Assembly (NCBI GenBank): GCA_029582155.1
Contig: CM055896.1
Span: 10,471,463-10,535,462 of the forward strand
Reading direction: 5' to 3'
From: Panopea generosa
Taxonomy: Eukaryota > Mollusca > Bivalvia > Adapedonta > Hiatellidae
DNA: 64,000 nucleotides
This document shows positions 1 through 64,000 of the stretch, one piece after another. The translations under genes were made by a program, and so were the position numbers. Every line of letters begins with the position of its first letter. Position 1 is the stretch's first letter. The notes under the pieces were generated by a model. That model ran no database searches and was not told the DNA's origin. It worked only from the letters and a program-made list of their open reading frames with translations.

Positions 1-625
1 CAAAGGTCATACAGTCCCACCACTCCAAAGTTGATACAGCCCCCATCATCCACCACCACTCCAAAGTTATACAGTCCCCTTGTTCCTCAACTCCAATTTT
101 GATACAACCCCCATCATCCCCCACCACTCCAAAGGTCATACATTCCCACCACTCTAAAGTTGAAAAAGCCCCCATTATCCCCACCACTCCAAAGTTATAC
201 AGTCCCCTTGTCCCACAACTCCAAAGTTGATACAGCCCCCATCACCCCCCACCACTCCAAAGGTCATACAGTCCCACCACTCCAAAGTTGATACAGCCCC
301 CATCATCCCCAACCACTCCAAAGGTCATACAGTCCCACCACTCCAAAGTTGATACAGCCCCCATCATCCCCAACCACTCCAAAGTTGATACAGCCCCCAT
401 CATCCCCAACCACTCCAATGGTCATACAGTCCCACCACTCCAAAGTTGATACAGCCCCCATCATCCCCAACCACTCCAAAGTTGGTACAGTCCCCTTCCC
501 TCACCACTTCAAAGTTGATAAAGCCTCCCCCCCACTGCCCCCCCCACTCGAAAGGTGATATAGCCCCCACCCCCTAGCACTCCAAAGTTGATAAAGTCAC
601 CCCTGCTCTACCACTCAATAATTGA
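1..625. repeat. Minisatellite of two interleaved units
   Basis: C-rich tandem array running off the window's left edge, built from a 36-bp unit (ccactccaaagttgatacag...) alternating with a 26-bp unit (aaggtcatacagtccc...). The Pro-rich frame across it is a repeat product. Confidence 0.9.
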
Positions 626-1274
626 TACAGCCCCTAAATAGATGAGAAAATGAAACCTCTTGGCTGTCCAGTTATTGATGTGATGTTTGACAATCACAAT
701 GATATTAATCCTAATTCCTTATTGCAATCAGAGTGCCAGTACGGATCAATTATTAGACTATGCTTTAGATTCTTGTTGAATTAAATCAAATAGTATTCCA
801 TTTTTAATAAAAACATATCTATTAAACCATTGCTCCTAAATATTTGAGTTCTTTGACAAGAAGGTAGAAATAAAAGATGCAAGTTATGTACCATGTTTTT
901 GTTATTTCCTCACCAATAACCTACCTATCTCTGAAATGTGTCCAAACATATAGGTTTGACAGGAAATACACAAAATATACTCTTTAACGAAAACTAAATA
1001 AATACATTGATGCATAAGGATTATACTAGATGTCTTGTAAAAAGTAGTTTTAAGCTTGAAGTTAACCGTTTGTGACTTTCAAAAAAGTCATATCAGTTAA
1101 AGGAAAATGTTTGAAATTTTGAACATTTTTCCCCCTCAAATGTATTTTTAAATGCTCGGTAAATAATATGTATTATTTTTCGTTAGAATGGGTATAAAAG
1201 AGTTCTATGTGAGATTTTAGGCAAATTCTACCCACACATTATTACAAAATATTTGGCAAACCTTCTCCAGAACT
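626..1274. other. AT-rich 3' flank of gene 1
   Basis: I see no exon, RNA gene or repeat in this stretch. Confidence 0.5.
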
Positions 1275-1280
1275 TTTATT
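1275..1280 (-). promoter_or_regulatory. Possible polyadenylation signal of gene 1
   Basis: AATAAA on the minus strand, about 320 nt past the stop codon. It is the nearest perfect hexamer I found; AT-rich background makes this weak. Confidence 0.25.
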
Positions 1281-1602
1281 ATAATCTGTATACATCAATA
1301 TATTTGTTTCAATTAACTATTATATGTAAACTGTAATAAATATGTTTGTAAAATTTCATTTAAAACCTACATTTTCACGATTCAGTTTAAAGACAAACAT
1401 GTGGATGAGGTAATTACAAAAAGAGGAAATTCTTTTTTTTCTGATAGGTCCTAAACATTCATTTATCTTAAATACTGGGAAGTAACACCGAATATATCAA
1501 TTGGAAAAATGACAAAAAAACTACTAAAGAAATTGTCCAAAAATAAAAAAAAAACAAGGAAGAGGTGAAACTGTATAAAATGATAAAAATGAAACTATAC
1601 TC

Positions 1603-2009
1603 TCAAGTTGGTGATACTAAAGCACCGCTGAATGATGCATCAACGCCATCAATTAGATACTGAAATCCGTGACAATCCACATCAACAACGTCACCAACAA
1701 CCAATGTCAGATATACAGAAGCAGATGCGGCATTATAACCAGATGATGTAGTCTGGTATGTATTAGCGGCAACAGTACCGTCTCCGTTATGCATTATGAA
1801 ACAATATGAATTACCTGCTGCATTTGTATGCAATGTTGAAATATAAAAACTATAGACGCCTTGTACACTACACGTGAACTCCCCTGACGTTACGTTATAT
1901 CCACTGCCCACATTCGTTATAACCGTTCTATAAATAACAACACCGTTATCGTTCATTCCATTACTGAGGGTACTCCGTGGGGCTTTTACAGAGAAGGCGA
2001 CAACTGTTG
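1603..2009 (-). CDS. Gene 1 exon 10: C1q domain and stop
   Basis: The acceptor is TTTCTCTCCTTTAG, whose pyrimidine tract fixes the start. The exon enters in phase 1 and reads ATVVAFSVKAP, then SGEFTCSVQGVYSFY, SASVYLTLVVGDVV and FSGALVSPT before TGA. These are the beta-strand signatures of a globular C1q head of about 135 aa. There is no collagen region, so it belongs to the C1q-domain-containing (ghC1q) type rather than classical C1q. Confidence 0.92.
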
Positions 2010-5000
2010 CTAAAGGAGAGAAAACACTCGATAATCCCAACTGTCAGACCGTAAAATATGCTGCATATAGTTGCAATACATGATATAACTTTGTAAATTG
2101 TAGTAGAACATGTACAGTTGACATATTATGTTATATATCTTAAAAATGAGATACCTCGATTCCCACTTAATTCATATTTATAATCTAATATGTTTAATGA
2201 TTTCTTTAATTTGTTATCTTCAAAATGTAACACAATTCATGTATCTATATTAAAATATCAATCTTTATTGTTGGTACATGTATTTTTATTTAGTTAAAAA
2301 CATGACAAATTTGCAAAATACAATATAAGCGCATTGGAAACAAACGCATTTAAGGTAGATCGCGATGTTCCTATCGTATTTTTTAACATCTGGTGTAAAT
2401 TATCAAAATTCTGTAACCTTTCGTTTTAGCTTTTTTTTCATATAGTACCAAAGTTTCTCGTTAAGAGCATCCCCTAGCAGTACGTATTTTCAGACGATTC
2501 TTGTCGTGTGCAACTTATAAAATAGTAAATACTAATTCAAATATTGTTTTTTGATAACATTTTTAAATTTATAATATATTTTCTCCTGTGACCAGACAGG
2601 ATTTACAAATAGAACATAAATTGTGTTACCTTTACATCTAATCATTACGACGGTGTCGATTAAATCAATCCCGTCGTAATCATAAAATGTAAAAGAACCG
2701 CAAATTTTACTTTATCTGTATAAAATTTATACTCTTATCACAGGAAATAAAATAAGTAATTTACACATGTTATTAAAACAATTTACAATTAATATTGATC
2801 ATAATATCATAATATAAGGGAAAGAGTCAAAAGTCTTCTTGATAATACGTACCGATAAGAGGCGTTGTTATGAATGTGTAAGTTGGATAAACTGCTAGTA
2901 AAATCAAACTTAATTCTACCTGGACACGCATGCGTATTGCACGTGTGGTATTCATCATCTTCTCCAACACATTGTTTCCCTAAAATGGAAGGACTTGGGT
3001 TATCGCAGGATCTTGACCTCGATACCAATCCGCCGTTACAGGACGCCGAACAAACTGACCAGGTAGTCCAAGCTGACCAAGCCCCATCTACAATTTATTA
3101 GTTATGACATGAAATGATACAAAATTATGTTTTTGTTTAATATGCTGCAACACGGTTTTAAACATTGTAATTATGATATTTATTTGGTATACATATTACG
3201 TGTATAAGTTTTAATGCTCTTCCGATTATTTTTAAAATATAGTTTATTATATAAATTTAACTGTTTTTTCAACTAAATATATTATGCTAGTTTGTAGCGA
3301 ATAGCAGAATATAATTTACGTCGAGTTGAAATATAAATAAACAATGTAATTTTGTCAGTTAATTTGATATTGAAATGATGTGTTGCAATTATAAATAATT
3401 GATAGATACAAAAGTAAGTGTATAAAACCGAAATATTTAAAATTACCTGTGCAAGCTCCCGCGAGACACACGCGGTCATCTCTTGCGTCCCCAAAGCAAT
3501 GATTTCCGTCTGGGCCAGGGTACGGCCGGCTACAACTGCGGTCTCTGCGCTGTAAGCCAACACCACAAGACACACTACAAGATCCCCACGCTGACCATCC
3601 ACTCCATCCACCGTGTACTGCAATACGATACCGTATGATGAATAACAGTTATGGTCATTGTTTAATTTGAAATATTGGTAACATTTACCACTAAGGTTAC
3701 TACCTTCATACAGATACTCAACATATTAATAAGAACTAATTGAAAAGTGACTAAGTTTCATATACATGCACATACTTTCCAAAGTCGTCCAATGCCCGAC
3801 TGGAAGTACCACACATTTGAACGTACATGCTCAGTTAGAAATGAAACATTTAACAATAAATATAGACACTAATTATAATAATTATAAGCACAATACAAAC
3901 ATACAGAGGGAACCGCAACAAACATCGCCTTGGAATGTTAAGTGGCATAAACGCCAAGAGGTAGGTCAAACTTCGTTAAAATATGCGCACAACAGCACTC
4001 TTCCCCTCGGCGTCTTATCAAGAATGATAAATAACAACAATAAAACGACACTTAGAAAAATATATTACGCAATATGTATTATCCTACCTGGACAAGCTCG
4101 GACTGAACAATTTGAAACGTCTTGTTGACTTCCAACACAATCTAGTCCACCATGTGAAGGTATAGGTTCCGTGCATGACCGATTACGTAACCTTTGACCT
4201 TGACCACATGATACACTACATCCCATCCAAGTAGACCATGATGACCAATGTCCATCAACTAGGAATTTATTTGGGTGAATAATTTAAAAAAATACTATCT
4301 TATAGGAATATATTGCATGTCAAATTGTCACCCAACCAAAAACATTCATGGAACATGCATGGTAAAGTATATAATGGTGAGGCAAATCAGCTGCAGTGGA
4401 ATTAAATGACACAAAGTCCAATATCACAATTTATTTATGCATTATTTGTGTAAGGGCGTGGTCGTAATCGATGTTGTTATCATTTGTGATTAGGTTAGTA
4501 ATTCTATTGTTCCGAACATGCTTGTGATAATTATGTTTTAAACCATATTTGTATATAACACAATTATTTTTAAGATGTCATTAATCTTTATAATTCAACA
4601 TTTCTGTTTTGTGTAATACATGAACAGCATCCATTTTTAATATTCTGCATGTTTAAACTTAAATATGTAGATGTGTAGGTTATAAGACGCGAGTCAAAAT
4701 AATAATGATAGTAATTAGTGGAACCTTATGGTGAAACAATTTTTAAGAAAAGCACCAAATTGGGAAGAAATATAGGATTAGGTCAACATCGAGACCCACT
4801 GCATTCAAGTTACTTTCAAAATGGCGGAAATATTCAAGATGGCCGACAAATTGGCTGCTTATATAACAATAACATAGTTTTATATATATAAATGTACAGT
4901 ATTTGATCATATTTGATAGATCTTTTTGACAAATGTTATCAAAATGTATTTGTATTTTATAATTTTAATGCTTTATTTCGAAAATATATTTTAAAATATG

Positions 5001-8000
5001 AAAAATGGGCAAAATATTGGCTAAATGGGGTATATACATGTACGAATTAACCATCCAAGGTACCAAACATTATTTCAAAGAAATAACCGCAAATTAAAAG
5101 TAATGAATAATCTTAATTAACATTTCGTTCGTGAACGTTCATACTTTAGTTTTTTTGTTAACTGAAAACTGTCTGTTACATTCGTTGGTTAATAATCATT
5201 TCATAAATTAATAATTCTCAAGCATCGCTTGTTATCTGATAAACGTTTCAAAGTTCATTAACATGATATACAATAATTACAGTCGTTTTGTCACGCCACT
5301 AGGTAGGACGGATCAGTTACATATTTAATAATTGACGAATGCACCCCTCTTTCTCATTCTGTTCAGTCTGTTGTCATGATTTATAATTATAACATAAGTA
5401 TCACAAACACGTAGATGACTGTACGTACCCAATGGACAGAGGCCACACCATTTACGACATACCGTCTTGGCATGGGCCACGTCACCGCAAATGTTGAAGG
5501 TTCCACTGAATAGTTCACAGTTATAGTCCGGGTCATCGTGACATTGACCGTCCGTACTGGTTATTACTGACAGAACAATAGTAACATTATTATTGTTGGT
5601 AGAAAGTGTAGAACTTATTCAAAGAAACGTTAATACCAAAGTGTGACAAAATAGATGTAGATACATCTTGTCCTATGCTTTCAAATACGAATCTATTATA
5701 TTATCGAATGGTATAGGTAAAATTTATTTATTAATTACTTTTGAATTCTATAAATAACCTTACTTTGTGTAGGGCTATTGCAAATCTTTTTGTTACAGTA
5801 GTCCGTCCCACAACACTGTTGACAACCCATGGATGACTGGCTGCTGCGATCGTCCACCCCCCTCCCCACTATTGACGATTGGCTGCTGCGATCGTCCAAC
5901 CCCCTCCCCACTATTGACGATTGGCTGCTGCGATCGTCCAACTTCCTCCCCACTATTGACGATTGGCTACTGCGATCGTCTAACATCCTTCCCACTATTG
6001 ATACAGGACTGGCTGTACTCGTTCCTCTGCATTGCTATGGGTAAAAGAGTATTTTGCATTTTCAATAAAAGAAAAAAAAGACACAATCAAAATTCTTTTG
6101 AATAATTACCAACTCCCTACCCAGACTATCATCTTTCAAACCACATGTGTTCAGGACATATGAAGGAGGTAGAAATAAAACTTTAGTTCTCTTTTTCTTC
6201 TTCTTTCAGGGCTTTGTACTACAGTGAATTATGTTTTTCTAGCATGAGATAAATGGTCAGTATTTTAGAAATCATCACTGAAAATTTGTGGTTGATACCA
6301 GCTTTCTGAACAATTCTGTGTCATTTCAAAATTGTTGGTTCAAACCGCATCGCGGTCGTATAGATAACATATTCTCACTCTGGAAATTGATAGGTCTCAC
6401 AAAAGCATTGAATTTAAAAAAAAGCCCAACCTGGTCAAGGTTTGCTTTTTCCCTTTATAATTGCATATCTTGAACCAGTGAAGAATTTGAGCCCAGGCAC
6501 ATGCTGCATATTTTGTTTTCTCACTGTGTTTTGGACATAAATGTTACAATGGAGTCCTATTGGAAATGTAAAAGTGGTGTAAGACGTATAGTTTAATACA
6601 CCCATGTGTCATTAAAACAACATTGTCGTCATAGTATAAAACCAAGCAGTAAAGGGATGTTTATTTTTACCGCGTAGTGTTAAGAACATAACAACCTAAA
6701 TTCTGTTGAACAAAAGTCTTGTATCGAAAATAACATTAATATTTACTTACTGCAAACGGTCTGCATCCCAGAGTGTAATCAGTGCTGTTTCCTAAACCTC
6801 TTGCCTCTGTGAAACATTCCTGAAACAATGAGAATACGAAAGTGTAAGTATGACGAAATGAACATGTCAATATCATTTCGAAACATTCTACAGGTAGTCT
6901 AAACTGTTGTTAAAATAGGAAACCGCGCGGTACAACCGAAGGTGTTAATGCGGAGATAAATGTAACCATGTTTATTAAGTCTTTCAAGGTTTACGGCTTT
7001 TAATTTGATAATGTATATGTTTAATCGTAACGGTTGACATTTAACACAATATATTATACTTATTTTAAAAAGAAATGAACACATCTCACCTCGTCCAAAG
7101 AGCACTTGACCACTAACGAACAGTCAGATATAATCGGGATATTGGTACAAGAAAAACATTCCAATGTTTCTGAAAACACATATGTATCAAACATTATATT
7201 CGATAGAACAACAGACGTTTATGCAGACACATTCACAATGTTATCATGTTTATAAGAGCGCATTTATGGTAACATTTACTGTTCTATATTTTTATTTTTA
7301 GAAACTATAGACGCTAACCTTATACTAGCTATAGATTAACAAAATCTGCACTACTTTATATATTTCCATTCTTCTGTAAATTGGCGTCTGGAAGAAATCC
7401 ATCAAAACAGTCTCAACTCAATAAAACTAATGTAACTTGTTATTGCATAATGCCTATCAAAGCACTTCCCAAACCATGTACTTCAATATCGTACCATCAC
7501 TACCAAAACATCTACTAAAGTACTTGCTGATTATGTGAAACATTTTATTAATATTTATCAAACTTTTGACCAACTGTAAAATGGCCGGCAATCAATCAAA
7601 CATACAATGCGCCGAAGAATCAAAGGATTTGGCCTGGTACCCGTCTGTTAAAATGATAAACAAAGTGCCTCAATGAGACGTTATTGAAATATCTCTGACG
7701 AAATACGTCACATTGCATAACCTCTACCAAAATAAGTTCATTGCACATTCCGGACCAAAATACATTATCATGCAAGTCTCCACCAAAACAACTTTAACAT
7801 TGGACGCTCTTTATCAAAAACATTAACATTACAGGATCTCTGCCAAACTGTATTAAAGTATTCATTTGTTTGCACTCAATTTCCAATAGGTAGACACAAT
7901 GAGTCTCTATCAAGGATGAAACAAAATTATCAATTACATCTTGTCGCATATAAATAAATTTCATGATTTTTATTTGTGTCAGTATTATATTGGAAATTGA

Positions 8001-9127
8001 GTGTTAAAAATTAGATATATTTTACGTACTTCCCTACATTATATTAAAATTGTACGTAATCTATCAATATATATCAAATTTTGTTACATGTAATACGTAA
8101 GACGGAAACACGGTGCCATGTACACTTTGTTATATGTAATACGCAAGACGGAAACACGATGCAATGTACACTTTGTTACATGTAGTACGCAAAACGGAAA
8201 CATGCTGCCATGTACACTTTGTTACATGTAATACGCAAGACGGAAACACGCTGCCATGTACACTTTGTTACATGTAATACGCAAGACGGAAACACGCTGC
8301 CATGTACACATTGCTTCATGTAATACGCAAGACGGAAACACGGTGCAATGTACACTTTGCTACATGTAATACGCAAGACGGAAACACGGTGCAATGTACA
8401 CTTTGCTACATGTAATACGCAAGACGGAAACACGCTGCAATATACACTTTGTTACATGTAATAAGTAAGACGGGAACACGCTCAATGTACACTTTATTAC
8501 ATGTAATACACAAGACAGAAACGCGCTGAAATGTTATCTTTGTTACAGACGAAAACATGCTCAAATTTAAGATTTATTGCATTCTTTTATTTACTTTTAG
8601 GCCACCAGCCCATGCAACATGTTATATACATATAAATGTTAACAAAACTGCATATGCGTTTTCATGAATATGCAAGACAGCTATGTGATTAATGCATTTA
8701 TGTATCATTTGAACTATATTGCATTGACCAAACACTGGCGTAATTGCCAACGATACACAGGGTTTATTAAGATTAAGATTGTTGTGTACATTCGATTGTA
8801 TATAAAATATAAAAATCTTGGTGACAATAACTAAGCTTTGATTTGATTCCGTCAGCCCGTTAACAATATATTAACTATTAAATTACCTGATACATCGACA
8901 TGCCAGACCGCCAGTAGAACTACCAATAAACCAACACCTTAAAGTATAAATAGAGAACAGTTTAATCAAACTCTACTGGTATATATATGGATTCTTTTAA
9001 ATCCAGACGTAATCCAAACGATGTAACTAATAGCACATGGTTTAAGTCATTTTCTTTATTTGATGCATCAGTTTAAATTTAAATAAATCTGTAATAAAAT
9101 TATCAAATAATGTATACCAGAATGCAT
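1603..9127 (-). CDS. Gene 1: secreted Ly6-ShKT-TSP1(x3)-C1q protein, complete, 10 exons, 511 aa
   Basis: Seen: ten minus-strand exons (9118-9127, 8887-8937, 7090-7169, 6751-6819, 5764-6034, 5429-5566, 4088-4258, 3447-3617, 2920-3087, 1603-2009), each bounded by AG and GT, add to 1536 nt with consistent phase and one terminal stop. Order: signal peptide (about aa 1-20), Ly6/uPAR-like domain (21-161), ShKT-like domain (161-207), three TSP1 repeats (207-377), C1q domain (377-511). Known of the families: Ly6 domains are three-finger disulfide folds, ShKT is a six-cysteine module, TSP1 binds glycans and matrix, and globular C1q domains trimerise and bind varied ligands. There is no transmembrane segment or collagen stretch, so a soluble product is inferred. 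It is the best candidate for a functional member of the cluster. Function is unknown; innate recognition is a guess from the domains. Exon joins need transcript support. Confidence 0.85.
2920..3087 (-). CDS. Gene 1 exon 9: TSP1 repeat 3
   Basis: This 168-nt exon is phase 1 at both ends and encodes a complete repeat: GAWSAWTTWSVC, SASCNGGL, RSRSC, GKQCVG and TCNTHAC. The SASC-N-G-G variant sets it apart from the SVSCG of repeats 1 and 2. The same subtype is third in genes 2 and 3. Confidence 0.9.
3447..3617 (-). CDS. Gene 1 exon 8: TSP1 repeat 2
   Basis: This 171-nt exon is phase 1 at both ends and encodes a complete repeat: [27 protein letters not shown], and HCFGDARDDRVC. All six cysteines and three tryptophans are present. 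The orthologous exon in gene 2 carries a stop at the Arg of GDARDD. Confidence 0.9.
4088..4258 (-). CDS. Gene 1 exon 7: TSP1 repeat 1
   Basis: This 171-nt exon is phase 1 at both ends and encodes one whole thrombospondin type-1 repeat: DGHWSSWSTW, CSVSCGQGQ, RNRSC, then three more cysteines. It has six cysteines, the W-x2-W pattern typical of C-mannosylation sites, and R residues for the stacked Trp-Arg core. Confidence 0.9.
5429..5566 (-). CDS. Gene 1 exon 6: ShKT-like domain
   Basis: This 138-nt exon is phase 1 at both ends. Six cysteines sit in QCHDDPDYNC, FNICGD, TVC and RKWCGLC. The spacing, the Asp-rich start and the terminal C-x3-C-x2-C fit the ShKT/SXC module found in many secreted invertebrate proteins. 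The WCGLC ending is shared by all four copies. Such modules occur in non-toxic extracellular proteins, and nothing here points to a toxin role. Confidence 0.8.
5764..6034 (-). CDS. Gene 1 exon 5: Ly6 C-terminal part with four 14-aa repeats
   Basis: This 271-nt exon enters in phase 0 and leaves in phase 1. It starts QCRGTST and ends with the diagnostic GCQQCCGTDYCN (CC-x2-D-x-CN) of Ly6/uPAR domains. Between them lie four tandem 42-nt units reading SIVGRxLDDRSSQS. Genes 2, 3 and 4 have one unit or a degenerate one, with exons of 139, 145 and 139 nt. The extra 126 nt is exactly three units, so frame is kept. The antisense open frames here come from the same repeat. Confidence 0.88.
6751..6819 (-). 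CDS. Gene 1 exon 4: Ly6/uPAR-like domain, middle part
   Basis: This 69-nt exon has phase 0 at both ends, with TTTCAG before it and GTAAGT after it. It encodes ECFTEARG... and YTLGCRPF, the middle cysteines of the three-finger fold (C-F-T and G-C). Counterparts of identical length exist in genes 2 and 3. Gene 4 lacks it. Confidence 0.85.
7090..7169 (-). CDS. Gene 1 exon 3: Ly6/uPAR-like domain, first part
   Basis: This 80-nt exon runs from TTTTCAG to GTGAGA. It encodes the opening LECFSC of a three-finger domain (C-x2-C), then SDC and VKC, ending CSLDE. It enters in phase 1 and leaves in phase 0. The equivalents in genes 3 and 4 are also exactly 80 nt. Confidence 0.85.
7441..7870. repeat. Degenerate ~30-bp repeat in gene 1 intron
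   Basis: Recurrent 'ctaccaaaac...' phrases at roughly 28-32 bp spacing, clearest from 7725. Strongly diverged. Confidence 0.4.
8083..8545. repeat. 46-bp minisatellite in gene 1 intron
   Basis: About ten units of a 46-bp sequence with the phrases ttacatgtaatacgcaag and cggaaacacg. It lies between the signal exon and the first Ly6 exon. The Cys-rich antisense reading frame is an artefact. Confidence 0.93.
8887..8937 (-). CDS. Gene 1 exon 2: signal-peptide core
   Basis: This 51-nt exon lies between AAG and GTAA. In the frame set by exon 1 it reads VGLLVVLLAVWHVDVS, a hydrophobic core with a plausible signal-peptidase site near its end. Gene 3 has a 51-nt exon in the same phase and of the same character, and gene 4 a 54-nt one. 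Confidence 0.8.
9118..9127 (-). CDS. Gene 1 exon 1: 10-nt start microexon
   Basis: The exon reads ATGCATTCTG followed by donor GTATAC, giving M-H-S and the first base of a Gly codon. The start was chosen because it supplies the phase needed by the next exon, and because gene 3 has an exon of the same length beginning ATGCAT in the same relative place. A TATA-like motif lies about 40 nt upstream. The exon is too short for ORF-based gene finding. Confidence 0.7.
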
Positions 9128-9163
9128 AGTACGCCTTTTGTCAAACTAATGCCTGAAGGAAAA

Positions 9164-9171
9164 CTTATAAA
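9164..9171 (-). promoter_or_regulatory. Possible TATA box of gene 1
   Basis: TTTATAAG on the minus strand lies about 40 nt upstream of the proposed start codon. Gene 3 has a similar arrangement. The region is AT-rich, so a chance match is possible. Confidence 0.3.
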
Positions 9172-11540
9172 GTAAAATAAGTGGAACATTGTTGATAACA
9201 CAATCCTAATCCGTTTGCAGACAAAGTAACGTTAGAAATTAGAACATCACGATGTTGGCACACAACAGGACATGACAGAATATAAGTCGTTTCTAGAAAT
9301 AGAACAAGGGCAAAACTACGGACAGAACATAAACGTAAATGACATATCACGACTTGCTACGACTTACACTAGTGCAGTTCAAATTTAGTAACGTCTTAAT
9401 ACTCTTATCTTTGTAGACTATACTAATTTTCGATAAAGCAAACACTTGAACTGCATTAAATGTCATCTGACGACACTTACAAAGATAATGGTTCCATCAG
9501 ATCCACTTATTTGAAATGGTTGCACTATCGCGTATATATGATAAATGTTTCATTGTCACTGCAAGAAACCAAGATTACAACTAATCAAGCCGTGAAGAAG
9601 TCCTATCATCAGCACGTTCTAATTCTCAAAGAAAATGGAAAATAGAATATATTGAAATGTTATAGTGTACCAACGTAATATTACGCCAACCACCAACAGG
9701 TAAAAATCAAGACTCATTCTTCTTAAACAAAAACAACACTTTAACACGCATATTGAAATAAAATCAACAACTAATGTATGTAGAAAAAAAAGTTTACTAC
9801 GGAGTTCCAGCAAATTATATTCAATATTCAATTGTCGCGTTCTACGTCATGCATGAGCTACATTGGTCCTATTATTACCACCGCTCATCTCTTCATAGAA
9901 AACTTAAATATCAGTAAGCTTCATTGCAACAAGGCTCCGAGGTTTTAAACCTTTTTTCAGTGCTCAAATATAAATAAATTTGTACTCGTACATAATTTCT
10001 AAGATTCATATGAAACCAAAAATCAAGGCGCAATCACATGACTTCATATCGAACTTAAAAGTTTTTATGCAGATTTGCGGTAAACGGTTACAGGTATTTA
10101 TATCTACTTTGTTATAATGCATCCATTTGTTTTAGTTGATGATGAACTTTTGAGTTGAGCATGGAACAAAGTGTTATAACCTCGGACCCTGGACGCATAG
10201 AACACAGCCAAAAGACACCACAAACATAAATAATGTTTATACTAAATAAACGATTAGTAGGTCTGACACTATAATGAACAAACACTTTACTTTTAAACAA
10301 AAATGATTAGGTAAAATATGAACTAGAAACACAGGTGAACCCGATTTTAAGACTTTCAAAATAATTGATGAACAATTAAATAAGTCTCGGTCCTTCAAGA
10401 AATAAGGGATATACGAATTTTACATGGGTTGGAGGTTCGAATAAGAAACTGTTTTGGCGGGAATGAGGCTCTACCGAGAGAAAATTAATTGAAACGACCG
10501 TTGTAAAATATATGGATATATTAAGTTAAAAATAATTCAATATGTTTGGTATAAAAAAAAAATATTCATAGCTTTTTCGGTTCAATGCATGGCAAAGCCA
10601 TGTTCCCACCAAAACAATTTTATCCTAGACTCAAACCCATGTAAGATTCTTATATTCTAGCATACAAGACAAGGATTTCCACGCACTTTTACCGGGTATG
10701 GATTTTCATCCTATACCCCCTCCACATGCTCATCCTACCCAATTATGACGTTGGAACAATTTATGACGTGACGTATCAAAACATATGTCGTAATATATTT
10801 TATTTAGCCTCTTTAAAGGTATCGTGGCGAAAATAATAATAATAATAATAAATATTCAACGTGTTTGAATTGCAAGAAAAATACTCTAACATGGCTTTTT
10901 CGATTCAGAAATTATGTCCCTTAGATTAATTGTTTCCGCGGAACCAATCAACGTACTCAAATGGGTCTTTCCCAACATTGCTATTTAACGGATCCACTCG
11001 GCAGAGCTTGATCCGTTCTATAGACTATAATAGATGTATATAAAACAAACAAAACCCACATACCATAAATTATGCACTTCAATGTGTATGCTACGATGTA
11101 TTTGTAATATGCAGTGGGCTTATTCAGGATTTCAGTTTTATCTTAAAGTCAGGTTTATAGTAATTGCTCGACATTTTAAACAATTAAGATATAAACGGAA
11201 AGTATTGAAATAACTTTTTATTCCAATATGAATTGCTTCGTAACAAAAACTTTTTCTGTGTTCATATTAATGATGAGAAATCATCTAATTTCTGGGCTTA
11301 GTAATTTTTCTTTACTTTGATTAGAATGCATTTAACATTTTAATACAAAATTGTATTCTTTCGTTAAAAATCATAGTATAGTTGGCAATATTGAAATTAA
11401 TCACTGTTATTTAATTTAGCACATTGAAACGACCTAAAATGTAAAATTACTCTATATCACATGGTTAACCTGTGTCAAATTTCTGTTTCACCTTACCAAT
11501 ATTGTTTTGTGTTTGATAACGTTTCTGTGTGAGCTTTTTC
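9172..11540. other. Intergenic upstream of gene 1
   Basis: No coding exon recognised. It contains a short (AAT)n near 10832, a copy of an interspersed repeat near 10937-11030 (also near 43803 and 52178), and possible SINE remnants near 10130-10250. Confidence 0.5.
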
Positions 11541-11775
11541 TTTTATTATATTCCTACGCAGGTCGCTAGCGTTTATACCGAAGCTTCTTTTATTGTATTT
11601 CTACGCAGGCCGCTGACTTGTATACCAAATCTTATTTCATTATATCCCTACGCAGGTCGTTGGCGTTTATACCGAAGCTTCTTTTATTGTATTCCAAAGC
11701 AGGCCGCTGACATGTATAACAAAGCTTATTTTATTATATCCCTGCGCAGGTCGCTGGCGTTTATACCGAAGCGAA
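11541..11775. repeat. 48-bp tandem array
   Basis: About five units containing cctacgcaggtcgct and gtttataccgaagcttc, alternating between two slightly different forms, so a dimeric ~96-bp higher period. Confidence 0.85.
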
Positions 11776-11799
11776 AGGACTTCTTTGTGATTTCTTAAG

Positions 11800-12730
11800 A
11801 ACTATTTATAATCTCACTTAATTTATAACCACGTCAATATCGATATGCGCCAATATGATATTTATTAACCTACTGCATATCACTTTTCTGTAAAAGTTTA
11901 GCCGATATTTATTTCATGAAAATTGTATTTTTATAATTAACAGTACAACATTTATTAATTAATTTTCATTTAAGCTTACGTGGGTCATCGTCTCAATGTG
12001 GGCTATTCGGATCTCCCTGTGTCTATTGTCTGTGTGGCAGGTAATATTTAATTATTGTGAATGCAAGTACCTACTTCATCAAAATCGCCCCTCCAATCAA
12101 AATGAATATGCTATATATAACCTGTCATTTGTTAAAAAATGGTGTTCAAATTCAATAAATAAATCGCTGTCTGCCTAGTCAGTTGAGCTGTTTTTTAATT
12201 TCATTGCATTTAAAGTTCCTATCATAACATGTGATTGAAAGAAGAAACAAAAAATCCCAAACAATAAATGTTATTAAATACAATTTCAAGATGATCATAA
12301 CGTGCTATATACGGCATCAAGTAATATTGGCGAAGAAAGACGTCAGAATGAATCTGAGTAGAACCACCGTCTATATGCAAATAACATGTACTGGATGTAA
12401 TTAATGTGTAACGAAAAGAAATTATGTTAAAAAAAATAATATGCGATATATAATAAAAAAGTAAGTTACTATAAAGAGAAAATATAGAATCATAGATACG
12501 ATACTATACTGAACATGTCAATCATTAATTATTAATTTTATGCATTTAGTTTGATAGTCTGAAATTTAAATCTCTGTAACATCTATAAATTCAGCTAACT
12601 GGGCACATTCTATTATTTGTTCATGTCAAACATCTGATGATTGATGGCCCTGTACTTGTCAAGCGATCAATATAAAGTGTATTTATCAATTAGCAACACC
12701 ATGTGAGTACATATCGTGCTCGTTGTACCG
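11800..12730. other. Intergenic AT-rich stretch
   Basis: No gene seen. A short fragment at 12340-12375 (gaatctgagtagaaccaccg) matches a SINE-like element at 59920-59945. Confidence 0.4.
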
Positions 12731-12734
12731 CTTC

Positions 12735-13900
12735 TTCTTCTTCCGGTTAAATGTCAGGAGTCTTCTTAGACTGTAAAGATGACCTGGTTAGTAGTATGAA
12801 ACAGCCGTCCTCCTCTAGTTTATTTACAATTAAAAGCGCCCGATATATTACAATTAAAATCATATACACGACGGTATCTCCTACTGACCGACGAGGAAGG
12901 TTGCTGGGACTGCGACTAGGGCAACCTTGAAGTCTTCGATGGTGGGATGATCGGTGATCGCTGTGGAAACCTGTTCCATTCCTGTATGGTCCTCAGATAA
13001 AAGGAGTACTCGTACACTCTCTGGGATGCAGTAGGTTGGTAGAATCGGTGACCTCCTCTGGTACGCATGTCGTTGCGTCTGAGTATCGTTCCTGGATCGA
13101 CATCTACCAAGCCTCCTTGGATTTTGTAGAGCATTGTAAGTCTCTGGGTTATCCTATGTGCGAGTGAATTCCATCCTAAATTGTTTATAATGTTGGACAC
13201 ACATCCTGGGGTCCTTTCCAAGTAGTTGCGCATTACAAAGCGAGCTGCCCGTCAATGTACCTGTTCCAGTCGGTTAATGTCAGTGGTTAGGTAGGAATCC
13301 CGTGTTGATGAAGCATACTCTAGTATTGGTCGTACCAGTGTATTGTAGGTTGTCTCGCGTACCTCTTTAGTGCAGTTATGCAGGTTCCGTCGAAGAAATC
13401 CCAGGGTCTTTGACGCCTTGGACGATATGTTGTCGACATGGGTCTTTGGTGAGAGATCTTCGATGATGGAGACACCAAGATACTTGGCACAGTCGACTGC
13501 TTCTAAAATATGGCCATGCATCATGTAGTTTGTATCTTGCTGGAACCTCTGTTGGTGCAAATCCTAATGACCTGACACTTCTCTGGATGAAACTTCATTT
13601 GGCATCTATCCTCCCATTCCTGTAAGGAATATCTAAGTCCTGCTGTAGCTTCAGGGCATCATCAGGGTCCCTGATGTGACGGTAAAGTAGACCATCATCT
13701 GCAAAGAGACGTGTCTCTGATGTTGTAGATTCTGGGAGTTTTTTTATAAATGCCAGGAAGAGGAGAGGTCCTAGTACCGTTCCCTAGGGTACACCTGAAA
13801 CAACATCTGCTTCTGATGAGCTGATTCCTTCTAGTGTCACACGTTGCTTTCTGCAGCTGAGGAAAGACTGTATCCAGCGAAGACTCAATGCTTGTAATTA
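12735..13900 (-). pseudogene. 5'-truncated non-LTR retrotransposon, reverse transcriptase C-terminal part
   Basis: The minus strand encodes LRWIQSFLS, GVP*GTVLGPLLFLAFI, RLFADDGLLY (the F-x-DD catalytic motif), KYLGV, LGFLRRNL, RPILEYAS, RLEQVH*RAARFV and RTPGCVSNII, GLVDVD. This is a Jockey/CR1-like reverse transcriptase tail. At least two in-frame stops (TAG at GVPQG, TGA before RAARFV) and frame changes near 13560-13620 inactivate it. The 3' end has a GAAGAAGAAG tail near 12733-12740, as many LINEs do. The 5' end stops within the RT domain, so this was a truncated insertion. Confidence 0.88.
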
Positions 13901-14554
13901 ACGGGTGACATGGGTAAACAGTTCGGAGGTTTGTAAAAGTGACTTAAAATGTGATAAATGTTATACATGATGGAGACATCACTCGTATATATGTGTATAT
14001 CATTGTCTATATTAAAATCTTTTTTCAAATTTCGGCGTACAGCTTCGTCAGAAAAATAGCAATAACGTTTTAAAAACTAAGTCATATCCATCTTGTAGGT
14101 CATTTCATTTTGTAACTTCAAAGGGTTCATAGTAAAATATATATTTAATTTATGCATATTAATATTTTCATATGTATGCCTGAGATAAATAATATTATTA
14201 TATTATTATAATACTATCATTGTTGTTGTTGTTGACATGTAAAATGATTAATTAGTATGGGGTATATTGAGTCAGTAATATTAATCTTTCTGGAGGCAGA
14301 TTATTTTCAGGCCGCAGAGAAGAAATACGGTAATTATGAAGTTTATAAAATATATTGAAATAGACGCCTTCTGAGTTGGTTTTATTGATACCATTGGAAC
14401 AACAGGCATATCAAGGAAATACATGATACACACGGAATCACCTATATATAGGACTGTCAGGTGCATCTGGCTAGTCAGAAATATAATGAATGCCATTATT
14501 TAAAGCTGACAAACATAGATATGGTGTCATAGTTGTGCCAGCCTGATTGTCAGA
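13901..14554. other. Intergenic stretch without genes
   Basis: Nothing coding is recognised; there is an ATT-rich patch near 14190 and a short GTT run near 14220. Confidence 0.4.
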
Positions 14555-15045
14555 TAGCCACTTCATTATATCGACACCAGGAACGTATGATGTTGACATC
14601 TCACTTATTATGTTGTCATCTCACTTATTATGTTGACATCATCGTTTTTATTAAGTCACTTATTCTAATGATTATGACAACATCAGTAAGTGGCTTTTAG
14701 GCTAAAAAGTCGGTTAGTGCCCCATCTTGCCACCAATGGATTATCCTCTTTGTCAGTATGGATTTCACTATTAGTATATCCGAAGCATTCCGCACGACAA
14801 CGTTTCTATAATTAGCCCAATAATCTTGATGCTAACATCAGGGCGCTGATGTCAACACCAGTAACGTAGAAGTTGGTGGCAGGACAGGGCATTTACTGGC
14901 TTTTACAGCCAATTAATCACTTTCTGATGTTGACATAACTATTTGAATAAGTGACTTATTCAAGGAAATTATGTCACCATAATGAGTGAGATGTTGACAT
15001 CAAACGTTCCTGATGTCGACTTCATGAAGTTGTCAAGTAACAACC
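14555..15045. mobile_element. Fold-back (MITE-like) element with ~180-bp inverted arms
   Basis: The left arm (about 14555-14735) and the reverse complement of the right arm (about 14865-15040) share the phrases gatgttgacatctcact, aataagt-cacttattc and gccccatcttgccacc-like ends in the same order, with mismatches and a small duplication on the left. The central ~130 bp is unique and encodes no transposase. Confidence 0.7.
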
Positions 15046-15829
15046 ATGCCACTATGCCACCATACAAAGACAAACAAAATCTCATTGAAAATAAATATGA
15101 AAATGAGTTAGATACCGATATTTTGCGAGTTCAAAATACATCTTGTTTTGAAGTAACGAGAGAGAATGGAGACATATATGACGTTCGGGTACGTAATGCA
15201 TGAACTGTGATGCATGTTTGCAAACATTTATATATGCAGTCATGAAATTGGAAAGGGGTTACACACAAAGATCCAATAATTGTTAAACCAAAGTATATAG
15301 AAAGGAAAATATAAAATATAAAAGATAACAAAATATAAACTGTTCACCGCCTGCTGCCGTGGCAGCATCGGAGGTGACGGAATTAAATTCGAAACTGGGT
15401 TGGAAACTGGATTGGAAAACTGAGACATATACTATGGTTGTTGACAGATATATTCAAATGATAGACCTTCATTTTTTTGCAACCTAGTCATAAACACTTG
15501 AGAATCTGGAATTTTATTAAAAAAAATCAATTGTGCTTACTTATTAATAGAACATACTATCATTGATACATTATTGTCAATATTAGACTTATCGGGCTCA
15601 AACCAAAGTTTCTATTACTTAAATATTGAAAGGAAATATTCATCTGTTATACAGTATTAGGTATAACACTTATTAGGAATGAACAGGAAATACTTGCATA
15701 GCTTCGTATAATGGCGGTTATGATTGTTGTTTTTTTTTTTGTGTTTTTAAATGCATTTTCTTTATTTTATTGCTCATTTATTGATATGAATGACAGAAAT
15801 GATGTATTTGGAATATTTTTAAAAAACAT

Positions 15830-17560
15830 TGTCGTAAAATCTTAAATGTAATATAAACCCTGTGTTTCTAATGATATTTTGGCCAGTTGTATAACATGTC
15901 AAATGTAATTCCATATACTGTGTTAGTTTGGTAGATAATAAATGAAAACTGCACGTGCTACAGTGCACACAGAATAAAATATAACATTTTTTTGACAATT
16001 CAAAGGACATAACTCTCATAATATTTATATTATTTTTCATGGTTATATACATTCTGTGTTTAGCGAAGATCGAATGAAAACTGCGAGTACTAGAGAGCAC
16101 ACAATGACAAATAGAGCATTTAATATAGTTCAAGGGTTATAATGCTGACATTCATTATAAGATTTATTCGAGGTCCTGTCCAAAATATTATGGTTATAAG
16201 ACAACGTTGTTAGAGTGCACACAATATCGCATGCATACCATTTTGAACGATTCACTGGTCATAACTTTTAAATATTTTTTACCCGTTTAAAATACATCAA
16301 ATATACCTTTGTTATATAACTACTGAACACATTAAGTGAAGATAAACCCTTAATCCATAGATACCAATCACAAAAGGCCTTTGAAAACAGTGTAGGAAGA
16401 GTTCAGATTGCTCGTAACGAGCAATTCGAACACTTTTTGCACTGTTTTCCACTCTGTCAGTTAATATAAACATAAATCACCCAATAATTCAAAAGCCTTC
16501 TATATTAGAGGTGTCCAAAGGCATCTATATTAGAGGTGTCCAAAGGTGTCTATATTAGAGGTGTCCAAAGGTGTCTATATAAGAGGTGTCCAAATGCGTC
16601 TATATGAAGTAAAGGGTTAAATGAAAACTGCAGATGCGAGAATGCACCCAAAATCTAAACTATCAAATCCAACATTAATTATCTGATCTAACCAGTTCAG
16701 GAACTCGTCCGAGGTATATTGGTTATATAACTAGCGTATAACTTAAGATAAGATAAAATTAAAACCGTGAGGGCCAGAGTGCACAAACATTTAATACACG
16801 CACTATGTTTGATGATTCAAATAATGCAATGTTTGACAATTCAAGAGTCTGATACTAATTATTCGATGGATTTCTGTGTACATTTGGTGAGAATCTAGAG
16901 AAAAGTGCGAATGTTAGAGTGCACATAAAATCAAAATCAAATAAAAGTCACATACTATTTGACGATTCAATGGCCATAACACAAATTATCTGATTTTGCG
17001 AACTTGTTCAAAATATTATGGTTATATAAATACTATATAAGTGTGATAAGGATAAAAAACTGCTGTTGCTAGAGTACGTTTTTGGTCAAATAACGGAATG
17101 CTTGACAATCCAGGAGCCATAACTCCAACATTAATGACCTGATTTGGTAAGTTCAAGGACATATCTTACTGTGTAAGTTTAGTAAGGATCAAATGAAACT
17201 GCAGAAATAAGAGTGTACACGCAATGGCTAATAGTGAATTTCATTTGTTACAGGGCCATAACCTTTAAATCACTTACCCTCTTCCTGATTGAATGAAAAA
17301 CTACGGGTGTTAAAGTGTACATATGGTAAAATAATGTAATATCTGACGACTTAAGTTCCATAATTTCGACAATAATGACCCAAGTTGGCCATTCCATAAA
17401 CTTGTCCGAGATTTCATAGTTATTTAACTACTATGTAAGTTTGCTGAAGATCCAATGAAAAATGCGGGAACTAGAATGCAAACAACCACAGTTTCACGGG
17501 CGGATGGACGACGGACATGGGACATTCAGAACAACTCGCCCTCGATGCACATTTGAGTGG
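15830..17560. repeat. Diverged long-period tandem repeat
   Basis: Roughly nine copies of a 150-200 bp module recur in order: 'aagtttggtgaagat', 'aatgaaaactgc', 'ctagagtgcacac', 'tttgacaattcaagg', 'cataact'. The last part (17490-17560) has 'ggcggatggacgacggac', an ending I associate with mollusc intergenic repeats. No coding potential was seen. Confidence 0.7.
16497..16608. repeat. 25-bp minisatellite
   Basis: Four and a half units of ctatattagaggtgtccaaa plus five bases, nested within the diverged long-period repeat. Confidence 0.85.
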
Positions 17561-17909
17561 AAATGTATACAGAATTTGTGAAAAAAAGAAAGTTAGAAAA
17601 AGCAAAAATACCTAAAACACTGAACAGAAGAACTATCTCCTGGCCCCGGTTTCACGAAAATACTTAAGTCCGTTTTCTTACTTTAACTCAAATGGTGTGC
17701 TTAATTTTAGTATGGAATTGAGTTTAAGTAAAATAACAGACTGAATTATTTTAGTGAAACTGAGTCCAGGTGATTTATTTAACACCTATTACAACCGAAA
17801 CACGTGGAAATTATCTTTCCTATTTAATTTACATAATTGAAGTGACAGACGTGTGAGTAGTAATCTAATGGGTCGGATATGCTGCTTGTTAAACCAAACT
17901 AAGCATTAC

Positions 17910-18077
17910 TTGGACACGCATACGTATTACACGTGTGATATTCCTCATCTTGCCCAACGCATTGTTTCCCTAAAATGGAAGGGCTGGGGTTATCGCAGGA
18001 TCTTGACCTCGATACCAATCCACCGTTACAGGACGCTGAACAAACTGACCAGGGAGTCCAAGATGACCAAGCCCCGT
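17910..18077 (-). pseudogene. Gene 2: TSP1 repeat 3 exon
   Basis: 168 nt, open, six cysteines (WSVC, SASC, RSC, KQC, HTC, YAC). The last exon base is A instead of the G seen in genes 1 and 3, leaving CCAA before GTAATG. Reading through the donor meets TAG after CPSNA. No C1q exon was recognised downstream. Confidence 0.82.
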
Positions 18078-18382
18078 CTACAATTTATCAACTATGACAT
18101 ATCAAGAAATAATAGAAAATGTGTAAACGTTAATATATAACATTGCTATCTAATTTAGATAATTGTTTACATGTTAAAAAATATACCCTTTTATAGACTT
18201 TACATTACAACTGAATATAACTATGCATTTTTAAAATGAAAAGTGAAATGGAATATACATCCAGCTTAAACAAAATCAGAATACATTTGGTGCACTTTGG
18301 TTTGAAATTGAGATCTTGGTGTATACCATTTTTAAATGATTGATGAAGACACAAATACAAATATATATACATTAACAATTAC

Positions 18383-18553
18383 CTTTGCATGCTCCCGGAA
18401 GACATACGCGGTCCTCTCATGTGTCCCCAAAACAATGATTTCCATCTGGGCCAGGAAACGGCCGGCTACAAGTTCGGCTTCTGCCTTGTAAGTCAATGCC
18501 ACAAGACACACTACAAGATCCCCAAGATGACCATCCACTCCAGCCACCGTGTA
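18383..18553 (-). pseudogene. Gene 2: TSP1 repeat 2 exon with TGA
   Basis: 171 nt with intact splice sites. The Arg codon of GDARDD is TGA here (18417-18419), and the conserved GVGLQRR is GIDLQGR. The exon is symmetric, so skipping would preserve frame. Confidence 0.85.
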
Positions 18554-18986
18554 CTGCAATGTTATAACGCAATAATGAATAACAAAACTACCCTTGAATT
18601 CACGTTGTCCTATGATATTAAGCCAGCATGAATGATCATACAATTGGTAACATTTGCAACTCTCGTTATTTCAGTAATACGGATAACGAATATATTATTT
18701 AGAATAAATAGAGAAGTAGCCAAGTTTCATCAAAACTTTTCCAGTGTTGTCAAGTGTATCAGCTTAAAGTTAATAGCGTGACGAAGTGGATGATGAACCA
18801 ATTAACAGTCACCAAAGCGGCACAAACACAGTCAATACATTCACCAATAATGACAATTTGCATAATACAAAACTGCAAGTGCCAACAAAGGTCACTGCCG
18901 CCTTGGAAAGTTCAGAGACAAAATCGCCCGCCGCGGAGCTTAAACTTTGTTGTCATGTTATGAAGTAATTGTTATAAAGTATGTAC

Positions 18987-19157
18987 CTGGACACTCTCCG
19001 AGTAAACAATTTGAAACGTCTCGTTGACTTCCAACACAATCCAGTCCACCATGGGAAGGTCTAGGTTCTGTGCATGACCGATTACGTGACCTTTGACCTT
19101 GACCACAGGATACACTACATCCGGTCCAAGGAAACCATGATGACCAGTGTCCGTCCA
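18987..19157 (-). pseudogene. Gene 2: TSP1 repeat 1 exon
   Basis: 171 nt, phase 1 at both ends, fully open: DGHWSSWFPW, CSVSCGQGQ, RNRSC and six cysteines. Donor GTACAT. Confidence 0.85.
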
Positions 19158-19548
19158 CTAGGAATACGTTAAAGTGATTACATGTACTTTAAATATCATA
19201 TCTTAGGAATACACCACATATAAATACCAAACCAAAACATTATTTACGGTTTTCATGTAAAGTATATTGATACATTATCTAAATAAAAATATGAAGCGAT
19301 GGTACTCTGGTACAGCGGAGTCCACGAAATAGTGAATACCACACCAAAACTTTACAATCCAATGTCACGAAATAACGAACAATATGGATTCTAATGTTCC
19401 ATGTTTGTATTATGTACATGTCTACAGAATTTGTCAAATGCTTGTTATATAAGTACAGAAACGAGTGGCGAAACGGTTCAGTATTTGGCTAAGGCAAATA
19501 ATATGTTAGAGGATATGTACGTGTAACAAATGAGAATATATAAACATA

Positions 19549-19800
19549 TATGACTGTACGTACCTAACGAATAGATATATACACAGATAACTGTACGTAC
19601 CTAACGAATAGATATATACATAGGTAACTGTACGTACCTAACGAACAGATATATACATAGATGACTGTATGTACCTAACGAATAGATATATACATAGATA
19701 ACTGTACGTACCTAACGAATAGATATATACATAGATAACTGTACGTACCTAACGAATAGATATATACATAGATAACTGTACGTACCTAACGAACTAACGA
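19549..19800. repeat. 37-bp minisatellite carrying copies of a splice donor
   Basis: Seven units, each with tgtacgtacctaacgaa. On the minus strand every unit carries TTCGTTAG then GTACGTACAG, the junction of the gene 2 ShKT exon and its donor. The array starts at that exon's 3' end. Confidence 0.88.
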
Positions 19801-19931
19801 ACAGAGGCCACACCATTTACGATAGACAGTCTTGGCTTTGGCTACGTCACCGCAAATGTTGAAGGTTCCGGCGATTTGTTCGCAACTATAATCCGGGTCA
19901 TCGTGACATTGACCGTCCGTACCGGTTGTTA
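19786..19931 (-). pseudogene. Gene 2: damaged ShKT exon
   Basis: The domain is recognisable (QCHDDPDYSC, FNICGD, RKWCGLC), but the fourth cysteine is Tyr (TVYRKW). The 3' end is 8 nt longer than in genes 1 and 3, so the codon just before donor GTACGT becomes TAG (19786-19788). The extra bases repeat the exon/donor junction and continue into the 37-bp array downstream. Confidence 0.8.
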
Positions 19932-20587
19932 CTGAAGGTGTAATAAAGATAATGACAACATTAATATTATTGTCAATGTTGTAACAAAAAATATTTAGAA
20001 GACGAATTCCATTTTATTATTTTATATCCGTGCTATACCGATTAAAGAAAATGTGGTAAATCTTTAGAATTGTTAACGTCATATAATATACAAATAGTTT
20101 GTGTAAATTAGCCATCTACTTAAAAAAAGTTAATAGACCAGCTATAATAAACTACATTATATGATATTATTTCATCATTTTTATTCCAAGAATTTTTTCT
20201 GGTTCAACCTCAATTGATTTAATCGACTTGATATATATACTGTTACAACGAATTTGTCGACGAGGTGAAATCAACCAGTGGTGTTTTATTGATCTGTTTA
20301 TATCATCAATTACCTGTCAGTTATTAACTCATTCACCGAACAGTTGATTTGTACATGATTTTTTATGCGACGTTCTGAACAGATATATAAAAAATGACTT
20401 CGCAACAAACAAAACGTGGTTAAGAAAAGTTTATGGGCGAAGATTGCCTCTGAAAATAAACGAACACGCTAACTTGGCACCTGTCATGTACTAGGTCAGG
20501 TAAATGATAGAAGACTGAAACGTCATTGACTACGTCATCTTTCGATTCGTAGTAAAATCCCGAAACTGTTACCAACTTCCATTATCC

Positions 20588-20835
20588 ACAAATATTTTAC
20601 TGATTGGAAACACATTAACAATGCTATTTGTATTGTCCCCAATCTTTACTGACTGATGAAACAATAGCGACGATGTTTGTATTGTCCCCAATACTTAACT
20701 GACTGGGGAAACAATAACGGCGATGTTTGTATTGTCCCAAATACTTAACTGACTGGAGAAACAATAACGGCGATGCATGTATTGTCCTCAATACTTAACT
20801 GACTGAGGAAACAATAACTTTTATTGTCAATAATA
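20588..20835. repeat. 50-bp tandem array in gene 2 intron
   Basis: About four and a half units with cttaactgactg, gaaacaataacggcgatg and attgtcccc, adjacent to the Ly6 C-terminal exon of gene 2. Confidence 0.88.
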
Positions 20836-20861
20836 TCTTTGTTTGCCAGGAATGACCTTAC

Positions 20862-21000
20862 TTTGTGTAGTTCGAGTGCAAATCGTTTTGTTACAGTAGT
20901 CCGTCCCACAACACTGTTGGCAACCCAGAGATGAATGGCTGTTACTATTGTCCAAAGCCCTACCCACTGTTGATGCAGAGCTATTCGTTATTATGCATTG
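20862..21000 (-). pseudogene. Gene 2: Ly6 C-terminal exon
   Basis: 139 nt, phase 0 in and phase 1 out, with the motif GCQQCCGTDYCN. Only one degenerate copy of the 14-aa unit expanded in gene 1 is present (STVGRALDNSNSHS). Open. Confidence 0.82.
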
Positions 21001-21719
21001 CTGTGGATGAAAAGTAAAAGCACTTTATCTTTTCAATGAAAGAAACAAAGTAAAAACAATAAGTGAACAAAAAATAATTTCATTTTTAAATATATGAAGA
21101 CATTGCAATTTATTGTATACATTTAAATTTTCAACAATAAGCTAAGCACGTTTATGAATTGGTTTTTATAAGATTCACGACATATTTATGTTATTACCCG
21201 GTTCGAAGCGAAAAGAAACACAATAATGTCTTACAGGAATGTAGCACTCAACACCAAAGCATAAAATATACATGCATAGAGTAAACCCCCCTATACCCCG
21301 TGACCAATGATGACGTTCAATATATTCGATATTTACGCACTACATGTATTTTAAAATCCTTTCAAACATTTGATGTTTTTTTCGTCACGGATTATAACTT
21401 TTCGTTTTTCAAGTTTTCAAATATAAATGTCAATTACATAACAACACATTTGAATGGAAATACTTATGAAACCTTTTTTCTGTTCAAAACTTTCACAAAT
21501 GCACATACAATCTGAATACTCTTCACCTTGTAAAGCAGAACAATGATAGACTATATAGACATAAGAATATCCGACTTGCCAAATGTCCGAATGTGTTGGT
21601 AGTCATCAAGCACATCAACACAAACATAATCAAACATGGAATGACATAAATACCATTCAAATATACAGAGGAAATGACAAACAGAAACAAACTCGCTTCT
21701 GGGGAGCTAAAATCTTATT

Positions 21720-21945
21720 AACATGGACACAGGTCCAGTGGTAGAACATCGGACCCAGGATCTGAGGATAGTGGGTTAGATCCTCTACCACGGATATGTG
21801 TGGTGTCCTTCGTCCGAATATGGATGGTATTGGTTGTACTCTGGAAGACTTCCAGTGTGATTTGTCTGAGTTGTAAGAACTTGTTTCCCAAACAATGTAT
21901 AAATAAATGAAAACAAAACAAACAAAAAACCAACCTTTCTCCTCC
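21720..21945 (+). mobile_element. SINE-like fragment
   Basis: It contains a degenerate tRNA-like head (ccagtggtagaacatcgga) and gggttagatcctctacc, a possible B box, then a poly-A-rich end with aaacaaaacaaacaaaaa. Family unknown. Confidence 0.45.
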
Positions 21946-22183
21946 AATATCGTCATTTCATTCAAATACAGTTTAACAAAAATGACTGTGACAAACTGTC
22001 ATGTTACAACACCTGTGTATGGTGTAAAGCAGCCAGAGTGGTATTTATGAAAGGGGGTATTATTTAAACCGCATACTGACAACCAAAAAATAAGTGACAA
22101 CAATTTTTGTCTTGTAGCTTTGTCAACAGCCTTCGTTGTCATTCCACTGACATATGAAAAATAAAACACTAATATTAACTTAC

Positions 22184-22252
22184 TACAAAATGTCTGCATC
22201 CTAGGGTAAACTGCATGCTGTTCCCTAAACCTCTTGCATCTGTGAAACATTC
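22184..22252 (-). pseudogene. Gene 2: Ly6 middle exon
   Basis: 69 nt, TTTCAG before and GTAAGT after, encoding ECFTDARG... and FTLGCRHF. Open and the same length as in genes 1 and 3. It is the most 5' exon of gene 2 that I can recognise. Confidence 0.8.
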
Positions 22253-22565
22253 CTGAAATTTCGAAATGGAAATTTCATTCCACAGGTAGTCATAACATAT
22301 TGTTGAAAAAGAAAATCAAGCCTCAGGGATACAACCATTCATTTATAGAAAATATATTTAACGTATCAACGGTTAGTTGAAGAAAATGTGAGAGATATGA
22401 CTAGATATAATACTATATACTACATCACGCGATTTTGTTTTTCAAAGTTTCTTTCTTGTTATTTGGTTTCTATTTACTTGATGCTTTTTGACCGAAATAT
22501 ATTAAAAAAATATTTGCCAACATATGTGCTTGTTTTAATAACTAATTTAAAATATTTACGAAAAT

Positions 22566-23612
22566 TACTAAGTATTGCAAGATTTCTAACAAAATACATT
22601 TACATAACAAGATCTATATCAACATATATCAATATTGCAAGACCTCTAACAAAATACATTTACATAACAAGATCTATATCAACATATATCAATATTGCAA
22701 GACCTCTAACAAAATACATTTACATAACAAGATCTATATCAACATATATCAATATTGCAAGACCTCTAACAAAATACATTTACATAACAAGATCTATATC
22801 AACATATATCAATATTGCAAGTACATTTTCATAACAAGATCTGTATCAACATATATCAATATTGCAAGTACATTTTCATAACAAGATCTGTATCAACATA
22901 TATCAATATTGCAAGTACATTTTCATAACAAGATCTGTATCAACATATATCAATATTGCAAGTACATTTTCATAACAAGATCTATATCAACATATATCAA
23001 TATTGCAAGACCTCGAATAAAAAACACTTTTACATAACAATATCCATATCAACATATATCAATATTGCAAGTACATTTTCATAACAAGATCTGTATCAAC
23101 ATATATCAATATTGCAAGTACATTTTCATAACAAGATCTGTATCAACATATATCAATATTGCAAGTACATTTTCATAACAAGATCTGTATCAACATATAT
23201 CAATATTGCAAGTACATTTTCATAACAAGATCTGTATCAACATATATCAATATTGCAAGACCTCGAATAAAAAACACTTTTACATAACAAGATCTATATC
23301 AACATATATCAATATTGCAAGTACATTTTCATAACAAGATCTGTATCAACATATATCAATATTGCAAGTACATTTTCATAACAAGATCTGTATCAACATA
23401 TATCAATATTGCAAGTACATTTTCATAACAAGATCTGTATCAACATATATCAATATTGCAAGACCTCGAATAAAAAACACTTTTACATAACAATATCCAT
23501 ATCAACATATATCAATATTGCAAGACCTCTTACAAAATACACTTACATAACAAGATCTATATCAACATATATCAATATTGCAAGACCTCTAACAAAACAC
23601 ATTTACATAACA
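22566..23612. repeat. Compound minisatellite upstream of gene 2
   Basis: All units share caacatatatcaatattgcaag. A 60-bp form (with acctctaacaaaatac) occupies the left end and reappears at the right. A 47-bp form (tacattttcataacaagat) fills the centre, interrupted by a third form with cctcgaataaaaaacac. This is a higher-order arrangement. Peptides read from it are artefacts. Confidence 0.93.
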
Positions 23613-23989
23613 TGACTTTTACGCTTAAAAAAGAGGATTATTTAATTTGGTTATAAAATATTTTTTTCAGAATGGTTCATAGTGGTTGTGATTTCTTGCT
23701 GCAGATGAGTAGAGCAAAAGATGGCATAGCATATGCTGCAATAAGACATCACTGGTGTCAAAAAGTGACTTTTATAGGATTTTAACATATGCGTGTATTT
23801 ATGAGCATTTGAGAACTTCTTATTTAAAAAAATAACCGTGCACCCTCTTTAAGAAAACCAACGTGGCCAACCTACCAATACATTCCTGCTATGAAAAAAA
23901 ATACTTAAAAATATTCTATGTGGAATTTTTTTTACCATGGATATCCTAGACCTTATTTTATATAGAACAAAGAACAAAATTTAACTGTG

Positions 23990-24900
23990 TAGTGAGACCA
24001 ATAGTTCAGAATATATTGATGTTCAAAGAAGTAGTGTTACGAAAAAATGCTTCAATAAAGACAGTGTTCTGATAATTGTAATGCCTGCAGCAAATGTATT
24101 CTGAATATATTGTCGTTTATAGAGACAGTGTTTTTAATATAGGAATATCCATAGGTACAGTGTTCTAAAAATATTGTCGTTCACAGAGACAGTGTTCTGA
24201 ATATATTGATATTCATAAAAACAGCGTTCTGAATATGTTGTCAGCTATAAAGACAGTGTTTTGAATATATCAACATCGATAGAAACAGTATTCTGAATAA
24301 TATTGTCGTCTATAGAGACAGTGTTTTGAATATATTAACATCCATAGCTACAGTGTTCTAAATATATTGACATTCACAGAGGCAGTGCTTTGAATGTAGT
24401 GTCGTCCATAGAGACAGTGTTTTGAATATATGATTGAACATTGATAACTACAGTGGTCTGATTATACTGATATTCACAGAGGCAGTGCTCTGAATATAGT
24501 GGCGTCCATAGAGACAGTGTTTTGAATATAGGAATATCCATAGAAACAGTGTTCTAAAAATATTGTCATTCACAGAGACAGTGTTCTGAATATATTGAAA
24601 TTCATAAAAACAGCGCTCTGAACATATTGTCGTCTATAAAGACAGTGTTTTGAATATATCAACATCGATAGAAACAGTATTCTTAATAATATTGTCGTAT
24701 ATAGAGACAGTGTTTTGAATATATTAACATCCATAGCTACAGTGTTCTAAATATATTGACATTCACAGAGGCAGTGCTCTGAATATAGTGTCGTTCATAG
24801 AGACAGTGTTTTGAATATATGTTTTAACATCCATAACTACAGTGTTCTGAATATATTGACATTCTCATAGGTAGTGCTCTGAATATAGTGTCGTCTATCA
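23990..24900. repeat. Degenerate ~58-bp 'acagtg' array
   Basis: The phrase 'tagagacagtgttctgaatatattg' recurs with variation about every 29-60 bp. A second patch of the same repeat occurs at 26275-26440, separated by a SINE and unrelated sequence. Confidence 0.8.
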
Positions 24901-24911
24901 ATATATGCATA

Positions 24912-25190
24912 AGCGGGGCGGTACTGTAATGGATAGAGTGTTGGTCGCTCAAGCAAGAGGTTGCGAATTCGATCCCCAGCTCGACCCGATACCCTTCATA
25001 AAACAACACTCAGTACTGTTTTTTCCCATGAAGGGAACTCGAGAGCGGTTTATATAAGCTCTGAGCTTAGTATTTTCATTGTGCGCAAGTGTTTGGAACA
25101 AACTTACATTGAAGGGGCTAACGCGCACAAAAACAAAAGTAGGGTCTGAAAAAAAGTAGAAACAACGAGGGTTTTGGGTCAATATAACTT
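24912..25190 (+). mobile_element. tRNA-derived SINE-like element
   Basis: A-box-like gtaatggatagagtg and B-box-like gcgaattcgatcccc sit about 40 bp apart, followed by a unique body. The peptides across it are not real genes. It splits the 'acagtg' array. Confidence 0.6.
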
Positions 25191-26274
25191 AAACATAAAG
25201 ATGGATATGCTAAGTAAAACTCTTACTAAGAAAGTTATCTGTTCTGCATTATGTAGCCTACAAATGACGCAAATGAGACAAGCGGTACAGTGAGGGACGA
25301 GAAACAATAACGGATGATAAGAGATGCGGCCGTCCTTTGTCAGAATGTGTCAAAATAACGTCAACTTGATAAAACATAGTATTAGAAAATAGAGAGACGA
25401 ACGCTATTCCATAGAAACTCTTCATTCAAATTTGTTGCGATTTATTTCACAGTAAAGAGTTTTTCAATAGCTACATAATGACATTTTATCGCTATTGGCG
25501 ATATAATACCGAAGTTACATTCATTTAAAATTAGGTCAGTCATATACACTGGTCGTACTTTGTTATCATTATGAAGGAAAACGTAAAGTCTGGAATAAAA
25601 GTTTATATTAACATATCGTGTAAAGCTATATTTTCTTCAATGTATGATGTACATTGGTCATCTAATGTCTCTAGAGCAACAATTTACAGGTGACACACGA
25701 AATTTTAAGATGGACAATTTTACATCAAAGATAATCTTCACACTGGTACGCTAAAGTCGGTTGTTTTTGCTTGAAACATAACTGCAGTATATGACTACAT
25801 CTAAGAAGATGCTAGATAAACCTTGCAAGATCTTTCTCATTTAGTTGGCATCTCAATGACAGATATTCACGAAATTCTGAATAGACATCTAAAGATGCTA
25901 GATTGGTACCTCATCTCTTAACTGATTCCACTAAAACCACGAGAGTATAACACGCCAAAAAATGCTACAGACATATAAACATTGTAGTAAAAAAGACGAA
26001 TATGTGAATTACTTACTGGTGACGAAACATGAATGTTTCATTTCGTGTCCCAATATCGGATTAATAACAAACAATCGATGAAAGAAAGGGTCAAAGAGGA
26101 CCAACTATTGCCAAACGTTCCGGGAGGGTAAACAGGTACTCTACTTAGTATTCTTCATACAGTTTACAATTATATTACATTTAATACATGTTAAACAACA
26201 ATAAATCCGACATTTCATTTTGATTTGATGTGATTTGTCAGCGAACTTCTGGATAACCCCATAGTAAATTGGCG

Positions 26275-26440
26275 TCTATAGAAACACTGTACAGATTATA
26301 TTGTCAAAATATTGTCCAAAGAGACAGTGATTTAAATATATTGATATCCACAGAGACATAATTCTGAATGCATAGACATTCATTAAGACACTATGTATGT
26401 ACAATATATATTGTCCTCCATAGTGATAGAATACTGAATA
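26275..26440. repeat. Second patch of the 'acagtg' array
   Basis: Units such as tccaaagagacagtgattt and tccacagagacataattctgaa continue the repeat of 23990-24900. Confidence 0.65.
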
Positions 26441-26449
26441 TAAAACTAG

Positions 26450-29245
26450 TTCTTTTCGTACATTGTATGTTTTATTATTAAGTTGCTCTGCTTCTGCATG
26501 GAAATTGAACATATATACATGATCATTTGTATTGTACGCCATACACTTCTGCATATTAGCGCATAGAAAATTAATAGAGAGACTATTTTTTTACACTCAA
26601 TTTTGTGACACGACAACGGGGAAAGAGCGAGGCTGAAAGTTTAAGCTATCCAATGCTTTTTTTCTTGATCGTTCCAAGGCGGGACCCCTGTGTCACTGCC
26701 TATCTGTAGATATATAGTACCTAATATAATGATACTTCTGTGCATATGTATAATTATTATAGAGCTTTGGTGTATGTTTCTTTTAATAGCTATATCTTCT
26801 TTGGATCATATCTTTTTCTTATATATCTAACTCATTGTTATTTCATTTTGCCTAACATACATACATGACGCCGACGGGGTTCTCGATACCGAAGACAGTT
26901 CCTTCATAATGGGAAAGGTACGCAATCAAAATTACGTGGCTTGTTAGATAGATGCATATCATAAGGCGGCAATATAACTTAATATCTTGGCTGCAAAAAT
27001 CCTATACATATCTACAGACTGATACTGTTCATTTACGGCACTGAAATGAGAGTTAAATGGCAATACACTCCCTTTAAAGTATTCCAAATAATATCTGGAC
27101 TAATGCTGTCACTTAAAGTATTTTTGTCTCGGATTTTCTTTTCTTTCCCCGAGGGAAATATATTTGGTTGGAAACGTTTTCAATAGAGGTGATGTTATAA
27201 TATGTCATTCAAACAATCTTTCCTCTATACATATTTAATTTGTCAACATTTTATATATTGAATTGTGTATACATGTATAAGTTACCATGTTTGGCATAGC
27301 CGTAATTATTTAGTGCCTTTATTGTAGCCAGTCATTGTTGTCTAATATATTATGCAATTTTACCATCTGTCCCATGCTCACTTGTAGGTCACGTGTCGAT
27401 ATATGTCTATAACGTACAACTTACGTCCTAGTCTATTTCTATAATTTCTATATGAAAGATAAAGCTATATACGGGCCATTTAGTACAATGTTTAAATTAA
27501 TGACCGATTGATGAGTGTTTTACCGTCTCATATTTCTACTATTAACACTAGAACCAAGCCTATTTCTTATTTTGGACACGTTCTGGGCTTGCAATAGAAT
27601 GTTTTGTGTTTCAATATTTATAATATTAAACCAAAAATCTGTATCTTGTGACTTCAACTGATCTTGCACTTTACATGCGATTAAATTGAACTTTGGTACA
27701 CATATTAATATCAAGTTGAAATACGCATTTTGTCGGACGCACCGGTCTGATTAATTTTAATATGAAATATGATCTTTTTCTGACTTCACAATATTACTGC
27801 ATCTGTACCTTGTGACCTAAAGTCCTCCAACGAACACATTAAGTGGACATGCACATCTGGATGTTCCGGTCAGATGGCTCCTCCTCTTTAAACGTCACAA
27901 TATTACGTCAAATTATGGTATCACAACACATGTGATAGTATCTGCTCATCCTACCTTACACATAATATATGTGATTCAAATTACGAATCCATTTAATTTT
28001 AATAAATCATTTGTTGATAGAGGACCAAAAGAAATCAAGCGTTGCTAAGGCAACTTGAAAATGTATCCAATATACAGCAAAACCTCTTCTGAGACTATAA
28101 TAAGGGGTTACGAACCATGGGGCCCGATATTAAGAGACCAAAAGAAAAGTATCTTCTTGATTAAAACTTCTGACAACCCCCACCCCCCACCCCCTATATA
28201 TGAGATTCACATTTACCATATAATATATCCATGAAACGATTTCAATTTCTAGATATGTGTAATAAAACGTAACAGATATGTGATTTGTGAGAACTTATGT
28301 GCATAACAATTGCCTCATTTACAACAATATTGTATGGTGGCAAATTTCTGCCACCAGTTATCATTTTAACTAACCCGTAAGTTTTGAGTTAACTACTTAA
28401 TTTTCACGAAACTTATTTAGTTATCTAGTTAACTAACACGATAAATTTCAAGTTAAGATAAATAATTCAACAAGAATAAATGACTGTTAGTGCCCATTAT
28501 ATTTATATATAAATTGCCCATTATAGAGGATAACTGGCGGCAAAATATACCACCATAATATTTATCCCTAAATTTTCACACTTAATTTCATTACAGAACA
28601 TATTTCCTCTATGACATACACTTATTTTACCTTCATCGTGTGTTTGAGTTTCTTAGTTCTTTCAAAACGTTAAACACACTAAATAAATATATGGTTTCAA
28701 TCAAAACACCTCGTCGGTTACCCTAATTCAGTATTATGCCGCAGAAAAACGTGATTGGTCGAGCATGTACGACTGGTATGGTAGATCACCATTCATTTCA
28801 TCTGATAGAAAATACACAAAATCACTGCAGCAGAAGTAGAAACTACGAATGTGCTTTATATTAAATAGAATTGTTATCATTTTATTTAATAAAAGTTCTT
28901 CTCCCAAACGCAGTATCAGTGACTCTATTACTCGAAATATTTCTTGAATGTATGGTTTAACTACGAACAGTGCCTTAGACAACATTAAGAACTCAAGAAG
29001 AGTAAAGCAAATAATATGTTTTTAACACTTTTAAAATTGTTTATATCAAATGTCATTCTAATATCAAACACATCATATAGTGGAGACATCTGTTAATTAG
29101 CCCCTTTGTCTCTGCCATTTCGTACCCTAAATTATTTCTCTTACTGATCTGGCGTCTGCAAAGCCATCGAGATCATCTATTTATAGCATCACTTTTTTCT
29201 TCATAAATATGTACGAATATATTAGCCTGAGCGTTTCTTTATTTT
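26450..29245. other. Intergenic region, no genes recognised
   Basis: AT-rich, with short C-rich tracts (28180-28200). I found no Ly6, ShKT, TSP1 or C1q exon and no recognisable coding frame. The missing 5' exons of gene 2 would be expected here or nearer and were not seen. Confidence 0.5.
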
Positions 29246-29250
29246 ACAAA

Positions 29251-29697
29251 ACGAGGGGCGTTCAATAACTAATGTTATTCGTTCCATAAATTATGAACCG
29301 TCAACATATAAATCGTGTCACAGTCAGATAGATATATTTGTTGTGCATCGATGATACACACAAACACATCGTGTGAGTTCCTGAATACTTTTTATGGTAT
29401 TTCTGACCACATACAGTTGTATACACTGGAAAAAGGGCTGCTAAATGTGTTCATCTACGGAGATGTACGAGAGCGCATTACACAAGAGGAGTCCGTGCAT
29501 CGCAGATTTTTACATAAATATGGTAATAGCAAAAAACAAATAACATTAGTCCATCATTTGGAGCCCCATAAAAATAATGGCAGCAACATATGGCCACCAA
29601 AGACGTCAACAGAGGTGTGGTATTTCAGAGTCTGATGGGTATACACAAAACGGACCATGAAGACATATTCCGGGAGTTGTTATTTAACGCCCCTCGT
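29251..29697. mobile_element. Mariner-like deletion derivative
   Basis: The left end acgaggggcgttcaataac and the reverse complement of the right end (acgaggggcgttaaataac) form ~19-bp terminal inverted repeats with one mismatch. The internal 106-aa frame (29315-29635) has no transposase motif I can recognise, so this looks non-autonomous. A clean TA target duplication is not visible. Confidence 0.6.
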
Positions 29698-29774
29698 AGA
29701 AATACGACATGATGTCGATAATAGTCTGACGGAAATACTTCTAATATTATCGTCTGACGATGTGACGAAGGGAA

Positions 29775-29960
29775 AGAGCGAGATTGGGTGCATACATTAA
29801 CCTATTGACACCTATATGCTAGCTTAGTCGGTAACGCGTCTGACTGCCGATTTCGCAATCTGAATTAAAATCCCCGCCTGGCCACAGTTTCTGTGATGAC
29901 AGGCCACAAACCTTTTTCTACGGCCATGAATCTCGCGATATATCACTTATAGAGAAAAGA
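29775..29960 (+). mobile_element. Decayed SINE of the 49-kb family
   Basis: It has tagcttagtcggtaacgcgt (A box region), a decayed B box (aattaaaatcc) and cagtttctgtgatga, which follow the same order as in the complete element at 48998-49283. Confidence 0.55.
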
Positions 29961-31640
29961 TGTTGCTTACACTGATTAACCGCATAACAGTTCTAGAAAT
30001 GATAATTAGGTTTGCTGATGGCCGTTCTTTAACTTAATACTGTTGAAAATAGGCGCAATTTCCCACCATAACCACAATGCATGCATAACCTGCTTATTTA
30101 CCTATTGATCATACTTCACAAATTAAATTTTATTTTGCTGCGTTCCAATAAATTGAACGTAATTGATATAGACCTTCTGTAGGATTAAGATTGCAAGAGT
30201 AAGTTGTTGATAATGCCATATTCAGGGATACACTATAGAATTATACTCTCCTTAAAATGCATTAATCCTGATTAACAGCACGTACTTAGTTGTATTGGGG
30301 TTGAACGCAATATTCAACAACCCATAACAAATTATATGTGGCCTATCTGGATTTAGTGGTGGCGGTATACCTCATATCCAATCTGGTAATTCTCACATAT
30401 AGGTTTTAGACCGAGAAGGGCTCAAATCCACGATCTCAGCGATGAGAAGTAGGTTGTTATCAAACAACAACTACAGAGGATTCTTATAGAACGTACTATC
30501 AAATGTTATATGCCATGTTCCAAGTGCCTCCATTAGCGGTTAAAATATATGGGCGAGCATATTACCCGATGGCCATTATCACCCTCTGGGACTGTTATTA
30601 TTACAACGCATTGCTCACCCATTTATCAGCCACTTTATTACCCGTTTTATTACATTTTATATGTACACAGATTTTCTTTCATATTTTAATCAGTCTAAAA
30701 TATATCTAAAAATAGGTCATTGCAGCGACTGTTCAGATTGGAAAAGTGACTTATGCTAACCAACTGAGCTATTGGTAAATATTGATGCTAACTTGATATT
30801 TTGAAGTATTATCCTGTTTAGTTTTAATATGAATGTCATTTAGCAGTTGTTTCCCTTGATTAAATTACATTGGAAACAGAAGTGAAATTACAAGTCCAAA
30901 TGTATGCAAACACTCGCCACATCACGGATTCTGTTAAGGATAATACTTATTTTATAGATAATAAATTCCTTATTGCATTTTAAAAACATATACATATGAC
31001 GAAGCAACATTGTATCACTAAGAATCGAAGACCGCACCGAAAATAACGTCGGTTTATTTAGTCATTTAGTTCATGGATGATGATGAAATATGCATCCCTC
31101 ACGCCCATTGCATAGGCTTAAGCGATGTTCCGTAAGCAATTTTCCAGCAATACTAAAAGAGCTCCATGACTCCGAAGGACCAGAAAAAATAACACCGGAC
31201 TCGTTTGACACCGGCTAAGGTTATAACTTATAAGATAACTTTTAAGATATGAATTTCAGTCACCTGACATTTGTAACATTTCATGTTTTAGCCACCGCAT
31301 ATAGAGTACTTACTTTATGGCATCACTGATAAGTGGAACATAAAAAACTACTTGCCATGTAACCTTTGCTTTGAATCCCTCGCATTTAACAGTTACTGCT
31401 CATACCTTTTTTTATAAATAGATTTCAAGGGGCAATATAAATATCTTATTATAAGTATTATAAGAAGCTTTGTAGAACGATATCGATAACGATAACGGTA
31501 ATCCAAATATTTGTTACACTTTCTGTTTTTTTTCACGTGCTTTCAGCGAAGTGGGGTTGATAGAACAAGCGAATTTCTCGCATATGTTTGATTTTTTCAC
31601 TGTTGTTGCTATTTCTGGCATTATATACACTCAATAAAAT
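29961..31640. other. Intergenic region downstream of gene 3
   Basis: No gene or clear repeat recognised. Confidence 0.45.
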
Positions 31641-31664
31641 AAACAGATGCATAAGAGACATATA

Positions 31665-31678
31665 TTTATTTGTTTATT
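31665..31678 (-). promoter_or_regulatory. Polyadenylation signals of gene 3
   Basis: Two AATAAA hexamers (31673-31678 and 31665-31670) on the minus strand, about 95-105 nt beyond the stop codon. Confidence 0.5.
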
Positions 31679-31771
31679 TACATATACAAACACAATAACA
31701 TTTATAGTCATAAAACTTGTCATAAGTAATTATAGAGTGCAAATGTCAGTAAGACATGCAACCGGACATAC

Positions 31772-32172
31772 TTAAAATGGGGTCACCAACGCACCATTGA
31801 ACATTGTGTAGAAGGCCTTATATATGTAATTGAAACCATAACATTGTAAGTTGACAATGTCACCGACTGACAAAGCCAAATACACAGAAGCAAATGCATT
31901 GCTATAATCTGATGAAGCCAAGTTAGTATGAGCCGAAACGATAGATTGTCTGTTATAGTTAATATTACAGTTAGTTTGACCATGTACAGTTACTAAATAT
32001 GAAACATCAAAATGATAAAGACCCGGTATTCGACACGTAAATAATCCCGATGTTTCGTTGTAGTCATTTCCAATATTTGTGGTAATTTTGGCGAAAAGAG
32101 GAATGCCATCGGTCGTACTTCCGCTAGATGTTGTAGCTTTTGGATTGTTCACAGAGAAGGCAACTACTGATA
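31772..32172 (-). CDS. Gene 3 exon 10: C1q domain and stop
   Basis: 401 nt, entering in phase 1 after ATTATCAG; a second in-frame acceptor lies 6 nt further on (end 32166). It reads VSVVAFSVNNP, SGLFTCRIPGLYHFD, FASVYLALSVGDIV and FNGALVTPF, then a stop. It aligns end to end with the gene 1 C1q domain. Confidence 0.9.
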
Positions 32173-32719
32173 CTGATAATACAAAATATAATCAATTAAT
32201 GTATTGCGGTTTATATAGTAGTTTTACTATATTTTAATCTTTAAATCTGATGTATAGTCTTTTTTATTCATTATCTTTATAGTAAATGTTCAATATAACA
32301 TACATCGACTTCACATCAACCATACCTGATAAAGGGGCCCAAGTAAATATCTTGTCTTTAATGACTGCTTAATGAAGATATTGATATGAAATACTATTTA
32401 TATATAGAGTGTATTAACATTTTGTTGGACAGTACTTACATGAAATCAATGTGTAGCTCTAGGTGAAAATTCCCCCCCCCCCCCACTAGTATTTATATCC
32501 ATATTGTTGTAAAATATAAAAACTAAGAGAACATTCAATATGAAACATATTGATACACAGGTACAAAATTCACGAAAGAAAATGTTTGAATTTAATAAAA
32601 AGTACTAACATAATATGACACTTGATCTTTTACCAATTAAAATTGACCGTTTAAACATTTTCACATGTAAGCTACGATATGATATGAAGGAACAGAAGCG
32701 TTAAATGGCTAAGTTCATT

Positions 32720-33915
32720 ACAAATTACATGATACTCAATAAATTTATGATATTCAATAAGTTGATGGTATTCAATAAATTTATGATACTCAATAAGTTT
32801 ATGATACTCAATAAGTTGATGGTACTCAATAAGTTGATAGTACTCAATAAGTTGATGGTACTCAATAAGTTGATGGTACTCAAAAAGTTTATGATACTCA
32901 ATAAGGTAATGGTACTCAATAAGTTTATGATACTCAATAAGTTGATGGTACTCAATAAGTTAATGATACTAAAAAAGTTGATGTTACTAAAAAAGTTTAT
33001 GATACTCAATAAGTTGATGGTACTCAATAAGTTTCTGATACTCAATAAGTTGATGGTACTCAATAAGTTGATGATACTCAATAAGTTTATGATACTCAAT
33101 AAGGTGATGGCATTCAATATATTTATGATACTCAATAAGTTGATGGTACTCAATATGTTTATGATACTCAATAAGTTTATCTTACTCAATAAGTTGATGG
33201 TACTCAATACATTTCTGATACTCAAAAAGTTGATGGTACTAAAAAAGTTTATAATACTCAATAAGTTGATGGTACTCAATAAGTGTATGATACTCAATAA
33301 GTTTATGGTACTCAATAAGTTGACGGTACTCTATTAGTTTATGAAACTCAATAAGTTGATGGTACTCAATACATTTATGATACTCAATAAGTTTATGATA
33401 CTCAATAATTTGATGGTACTCAATAAGTTATGGTACTCAATCAGTTGATGGTGCTCAATAAATTGATGGTACTCAATAAGTTTATGATACTCAATAAGTT
33501 TATCTTACTCAATAAGTTGATGGTACTCAATAAGTGTATGATACTCAATAAGCTTATGGTACTCAATAAGTTGACGGTACTCTATTAGTTTATGAAACTC
33601 AATAAGTTGATGGTACTCAATACATTTATGATACTCAATAAGTTTATGATACTCAATAATTTGATGGTACTCAATAAGTTATGGTACTCAATAAGTTGAT
33701 GGTACTCAAAAAGTTTATGATACTCAATAAGTTGATGGTACTCAATAAGTTGATGGTGCTCAATAAGTTGATGGTACTCAATAAGTTGATTGTACTCAAA
33801 AAGTTTATGATACTCAATAAGTTTATGATACTCAATAAGTTGATTGTACTCAATAAGTTTATGATACTCAATAAGTTGATGATACTCAATTAGTTAATGG
33901 TACTCAATAAGTTTA
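32720..33915. repeat. 18-bp minisatellite, about 66 units, in gene 3 intron
   Basis: Units ctcaataagttgatggta and ctcaataagtttatgata alternate irregularly over 1.2 kb. Because 18 is a multiple of 3, long open frames appear on both strands as hexapeptide repeats (MVLNKL and LSTINL types). They lie in the intron between TSP1 repeat 3 and C1q and are not genes. Confidence 0.95.
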
Positions 33916-34189
33916 AAGTTGGAATGATTTAAATTTGAATTCAGGATGTGGTAAACTAAAAATTCGTGATATGAACTATTAAAATATTGATAAATTATCT
34001 GTCCATAAAAATAAACCAGTTCAATGTAAAAACCTTTTGTCAATATTTCAAATAAATGTGTTAGAAATTTAGAAATAAAGTGTCGTAATAACGACGTTAT
34101 GTTTAATATTGATTCTTTTTAACAAATAATTGTCTAAGAATGGTGGCAAAAACAAAGCGACACATATTGTGTAACATTGTTATAAAATG

Positions 34190-34545
34190 TAATAATATAA
34201 GAAACCTTTTGTATTATATTGCACATGTTATTAAACGTAACAAAAAAAGAAACGTTTTTATATTGTGTTTATATTTATATTGTACATGTGACAAAATGTA
34301 ATTACACAAGAAATCTATTGTATTATAGTGTACATGTGACAAAATGTATTAACACAAGAAATATTTTGTATTGTAGTGTACATGTGACAAAATGTAATAA
34401 CACAAGAAATCTATTGTATTATAGTGTACATCGAATAAAATGTAATAATACAAGAAACCTATTGTATTATATTGCATATGTTATAAAACGTAATAACACA
34501 AGAAACTTATTATATTATGTGTTACATGTAATACAAGAATGTAAA
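34190..34545. repeat. ~48-bp tandem array in gene 3 intron
   Basis: About seven units of tgtacatgtgacaaaatgta and acacaagaaatctattgt, diverging at both ends. Confidence 0.85.
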
Positions 34546-35076
34546 TTTAGCAAATTATTAAGATATGTTATTGCGCATAATCCAACATTAATACATATTT
34601 TTATTGCACACATGATTTCAGTGTTTCTTTCTTTGTAGGTTGATAGGAACATGCTATAACGACTACATAATTATATGCAATCCTTCTACTTTGTGTCAAA
34701 TATATATTTGTGTAGTGTAAACATTTTCCATATTATATTGTTGTTTTGTATCTCATTACAACGAACGCACAACGGCAATCTGATATTCTTATAACTAAGG
34801 TTACTTCAGTTATCTATTGATATGGATGTAACTAAAATAGATGTTAGTTCATTACATGCACATTATTTGCTTGGATTATTTCATAATAATTTATCGAATT
34901 CGTTAGTGTCATACTTTTCCCGAGCTACACTTCCTTTTAACCATGCGAATTCTAATATATAAATGTAACTACGTATCTAATACAAACTTATAAAAATCTT
35001 ATAAAAGCGCTATAACTATAGCCATTGCTCAAAATGTTATTTTTCAGAATAGTACCGTACTTTAGCTTATATTTAC

Positions 35077-35244
35077 CTGGACATGCAATGGCATTGCAAA
35101 GGTCAGTTTCCTTATTACTTCCAACACATTTGTTCCCTAAAATACTTATGCTGGAGTGGTTGCAAGTCCTAAATCTTGATTTCAGTCCACCATTACACGT
35201 GGCCGAACAGTTTGACCACATCGACCACGCTGACCATTCGCTTT
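35077..35244 (-). CDS. Gene 3 exon 9: TSP1 repeat 3
   Basis: 168 nt, open: SEWSAWSMWSNC, SATCNGGL, RFRTC, NKCVG and six cysteines. Donor GTAAAT. Confidence 0.88.
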
Positions 35245-35389
35245 CTAAATAAAGGAATAAAAAAGATATACAATTAACACTTTCCGTTATTAGCTATCCA
35301 TTGTTTAATGAGATTTAAATCAAATTTGGTATACCAATGTATTTCAGCGCGACTGCAAAGTAAACTTAAATGAATCACTATCGAGTCCG

Positions 35390-35600
35390 TTTCTTAGGTA
35401 GAACCGGTACTGAGTGTTTGTTTTGAGAGGCCATCGGGTCAATTCCCTGACTTATGACGTGAGCGGCTTACACACTATCCACCGCACTAATGCACCACTT
35501 TATTGTTGGTATTTTTGTTGAATAACGGCATTTGCCTTTATAATAGGATAAACGAGACTGGGTGCATGGATGGTTATTTACCTTCATGACTCTTTTTGAT
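35390..35600 (+). mobile_element. Decayed SINE-like sequence
   Basis: ttaggtagaaccggtactgag and gggtcaattccctgac resemble degraded A and B boxes. The phrase gagactgggtgcat recurs at 29778. Weak. Confidence 0.35.
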
Positions 35601-36811
35601 TGAACATAATGTAATTGTAGACTGTACATTCCTCACAGTTACATATACCGTAAGCGTCCTCTTTATCTATGAGCATTTATTTGTAAGAAATAAGGTTTTC
35701 AAACATTTAACATTGTCATTATGCTGTTAATACGTAATGCATCAATCCGATATCAAAACATTTTTATACAAGAGGCAGCCGTTTTTGCTATTTTGTTAAT
35801 CGACCAACACAATTTACCGGTACGCAGGTGGTGCTCGATAATAGGATTGTGTATACCAAGTGTCTTAATAATATAATTAAGAAATTAAAATATTTATTTA
35901 ATGAGGTTTTGTTAAAACAAGTAAAGTTTACTTCATTGAGATTCATCTTCTTTGCAAGAGATAACGTAGTTCATATCTGATGAACGTTCAACAACTACAC
36001 AAAATTAATAATGCATATGTGAAAATGTATTGTTCGGTAGGCCGATATTTAATCAGTAGAACATATTTGATGGTTTGTAACTAAGTTTCATTTAATAAAA
36101 TTAGTAATGATTCTGTCAAAGTGTTCGTTTACTTTGATTGTCGTATCAATTAACTATATCAGACGTAAATCGCTTGTATTATAAACGATTGACAAAAGCG
36201 TGTTTTTAAATAAAAATACGTAAAAAATGTATGTTAAAATGTTCTTTACACTATTTGGCATTTTAAAGATGCATACAAAAGAAATACACTAGACATCTGA
36301 GATACACAGGTAGCATTTAACCCCGGTAACAAATATCCCATTTATTATAATATTAAAATCATTTTTACTGATTTTAATGCATGTGTAAAGAATGTCGAAT
36401 CACGTACAAAATGGATTAAAATCCTTATAATTCCAGTCCTGACGATAACAAAAATATTTGTTTTATTTAAGACGCCCCTCAAATAAAGATATGAACGAAA
36501 AGTTAACTATCCCCTACATAGTAAACACATGCATAACAACTAGAAACGTAAAATAGTCCGGCTCATGGGTTTTATCAAAAATAAAAATCTTACAAAATAA
36601 CGTTACCAAATGAAAATATTTTAAATATATATATGAAAGTGAGATTGGAATTATTGAACTTTTTTAGTTATTAATTTTAGGTAAATGTCTGAATGACATA
36701 CATATATTTGTTACAGTATAGTATAATACGTTTGGTAATTAATATGACCAAAAGATTTGCTATAACTCATAAGCTCCTACAACTGTAATCATAGACGACA
36801 AAATGTTATAC

Positions 36812-36982
36812 CTAGACAGTTGTTTAAAGAGCATATACGATCATCTCTTGCGTCTCCAAAGCAGTGATTTCCATTTGGCCCCGGTGTAGGGTTGCTACAG
36901 GTTCTATCCCGGCGTTGTAACCCCACTCCACAAGAAACACTACATGATCCCCAAGCAGACCACCCCGTCCAGCCACCGTTTG
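36812..36982 (-). CDS. Gene 3 exon 8: TSP1 repeat 2
   Basis: 171 nt, open: [27 protein letters not shown] and HCFGDARDDRIC. Nearly the same protein as gene 1 repeat 2, with all cysteines present. Confidence 0.88.
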
Positions 36983-37812
36983 CTGACATGTAGAATTACA
37001 AATATAAACACATGATGTATTTGCTGGTTGCAAATATTGATACTTGAAGTAATGCTATCTTCTAGATTATTAATAGAAATGTTTATTTTTATTTTTGCTA
37101 AGCTGTATAGTACAAATAACCATATGATCAATTTAAAAGTTACTTCTTATTTTTAACCCGAAGACTGCAAACATTAGCAGAACGTAATTAACTCTTATAA
37201 ATTGGGTTTTACTATTTTATCAATTGATAATTTTTTTTTAAAAAAATAACCACATTGACACATATCCCGATAAATGCATCATAGATAAAATAAAATGCTT
37301 CATATTCCGAATATAATTTATGAAATATAAGTACCACACTATTAATATAATGACTAGGTTAAATATTGTACTAGAGAACATATCTAATGATAGGTACTTT
37401 TCGAGGGATCAACGTTACACTGCGTTATTTTCTTATTTGTTTATATGTACGTAGAGTAGTGTTGCGTTGAACCCGCGATTTACTGTACTGTAGTTTATGT
37501 TTAAAAAAATCGCTTAAAAATTAAACGTCCTTGCAGTGCTGCTTCTGAATATGTTATATATTATTTGAAAGATTGTTTATCATCATGTGAAAGAAATTTG
37601 CGCATTTGGTATATATACTTTCATATAATATTTCATATTATGTATAATACATAAAAACTATAATCGAAGCAAATATTTATTCATAGTATAACAGTGCGGA
37701 TGTCTTAAATCAAAACTATGAAATTAAAGAAAACAACACGATTGACAGCTGGACGCGCTATCAGCTAAGCTTAAATATGTAGTCTAATTTATATTTCATG
37801 CTAGTCACTTAC

Positions 37813-37983
37813 CAGGACACTTTACAACTGTACAATTATTCATTTCTGCATGATTTCCAATACAATCCAGTCCACCATGCGAAGGTTTTGGTTCAGTGAA
37901 TGAACGATTGCGTGACATAATACCTTGGCCACAGGATACACTACAATGTGTCCAAGGTGACCATGATGCCCAATTTCCGTCAA
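37813..37983 (-). CDS. Gene 3 exon 7: TSP1 repeat 1, one cysteine lost
   Basis: 171 nt, open: DGNWASWSPW, CSVSCGQG, then RNRSF where the other copies have RSC. Five of six cysteines remain, which would leave one unpaired. Confidence 0.85.
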
Positions 37984-38705
37984 CTGTGAATATAAGGCGA
38001 AACCATTTGCAGTGATGGTTGCTAAGGTAGACCAGAGTGTATGTAGATAATCTGCATAAACAGTATCAAATGACTGTCACAGTTTCAGATTTAAAACATA
38101 TACTCGTTGTAGGCAGTAGGAGCAAAGCAATATCAGAATAACTAAATGCATTTGTTGATATTCTCAATGAACTATAAAACAATTATTAAGGGATATAATT
38201 GGCAAAATTATCATCAGTAAAAAGTTCTGTCTTGAGAAAAGTTGACCTATATTCCTAAACTGAGAAATTATAGGTGAAACACGAGAAGACGAATCACAGC
38301 AACAACAATAGCATGGACAATGAGTAAATACTACAAATGTAGAAGATTACACATTAACATTACTTTGAAAAAACAATATATGACAAAAAAGAGCACCTAT
38401 TTGCAATGGTAGGCGATAACAGAGCGATGCATAAAGAAAATAAGTGATAATATAAAATATGTAGAAGTGACACTATTTTGAAAATGACAGTAGCAAAACG
38501 GTCACTAGGGAGCTTAAACATGATTAACGAGCTCACTCATGCCCTGTTATCACATCATAAAACGACACAGCGTAAATAAAATATACTCCACCAGTTTATT
38601 CTACTATATGGTATAAGACAAAAAAGCAAAACAAGATTTCAATGAAATGTGTTGATAACAAACAATGTCAGGAAGAAACCGTATACAACTTAAAGTTAAA
38701 CATAC

Positions 38706-38843
38706 CTAGCGAACAAAGGCCGCACCATTTACGGCATACGGATTAAGCATGAACGACATCGCCGCAGATATTGAACGTTCCAGCAAACAATGCACAGTTA
38801 TAGTCTGGGTCATCATGACATTGTCCATTCGTACTTGTAATTA
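38706..38843 (-). pseudogene. Gene 3 exon 6: ShKT exon with TAA
   Basis: 138 nt with good splice sites. It reads QCHDDPDYNC, FNICGDVVHA, TAA, SVCRKWCGLC. The stop (38743-38745) replaces the Lys codon of genes 1 and 2. All six cysteine codons survive around it, so decay is slight or recent, or the exon is optional. Confidence 0.85.
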
Positions 38844-39221
38844 CTGAATTGATATAACAACAAGTAAAAAAATGGAGTCGCTAAGCTATAACATAAAATA
38901 ATACGCATTGCAATTTTATTAAGATAAGTACACTATTTGCTGCTATTGTTAAATAATATGTGATAAAATTTGAATCACAGAATGAGTCCAAGTAAAGTTA
39001 ATACGATATCTAAATCCTTTTAGATAATAAAACGCTTTTGTAGTCGGTGCAGACCTGGTAAAAGTCATTATTACTTGTGTTGCCTTTTTTATTTCCATTT
39101 CTGATTTACCGGTTTGATTCGATTCGGAATTATAACCAGTTTTAACTCAACAAAGCATGTTTATAACACGTAATGAAAATATCAACTGCCATTCAAGTGA
39201 CAATCAACAAATACATCTAAC

Positions 39222-39366
39222 TTTGTGTAGGCTGAGTGCAAATCTGTTTGTTGCAGTAGTCCGTTCCACAACACTGTTTACAACCCAGAGATGATTGACT
39301 GCTGCGGTCGCTTACCTCCCTTCCAACTATTGATAAAGGACTGCCTGTGCTTGTATCACTACATTG
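39222..39366 (-). CDS. Gene 3 exon 5: Ly6 C-terminal part
   Basis: 145 nt, phase 0 in and phase 1 out. It has one copy of the unit LSIVGREVSDRSSQS, then GCKQCCGTDYCN. This is probably close to the ancestral single-unit state of the repeat expanded in gene 1. Confidence 0.87.
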
Positions 39367-39969
39367 CTGTGGAATCAGATTGAGATGGCTTAAGTTATTT
39401 TCACGCATGGAAATGAAATATATAAATTGTACTTTGAGGGAAAGCTAAATAATATAACATAGCATACAGTTATCATCAGGGTCAATTTGGCTACTTCTTC
39501 CGTGTAATAGAGGAACACCAATTCGGTAATACTTCAATGTACTGTCATTTAAAATGAAATAAAAAAATATAACAAAAATACTCATATAATTATAATGATT
39601 ACTGTACAAATTATTTAGTTTTGTCAGTTGAGTTAAATATTTGCTATTTAAAAATACGCGGTAACTTAGTTGAAACAAGTCTTAAAAAAACTCTATGTTT
39701 GTGATTACATACGTATTCAAGATTGCATTATTTTATCAATCTAATATACTTAATAACATTACTTTCTGAGCTTATTGCGTGTTATGAGAAAACAAGGGCA
39801 CGTGGTATTGTAGTATTTGCATGTCATGTTGCTTTTATTATGCCGCATGGTTTTCCAAGAAAGATATAGTATATATTGTGCTTATAATAAATATACATTG
39901 ATTATTTTTTTGTGGTGATTTTTGAGTGCTATGTAATGGATGTATCGTTTACTATTATTATTTACTCAC

Positions 39970-40038
39970 TGTGTAAGGTCTACAACCTAGGGTGAATGTA
40001 GGGTTGTTTCCGAAGCTATCCTCCTCCGTGAAACATTG
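39970..40038 (-). CDS. Gene 3 exon 4: Ly6/uPAR-like domain, middle part
   Basis: 69 nt between TTTCAG and GTGAGT, encoding QCFTEEDS... and FTLGCRPY. Phase 0 at both ends. Confidence 0.85.
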
Positions 40039-40501
40039 CTGAAATAAAAGAATTGTTAAGTATAAATAAATAAACAAATAAATAAAGGTATTTGGTTACC
40101 CTAATTAGACTATAATACAATAAACATTAAATGGGCTTATAACTTATTTTGTTGTTCTTTACATGCATGCTACTACTAGTACTTTTCTTGCGATTCGTAG
40201 TCTCCATGCTACTTATATTTATTAGTTATCAGCCAAATGAAATATGTGAGCAATAATATTTTCTATTCGTTTTATTTTATCATGCTTCTTTATTTTATCT
40301 ATCATACATATGTTCGGTTTAGTGACGACCGCCCCCAAAACACAGGCATGCAAAGAATATGGACGATGGTGTGATGTTATGTGATAAAATACAGCCAAGT
40401 AACGAAATGTTTCCTTTAATTCTGTGTTATTAATAAATTTTGATTTATTGTCTCGTACAAAAATATTTATATTGTATCGATTACAAACTATAATAATTTA
40501 T

Positions 40502-41141
40502 GCCACTTTGGAGATTCGAACCCACGGCCCCTGCGGCGTCAGCGCCTAGCACATTAATGACGACGTCTCTACCGACTGCGCCACCGCAACAACGCCAAAA
40601 AACGTTGCGCAAATAGCGCATATATTGGCGTCGCCATTAATGTACACAGGACATAGGCGGGATTTATAATATTTACATTCAATATTTTGTATTATTCCTA
40701 CTTTAATGTGCTAGGCGCTGACGCCGCAGGGGCCGTGGGTTCGAATTTCCAAAGTGGCAAAAAATATTTCCGAAATTGTCCGTGGTCAGGTGAATAAGAC
40801 ATGTGTCGCTCCTCTCCATTGAGTCATTAAAAGTAGGAATAATACAAAATATTGAATGTAAATATTATAAATCCCGCCTATGTCCTGTGTACATTAATGG
40901 CGACGCCAATATATGCGCTATTTGCGCAACGTTTTTTGGCGTTGTTGCGGTGGCGCAGTCGGTAGAGACGTCGTCATTAATGTGCTAGGCGCTGACGCCG
41001 CAGGGGCCGTGGGTTCGAATCTCCAAAGTGGCAAAAAATATTTCCGAAATTGTCCGTGGTCAGGTGAATAAGACATGTGTCGCTCCTCTCCATTGAGTCA
41101 TTAAAAGTAGGAATAATACAAAATATTGAATGTAAATATAA
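40502..41141. repeat. Inverted plus direct duplication of a tRNA-derived SINE
   Basis: 40502-40703 is the near-perfect reverse complement of 40829-41033. In addition 40706-40876 is a direct repeat of 40976-41141. The repeated unit is a SINE with an intact pol III A box TGGCGCAGTCGG (40951-40962) and B box GGTTCGAATCT (41012-41022). The block sits in the gene 3 intron between the first and middle Ly6 exons. Confidence 0.85.
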
Positions 41142-41597
41142 TAATTTATATTGTGTTATTGCAAGTCAGAATGATATATTGCGTCAATATTAAATAATAA
41201 ATATTTTACGTCATTAACGGAAAATTAGTAGTGATCAACTAACACTTACTATATACTGGTCATACCTAATACCGCGAGTCTAAATTTTTTTCAACCATGT
41301 AAAGAATGGCGTCAATAATAAACAGTAATAAGGTTACTTAAGTGTGCTGAGTAAAAAAACAGTTGCCGATACGAAATGCAAACAAATGCCGACGCTATCT
41401 GAAGTTGGAGCTTTGCGCATGTCTTCCCAGATTGTATTTATACCGGCATTCGCGGAAATAGGTATATCGCGCTATTAGGTATACAAGGGATACTACTTAT
41501 ATCTCATTAAGATGTAATAGTTATATTGTGACATTATTATCAGCTTATGATATCTTTGTGTCATAAACAAAATAAAAGTCACAATAAAATAGCTTAC

Positions 41598-41677
41598 CTC
41601 ATCTAAGGAACATTTGGCCACTGACAGACAGCTGGATACATTCGCAATACTTGTGCAGGAAAAACATTCCAATGTAT
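41598..41677 (-). CDS. Gene 3 exon 3: Ly6/uPAR-like domain, first part
   Basis: 80 nt between TTGTAG and GTAAGC, encoding LECFSC, SSC and AKCSLDE. Same length and phase as in gene 1. Confidence 0.85.
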
Positions 41678-41846
41678 CTACAATTGATTAACCACAGTAA
41701 CTAGCCAAACATATGATTGGACTGTATATTGATGTTAATACAAATAATGGTGTTTGTATGCCTTTGATGAATAATAGATATCATTTTCTCAGTGACATTA
41801 ACTATTTTTGAAGGAGTGCAATAACAGTTTGTAAATTCGCTGATAC

Positions 41847-41848
<2 letters not shown>

Positions 41849-41896
<48 letters not shown>

Positions 41897-41899
41897 ACA
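41849..41899. repeat. Poly-C tract followed by (AC)n
   Basis: 34 consecutive C bases and then about nine AC units, in a gene 3 intron close to the first Ly6 exon. Length is likely to be assembly-dependent. Confidence 0.95.
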
Positions 41900-42330
41900 T
41901 TTTTTTGTCCGTAGGCATTTTTATTTTGTATTGTGATATATGTAGAGACATTTTAAGTAAGCAAGTCTGTGTTCAATACAATTATGGATTTAAATCTATT
42001 TTGTGCCATGCTAAATTTCTTTTGCGTTCACAGTGGGGTAAAAGATATTCGTTAGTAACATAAATGATTAAGCTTTAAAATAGTGGATAAAAGCATAACT
42101 AAATGAGAGGGTATAAGGATTAGTCAACAAATTAATTCATATTTTATAACATTTTATGTATGTTATTCTAGATTCTCGTCAAACGTTCTGCCCACGGCTC
42201 ATAAAATTAATAATAACATGAGTATCAGTCATGTTTCAAAGGAACCGGAAAATATTTGACTGAAATACTATAATCCGCATATATTTAATGGAAACGTAAT
42301 ACTAATACAAGTATATAAAGTTTAATGTAC

Positions 42331-42381
42331 CTGCTTGATCTGCATGCAAGACAATCAGTATAATGACCGCTATAACAATAC
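42331..42381 (-). CDS. Gene 3 exon 2: signal-peptide core
   Basis: 51 nt; with exon 1 it reads MHKGIVIAVIILIVLHADQA, a clear hydrophobic signal sequence. Donor GTACAT, phase 1. Confidence 0.82.
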
Positions 42382-42495
42382 CTTGAACAATAAACAAATA
42401 TAGTCAGTGATTACTTATAAATACATACATTTCATTGACAAGTATAATTAATATACAGATAAACTTTGAATAATTGCTTAAAAAAAAAGCTCTAC

Positions 42496-42505
42496 CTTTA
42501 TGCAT
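42496..42505 (-). CDS. Gene 3 exon 1: 10-nt start microexon
   Basis: ATGCATAAAG followed by donor GTAGAG, giving M-H-K and the first base of Gly. Same length and ATGCAT opening as gene 1. Confidence 0.75.
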
Positions 42506-42554
42506 TGTTCACGGTGACAAAATAACCTGTCAGACGCAGACGTAGAACAATGCA

Positions 42555-42562
42555 ATTATATA
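42555..42562 (-). promoter_or_regulatory. Possible TATA box of gene 3
   Basis: TATATAAT on the minus strand, about 50 nt upstream of the start codon, with GC-containing sequence on both sides. The position suits a short 5' UTR. Confidence 0.4.
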
Positions 42563-42599
42563 CGACTCTTTTCGGGCAGTGTTGACAAGGATACTAAGG

Positions 42600-43500
42600 A
42601 TGTAGACATATATACACCGGCGCTACATAGATAAGGCACTTACTAGTTTCTACACATTATGCTGCATAAAATTCAATGCAAATTGAAAGATGTGAACTGT
42701 CCAATAATTTGTACTTTATCTTTCACTCAACTTTCTAAGCAGACATCTTTAAACTATGCTGTAATGTTAACTGTATCTAATATTGAATTGTTTAGACCGA
42801 TATACATAAATTATAATTGCATATGATAAACATTTTTGTTTGCTGTTTTAGGTTACCATCATTAAGCTATATGATTGTCTGAGAAAAGTATAAGGATTAT
42901 AGATGTTCAGGGAATATATTTTGATAGTAAGCTTTTTCTGGTTAAATAAAAATGTCAAACTGGCAATTGGTCACATTAAAATGTATTCTTTATAATATTA
43001 TGTTTGTATCAATAGAAAAAATATAACTTTTTTCATGCTGGAAGTCAGTGTACTCAATGGTGAATAGTAACACTTTTGACCCCAATTTTTGGACATTTTC
43101 ATTTGAGTCTAAGATAGATTTTTAATATGATTTATGAAGTTTTTGAGTTTTCTAACCAGGACTTGAACATGGAATTCTTTTCATAGAGAAGTGAACACCA
43201 TAAACGACAAATCAAGAGTAGGCGTATCAAGAGTAGGCGTACATTATTTTACGTGAATTTACAAACAACCTGCCAAAATTGTAACCTCAATACCATGGTA
43301 TTATACAGATCATACGCACAGTAAACAATCTGACCTGCCTCATCTTCTGTTTTGCATAACAATGCGTTACGAGCTGTATTATTCTATATCATATAGTGTA
43401 ATAATGATATATTTATAAATAGTAATTACTAATATATAGTTACCACGGAAAAAAGATAATTCAGTAATTGATCATAACATTGTACTCTGAACAAAATATC
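42600..43500. other. Intergenic upstream of gene 3
   Basis: AT-rich; no gene or clear repeat recognised apart from a short aagagtaggcgtatc duplication near 43215-43245. Confidence 0.45.
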
Positions 43501-43504
43501 TGAT

Positions 43505-43900
43505 AAAACAGGGTCTTAGATAACGCTCAATTGATGTGTCGCGAGATCACCCACTTCTCACCGCTGAGACTTTGGGTTCGAGCCCTGCTTAGTTAAAAAG
43601 CCGTATAAGAGAATGTTTGACAGTTACTTGTGGTAGAACAGTGCTAGTCTATCTAAGAACCTGATATCTCCCGAATCAGGTCATTTAATCCCCAATGAAA
43701 AAACAGGATATTCTATGATTGTCTCGCGATAAATACATCAATATCATATCAATTGAACGCTTACTAAACTGTGAAGTCATTCAAACTTTCCCTCAAGCAA
43801 CTGACCAATCAACGTGCTCAAATGTGGCTTTCCCAACATTACTATTTAATGAACCCAATCGGGAGAGCTAGGTCCGTTCTACAGATAGGACAGTGGTTAT
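43505..43900 (+). mobile_element. SINE-like element with extended tail
   Basis: B-box-like tttgggttcgagccctgc at 43570-43590, then a body with gatatctcccgaatcaggtc and ccaatcaacgtgctcaaatg. The latter half matches 52036-52262, and its last ~95 bp also 10937-11030. Confidence 0.55.
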
Positions 43901-44144
43901 ACTTAGATTCATGATTCCTGGGTCTGAGGTCTGCCTTTACCAACAAAACTGTATGCCATATTTGACATGGGATAATGTTACAACTAGCGTTATATCCTAT
44001 TTCAAAAAGAAATATAATAGGAAAGTATTTAATAAAACATACATAAAAATACTGTCTAAGTTCATATTTACGAATAGTATTTCGGTAAAAACTGCAACTT
44101 TATTCTGATTAATAAAAAAATATATTTTCCTACAACCACATAGC

Positions 44145-44290
44145 CAGAACCGGCTAGCTTATTCTGTTACGTGTCTAAAGGTCAATCCAGGGTCATAAGT
44201 TAAAATCCCGTCCAGCCATAGTCTCTGTAATATATGGTTTTTGAACTTTGTTCTAAGGCCATGCAACTCCCACCTTAATATGTGGGGAAG
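44145..44290 (+). mobile_element. Decayed SINE of the 49-kb family
   Basis: gctagcttattctgttacgtg, caatccagggtcataagtta and catagtctctgtaat follow the order of the complete element at 48998-49283, with the B box degraded to gttaaaatcc. Confidence 0.55.
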
Positions 44291-44299
44291 TAGTCAGTA

Positions 44300-45350
44300 A
44301 CGTATATGTAACATCAACATTTAGTGTAAATTTATACCATATTGTCATATGTGGTCTATCTCGTAATTTGCTTGATAAAAGATTAGTGTCAGTCAGTGCA
44401 AACATTAGTTCCGTTTATGCATATAAATATGACTGTAATCTTTGTAAGTCATGTCAACGGCACGATTTCATTTATAAAAGCAGTACATAAGTATCAAGCT
44501 TGTCCAAAGACATATAACGCGCTTGATTGTATTCATGCCTGAAGGCCTCACAAAGCAAATATAATTTAGAGACGAGAAAACTCTTACACATCATAGCAAC
44601 TGCACCACTATGTTAAACAAGAGCACTAACAAAAATAAAGAATAACAACGTAGTTTGTTGTTACATATACTCCAATGCAAACAATCAAAGCAACGAATGC
44701 TATCATCTCAAAGGGATATAATCATAATTGTCAGAACTAAAGGTATTTGATGCAAACGTCAATGATTCCTTATGTCTTGCTGCTTGATGCCAATTCCATT
44801 TAAGTAGACATCTCTGGATATTTAAAACCCGCTCTTTTTAACAGACGCAATATGAAACTTAAGGGGATAATGCTGCAAATCCATAATGCGTTATTCATGT
44901 ACAGTTCTCTCGAGACGTAATTTAACAATTTTGTTTGTCTCTGTTAGAAAACAGTTATTTGTCCACTGAAATGAAAGTATAACATTAAGAATATACAATA
45001 TACAGTGTGTTGTATATTTTTGTCATACTATGGGTCTAATGAAGAATATTTCAATGCACTTTAGTTAAAAAAGAAATCAAAAAAGAGAAATTGTTATAAA
45101 TACAATGCATAATACATATTAATCATTACAGGAGATAACGACAACAGTAATGTTTCTAAATAGATTATTATCTTTATATACTAGTTTTAAAGTGTAACTT
45201 TTAAAAATGACATATCTATGGGTAAATAGTCGAATTGGGCCAGTTTAAAACATTCTCAGAAAACCTATTGTGTAAACATGAAAGTTCTGTACACTCGACT
45301 GAAAAACATAAATCCGGAAAATATATAGTTTTACATATCAAACCAACTAA
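44300..45350. other. Intergenic between genes 3 and 4
   Basis: AT-rich with no recognised gene. Confidence 0.4.
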
Positions 45351-45357
45351 ACAACGT

Positions 45358-45715
45358 ATGCTGTACTTATGTTACACGTGCCAAATGTACGTAAGCTGTA
45401 CTTATGTTACATGTGCCACGTGTACGTGTGCTGTACTTAAGTTACATGTGCCACGTGTACGTAAGCTGTACTTATGTTACATATGCCACGTGTACGTAAG
45501 CTGTACTTATGTTACATGTGTCAATTGTACGTAAGCTGTACTTATGTTACATGTGCCACGTGAACGTAAGCTGTACTTATGTTACATGCGCCACGTGTAC
45601 GTAAGCTGTACTTATGTTACATGTGTCAATTGTACTTAAGCTGTACTTATGTTACATATGCCACGTGTACGTAAGCTCTATTTATGTTACATGTGGCACG
45701 TGTACGTCAGCTGTT
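45358..45715. repeat. 35-bp tandem array
   Basis: About ten units of gctgtacttatgttacatgt and gccacgtgtacgtaa. The Cys/Tyr-rich frame across it is a repeat product. Confidence 0.92.
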
Positions 45716-45739
45716 AAAAGAGAAACGTATCATAAAACT

Positions 45740-46095
45740 CAGTTGACCCATTTTGTAGAGTATTCGCCCTTTTAGCGAAAGATCCTGGTCCCGGACTTGC
45801 AACATGAACTACTCATCCTGTTACAATGGTGTCCAATAGAGGACTGTGACATATACATTCCATAATACATTCACATGATTATCTTCGTTTTATGGACATT
45901 TTTGGACGAATTTTAAATTACGGGATGGGTGGGGTTGGGTAGGGTTGGAGATATCAATATTTAAGTATTCTACAGTATGTAACCGGTTATGAGAAAAATG
46001 TATGCCCACAGTTCTGCTAACTCAGTCGGTAGAGCATTTGCAGTGTCAGCAAAAGATCCCGGATTTGAGTCTTTGACTTACGTCATATTTTTTTT
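45740..46095 (+). mobile_element. Two SINE heads of one family
   Basis: At 45757-45800 (gtagagtattcgcccttttag, aaagatcctggtcccggact) and 46014-46080 (ctaactcagtcggtagagca, aaagatcccggatttgagtc) two tRNA-like heads share the phrase aaagatccNgg. The second has a good A box. Confidence 0.5.
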
Positions 46096-46099
46096 TAAC

Positions 46100-46980
46100 A
46101 TGTTACGTATATACTGTGTCATTTATAACAGTCATATTTGTACTTTATCATAAAATACATATATCCATTCACGTTTAAAAACATGCATTTAGATTTGTAC
46201 AAATCATTTTTAGATCATATTGCCATAGATCGTACTTTTATTAACGTTACTGAATAAATATATTAATAATAAGACATTTTTTTCTCTGTGGACATATGTT
46301 AAAAGTTGAATGAAATAGTCTACGCCTTCCATTAAGCATATTAATTGAATCATGTTTATCAATGAGTTTTAGAAGAACAAATACCTGCTATATTTGAGAA
46401 TGTTTTAAGAATGTAACGAAGTATAACAATAACTTTAATTGAAAAAGATGGTCACTGAGAAATAGAAAAAAAGAAGATATGATAAAATATTAGGATAAAG
46501 AGAAAGATGTATATGTATATTGTCAACCTTTGACAGTTTTGCTGCTGGTTTTTTAATATTTACCGTTTACTATATTTTTGTCAGTTCTATTAAGAAACCA
46601 CATTCGCTAGGTCTGTATTCTGTTGTTATGGTGTCTATGTCAGTTGAATGTTTTTTCTATTTACGTATACAGCATGTATTATGATTTTGTGAGGCAAAAT
46701 ATAAGCTGTGGTTGTGTATAAAAAGAAACCAACTTTCATTACAATGTTCTATACTAGTATAAGTTCCATGATACATAGAAGTATTTTTTTTCTGTTTTAG
46801 CTGATTTCTTCCCAGGTATATAGCATTTTGTGTGTTGTTTTAATTTCACTTGCACCTTTACTCTTACATTGTAAGTAAACTTCCATTGTATCGGCAGTGT
46901 TATATGCAGTTATATACCTTTTGTTCTAAGGTTATCAAAGATAAATGTTCCATTAATTTAAGTGAAGATAATTATTGACT
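46100..46980. other. 3' flank of gene 4
   Basis: AT-rich; no feature recognised besides the polyA signal nearby. Confidence 0.4.
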
Positions 46981-46982
46981 AA

Positions 46983-46988
46983 TTTATT
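46983..46988 (-). promoter_or_regulatory. Possible polyadenylation signal of gene 4
   Basis: AATAAA on the minus strand, about 90 nt past the gene 4 stop codon. Confidence 0.4.
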
Positions 46989-47075
46989 CGAAACAGTGTA
47001 GTAAATGGAGCTGCATATAATTAGATAGTGAATTATGGAATACCATTGTAAGTATACATACATTACGTATGTAGC

Positions 47076-47341
47076 TTACATCGCTGTTAGAAATGGGCCA
47101 TTAAAAATTGTATGGTGATTTTTACTGATACGTTCAAAAGTGCCACACCATAAATTGACCACATCAACAACATACAAAGTGAGATAGACAGAGGCGGAGG
47201 CAGTGTAGGACGGAGTTGACCTGAAGGTATCGTAGGCATAAACTCTTATGGTGGTATAGTGGTTGTGTCTAATATCACATTGTGGGTAAGTTGCGATACT
47301 ACTTGTAAACGATAAGAGCCCCGTCTTTAGAAAATCGACTA
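47076..47341 (-). CDS. Gene 4: C1q domain with internal deletion
   Basis: The C-terminal two thirds aligns with C1q of genes 1 and 3: TGLLSF, QCDIRHNHY, TASASVYLTLYVVDVV, IFNGPFLTAM, then TAA. A possible acceptor (ATACATAGAG) gives phase 1 and VVDF, matching the VVAF start of the other copies, followed at once by the later part. About 40 aa of the domain are missing. The acceptor has a poor pyrimidine tract. Whether this can fold as C1q is doubtful. Confidence 0.65.
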
Positions 47342-50300
47342 CTCTATGTATTGGACTAAGTACATTAGTTTACTTTTATTATTTATCTTTTGGATCAAAC
47401 TGTTCATGGTTTTCATTAAAATAAAACATGGTCTGTTAATTTATTTTTTTAATATGTTTTTGAAGCTTCCAAATGATTGTTCTACTAGATATTTGTAAAT
47501 AGATTGAATGCATTTTTTGGATAAATTTAATACACAAATAATGACCCGTTATAATTTAAAAAAATGGATTGTATACCAGATATATTACCGTTGTAAAACT
47601 TAATCCCACATTTAATGAACTAAGCCTAATAAATGCATTCCCGACATTCAACAAATTACGATGGCTACATTAATTAAACAAATAGTTCGAAATATATATT
47701 ACCTGGACAGTTGACCAATGTGCAATTAGATATATCATGATTATTTCCCAAACAGTCGGGTCCACTGGATGTCAGTGTGTAATTTACACATGACCTATTA
47801 CGTGACATTTGGCCTTGGCCACAAGTCACGTGACAGCGTGTCCATGGCGACCAAGAAAACCATTGCTTGACAGCTGTTGAAATAAGATGATATAATCTTC
47901 ACAAAATATTTGTTTGATTAAATGTATATGTTATTGTATTCTTTGTGGTGCAATGCTGTTCAAGGTCATACTATACTTCGAAATTAATTTGAAATATAAA
48001 CATGTACACTCACATATAATTACTGATGCAATTTCATAAAATGTGTCTTGTTTATTAATATGTCTGTAATCGGTGACAGATTAGACAGCTTCCATGAAAA
48101 GAAAAAACACGGTTTAATTAAATATACAACGAGCGTAGTGAAATCAGCAATACGCCGTACACCCCACCCAAACCAACGGGCATAATGAAATCAGCAATAC
48201 GCCGTACACCCCACCCAAACCATCGGGTTATAGAGTTATGTATTATATTTTCAAATAATAGTTAATGATATCCATAACGACGTAAGACTGATGTTGCGTT
48301 TATTCATAATATCTTGAAATAGGACCCATTTGAAGCATTGAAGGCGTCCAAGAAAAGGAAATGGCACACTCAGTTTTATTTAACCTGTTTATGAGGTGTG
48401 GGTAATTCAAACGATTTCATTATTTTTTTGCATGGACAAATATTAAAATACAATTATCTGGACAACCATCGTGAGAGTTTGTCTATCCGTGATGCCACTC
48501 CTTCATCTATCTGTATATAGAATATTGAAGTTAATACTCCATGAACGCATATCTGTGAACGGCGTTATAAGCTTGTATATATTGTATGATAAAACAATAT
48601 TGCCGAGATATTCCAATTGTTTATGACTTTTAATAGTAACTGTATGGAAACATCAATTAATATTCCGGTATAAGATGCTGGATATTTAATGTTGAAATGA
48701 CTGTATACCACGTGATAGTGAAATATGAACACTAAATAACGGACTTGCAAACCGTTAAGTACATACAAAGACGGGAGGGCCGTATGGTACTTCACACTGA
48801 TATAATGTCAAAGATAAAGTTGATTTGACACCGACCTACTCTTGCAGTATTTATAAACAACTGGTGATATTTTAGAACAACTGACATTGGTTCAAGGTTG
48901 TCAACTTGATCATGTAAACACAGAAACGAACACTTAAAGGGGGCTTAAATACGTATTTTCCTTTTATTGAATAATCCTGTTCATTACCTAAATATGATGA
49001 TTGATTGATTGAATATTTAGCGTCATTCTTATGCCATCGAGGGCTAACAGACGATCAGTTAACCTAACCACTGTTTCCTGGGATTAACCAGTACTCGAGC
49101 ACACCCCGTCTCCGCAAGTAACTGATAACTTTCCCACTTGAATCAGTGGTGAGAGATGAATGATAATGAGACACAATTTCGTATATCAATCATCACGGAG
49201 ACTGTTGCCGGGCGGGGGATTCGAACTCACGACCCCTGGATTGATAGTCAGACGCGTAACCGACTGAGCTAATCGGGCCCGGCTACCTAAATATGAATAC
49301 TTTCGGATAAAAAGTATCCGTTGAAAAACAGAACACAATAAACAAAAATAGACTTGTTTTTACTGTGGCTGTTCATGAGTAGTAAAAATATATGCAACAT
49401 ATTTACACGCTCTCGCACCGGCTTCAGTGGGATTCAGATGTAAAACGTTTTAAAATGCATGGTTGGTAAGACGTTTTGCAGAGTTTGCAGTTAACGCAAC
49501 TGGTGCATGGTTTTACAGGTGTGAATGGTCTCAATGAGTTTAGAATATATGTGTGTGTGGGGGGGGGGGGGGGGAGGGGATATATAATCTGACAGCAGCA
49601 TAAAACTATATCTATCTGTACTTTTTTAAAATGTATAAGACAGAAAGATAAATATTTATTTCAATAACATGCTAAGAGTGTAAATATTTACATACAAAGA
49701 TATCAAAACTTTATACATTCACTAACATGTAGACTTCTCTAGTTATGTATATTTTGTTAAACATATGTTTATGCAGAACCAAGAACAGTTGTACATTTGG
49801 GGGGCGTATGTATGTATGTATGTATGTATGTATGTATGTATGTATGTATGTATGTATGTATGTATGTATGTAGGTAGGTAGGTAGGTAGGTAGGTAGGTA
49901 GGTAGGTAGGTAGGTAGGTAGGTAGGTAGGTAGGTAGGTAGGTAGGTAGGTAGGTAGGTAGGTAGGTAGGTAGGTAGGTAGGTAGGTAGGTAGGTAGGTA
50001 GGTAGGTAGGTAGGTAGGTAGGTAGGTAGGTAGGTAGGTAGGTAGGTAGGTAGGTAGGTAGGTAGGTAGGTAGGTAGGTAGGTAGGTAGGTAGGTAGGTA
50101 GGTAGGTAGGTAGGTAGGTAGGTAGGTAGGTAGGTAGGTAGGTAGGTAGGTAGGTAGGTAGGTAGGTAGGTAGGTAGGTAGGTAGGTAGGTAGGTAGGTA
50201 GGTAGGTAGGTAGGTAGGTAGGTAGGTAGGTAGGTAGGTAGGTAGGTAGGTAGGTAGGTAGGTAGGTAGGTAGGTATGTATGTATGTATGTATGTATGTA

Positions 50301-53300
50301 TGTATGTATGTATGTATGTATGTATGTATGTATGTATGTATGTATGTATGTATGTATGTATGTATGTATGTATGTATGTATGTATGTATGTATGTATGTA
50401 TGTATGTATGTATGTATGTATGTATGTATGTATGTATGTATGTATGTATGTATGTATGTATGTATGTATGTATGTATGTATGTATGTATGTATGTATGTA
50501 TGTATGTATGTATGTATGTATTTATGTATGCTTGATTGTATGTATGTATGTATGCATTATGTTTATACTGATGTCTTATCTTTATCTGTTGAATGCTATG
50601 TCTCCTGTTTAAATTTTAACATTGCTTATCAATCGTTAAACAGATATGGTTTGGTGTTGACTGGGAGGGGAGATAGCATGAAAGCTGGTGTCTAGTTAAG
50701 CTGTTTATTCCAGTAGTGACCTACATCTAATGTAGCGGTCAGAGAGGAACCATGTAGTATAACGAATCAAGAACAGCAACTCATTTAATGATGATAGTGT
50801 GTATATTTAACATAGCCAGAGTTGTGTCCCATTATATAACTTAAAACATTTATAATCTGAATGTATATCACTGTTAAATTCAAATTTACCACAAGAATAA
50901 AGTAATTTAGCTTTTATCTAGAGACCTTGTTTACTAATTGATACAAAGAGCAACCATGGCAATAAACATACGATAAGGTTAAATAACTGGAATTGTTAGT
51001 CAAATATATTTTAGTTGGATTGAGACTTCGTCATGAATCAGAAGTATTGTATTTTTAGATGCTGTATTACACATATTTAAGACATACAAGATTAAAACAT
51101 GATTTCCCTTGATGAAAACGTAAAGTAAACAAGCAAAAAACAAGCTGATTTATCTATCACAACACTTCATTTAACCAAGTATGAGGCATTTAATAAAATA
51201 TCAGGTTAATCAAATTCACTTAATGTGTTAGCAAGGCATGTAGATTATATAATGTTTGCGGTAACATTTATGAGCTAAGATATTGTAGAAACTCAAGCTC
51301 AGCTCATAAGTGCAGTAAATGGTCACGTGGTGACCGTATATTACAATTTTTGGAACATTATGCTTACGCATATATTAAGTCGTAAATATACATCTACAGG
51401 ATGCTTATTTTAATTACAACACATACAGAAAAGTGACAATATTAGGTCGCGACCTTGAAATGATCAGTAAAAAAACGCAAATGTATCTTGATTAAACCCG
51501 TACAAACTGAAGAAGTAAGATTACCTGTTAAAGGACAGAGGCCACACCATTTACGACATGTTATCATGGAATTATGGGAGTCTTGACAAATACCGAACGT
51601 TGTGTTTAAGAATCTGCAGTTTGAGTTTGGAGCGTCACTACACGGACTATCCGTGCTGACTGCAACTGAAGTAGAAACATACAAGAGTATAAGAGAGTAA
51701 AGTTACAGGCACGTGATTTACAATTCTAAACTATGTATCATACTTTGTTAATGACAGAGAAGGTTCTTTTATAAATATTAAAAATTATCGCAATTTAATG
51801 AAATGCACTGTTTTTGTTTTTATTTAAGCTGTTACATACAAATGCTCATTTTGTTACATTTATTTCAATTCAAATGTTGACAGACTTAAGTAAGAACTAC
51901 TTATACTTACCTAATCTTCTTTCGGTATTCAACTTGTATTCGATATTGAAGAGTTTCATTATTTGAATGCGAAAAGCAAACGAAACTTCTATCTGATGCC
52001 AATCTTGATAATCTTTGAAAACATATTCTATCCCAGAATGTGATATCTCCCCAATCTGGTCTGTTAACCAACAAAGAAAATACCGGGAATAATAAACATG
52101 TACCACAGTTCATAGCAACCAATCGAACGCTTAATAAACTGTCACGTCATCCTATCTTTCAGTTGAAGCCATTGATAATCAACGCGCTAAAATGTGGCTT
52201 TCCCAGCATTGCTATTTAATAATTTACACAATCGAGAGGGCTGGGTCAGTTAACAGACTATTTGAAACATCAGACATCATGTTTCCCGTACAAAGTAAAG
52301 GGTCCAACATGGATTAAAATGGGAGACGCAATGCGTATTTACTGTCTTGCAGAAAAATATTCGGAGTTAATTTAATGATATGGATATATTTTATATATTA
52401 ATACATTGAAAGCCAAATGATTCTATGTTTTACCTTGCGGCTTATAAACAGCCACTCCCTAAACAGAGATAGAAAATACACAGACAACAACCCCGTCCCA
52501 TTATTGCAATAAGGTATCAAGTACAGATGCAGCAAGAAGGCACTCGGCACCTTATTGCATGAATGGTGCGCGCCCTTAATTTGATTATTCGGTGTACTGT
52601 TTACGTATGGTCGAATGTTCTGTCTGTCTATTTTGAATACTCTGTCAACCTTTGGATTTGGTTTTATTATGAATGGTTCCATTTTGAATAAAACAAATGT
52701 CTTACTGTCTGTAGTATGGGCACATAAATGTTTATTACACAAGTCACCAGCACAGCACTGGCGGCATCCTGTGCTGGACGATCTTCCAATGATATTTCGG
52801 CCGACTATGGATGGCGAACTGTGGTTGGTTATATCCATACATTCCTGAAGTAGGCAATACATAATTATTACTTTCTATCTCGTCAAATTATCCGAGTGAG
52901 GTATATCAGTAATTTTACACACACTGTCAAATGGTCCTCATTGGCCAAGTGATCTAAAGCGCCGTCTCATGATCATTTACCTCTCATCACTAAGGTCGTA
53001 GGTTCGAGTCTCGCTTGCTCGCTTAAACAAAAGTGAGAAAGCTTCCCAGTTACATGCTCAAATTCATTTTGAGGTATTTCTCGACCAATAAAACTGATTA
53101 TGCCATATATAACCGGGAACGTGTTATAAATGGCGCAAAGGCCCAATAAAAAGCCTAATGAAAACACACTGTCAAATAATGTTAATGCAGTATACAAGTT
53201 CCTTCTTCAAGTTTCTAAAATTACTATATGACCTTTATAATAGTTTTGTTTGTTCTTATATTATGATTGCTGGTGTTTCGCTTTAATTATTATTAGTGTG

Positions 53301-55725
53301 AATATTTACATACATATATGTGTAAACGCAGGCCTTACATATGACCGCAAAGCATACATTACATACTGTTTCATACACAAGACAGAAATATTGTTTAATT
53401 TATTTCTAAAAAATAAAATATATATAGTGTTATGTAATGTAAACATATACATAACATACATTATGTGTATACACATACCTTACATGTGACAACAAAACAA
53501 ACTATATATAATGTATTGTACACAAGACAGAAGCATTGTTTAATTTTTTCTTCAAAAATTAAAAATAAGCAAATGTATTATATATACCTTATGGCAAAAC
53601 TCGTGCATTTATTACGAAACACGTGATTAAGAGAATATCTTCATAACATATATATACTGCAAGTTGGCGCTTCATAGATAGACTCATTACTGAATATAAG
53701 TTGTATTCTTTAATTTTTATCTTAATTTATATTTGATATGAAATCGTGGAGCATATGCCTCACTCGAATAACTTTATTCAAATCTTGTTTGTTATGATAT
53801 ATGATGTCATCTCAAACACTGATATTTATAACTTGTCATTTTTCGTTCTATAGCATACCTACTTACCTCACCGACTGAATATCTTTTTGGTGTGAAGCAA
53901 TCTGTTGCGTTTTCGATGTTGCTGCAAGACCAACAGTCCAGCGAATCTGAAAGTACAGGTAAAAGCCATATTGATACAGTATAGCACAATAGTAAGCAAG
54001 GTTTTTGAAATATGTCTGTTGTTTTCCTTGATGATATATTTATACTTTCCTTTCAAAAATGTACTTTTCTTTAAAAATATGACCAACGTCCTTCAAAGAT
54101 AGATTGCCTGTACTTTTCTTGCAAATTATGCCTGTCCTTTCCTTTATGTATATTAATGTGAATTATATCTGTACCTTTCTTTAGACATGGTCACATGCTT
54201 TTTTGACAATATGATTATACTTGACTTTTGAAATAGCCATGTTCTTTTATTTGCCTATTCCCGATATGTCTTTTTACTTAATATATTGAGCTATTATGTG
54301 TCCGTTTGTAGATGTGGCCTTCGTCTTAAAGAAATGAGCAAAATATTATTGAGGTAACCAATTTATTATGCTTCTAACACTAGAATACCAAGATACATTG
54401 AATAAAGACTTTTTTTACGTAGGCTTGGAAAAATAACCATTTGAATCGCATTAAAAAAAGACAGACGACCAATTTGAGGTTAATCTCAGTGTGTACACAA
54501 CAGTTTTCAACAATTTTAACATATCGCAAAAGAAATGAACAAATAATTGATTGGAAATATTTACTCGTTTTGTTTACGTGTGCACATACTGAAAGACATG
54601 AAAACGTTTTCCTTGTCGATTTCGTATTTTAAAACTGAAAGGCTTAGCAGGATGTTTTTTAGAAGGATGAATTGTTATTAAAAAAGATTGAATCATTAGT
54701 TAATTGATCTGACTTCATTTTTTTGTTATTGATATAAGGTCCGAGTTCCATTGGACACCTTTACCTGTAAACAATTATTTAAATAAACTCTTTAAATTAT
54801 AGTTTGTTACCATCGCCTGCTGAGTCTCTCATAACAGGTATGTACTAAACAGGCTAGGATCTTAGGGTATTTATTAAGTTTTAATGTTTATAGCACTTTT
54901 ATGGTATTTTAACAAAAATAAATATACGTGTTCATGTTTAATTGAAAGGAATGTCAATAATTAAGCCAGATATTCAGCCTATATGCTCATAATCATTTGG
55001 AATATCTATAATATTAGCAGATTTGCATTGCAGTTGGGGGCTGAGAGTCAATAAATGATTGATACAGAGATGGAAACGAGCATTCCATTGTGTAGCAAAA
55101 TGACCAATGGCCGACAACTCACTAGGGAAGAATACAAATATACTCAAAATAAAATTAACAATTTTATTTTTTACATGAACAAAATTATGAATATACAATT
55201 GTACAATAAATACAAATTATTGAAACTTTACTCAAAAAATTTAAAGCAAATACCGTTCTAATAATGTCCTAAGATGTTCACTTTCTTACACTGCAGTTTA
55301 ACTGATGTCGCGGTACAATTTTGTTACACGTTATATTTTACTGATGTCGCGATACAAAATAGTTACATGTCATATGAATGTTTTACATTGTTTAAAAACA
55401 CAAATATATTTATGTATTCAAATACTACTTCCACGTCCGGATTATTCGTAGATATATTCTCCAATCGTCCCTTATGGCGATGGGCGTATCATCAGGGTTA
55501 TCTTCCCATGCTCTACGTAATACTACGTAATACTACGTAATACTGAGCTACTTTGGCCTTACGTCTCCTAGTGCCGAATTAAATGACGTCAGGAGTGCCA
55601 CGGCGTCGATATGACGAGTTTGTGTGATGCGCGTCCTATGAAGGTATTACCATCAGCTGACTCATGTTTACTTTGTAAGCGTTACGGGACCTACGTCACA
55701 CATATGGCAAACAAAACTGCAACAA

Positions 55726-55763
<38 letters not shown>

Positions 55764-57056
55764 TTACTCAATATGTAATAACATTACGTTTATGATTAAT
55801 CATCTATCAATGCCATTGTAGTGTTATCAATATATAATAACAGTACATTCATTTCTTATCATCTATCAGTTTCATTGCAGTTGTATCAATATATGATAAC
55901 AGTACATAAATTTCTTACCGTCTGTCAGTTTTATGGCAGTTTTATCAATATATCAGTACATTCATATATCACCTCTATTAATCTCATGGTAGCAAAATCA
56001 TCACTTCATATTTACACATTATATAATTTATACACTGACGGACAAATTATGTATCTATTCGCTTTGTAAAAAGAATAAACACAATTAAATTACACATATA
56101 CAATTATAAAATGTCGATTTTCAATACCTCATCGAAAACATAATATAAACAGTTCAAAATACGTTCCCAAATACCTCGGCCTATATCCTTATGAGCAACT
56201 TTCAATACTGCTGATATCAAATTAAATTGACCATATTCCAGTTTGACTAAATATCATCAGTTTATCCAAAAACTACTGATATCTGATAATGTCGATATAT
56301 AGCTATCGGACATTTAAACTACTAAACTATAGGTAAACTAATATGTATATAAAAAGAACTCACTCAGATACCGTACGTTTTGGTCAAGTTAAAATGCTGG
56401 ATCTATTCTGTCACAACGTTTCCGCATGATGGTATATTACTAACAGACAAAAGCTTATGATATTCATACGTGTATGTATACAAGCACAACCACATATATC
56501 AGGTGAATTTCAAGCAAAACATGAATTAACTAGTCACCCAGGCATCGTACGATTCAAAATGCACTAAAATGCTATATGTAAAATATGGTAAGATTTGCAA
56601 TAATAAAACCGTTTAATTTTTCTGAAATGTTCAATACTCAACGGATTTTAATGAAATAAACGTCTACGTCTAAATGACTTATTTTTTAACCCAAAGATAA
56701 ATGTGTAAACATATCTTTAAAATGTCTTGCCCCTATCTATAAAGCGATATTTTTAACAAACCGGCATTATCTGACTCTATACATGTCTATATAATGCAAC
56801 TAACTTTGAACTTGCCGACCCTGAGAATTCAGGCCATATTAACTAGCTATTTTGTTACACATTTACTACTTAGAAAAATGGCTGGAAATGCATGAGTGAT
56901 TTTTAATTGTTTGAAAAGGAAATTGAGTGAACAAAACCATTGTAGATTACAATACACATTGTTACACATTAAAAAAATCTAGTAAACGGTATTATTATTT
57001 ACCTACAACATCAATCAAAAATAACATCAGCAGAACTGGTACATGTACGATATTCC
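47076..57056 (-). CDS. Gene 4: reduced Ly6-ShKT-TSP1-C1q gene, start exon unresolved
   Basis: Seen: exons 57003-57056, 53867-53946, 52706-52844, 51525-51665, 47703-47873 and 47076-47341 are all open and in compatible phase (851 nt, ending in TAA). Compared with gene 1 it lacks the middle Ly6 exon, TSP1 repeats 2 and 3, and the N-terminal part of C1q after the first strand. A 10-nt start exon like those of genes 1 and 3 would make 861 nt, or 286 aa, but I could not identify it: the ATGCAT at 58324-58329 is followed by an in-frame TAG before donor GTAATT. It is the most diverged copy. Either it is a shortened functional paralogue or an early-stage relic; lack of stops in six exons favours the first. 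Confidence 0.65.
47703..47873 (-). CDS. Gene 4: single TSP1 repeat
   Basis: 171 nt, phase 1 at both ends, open: QWFSWSPWTRC, HVTCGQGQMSRNRSC and six cysteines. The CGQGQ and RNRSC features match repeat 1 of the other copies, so repeats 2 and 3 were lost, or never gained, on this branch. Confidence 0.87.
48144..48236. repeat. Two-copy ~46-bp duplication
   Basis: gaaatcagcaatacgccgta and caccccacccaaacca occur twice in succession within the gene 4 intron. Confidence 0.85.
48998..49283 (-). mobile_element. Complete tRNA-derived SINE
   Basis: The minus strand begins GCCGGGCCCGATTAGCTCAG with A box TTAGCTCAGTCGG and B box GAGTTCGAATCC, then a body, and ends in a TTGA/CAAT-rich simple tail. It is flanked by 13-bp target-site duplications (tacctaaatatga at 48985-48997 and 49284-49296). 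It is inserted in the large gene 4 intron between ShKT and TSP1. Confidence 0.88.
49559..49580. repeat. Poly-G tract
   Basis: A run of G bases with one A, following a short GT run. Confidence 0.9.
49806..50560. repeat. Three-block tetranucleotide microsatellite
   Basis: (TATG)n to about 49872, then (TAGG)n for about 400 bp, then (TATG)n again to 50520 with decay after. It is in a gene 4 intron. The MYVC frames are artefacts. Confidence 0.97.
51525..51665 (-). CDS. Gene 4: ShKT-like domain
   Basis: 141 nt, phase 1 at both ends, open. Six cysteines: SPC, SNC, GIC, ITC and RKWCGLC. One codon longer than the gene 1 exon. Confidence 0.82.
52036..52262 (+). mobile_element. Copy of the 43.7-kb interspersed repeat
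   Basis: gatatctccccaatctggtc, cgaacgcttaataaactgt, and atgtggctttcccagcattg followed by ctatttaat parallel 43660-43890. It lies in the gene 4 intron between the ShKT and Ly6 exons. Confidence 0.6.
52706..52844 (-). CDS. Gene 4: Ly6 C-terminal part
   Basis: 139 nt, phase 0 in and phase 1 out: ECMDITNHSS, SIVGRNIIGRSS, GCRQCCAGDLCN. The CC-x2-D-x-CN signature is intact. It joins directly to the first Ly6 exon because the 69-nt middle exon is missing. Confidence 0.85.
52935..53165 (+). mobile_element. tRNA-derived SINE-like element
   Basis: ccaagtgatctaaagcgccgtctca serves as an A-box region and cgtaggttcgagtctcgc as a B box, with a unique body after it. In the gene 4 intron between the two Ly6 exons. 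Confidence 0.6.
53300..53570. repeat. ~165-bp direct duplication
   Basis: ccttacatatgaccgcaaa... and ccttacatgtgacaacaaa... each lead into tacacaagacagaa and attgtttaatt. Two diverged copies in a gene 4 intron. Confidence 0.65.
53867..53946 (-). CDS. Gene 4: Ly6/uPAR-like domain, first part
   Basis: 80 nt between TTTCAG and GTAAGT, encoding LDCWSCSN, TDCFTPKR and SVGE. Same length and phases as genes 1 and 3. Confidence 0.8.
54030..54300. repeat. Degenerate ~50-bp repeat
   Basis: Recurrent 'tgcctgtactttctt' and 'aatatgacc' phrases suggest a decayed tandem array in the gene 4 intron. Confidence 0.4.
55280..55375. repeat. Two-copy ~45-bp repeat
   Basis: Two units with tttaactgatgtcgcggtacaa / tttactgatgtcgcgataca, then gttacacgt / gttacatgt. 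Confidence 0.6.
55725..55762. repeat. (AT)n(AC)n microsatellite
   Basis: An AT dinucleotide run passing directly into an AC run. Confidence 0.9.
55800..55965. repeat. ~59-bp tandem repeat
   Basis: Three units with tatcaatatataataacagt, catctatcag and ttcattgcag. Confidence 0.7.
57003..57056 (-). CDS. Gene 4: signal-peptide-like exon
   Basis: 54 nt between ATCAG and GTAAAT, phase 1 out. It reads NIVHVPVLLMLFLIDVV, hydrophobic as in genes 1 and 3. An alternative acceptor 6 nt upstream is in frame. The start codon is not located. Confidence 0.6.
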
Positions 57057-57064
57057 CTGATCCT

Positions 57065-59040
57065 AAAACAAAATAAAAAACAATTTTAAATACTGCATTG
57101 TATAAATAAATTCCCAAATCGTTGTGGTTTGCAGAAAGTTATAGAAGACTATTGGTTTGCTTTACACCAAAAAACTGGTTGCCAAACTTGTTACTGACAA
57201 GAGTATGAAAAGTGCACTAACTTCAATGGAAACAAACCATCACATTTAATAGATAGTAAAATAATAAAAACACAAAACAAATTCCCACAAAATAACATTT
57301 GATGTTAATAAGTATTAAACAATAGGGATGGATGTTCGAGGACAACGCTCATAGTCATGATAAAGACTTCAGTCACGATTAACATACATTATATATTACA
57401 TCATACCCAATCCTAATGTTATAATTGTTCTATGTATTGATTATGCATATGTTTTGTGGTGATGGATGCGCTCTTTATATGCTACGTCTCGTGTTGGTCA
57501 TTTATTTTCGTATTTTACATATAAAAATATAAATACATGTACAATTATTCTATTGACTAAAATGATATAAATATATGATATTTGCAAAAGCTTTAGCTAT
57601 AAATTATTTTTCATATCTCATCATGTCTCAGATAGTATGGATGTTTTAATGTATATGAACGTTGGCAATATCAACAGGTCCATGAATGTTTTGCATTGTT
57701 TTTATGCACATACATGATTATAAATATAAACTTGAACATGCAGATATTATTCAAGGAGACTTAAACAAGTAAAGTAATAGGAAGATTGATTAAAATTGCT
57801 GATAATGACTATTTAGAAACAATATTTATGGAAGAAAAACAATACATTTAAGCATGTTGAAATTAACCTTTGTCACTGTTGATTTTGAATACAGACGCTA
57901 ACAATGTAATCTTCTGCGAGGCCATTGGCCCAATACTTACAATGTGTTGATAACGAACACTTTTTGTTAAAGCTATTGAAACATACTGAAATTTGACATG
58001 AAATAAAAGCAGAGGGACATAAAGAGTTTAAAGTGAACAAGGGGATCTAAATACAGAGTAACATGTGGGGATACTTATTAAACCCTAGGAAAGTTAATCA
58101 GTCTGCATGCATGAAGCAAAACAATTGTCATATCACGGGAAAACAAAGATAGAAACATCAATAGTCCTAGCGGGTATTTGGAACAAGAATATGCCAACGT
58201 TATATTTGTGTTTCATGTACGTTTCAGCGTCAATGGACCTCTTTTGATAAGAAATATATCTTGATAACTTTAACAGATACAATTTAAAAATGACAATTAC
58301 CTAGAACCTTATGAAGCTTGTAATATGCATCGCCAGCCACAAAATTCTGGTAATCATATAAAGACCACCCATTTCGCAGAAGTACCAACAAAAAGCATGA
58401 CGGATACAATTCAATTCATTGTTGTAAACTTTACAACACTCCTTCCTCTTGCTTTACGTATATACTTACACATATACATGATATAGTTATTTTATGTTGC
58501 ATTTTAAGATAAGGAAAAGCTTTTAATACTATATTTAATAAGGCTAGTGAGTTCGTGTCATATGATACAACTTCTTTTTTTCTATAAATTTTATTAATAG
58601 ATTATTGGCTTTTTATGAGTGTTATCATATTATATCATTGTGGGTTGTGCTTCCAATAAAAACAGAGTCACTGTGAATTATGAGTATAGGTGGAACGAAT
58701 ACAGTCATGTTCACTCTTTAATCCAACTTGCAGAATTTAATCTTAAGTGTAAAAAATGGAAAAATATCGGTTATCAATTGTTATCCAAGTTCTTAAATCT
58801 GTCACCAAAACAAGATCCCTTTATTCACACCAAACAATTCTTCAAAATATTTAGTCTATATCAATGATACATTTTATATTTAATAAAATATTCTATGCGT
58901 AATTGCTCTTGATAATGTATGTAAGATCACACAAGTGTCGCTTAAATATATGTTTGTGTCTTATAGGAAATTTACATGACAATAAGTTGATAACTACAGA
59001 CATGGAAAACGTGCCAAACGGAAGTCCAGGATCTGAAGAG
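57065..59040. other. Upstream region of gene 4
   Basis: AT-rich. The start exon of gene 4 should lie here; candidate ATGCAT at 58324-58329 (minus) with donor GTAATT is out of frame and meets a TAG. No other gene recognised. Confidence 0.45.
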
Positions 59041-59044
59041 ATTG

Positions 59045-59660
59045 CGAAGGAAATAATAACTGCTCTTCTAAAAAAATGCATAGAAAAATGGCTGCTCTTC
59101 TAAAATGAATGCAAAGGAAAATAAATTACTGCTCTTTCTGAAAAGAATGCGAAGGAAAAAAATGCTGCTCTTCTTAACAGAATGCAAAGGACAACAAATT
59201 ACGGCTCTTTCTGAAAAGAATGCAAAAGAAAATAAATTACTGCTCTTTTTGAAAAGAATGCGAAGGAAAATAAATTGCTGCTCTTCCGAAAAGAGTGTAA
59301 ATGAAAAAAAATACTGCTCTTTCTGAAATAAATGCCAAGGAAAATAAACTACAGTAACTGCTCTTCTGAAAATAATGGAAAGGAAAAAAAAGTACTGCTC
59401 ATCAGAAAAGAAAGCAAAGGGAAAAAATAACTGCTTTTCTGAAAAGAATGCAAACAGAAACAAGTACTGCTCATCTAAAAAGAATGTAAAGGAAAATAAA
59501 CTACTGCTCATCTGAAATAAATGCAAAGGAAAATAACTTACTGAACTCTCTGAAAAGAATGCAAAGAAAAATGAATTATTGCTTCTCTGAAAAACATGCA
59601 AAGGGAAAAAAATTACTCCTCTTCTAAAAACAAATGCAAAGAAGATAAATTACTCCTCTT
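59045..59660. repeat. ~40-bp tandem array
   Basis: About fifteen units of gaaaagaatgcaaaggaaaa and taaattactgctctt, with length variation. The Phe/Ser-rich antisense frame is an artefact. Confidence 0.92.
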
Positions 59661-59884
59661 TATAATTCGAATCTAAATATATAAGGTGAAGTTTTTGGCG
59701 AGATAGACATAATGCATTTATTGTATAAAAAGGAATAAGTAATTATTATATAACTATTTCAAATATATTTAGCGGATGTGTTAACGGTGGTAATTTTGCA
59801 GTCGGAATGCGATAGTAGCAAGTGTTTGAGCTGGAATTTACACCATTTTCAACACATTTCAAGTTATACGATATGGCAAATCAA

Positions 59885-60062
59885 ATTTTATTGATGGAGA
59901 AAAAAAACACCACCTCTGAATGAATCTGGGTAGAACCACCGTCCGCAAGTAACTGGCAAAAATTTCCCACAGAAATGTTTTGGAGCAGGACTCGAACATT
60001 TTAGGTGAGAGGTAAGTGATCTTGAGACAGCGCCAAAGACTACTTGGCAACGGAGGACCCTT
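59885..60062 (-). mobile_element. SINE-like element
   Basis: The minus strand reads gttgccaagtagtctttggcgctgt (A-box region) and atgttcgagtcctgctcc (B-box-like). The phrase gaatctgggtagaaccaccg also occurs at 12345. Confidence 0.5.
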
Positions 60063-60692
60063 CAAATAACAAAAAATAGATGTACAGAAAAGGTTAGTAA
60101 CAATAAGAACAAAACAGGAGTAAAACCATAACTTGGAAGCTAGTTAACGATGCAACAGTTTCTCTTATTGATTTAAAGCAAAAACATATATTCACTATGA
60201 CACGGATGGTTCATTATACGTGATGTGAACCATGGTTTCAATTTTATTGTTACCTTCATAATGATGTTAGATAAAGATACGATTTTCGTAAAAAATCAAT
60301 ACTTTGATCCCTTAGATTATGACCATCGTGCCTTTCATTAAAAAAACTAAGACTTTTTGGAATTCGTAATAAAATGTATAAACGGCCTAATAAGTATTCT
60401 TTATCAGTATGGGACGTTCAACACAATTTCAGACACATGGCATGTTATCGGTTTATATTGGTGGAATAATACCTCAGAAGGAACATTGATCTACAATATT
60501 TCCGTAAGTTATTGACAACGTGAAGTTTTTGGACAAAACTTGGCCCAAACCCACGACCTCAACTGCGAGAGTTAAATAGCCATTCGATGACAACGCTTTA
60601 GACCTCTCGACCCCTTGGAGACCCTCTCAATTTTCAGAAAAAAGGTATGAGTATTAGTATATGTTAAAACCATGTTTCTAAATCAATTTACC

Positions 60693-60790
60693 GGGACCGC
60701 TTAGCTCAGTTAGTAACACATCTGATTACAATTCTTTACATTCTTTACGGCGTGCCATTAATCAAAGGTTGCAAAATCAACACAAAATTT
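60693..60790 (+). mobile_element. SINE head fragment
   Basis: gaccgcttagctcagttagtaacacatctgatt has a good A box; no B box is visible after it. Confidence 0.45.
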
Positions 60791-61289
60791 CACCAAAATC
60801 ACCCAAAATCGACTTAAACCATCTTCCAAGGACATGATTAATTACTAGAGATCATTTACAAACGAACAGTCTAGTGACGAAGATTTTGTCTCTAATGACA
60901 GACCGTATTAAGCGTAAATGGTGAATAAAATACACGGACACGTTATATACTTGATATCAGACTGATAACGGAAGAAAGTTTTCGTACTGGTATATCATGC
61001 ATTCCTCCTGTCTCGATTAAACGTTTTATGTAAGTAATTGCTTATTAAATCATAATTTTATTTTATTTGTTCATATTATTTGATTTTCCAATACTATGCA
61101 TAAACTAGCATCATGGATTATATATTGTTCCGATTTAAGCAATTAATTGAATAGATTTAACAGCCATGATGTTCTAATATTATATCTTTAAAATAATCAG
61201 TCACTGTGCAAGATTCATTTACTTTAAGAATGGTGACTAAAAATGATAGAGTTATAGTAATTTCAATATGGACAGTCGTTGACCACTGT

Positions 61290-62280
61290 TATGAAAATGG
61301 TTAGAAAACGTGTTGCAAATAATGAGGAAATTCGGAATTATATCAAAGTTCGTACTAAACTCGGTTATTCCTTAAAAGATATTGTTTGATGAAACACGGG
61401 TTTATAGGTATTCTGAGACAGTTCGTAGATTGAAAAACAAATTGGACTCTGGTGTAGAGTCAGTTAAAAATGCAGTAAAATCTGGTCGACCGAAGATAGC
61501 AACATGTAAGAAAATCGAGAAATTGTTCGAAATGATGCGCGATATAATGGGCATCGTGATTGTTCCCATTGCAGGCGTTTTACTTCAGTTCAATTCGATT
61601 TAAGAAAAATCATGGACATTTCTGCTAGGTGGGTGCCCCATTTGTTTACTGACGACCAAAGGAAGGCACGTGTTGAAACTGCTAAAAACCGCTTAAAATG
61701 TTCCCTGAATATAACCAAAGGTAATTTGCAAATTTTGTCACTGGTGATACCAGTGCGAAAGGTTGACAACAAAATATGGGCCACCAAACATAGCAGAAGG
61801 CAAGTCATTGCCAAACGGATATTGAAAGTAACGAAGATTTGTTATGCATATTTAAGGTCTAGCAAAACAATTAGCTGTAAACAAGGGTAAAAATGTGACT
61901 GGAAGGTACTATCGTGCTGTGGTCTTGAAAATTATTGAAAAAGTATTACGAAAAACGTCGCCCAGTCACTAAATTCAACATGTTAACTTGGTACATGATA
62001 ATGCCCGAGCGCACACCTCTGTTCTTGTAAGGGACATTTTGAAGTTTGAGAAAGTTACAGTGTTACAGTGATACCATACCCCCAAACTCCCCAATCCTTT
62101 CCACATGTGACTTCTTTCTCTTTTCCAAATTGAAAAAAAAACCCGTATGATATGGTCACGGCAGGCTCTTGGTTCTGTCGTAAACCAATTCCTTCGTAGA
62201 ACACACCTACCAGCCTACCGTGACGTTTTCCAGAAATGGATCCACAGACTAAAATCATGTAATTATAACCGTTGAGAGTA
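61290..62280 (+). pseudogene. Mariner transposase relic
   Basis: The plus strand, over several frames, encodes RKRVANNEEIRNYIKVRTKLGYSLKDI (helix-turn-helix region, given in part as NEEIRNYIK), then SGRPKIAT, ARWVPHLFTDDQRKARVETA, LVHDNARAHTS (second catalytic Asp context of mariner transposases), and Q-FLRRTHLP with a WIHRLKSC end. Frameshifts near 61385, 61750 and 61900 and several stops break it. The order matches a full mariner protein with an internal deletion around the linker. Terminal repeats were not identified. Confidence 0.8.
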
Positions 62281-62289
62281 CTGAAATTA

Positions 62290-63175
62290 AGACATAAATG
62301 GTTAGTGTGCAAAAACGCAATGCATTTCGAACACCTCTCGTACCATACGATACACTAATATTAAAACATAATCCATATATTGATGTTATCCAATTGAAAA
62401 TGCTGCGAAAATCTCTACTAAAACTAATAATATAAAAAAGGCATTTTGGTACTAAATGAATAAAACGTTTTATAGGAGTGTCTATGGAAGTTTGGAACAC
62501 GCCCTCCTAACATAGATATAAACTATTTACAAGGAGGGGTTATTGATGTTTGGAATAAGCGTCTCGGAAATAAATATAATGTTAACAGATATGAGGTTCA
62601 GGGAGGTGAAAACAATTTTAATTGTAAGAAAACGGGGTCATGTTTCTTTATCTAAATTAAGAACACAATAAGCGCAGATCGCCAGTACTCAGTGGAAAAT
62701 GTAATTATTTTCCCAATGCGATATCAGAAACGTTATGTGTGTCTATTGGTATAAATCTGCCGATGTATTTACACCAATCCTTAATTCAATTTCACAGTGA
62801 TTTGCCTTCTAGATTCATATAAAATAGGATGCAATAATACAATGTCGACCAGCTAACAATTTAGTTGTCCAATCATTCAAGATAATTATATTTATGAAGC
62901 CATACTTCAAGCAAGGCGGAAATAGTATAATATTTCATTTAATCCGCATGCACGAATACAGTACGACCTTTTCCATTATGTTCTGGCTAAAAAGTACTTT
63001 TAAATAAAGATATAAATACATCACAAACGTACGGTTACTGTTCATAATACGATGGTAGTATGAAACAAAACATTATGCTATACAAGAGAAAAATAACGTC
63101 CATCGGAAGACGTATCAATCCGTCACTGACATAAAACAGCAGAAATAAAATTAGTACATACAATGACTACTGTCT
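62290..63175. other. Right-hand intergenic stretch
   Basis: A 55-60 bp near-duplication (gtgtctatggaagtttggaa / ggggttattgatgtttggaa) near 62475-62570; otherwise nothing recognised. Confidence 0.4.
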
Positions 63176-63189
63176 AGAGATAAAAAAAC

Positions 63190-63285
63190 ACACCTTAGAA
63201 AGAGACATGAAAACGCAACACAAGAAGAGATATGAAAACACCTCAAAGGAAGAGATATGAAAACGCAACACAGGAAGAGATATGA
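63190..63285. repeat. 31-bp minisatellite
   Basis: Three units of gagatatgaaaacgcaacac with aggaa spacers. Confidence 0.8.
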
Positions 63286-63299
63286 TATGATGGCAGTAA

Positions 63300-64000
63300 A
63301 ACGTTTGATTATTCTTTATTTATTAATTCCAAGTCTTTTTATATAATCGTTGTTTTCTTAAAAGCTAGTTTCACTTTGAAAACTTTATTGTATGCAGTAT
63401 AAATGAGAAAATGCCATTGTGTTGAGTATAAATGAGAAATCTTTAAATGAAACGAAATATAGGAGTTAACATATTTACAAAATGTAATATGCCTAACCAG
63501 AATATTCGGATTTTTGTTTGATATACTCTAAAATCGAGGCACATTGTATGAGCTGCTTTGAAATATAACTAAACTAGTTTAACATTAATCCTTGATCAGC
63601 TTTGCGTGCCCCTACATAAATAAAAGCTGAAAATCATTTTTAATTTTAAGTTCTTAACTGATTTATTGGTGAATAAAAGTCATACGATTACCATATTATA
63701 TTCAGCTTTAATTGATTTAAATATTATACCAATATCAATTGAGAAAACATCTTCACAAATAATGACTTTTACCCACAATTGTGTTTTTATAGCTGAAATA
63801 ATTTGAAGTATTCTCCGTCTTGCTTTATCTAATATGCAAATTGATGATGCGACCGGAATTACTACAGGTTTTGTCAGAATCAACTTTTATCCATTGCAGA
63901 AGAATTAAATAAATGTACAGATGAAGCCTGTTTGAAACACAAATTTCATTAATAACGATCACCTTTGCTGACATTTATTCTAATCTTTCTGGGATGATAA
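63300..64000. other. Right edge of window
   Basis: AT-rich with no recognised gene; an upstream neighbour of the cluster, if any, lies outside. Confidence 0.4.

Follow-up and report, generated by a model that had tools for sequence, protein, structure and literature searches.

An intact-looking gene for a predicted secreted LU/ShKT-like/TSP1/C1q mosaic protein, with three damaged copies, in Panopea generosa

Bivalve C1q-domain proteins are described as lectin-like recognition molecules, and among 476 oyster C1q-domain genes 262 encode a coiled-coil stalk, 111 have no stalk and 16 carry a SUEL lectin domain; the six largest clusters show episodic positive selection (PMC6835236). LU (Ly6/uPAR-type) genes, in the account given in PMC6600238, mostly stand alone, the LU domain being probably no bona fide mobile module, and the few mosaics named there are GPIHBP1, SP-10 and the TGF-beta receptor ectodomains. 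A 64,000-nucleotide stretch of Panopea generosa contig CM055896.1 (hereafter the window) was analysed, in which both domain types appear to occur in one gene (copy 1), together with ShKT-like and TSP1 modules. The original prediction that this architecture is unlike any described agrees with our search, confined to the literature, which found no description of it, and copy 1 is best read, from its sequence, as a novel mosaic among the C1q-domain proteins that probably serves in innate immunity or as a matrix binder. The recognition or matrix role suggested earlier is a reasonable one.

Copy 1 was modelled as ten minus-strand exons running from 9127 to 1603, with GT-AG boundaries at nine of nine introns and 511 uninterrupted codons (Table 1), so that the complete 511-aa gene proposed earlier was reproduced exactly. 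The proposed order of signal peptide, LU, ShKT, TSP1 (three repeats) and C1q also holds for this gene, with the first element worded as signal-like (judged by hydrophobicity and splicing, behind a start exon of just 10 coding nt) and the third as ShKT-like. Phase 1-1 applies to the ShKT-like exon and to each TSP1 exon, and phase-1 introns also flank the LU exon set. The interpretation of copy 1 as one intact-looking gene, predicted to encode a secreted mosaic protein, is well supported.

Table 1. Positions in the window of the exons and modules assigned to the four copies, and of the coding repeat.
Copy	Feature	Position	Strand	Remarks
1	Exon 1, predicted coding start	9118..9127	-	ATGCATTCTG (M H S +1 nt); phase 1 donor
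1	Exon 2, signal peptide hydrophobic core	8887..8937	-	VGLLVVLLAVWHVDVS; phase 1-1
1	Exon 3, LU part 1	7090..7169	-	Cysteines 1-4; phase 1-0
1	Exon 4, LU part 2	6751..6819	-	Loop 2, cysteines 5-6; phase 0-0
1	Exon 5, LU part 3	5764..6034	-	Cysteines 7-10 and two extra; phase 0-1
1	Coding tandem repeat in LU loop 3	5838..6001	-	42-nt unit, 3.9 copies, 94% matches
1	Exon 6, ShKT-like six-cysteine module	5429..5566	-	Phase 1-1
1	Exon 7, TSP1-A	4088..4258	-	Phase 1-1
1	Exon 8, TSP1-B	3447..3617	-	Phase 1-1
1	Exon 9, TSP1-C	2920..3087	-	Phase 1-1
1	Exon 10, C1q plus stop codon	1603..2009	-	
2	LU part 2	22184..22252	-	
2	LU part 3	20863..20985	-	
2	ShKT-like exon	19795..19932	-	Fourth cysteine to Tyr; 8-nt excess at exon end with homologous donor
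2	TSP1-A	18985..19158	-	
2	TSP1-B	18381..18554	-	In-frame stop
2	TSP1-C	17911..18081	-	No C1q found downstream
3	Candidate signal exon	42331..42381	-	51 nt, phase 1-1, as long as exon 2 of copy 1; same scan gave two more candidates
3	LU part 1	41598..41678	-	
3	LU part 2	39970..40038	-	
3	LU part 3	39223..39402	-	Match extends upstream past likely acceptor
3	ShKT-like exon	38704..38847	-	In-frame stop
3	TSP1-A	37811..37984	-	One cysteine to Phe
3	TSP1-B	36810..36980	-	
3	TSP1-C	35075..35248	-	
3	C1q	31778..32170	-	Complete; Pfam C1q 62.4 bits
4	Candidate signal exon	57003..57062	-	Acceptor 57062 or 57056; other candidate 57298-57244
4	LU part 1	53867..53950	-	One cysteine to Tyr
4	LU part 3	52710..52820	-	
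4	ShKT-like exon	51529..51669	-	Six cysteines intact; no Pfam match
4	Lone TSP1	47701..47871	-	Position A type
4	C1q remnant	47085..47315	-	Second half only; no Pfam C1q match; named by similarity

Pfam searches of the 511-aa translation, which had been suggested as a check, divided the proposed families: TSP_1 and C1q scored above cut-off, LU and ShK below it. TSP_1 matched three stretches (97.6 bits, cut-off 21.6, E 4.5e-28), each with six cysteines and with both WxxW (C-mannosylation-type) and CxxS/TCxxG (O-fucosylation-type) motifs. The C1q match covered the full model (1-127; 59.2 bits, cut-off 23.7, E 6.1e-16), and the domain contains three cysteines in total, so that one would be unpaired within it. 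As assignments from sequence, both are secure; the AlphaFold model of the C1q exon (two rows) had a pLDDT of 35.0, too low for fold reading. No relatives were found in viral contigs (TSP1-C exon and C1q alignment) or in phage records (C1q exon).

Our preferred reading, held at about even confidence, is that copy 1 is an intact gene for a soluble, secreted LU/ShKT-like/TSP1 x3/C1q mosaic, most likely opsonin-like in its recognition, and that copies 2-4 are damaged paralogues. The gene would have originated by phase-1 exon shuffling and whole-gene tandem duplication, and the other copies would once have been under selection and have been damaged since. In the protein, the C-terminal C1q domains would trimerise, the three TSP1 repeats would serve as a rigid stalk where a coiled coil is usual, and the opposite end would present the LU and ShKT-like modules as heads for protein binding. 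C1q would most likely grip a microbial or glycan target and LU/ShKT a second partner, and LU loop 3, lengthened by a minisatellite, could serve as an evolvable contact. The recognition role is proposed by functional analogy with the lectin-like bivalve C1q-domain proteins (PMC6835236). Less likely, the same single-gene mosaic might instead be structural, an adhesive protein associated with matrix, mucus, byssus or shell: a Pinctada byssal protein has 24 TSP1 repeats (PMC4597212), and among limpet mucus proteins there are some bearing TSP1 and a further one bearing ShKT (PMC7333891), but the adhesive and mucus TSP1 proteins reported there are far larger (191.6 kDa; 1860 and 2500 aa) and bear vWFA, vWFD, EGF or cystine-knot modules, C1q and LU not being among those listed for them (PMC4597212, PMC7333891).

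The label LU-type was given on the cysteine signature, as defined in section 2 of PMC6600238 (ten plesiotypic cysteines and an Asn after the tenth). In copy 1 all ten are present (25, 28, 37, 43, 49, 66, 72, 144, 145 and 150), followed by Asn 151, with a CC-x4-CN ending and two cysteines beyond the ten, at 141 and 155; the domain is spread over three exons, with phase-0 introns on both sides of loop 2. Pfam scores were sub-threshold throughout: Toxin_TOLIP (cut-off 21.2) gave 21.0-21.1 bits on the cut-out copy 1 domain (E about 5e-4), 15.1 on the whole protein and 19.4 on copy 3, and UPAR_LY6 (cut-off 24.8) gave 15.5-17.3 bits (E 0.007-0.009 on the copy 1 cut-out). Against solved structures, LU gave nothing significant: the single sequence had its top hit at 0.14, in a venom protein whose name points to the three-finger kind, with GPIHBP1 at 0.43, and the profile reached no better than 0.79, for prostate stem cell antigen. 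An NCBIfam search of the copy 3 LU gave no match. Modules of the ShKT family have six cysteines and a CxxxCxxC ending. The exons of copies 1 and 4 read C-x7-C-x9-C-x9-C-x3-C-x2-C, matching the six-cysteine pattern, and Pfam ShK (cut-off 20.9) gave 9.6-9.9 bits in copy 1, over the full model (1-37), and 10.6 in copy 3 (stop as X), with no match in copies 2 and 4. An irrelevant F-box model scored slightly higher than ShK on the copy 1 exon (12.9 bits, also sub-threshold), the ShKT-like profile had no significant match among solved structures, the copy 1 exon had no match in NCBIfam, and the AlphaFold model (three paralogous rows) had a pLDDT of 47.9, too low for fold reading. Cysteine pattern and weak full-length match together permit a weak naming, as ShKT-like only. 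These low scores, the F-box result and the structure searches would also fit a correct gene with wrong N-terminal labels, its cysteine-rich blocks being unrelated disulfide modules; this is improbable in view of the full LU signature, its ending and its phase-1 flanks, all as published (PMC6600238), and of a ShK match that is weak yet spans its model.

LU loop 3 comprises 68 residues in copy 1 and 24-26 in the other copies (26 in copy 3), the greater length resulting from the in-frame 42-bp coding repeat, the unit of which is present singly in copies 2-4. It is conceivable, if doubtful, that the LU domain is a true mobile module, brought into a C1q stalk protein by shuffling, and that the minisatellite is lengthening its binding loop 3, in which case individuals would differ in the recognition-loop length of a soluble immune molecule. 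The repeat would provide a direct and cheap test of contact-surface variation between individuals.

The three further copies also lie on the minus strand, with their surviving modules in the same order as in copy 1. When copy 1 modules were searched against the window by tblastn, the survivors were found at E-values from 4.4e-4 (LU part 1, copy 4) to 4.9e-38, the best match elsewhere in the window being 0.008; a profile search of the window agreed on copies 2-4, with E-values that are not independent because these sequences had in part supplied the profiles. Every module is present only in copies 1 and 3, so that of the four like copies originally described, strand and order are common to all and the full module set to these two. 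Copy 2 (22252-17911, minus strand) has a stop in TSP1-B and has lost one ShKT cysteine; searches of this copy revealed neither LU part 1 nor C1q, and no signal exon could be recognised. Copy 3 (42381-31778, minus strand) contains all modules, but its ShKT-like exon is interrupted by an in-frame stop and its TSP1-A has lost one cysteine. Copy 4 (57062-47085, minus strand) has lost one LU cysteine, and LU part 2, TSP1-B, TSP1-C and the first half of C1q were not found, while no stop was seen in its surviving parts; its C1q remnant is similar to copies 1 and 3 (8e-7 and 1.6e-9, respectively), and 57056, the end of the range first reported, corresponds to one acceptor choice of its candidate signal exon. 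No start-codon exon was identified in copies 2-4. With one intact-looking gene and three damaged copies, "tandem family of secreted proteins" was an overstatement. The damage to three of three neighbouring copies and the repeat-expanded LU loop of copy 1 could also indicate decay of the entire array, copy 1 included, its frame being open by luck or its expression recently lost; this is quite improbable given that copy 1 has 511 open codons over ten exons, that its splice sites are intact, that none of the cysteines expected in LU, ShKT-like module and TSP1 is missing from it, and that dN/dS values are well below 1 (see below). Long ORFs at 32.7-33.3, 49.7-50.6 and 59.1-59.6 kb were rejected as genes, lying inside tandem repeats, and scanning the window for Rfam families and tRNAs gave no match.

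TSP1 repeats at the same position in different copies were 49-91% identical (12 pairs, mean 67), and those at different positions 29-50% (33 pairs, mean 40), the two ranges just touching; the best match was to the same position for all 10 repeats. This pairing by position across copies indicates that whole genes were duplicated, and TSP1 duplication within genes after they had split was rejected. Point estimates of dN/dS were 0.18 for copies 1 and 3 (432 codons; C1q alone 0.26 over 131), 0.32 for copies 1 and 2 and 0.20 for copies 2 and 3 (275 codons each), with TSP1-A the least constrained module (0.44-0.52) and no value computable for the ShKT-like module and TSP1-B between copies 1 and 3 because dS was saturated. 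All computable between-copy values were below 1, C1q included, which supports one protein-coding unit. A search for signal-like starts with a phase-1 donor found none in eight of the nine copy 1 introns, among them the introns that precede TSP1-A and C1q, and no in-frame Met leads into the TSP1-A or C1q exon; one signal-like start, with weak donors (GTGTCT or GTTAAA), lies in the TSP1-A/TSP1-B intron (3948-3870). A separate start for the C1q exon was rejected, as the six ATG frames of at least 20 codons in the last intron never open into C1q, none of them being signal-like with a phase-1 donor. A split into two adjacent genes, one small and secreted with LU and ShKT and the other with TSP1 and C1q, is very improbable, for although LU genes mostly stand alone (PMC6600238) and there is that one start after TSP1-A (none between ShKT and TSP1-A), the ShKT-like exon closes with a donor and the next exon resumes in matching phase 1, the introns before TSP1-A and C1q lack signal-like starts, and the order is retained in four copies, at a C1q identity of 44-45% between copies 1 and 3.

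Among solved structures, the best match of the copy 1 protein was properdin (E 2.1e-42, residues 198-370, the TSP1 part), with which it shares consecutive TSP1 repeats in what would be a soluble chain; the match leaves out C1q, LU and ShKT, and orthology is not implied. The domain layout of properdin differs from one of three TSP1 repeats with C1q, LU and a ShKT-like module. The mosaic is unusual because Ly6 is seldom reused in this way, and the LU domain here would exemplify reuse as an exon-shuffled module, reported in few proteins (PMC6600238). With CD59 and LYNX1 it shares ten cysteines, the Asn after the tenth, phase-1 flanking introns and, if the predicted signal peptide is right, a signal exon, and differs in its two extra cysteines, bigger loop 3 and N-terminal position in a mosaic; typical LU genes have a single intron at the tip of loop 2, in contrast to the two phase-0 introns around loop 2 in copy 1 (PMC6600238). 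Like the ShKT proteins of molluscan mucus and digestive gland, copy 1 would place a small disulfide module in a secreted mosaic, whereas those described pair ShKT with peptidase or lectin modules, LU and C1q not being among the partners reported (PMC7333891, PMC5549309). In bivalves, C1q-domain proteins form one of the large families expanded in tandem, the majority in oyster having a coiled-coil stalk or none, and a predicted secreted product, a C1q domain and tandem gene duplication are common to copy 1 and the described types (sC1q-like type II, sghC1q and SUEL/C1q), while 79 'other/uncertain' genes of the oyster set could include similar architectures (PMC6835236). The oyster clusters under positive selection (PMC6835236) contrast with the copies studied here, for which dN/dS is below 1, and the stalk of copy 1 would consist of three TSP1 repeats preceded by the LU and ShKT-like modules, which would be another build for a C1q-domain molecule.

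Gene 1, the first of four related module groups (copies 1 to 4), was rebuilt from the raw window sequence as 10 exons joined by 9 GT-AG introns, with intron phases of 1, 1, 0, 0, 1, 1, 1, 1 and 1 in order. Its spliced frame was open over exactly 511 codons plus a stop, bearing out the original prediction of a complete product of 511 aa. A polyadenylation-signal motif begins at 1280. The N-terminus is the least secure part of the gene, since the start exon supplies just ten coding bases. A 46-bp tandem array (8080-8547, 10.2 copies, 90% matches) lies within intron 2.

Coordinates of the gene 1 exons and of copies 2 to 4 in the window
Feature	Coordinates	Strand	Modules
Gene 1, first five exons	9127-9118, 8937-8887, 7169-7090, 6819-6751, 6034-5764	minus	
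Gene 1, last five exons	5566-5429, 4258-4088, 3617-3447, 3087-2920, 2009-1603	minus	
Copy 2	22252-17911	minus	LU parts 2 and 3, ShKT-like exon and three TSP1 repeats present
Copy 3	42381-31778	minus	All modules present
Copy 4	57062-47085	minus	LU part 2, TSP1-B, TSP1-C and first half of C1q absent

Pfam searches of the gene 1 product leave no doubt as to the identity of its TSP1 repeats (TSP_1, three stretches, 97.6 bits) and C1q domain (59.2 bits, entire model covered), while the two N-terminal labels originally assigned, Ly6/uPAR-like and ShKT-like, scored below the cut-offs and are firmer than the sequence permits. The Ly6/uPAR-type (LU) domain, encoded in three exons (parts 1 to 3) with phase-1 introns at each end of the set, gave 21.0-21.1 bits against Toxin_TOLIP when cut out and 15.1 in the whole protein (cut-off 21.2; copy 3, 19.4), and scored well below the cut-off against UPAR_LY6. 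In copy 1 it has all 10 cysteines of the LU definition in section 2 of PMC6600238 and an Asn after the tenth, together with two additional cysteines (141 and 155) that could pair with each other. The following exon has six cysteines and a CxxxCxxC ending; despite this pattern, the Pfam ShK score reached only 9.6-10.6 bits in copies 1 and 3, with no match in copies 2 or 4, and the label 'ShKT-like' was adopted for this reason.

In copy 1 alone, a 42-bp coding minisatellite (5838-6001, 3.9 copies, 94% matches), in frame within LU exon 5, expands an LU loop, so that 68 residues separate cysteine 72 from the next cysteine, relative to 24, 26 and 24 (counted by eye) in copies 2, 3 and 4, respectively. 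The high similarity of the 42-nt units points to a recent expansion, and the loop may therefore vary in length between individuals. Mapped here from the definition in section 2 of PMC6600238, the expanded stretch corresponds to loop 3, and protruding LU loops are described in that article as generally taking part in protein binding.

Four arguments favour one gene over a chance row of exons. The phases agree at every exon junction of gene 1, and the module order is kept in four copies although the C1q domains of copies 1 and 3 are just 44-45% identical. Each of ten TSP1 repeats (TSP1-A, -B and -C in succession) had a same-position repeat as its top match (12 same-position pairs, mean identity 67%, range 49-91; different-position pairs, n = 33, mean 40%, range 29-50), and by this pairing the duplication unit was the whole gene. 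Finally, dN/dS, from a Nei-Gojobori script and given without significance test, was 0.18 over 432 codons between copies 1 and 3 (C1q 0.26, LU parts 0.13-0.22, TSP1-C 0.22, TSP1-A 0.44) and 0.32 over 275 codons between copies 1 and 2, the latter ratio being as expected if copy 2 decayed afterwards; dS was saturated, yielding no ratio, for the ShKT-like exon and TSP1-B of copies 1 and 3, and for copies 1 and 4 and copies 3 and 4 as wholes. A scan of all nine gene 1 introns found no signal-like start with a phase-1 donor before TSP1-A or C1q. It found one signal-like start (3948-3870, MPLNIPRRC...IIIII), with two weak phase-1 donors, in the intron that separates TSP1-A from TSP1-B, which counts mildly against a single gene and is probably due to chance.

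With copy 1 modules as queries, relatives were found in three further minus-strand groups (E 4.4e-4 to 4.9e-38), the best match elsewhere in the window having an E-value of 0.008. Profiles made from the window's own modules, for which the E-values of those modules are not independent, detected no additional copies within the window: the best match outside the modules had an E-value of 0.34 to 4 for five of the six profiles, and among the 14 matches listed for the TSP1 profile all were known modules. Order and strand are common to four copies, as predicted, but copies 2 to 4 are damaged or incomplete and the number of intact copies had been overstated; the array comprises one gene that looks intact, a second that is almost whole but interrupted, and two remnants.

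Copy 2 is closest to copy 1 (79-90% DNA identity across the TSP1 exons and some flank); LU part 1, C1q and the signal exon were looked for in it and not found. It carries a stop in TSP1-B and a Tyr in place of a ShKT cysteine, and its ShKT exon end has 8 surplus bases if the homologous donor is used. A 37-bp tandem array (19538-19793, 6.9 copies), the unit of which holds a splice-donor-like sequence, begins at this exon end. Upstream, satellite-like arrays (22573-23612, 47-, 60- and 250-bp units; 24099-24895, 32- and 389-bp units) lie where the absent signal exon and LU part 1 would be expected. Copy 3 has a candidate signal exon, one of three that the scan yielded, whose 51 nt equal the length of the signal exon of copy 1. 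Its ShKT-like exon is interrupted by an in-frame stop, and a Phe replaces a TSP1-A cysteine. Since the ShKT-like exon is phase 1-1, skipping it preserves the frame, and one may speculate that copy 3 still yields a shorter protein. An 18-bp minisatellite between its C1q and TSP1-C (32729-33915, ~66 copies) accounts for ORFs of 201 and 210 aa. In copy 4, a Tyr replaces an LU cysteine, and the C1q remnant was unrecognised by Pfam. A dispersed repeat (85-86% identity) occurs upstream of copy 1 (10943-11024) and also close to copies 3 and 4 (43804-43885 and 52177-52219), and is perhaps a mobile element or a relic of the duplicated unit. Long ORFs at 49806-50520 reflect a GTAG tetranucleotide array (~179 copies, 99% matches) in which more than one frame is open, several in all.

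C1q domains assemble as trimers, and TSP1 repeats build rods, with C-mannosylation and O-fucosylation at characteristic motifs. All three TSP1 repeats of gene 1 contain motifs of these types. The product could be secreted and trimeric, with C1q forming the hub, from which three TSP1 stalks would radiate, with the LU and ShKT-like modules at their tips; C1q would hold sugars or microbial surfaces, and the tips a second protein. In PMC6835236, the C1q-domain proteins of bivalves are presented as lectin-like recognition molecules, and the digestive-gland transcripts of one mussel are enriched in both ShK and C1q domains, though not within one protein (PMC5549309). The main alternative to recognition is a matrix or adhesive role, TSP1 repeats also making up byssal (PMC4597212) and mucus (PMC7333891) proteins; the sequence favours neither.

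No description of the LU/ShKT-like/TSP1/C1q order was found in the open-licence literature searched, which is weak evidence, as most subscription papers fall outside that scope. Where oyster C1q gene classes are set out in section 2.1 of PMC6835236, SUEL/C1q is picked out as the unusual mosaic, and 79 other or uncertain C1q genes are not itemised in that section. Gene 1 is well supported and unusual; it adds a new combination to the C1q-domain kind without founding a kind of its own.
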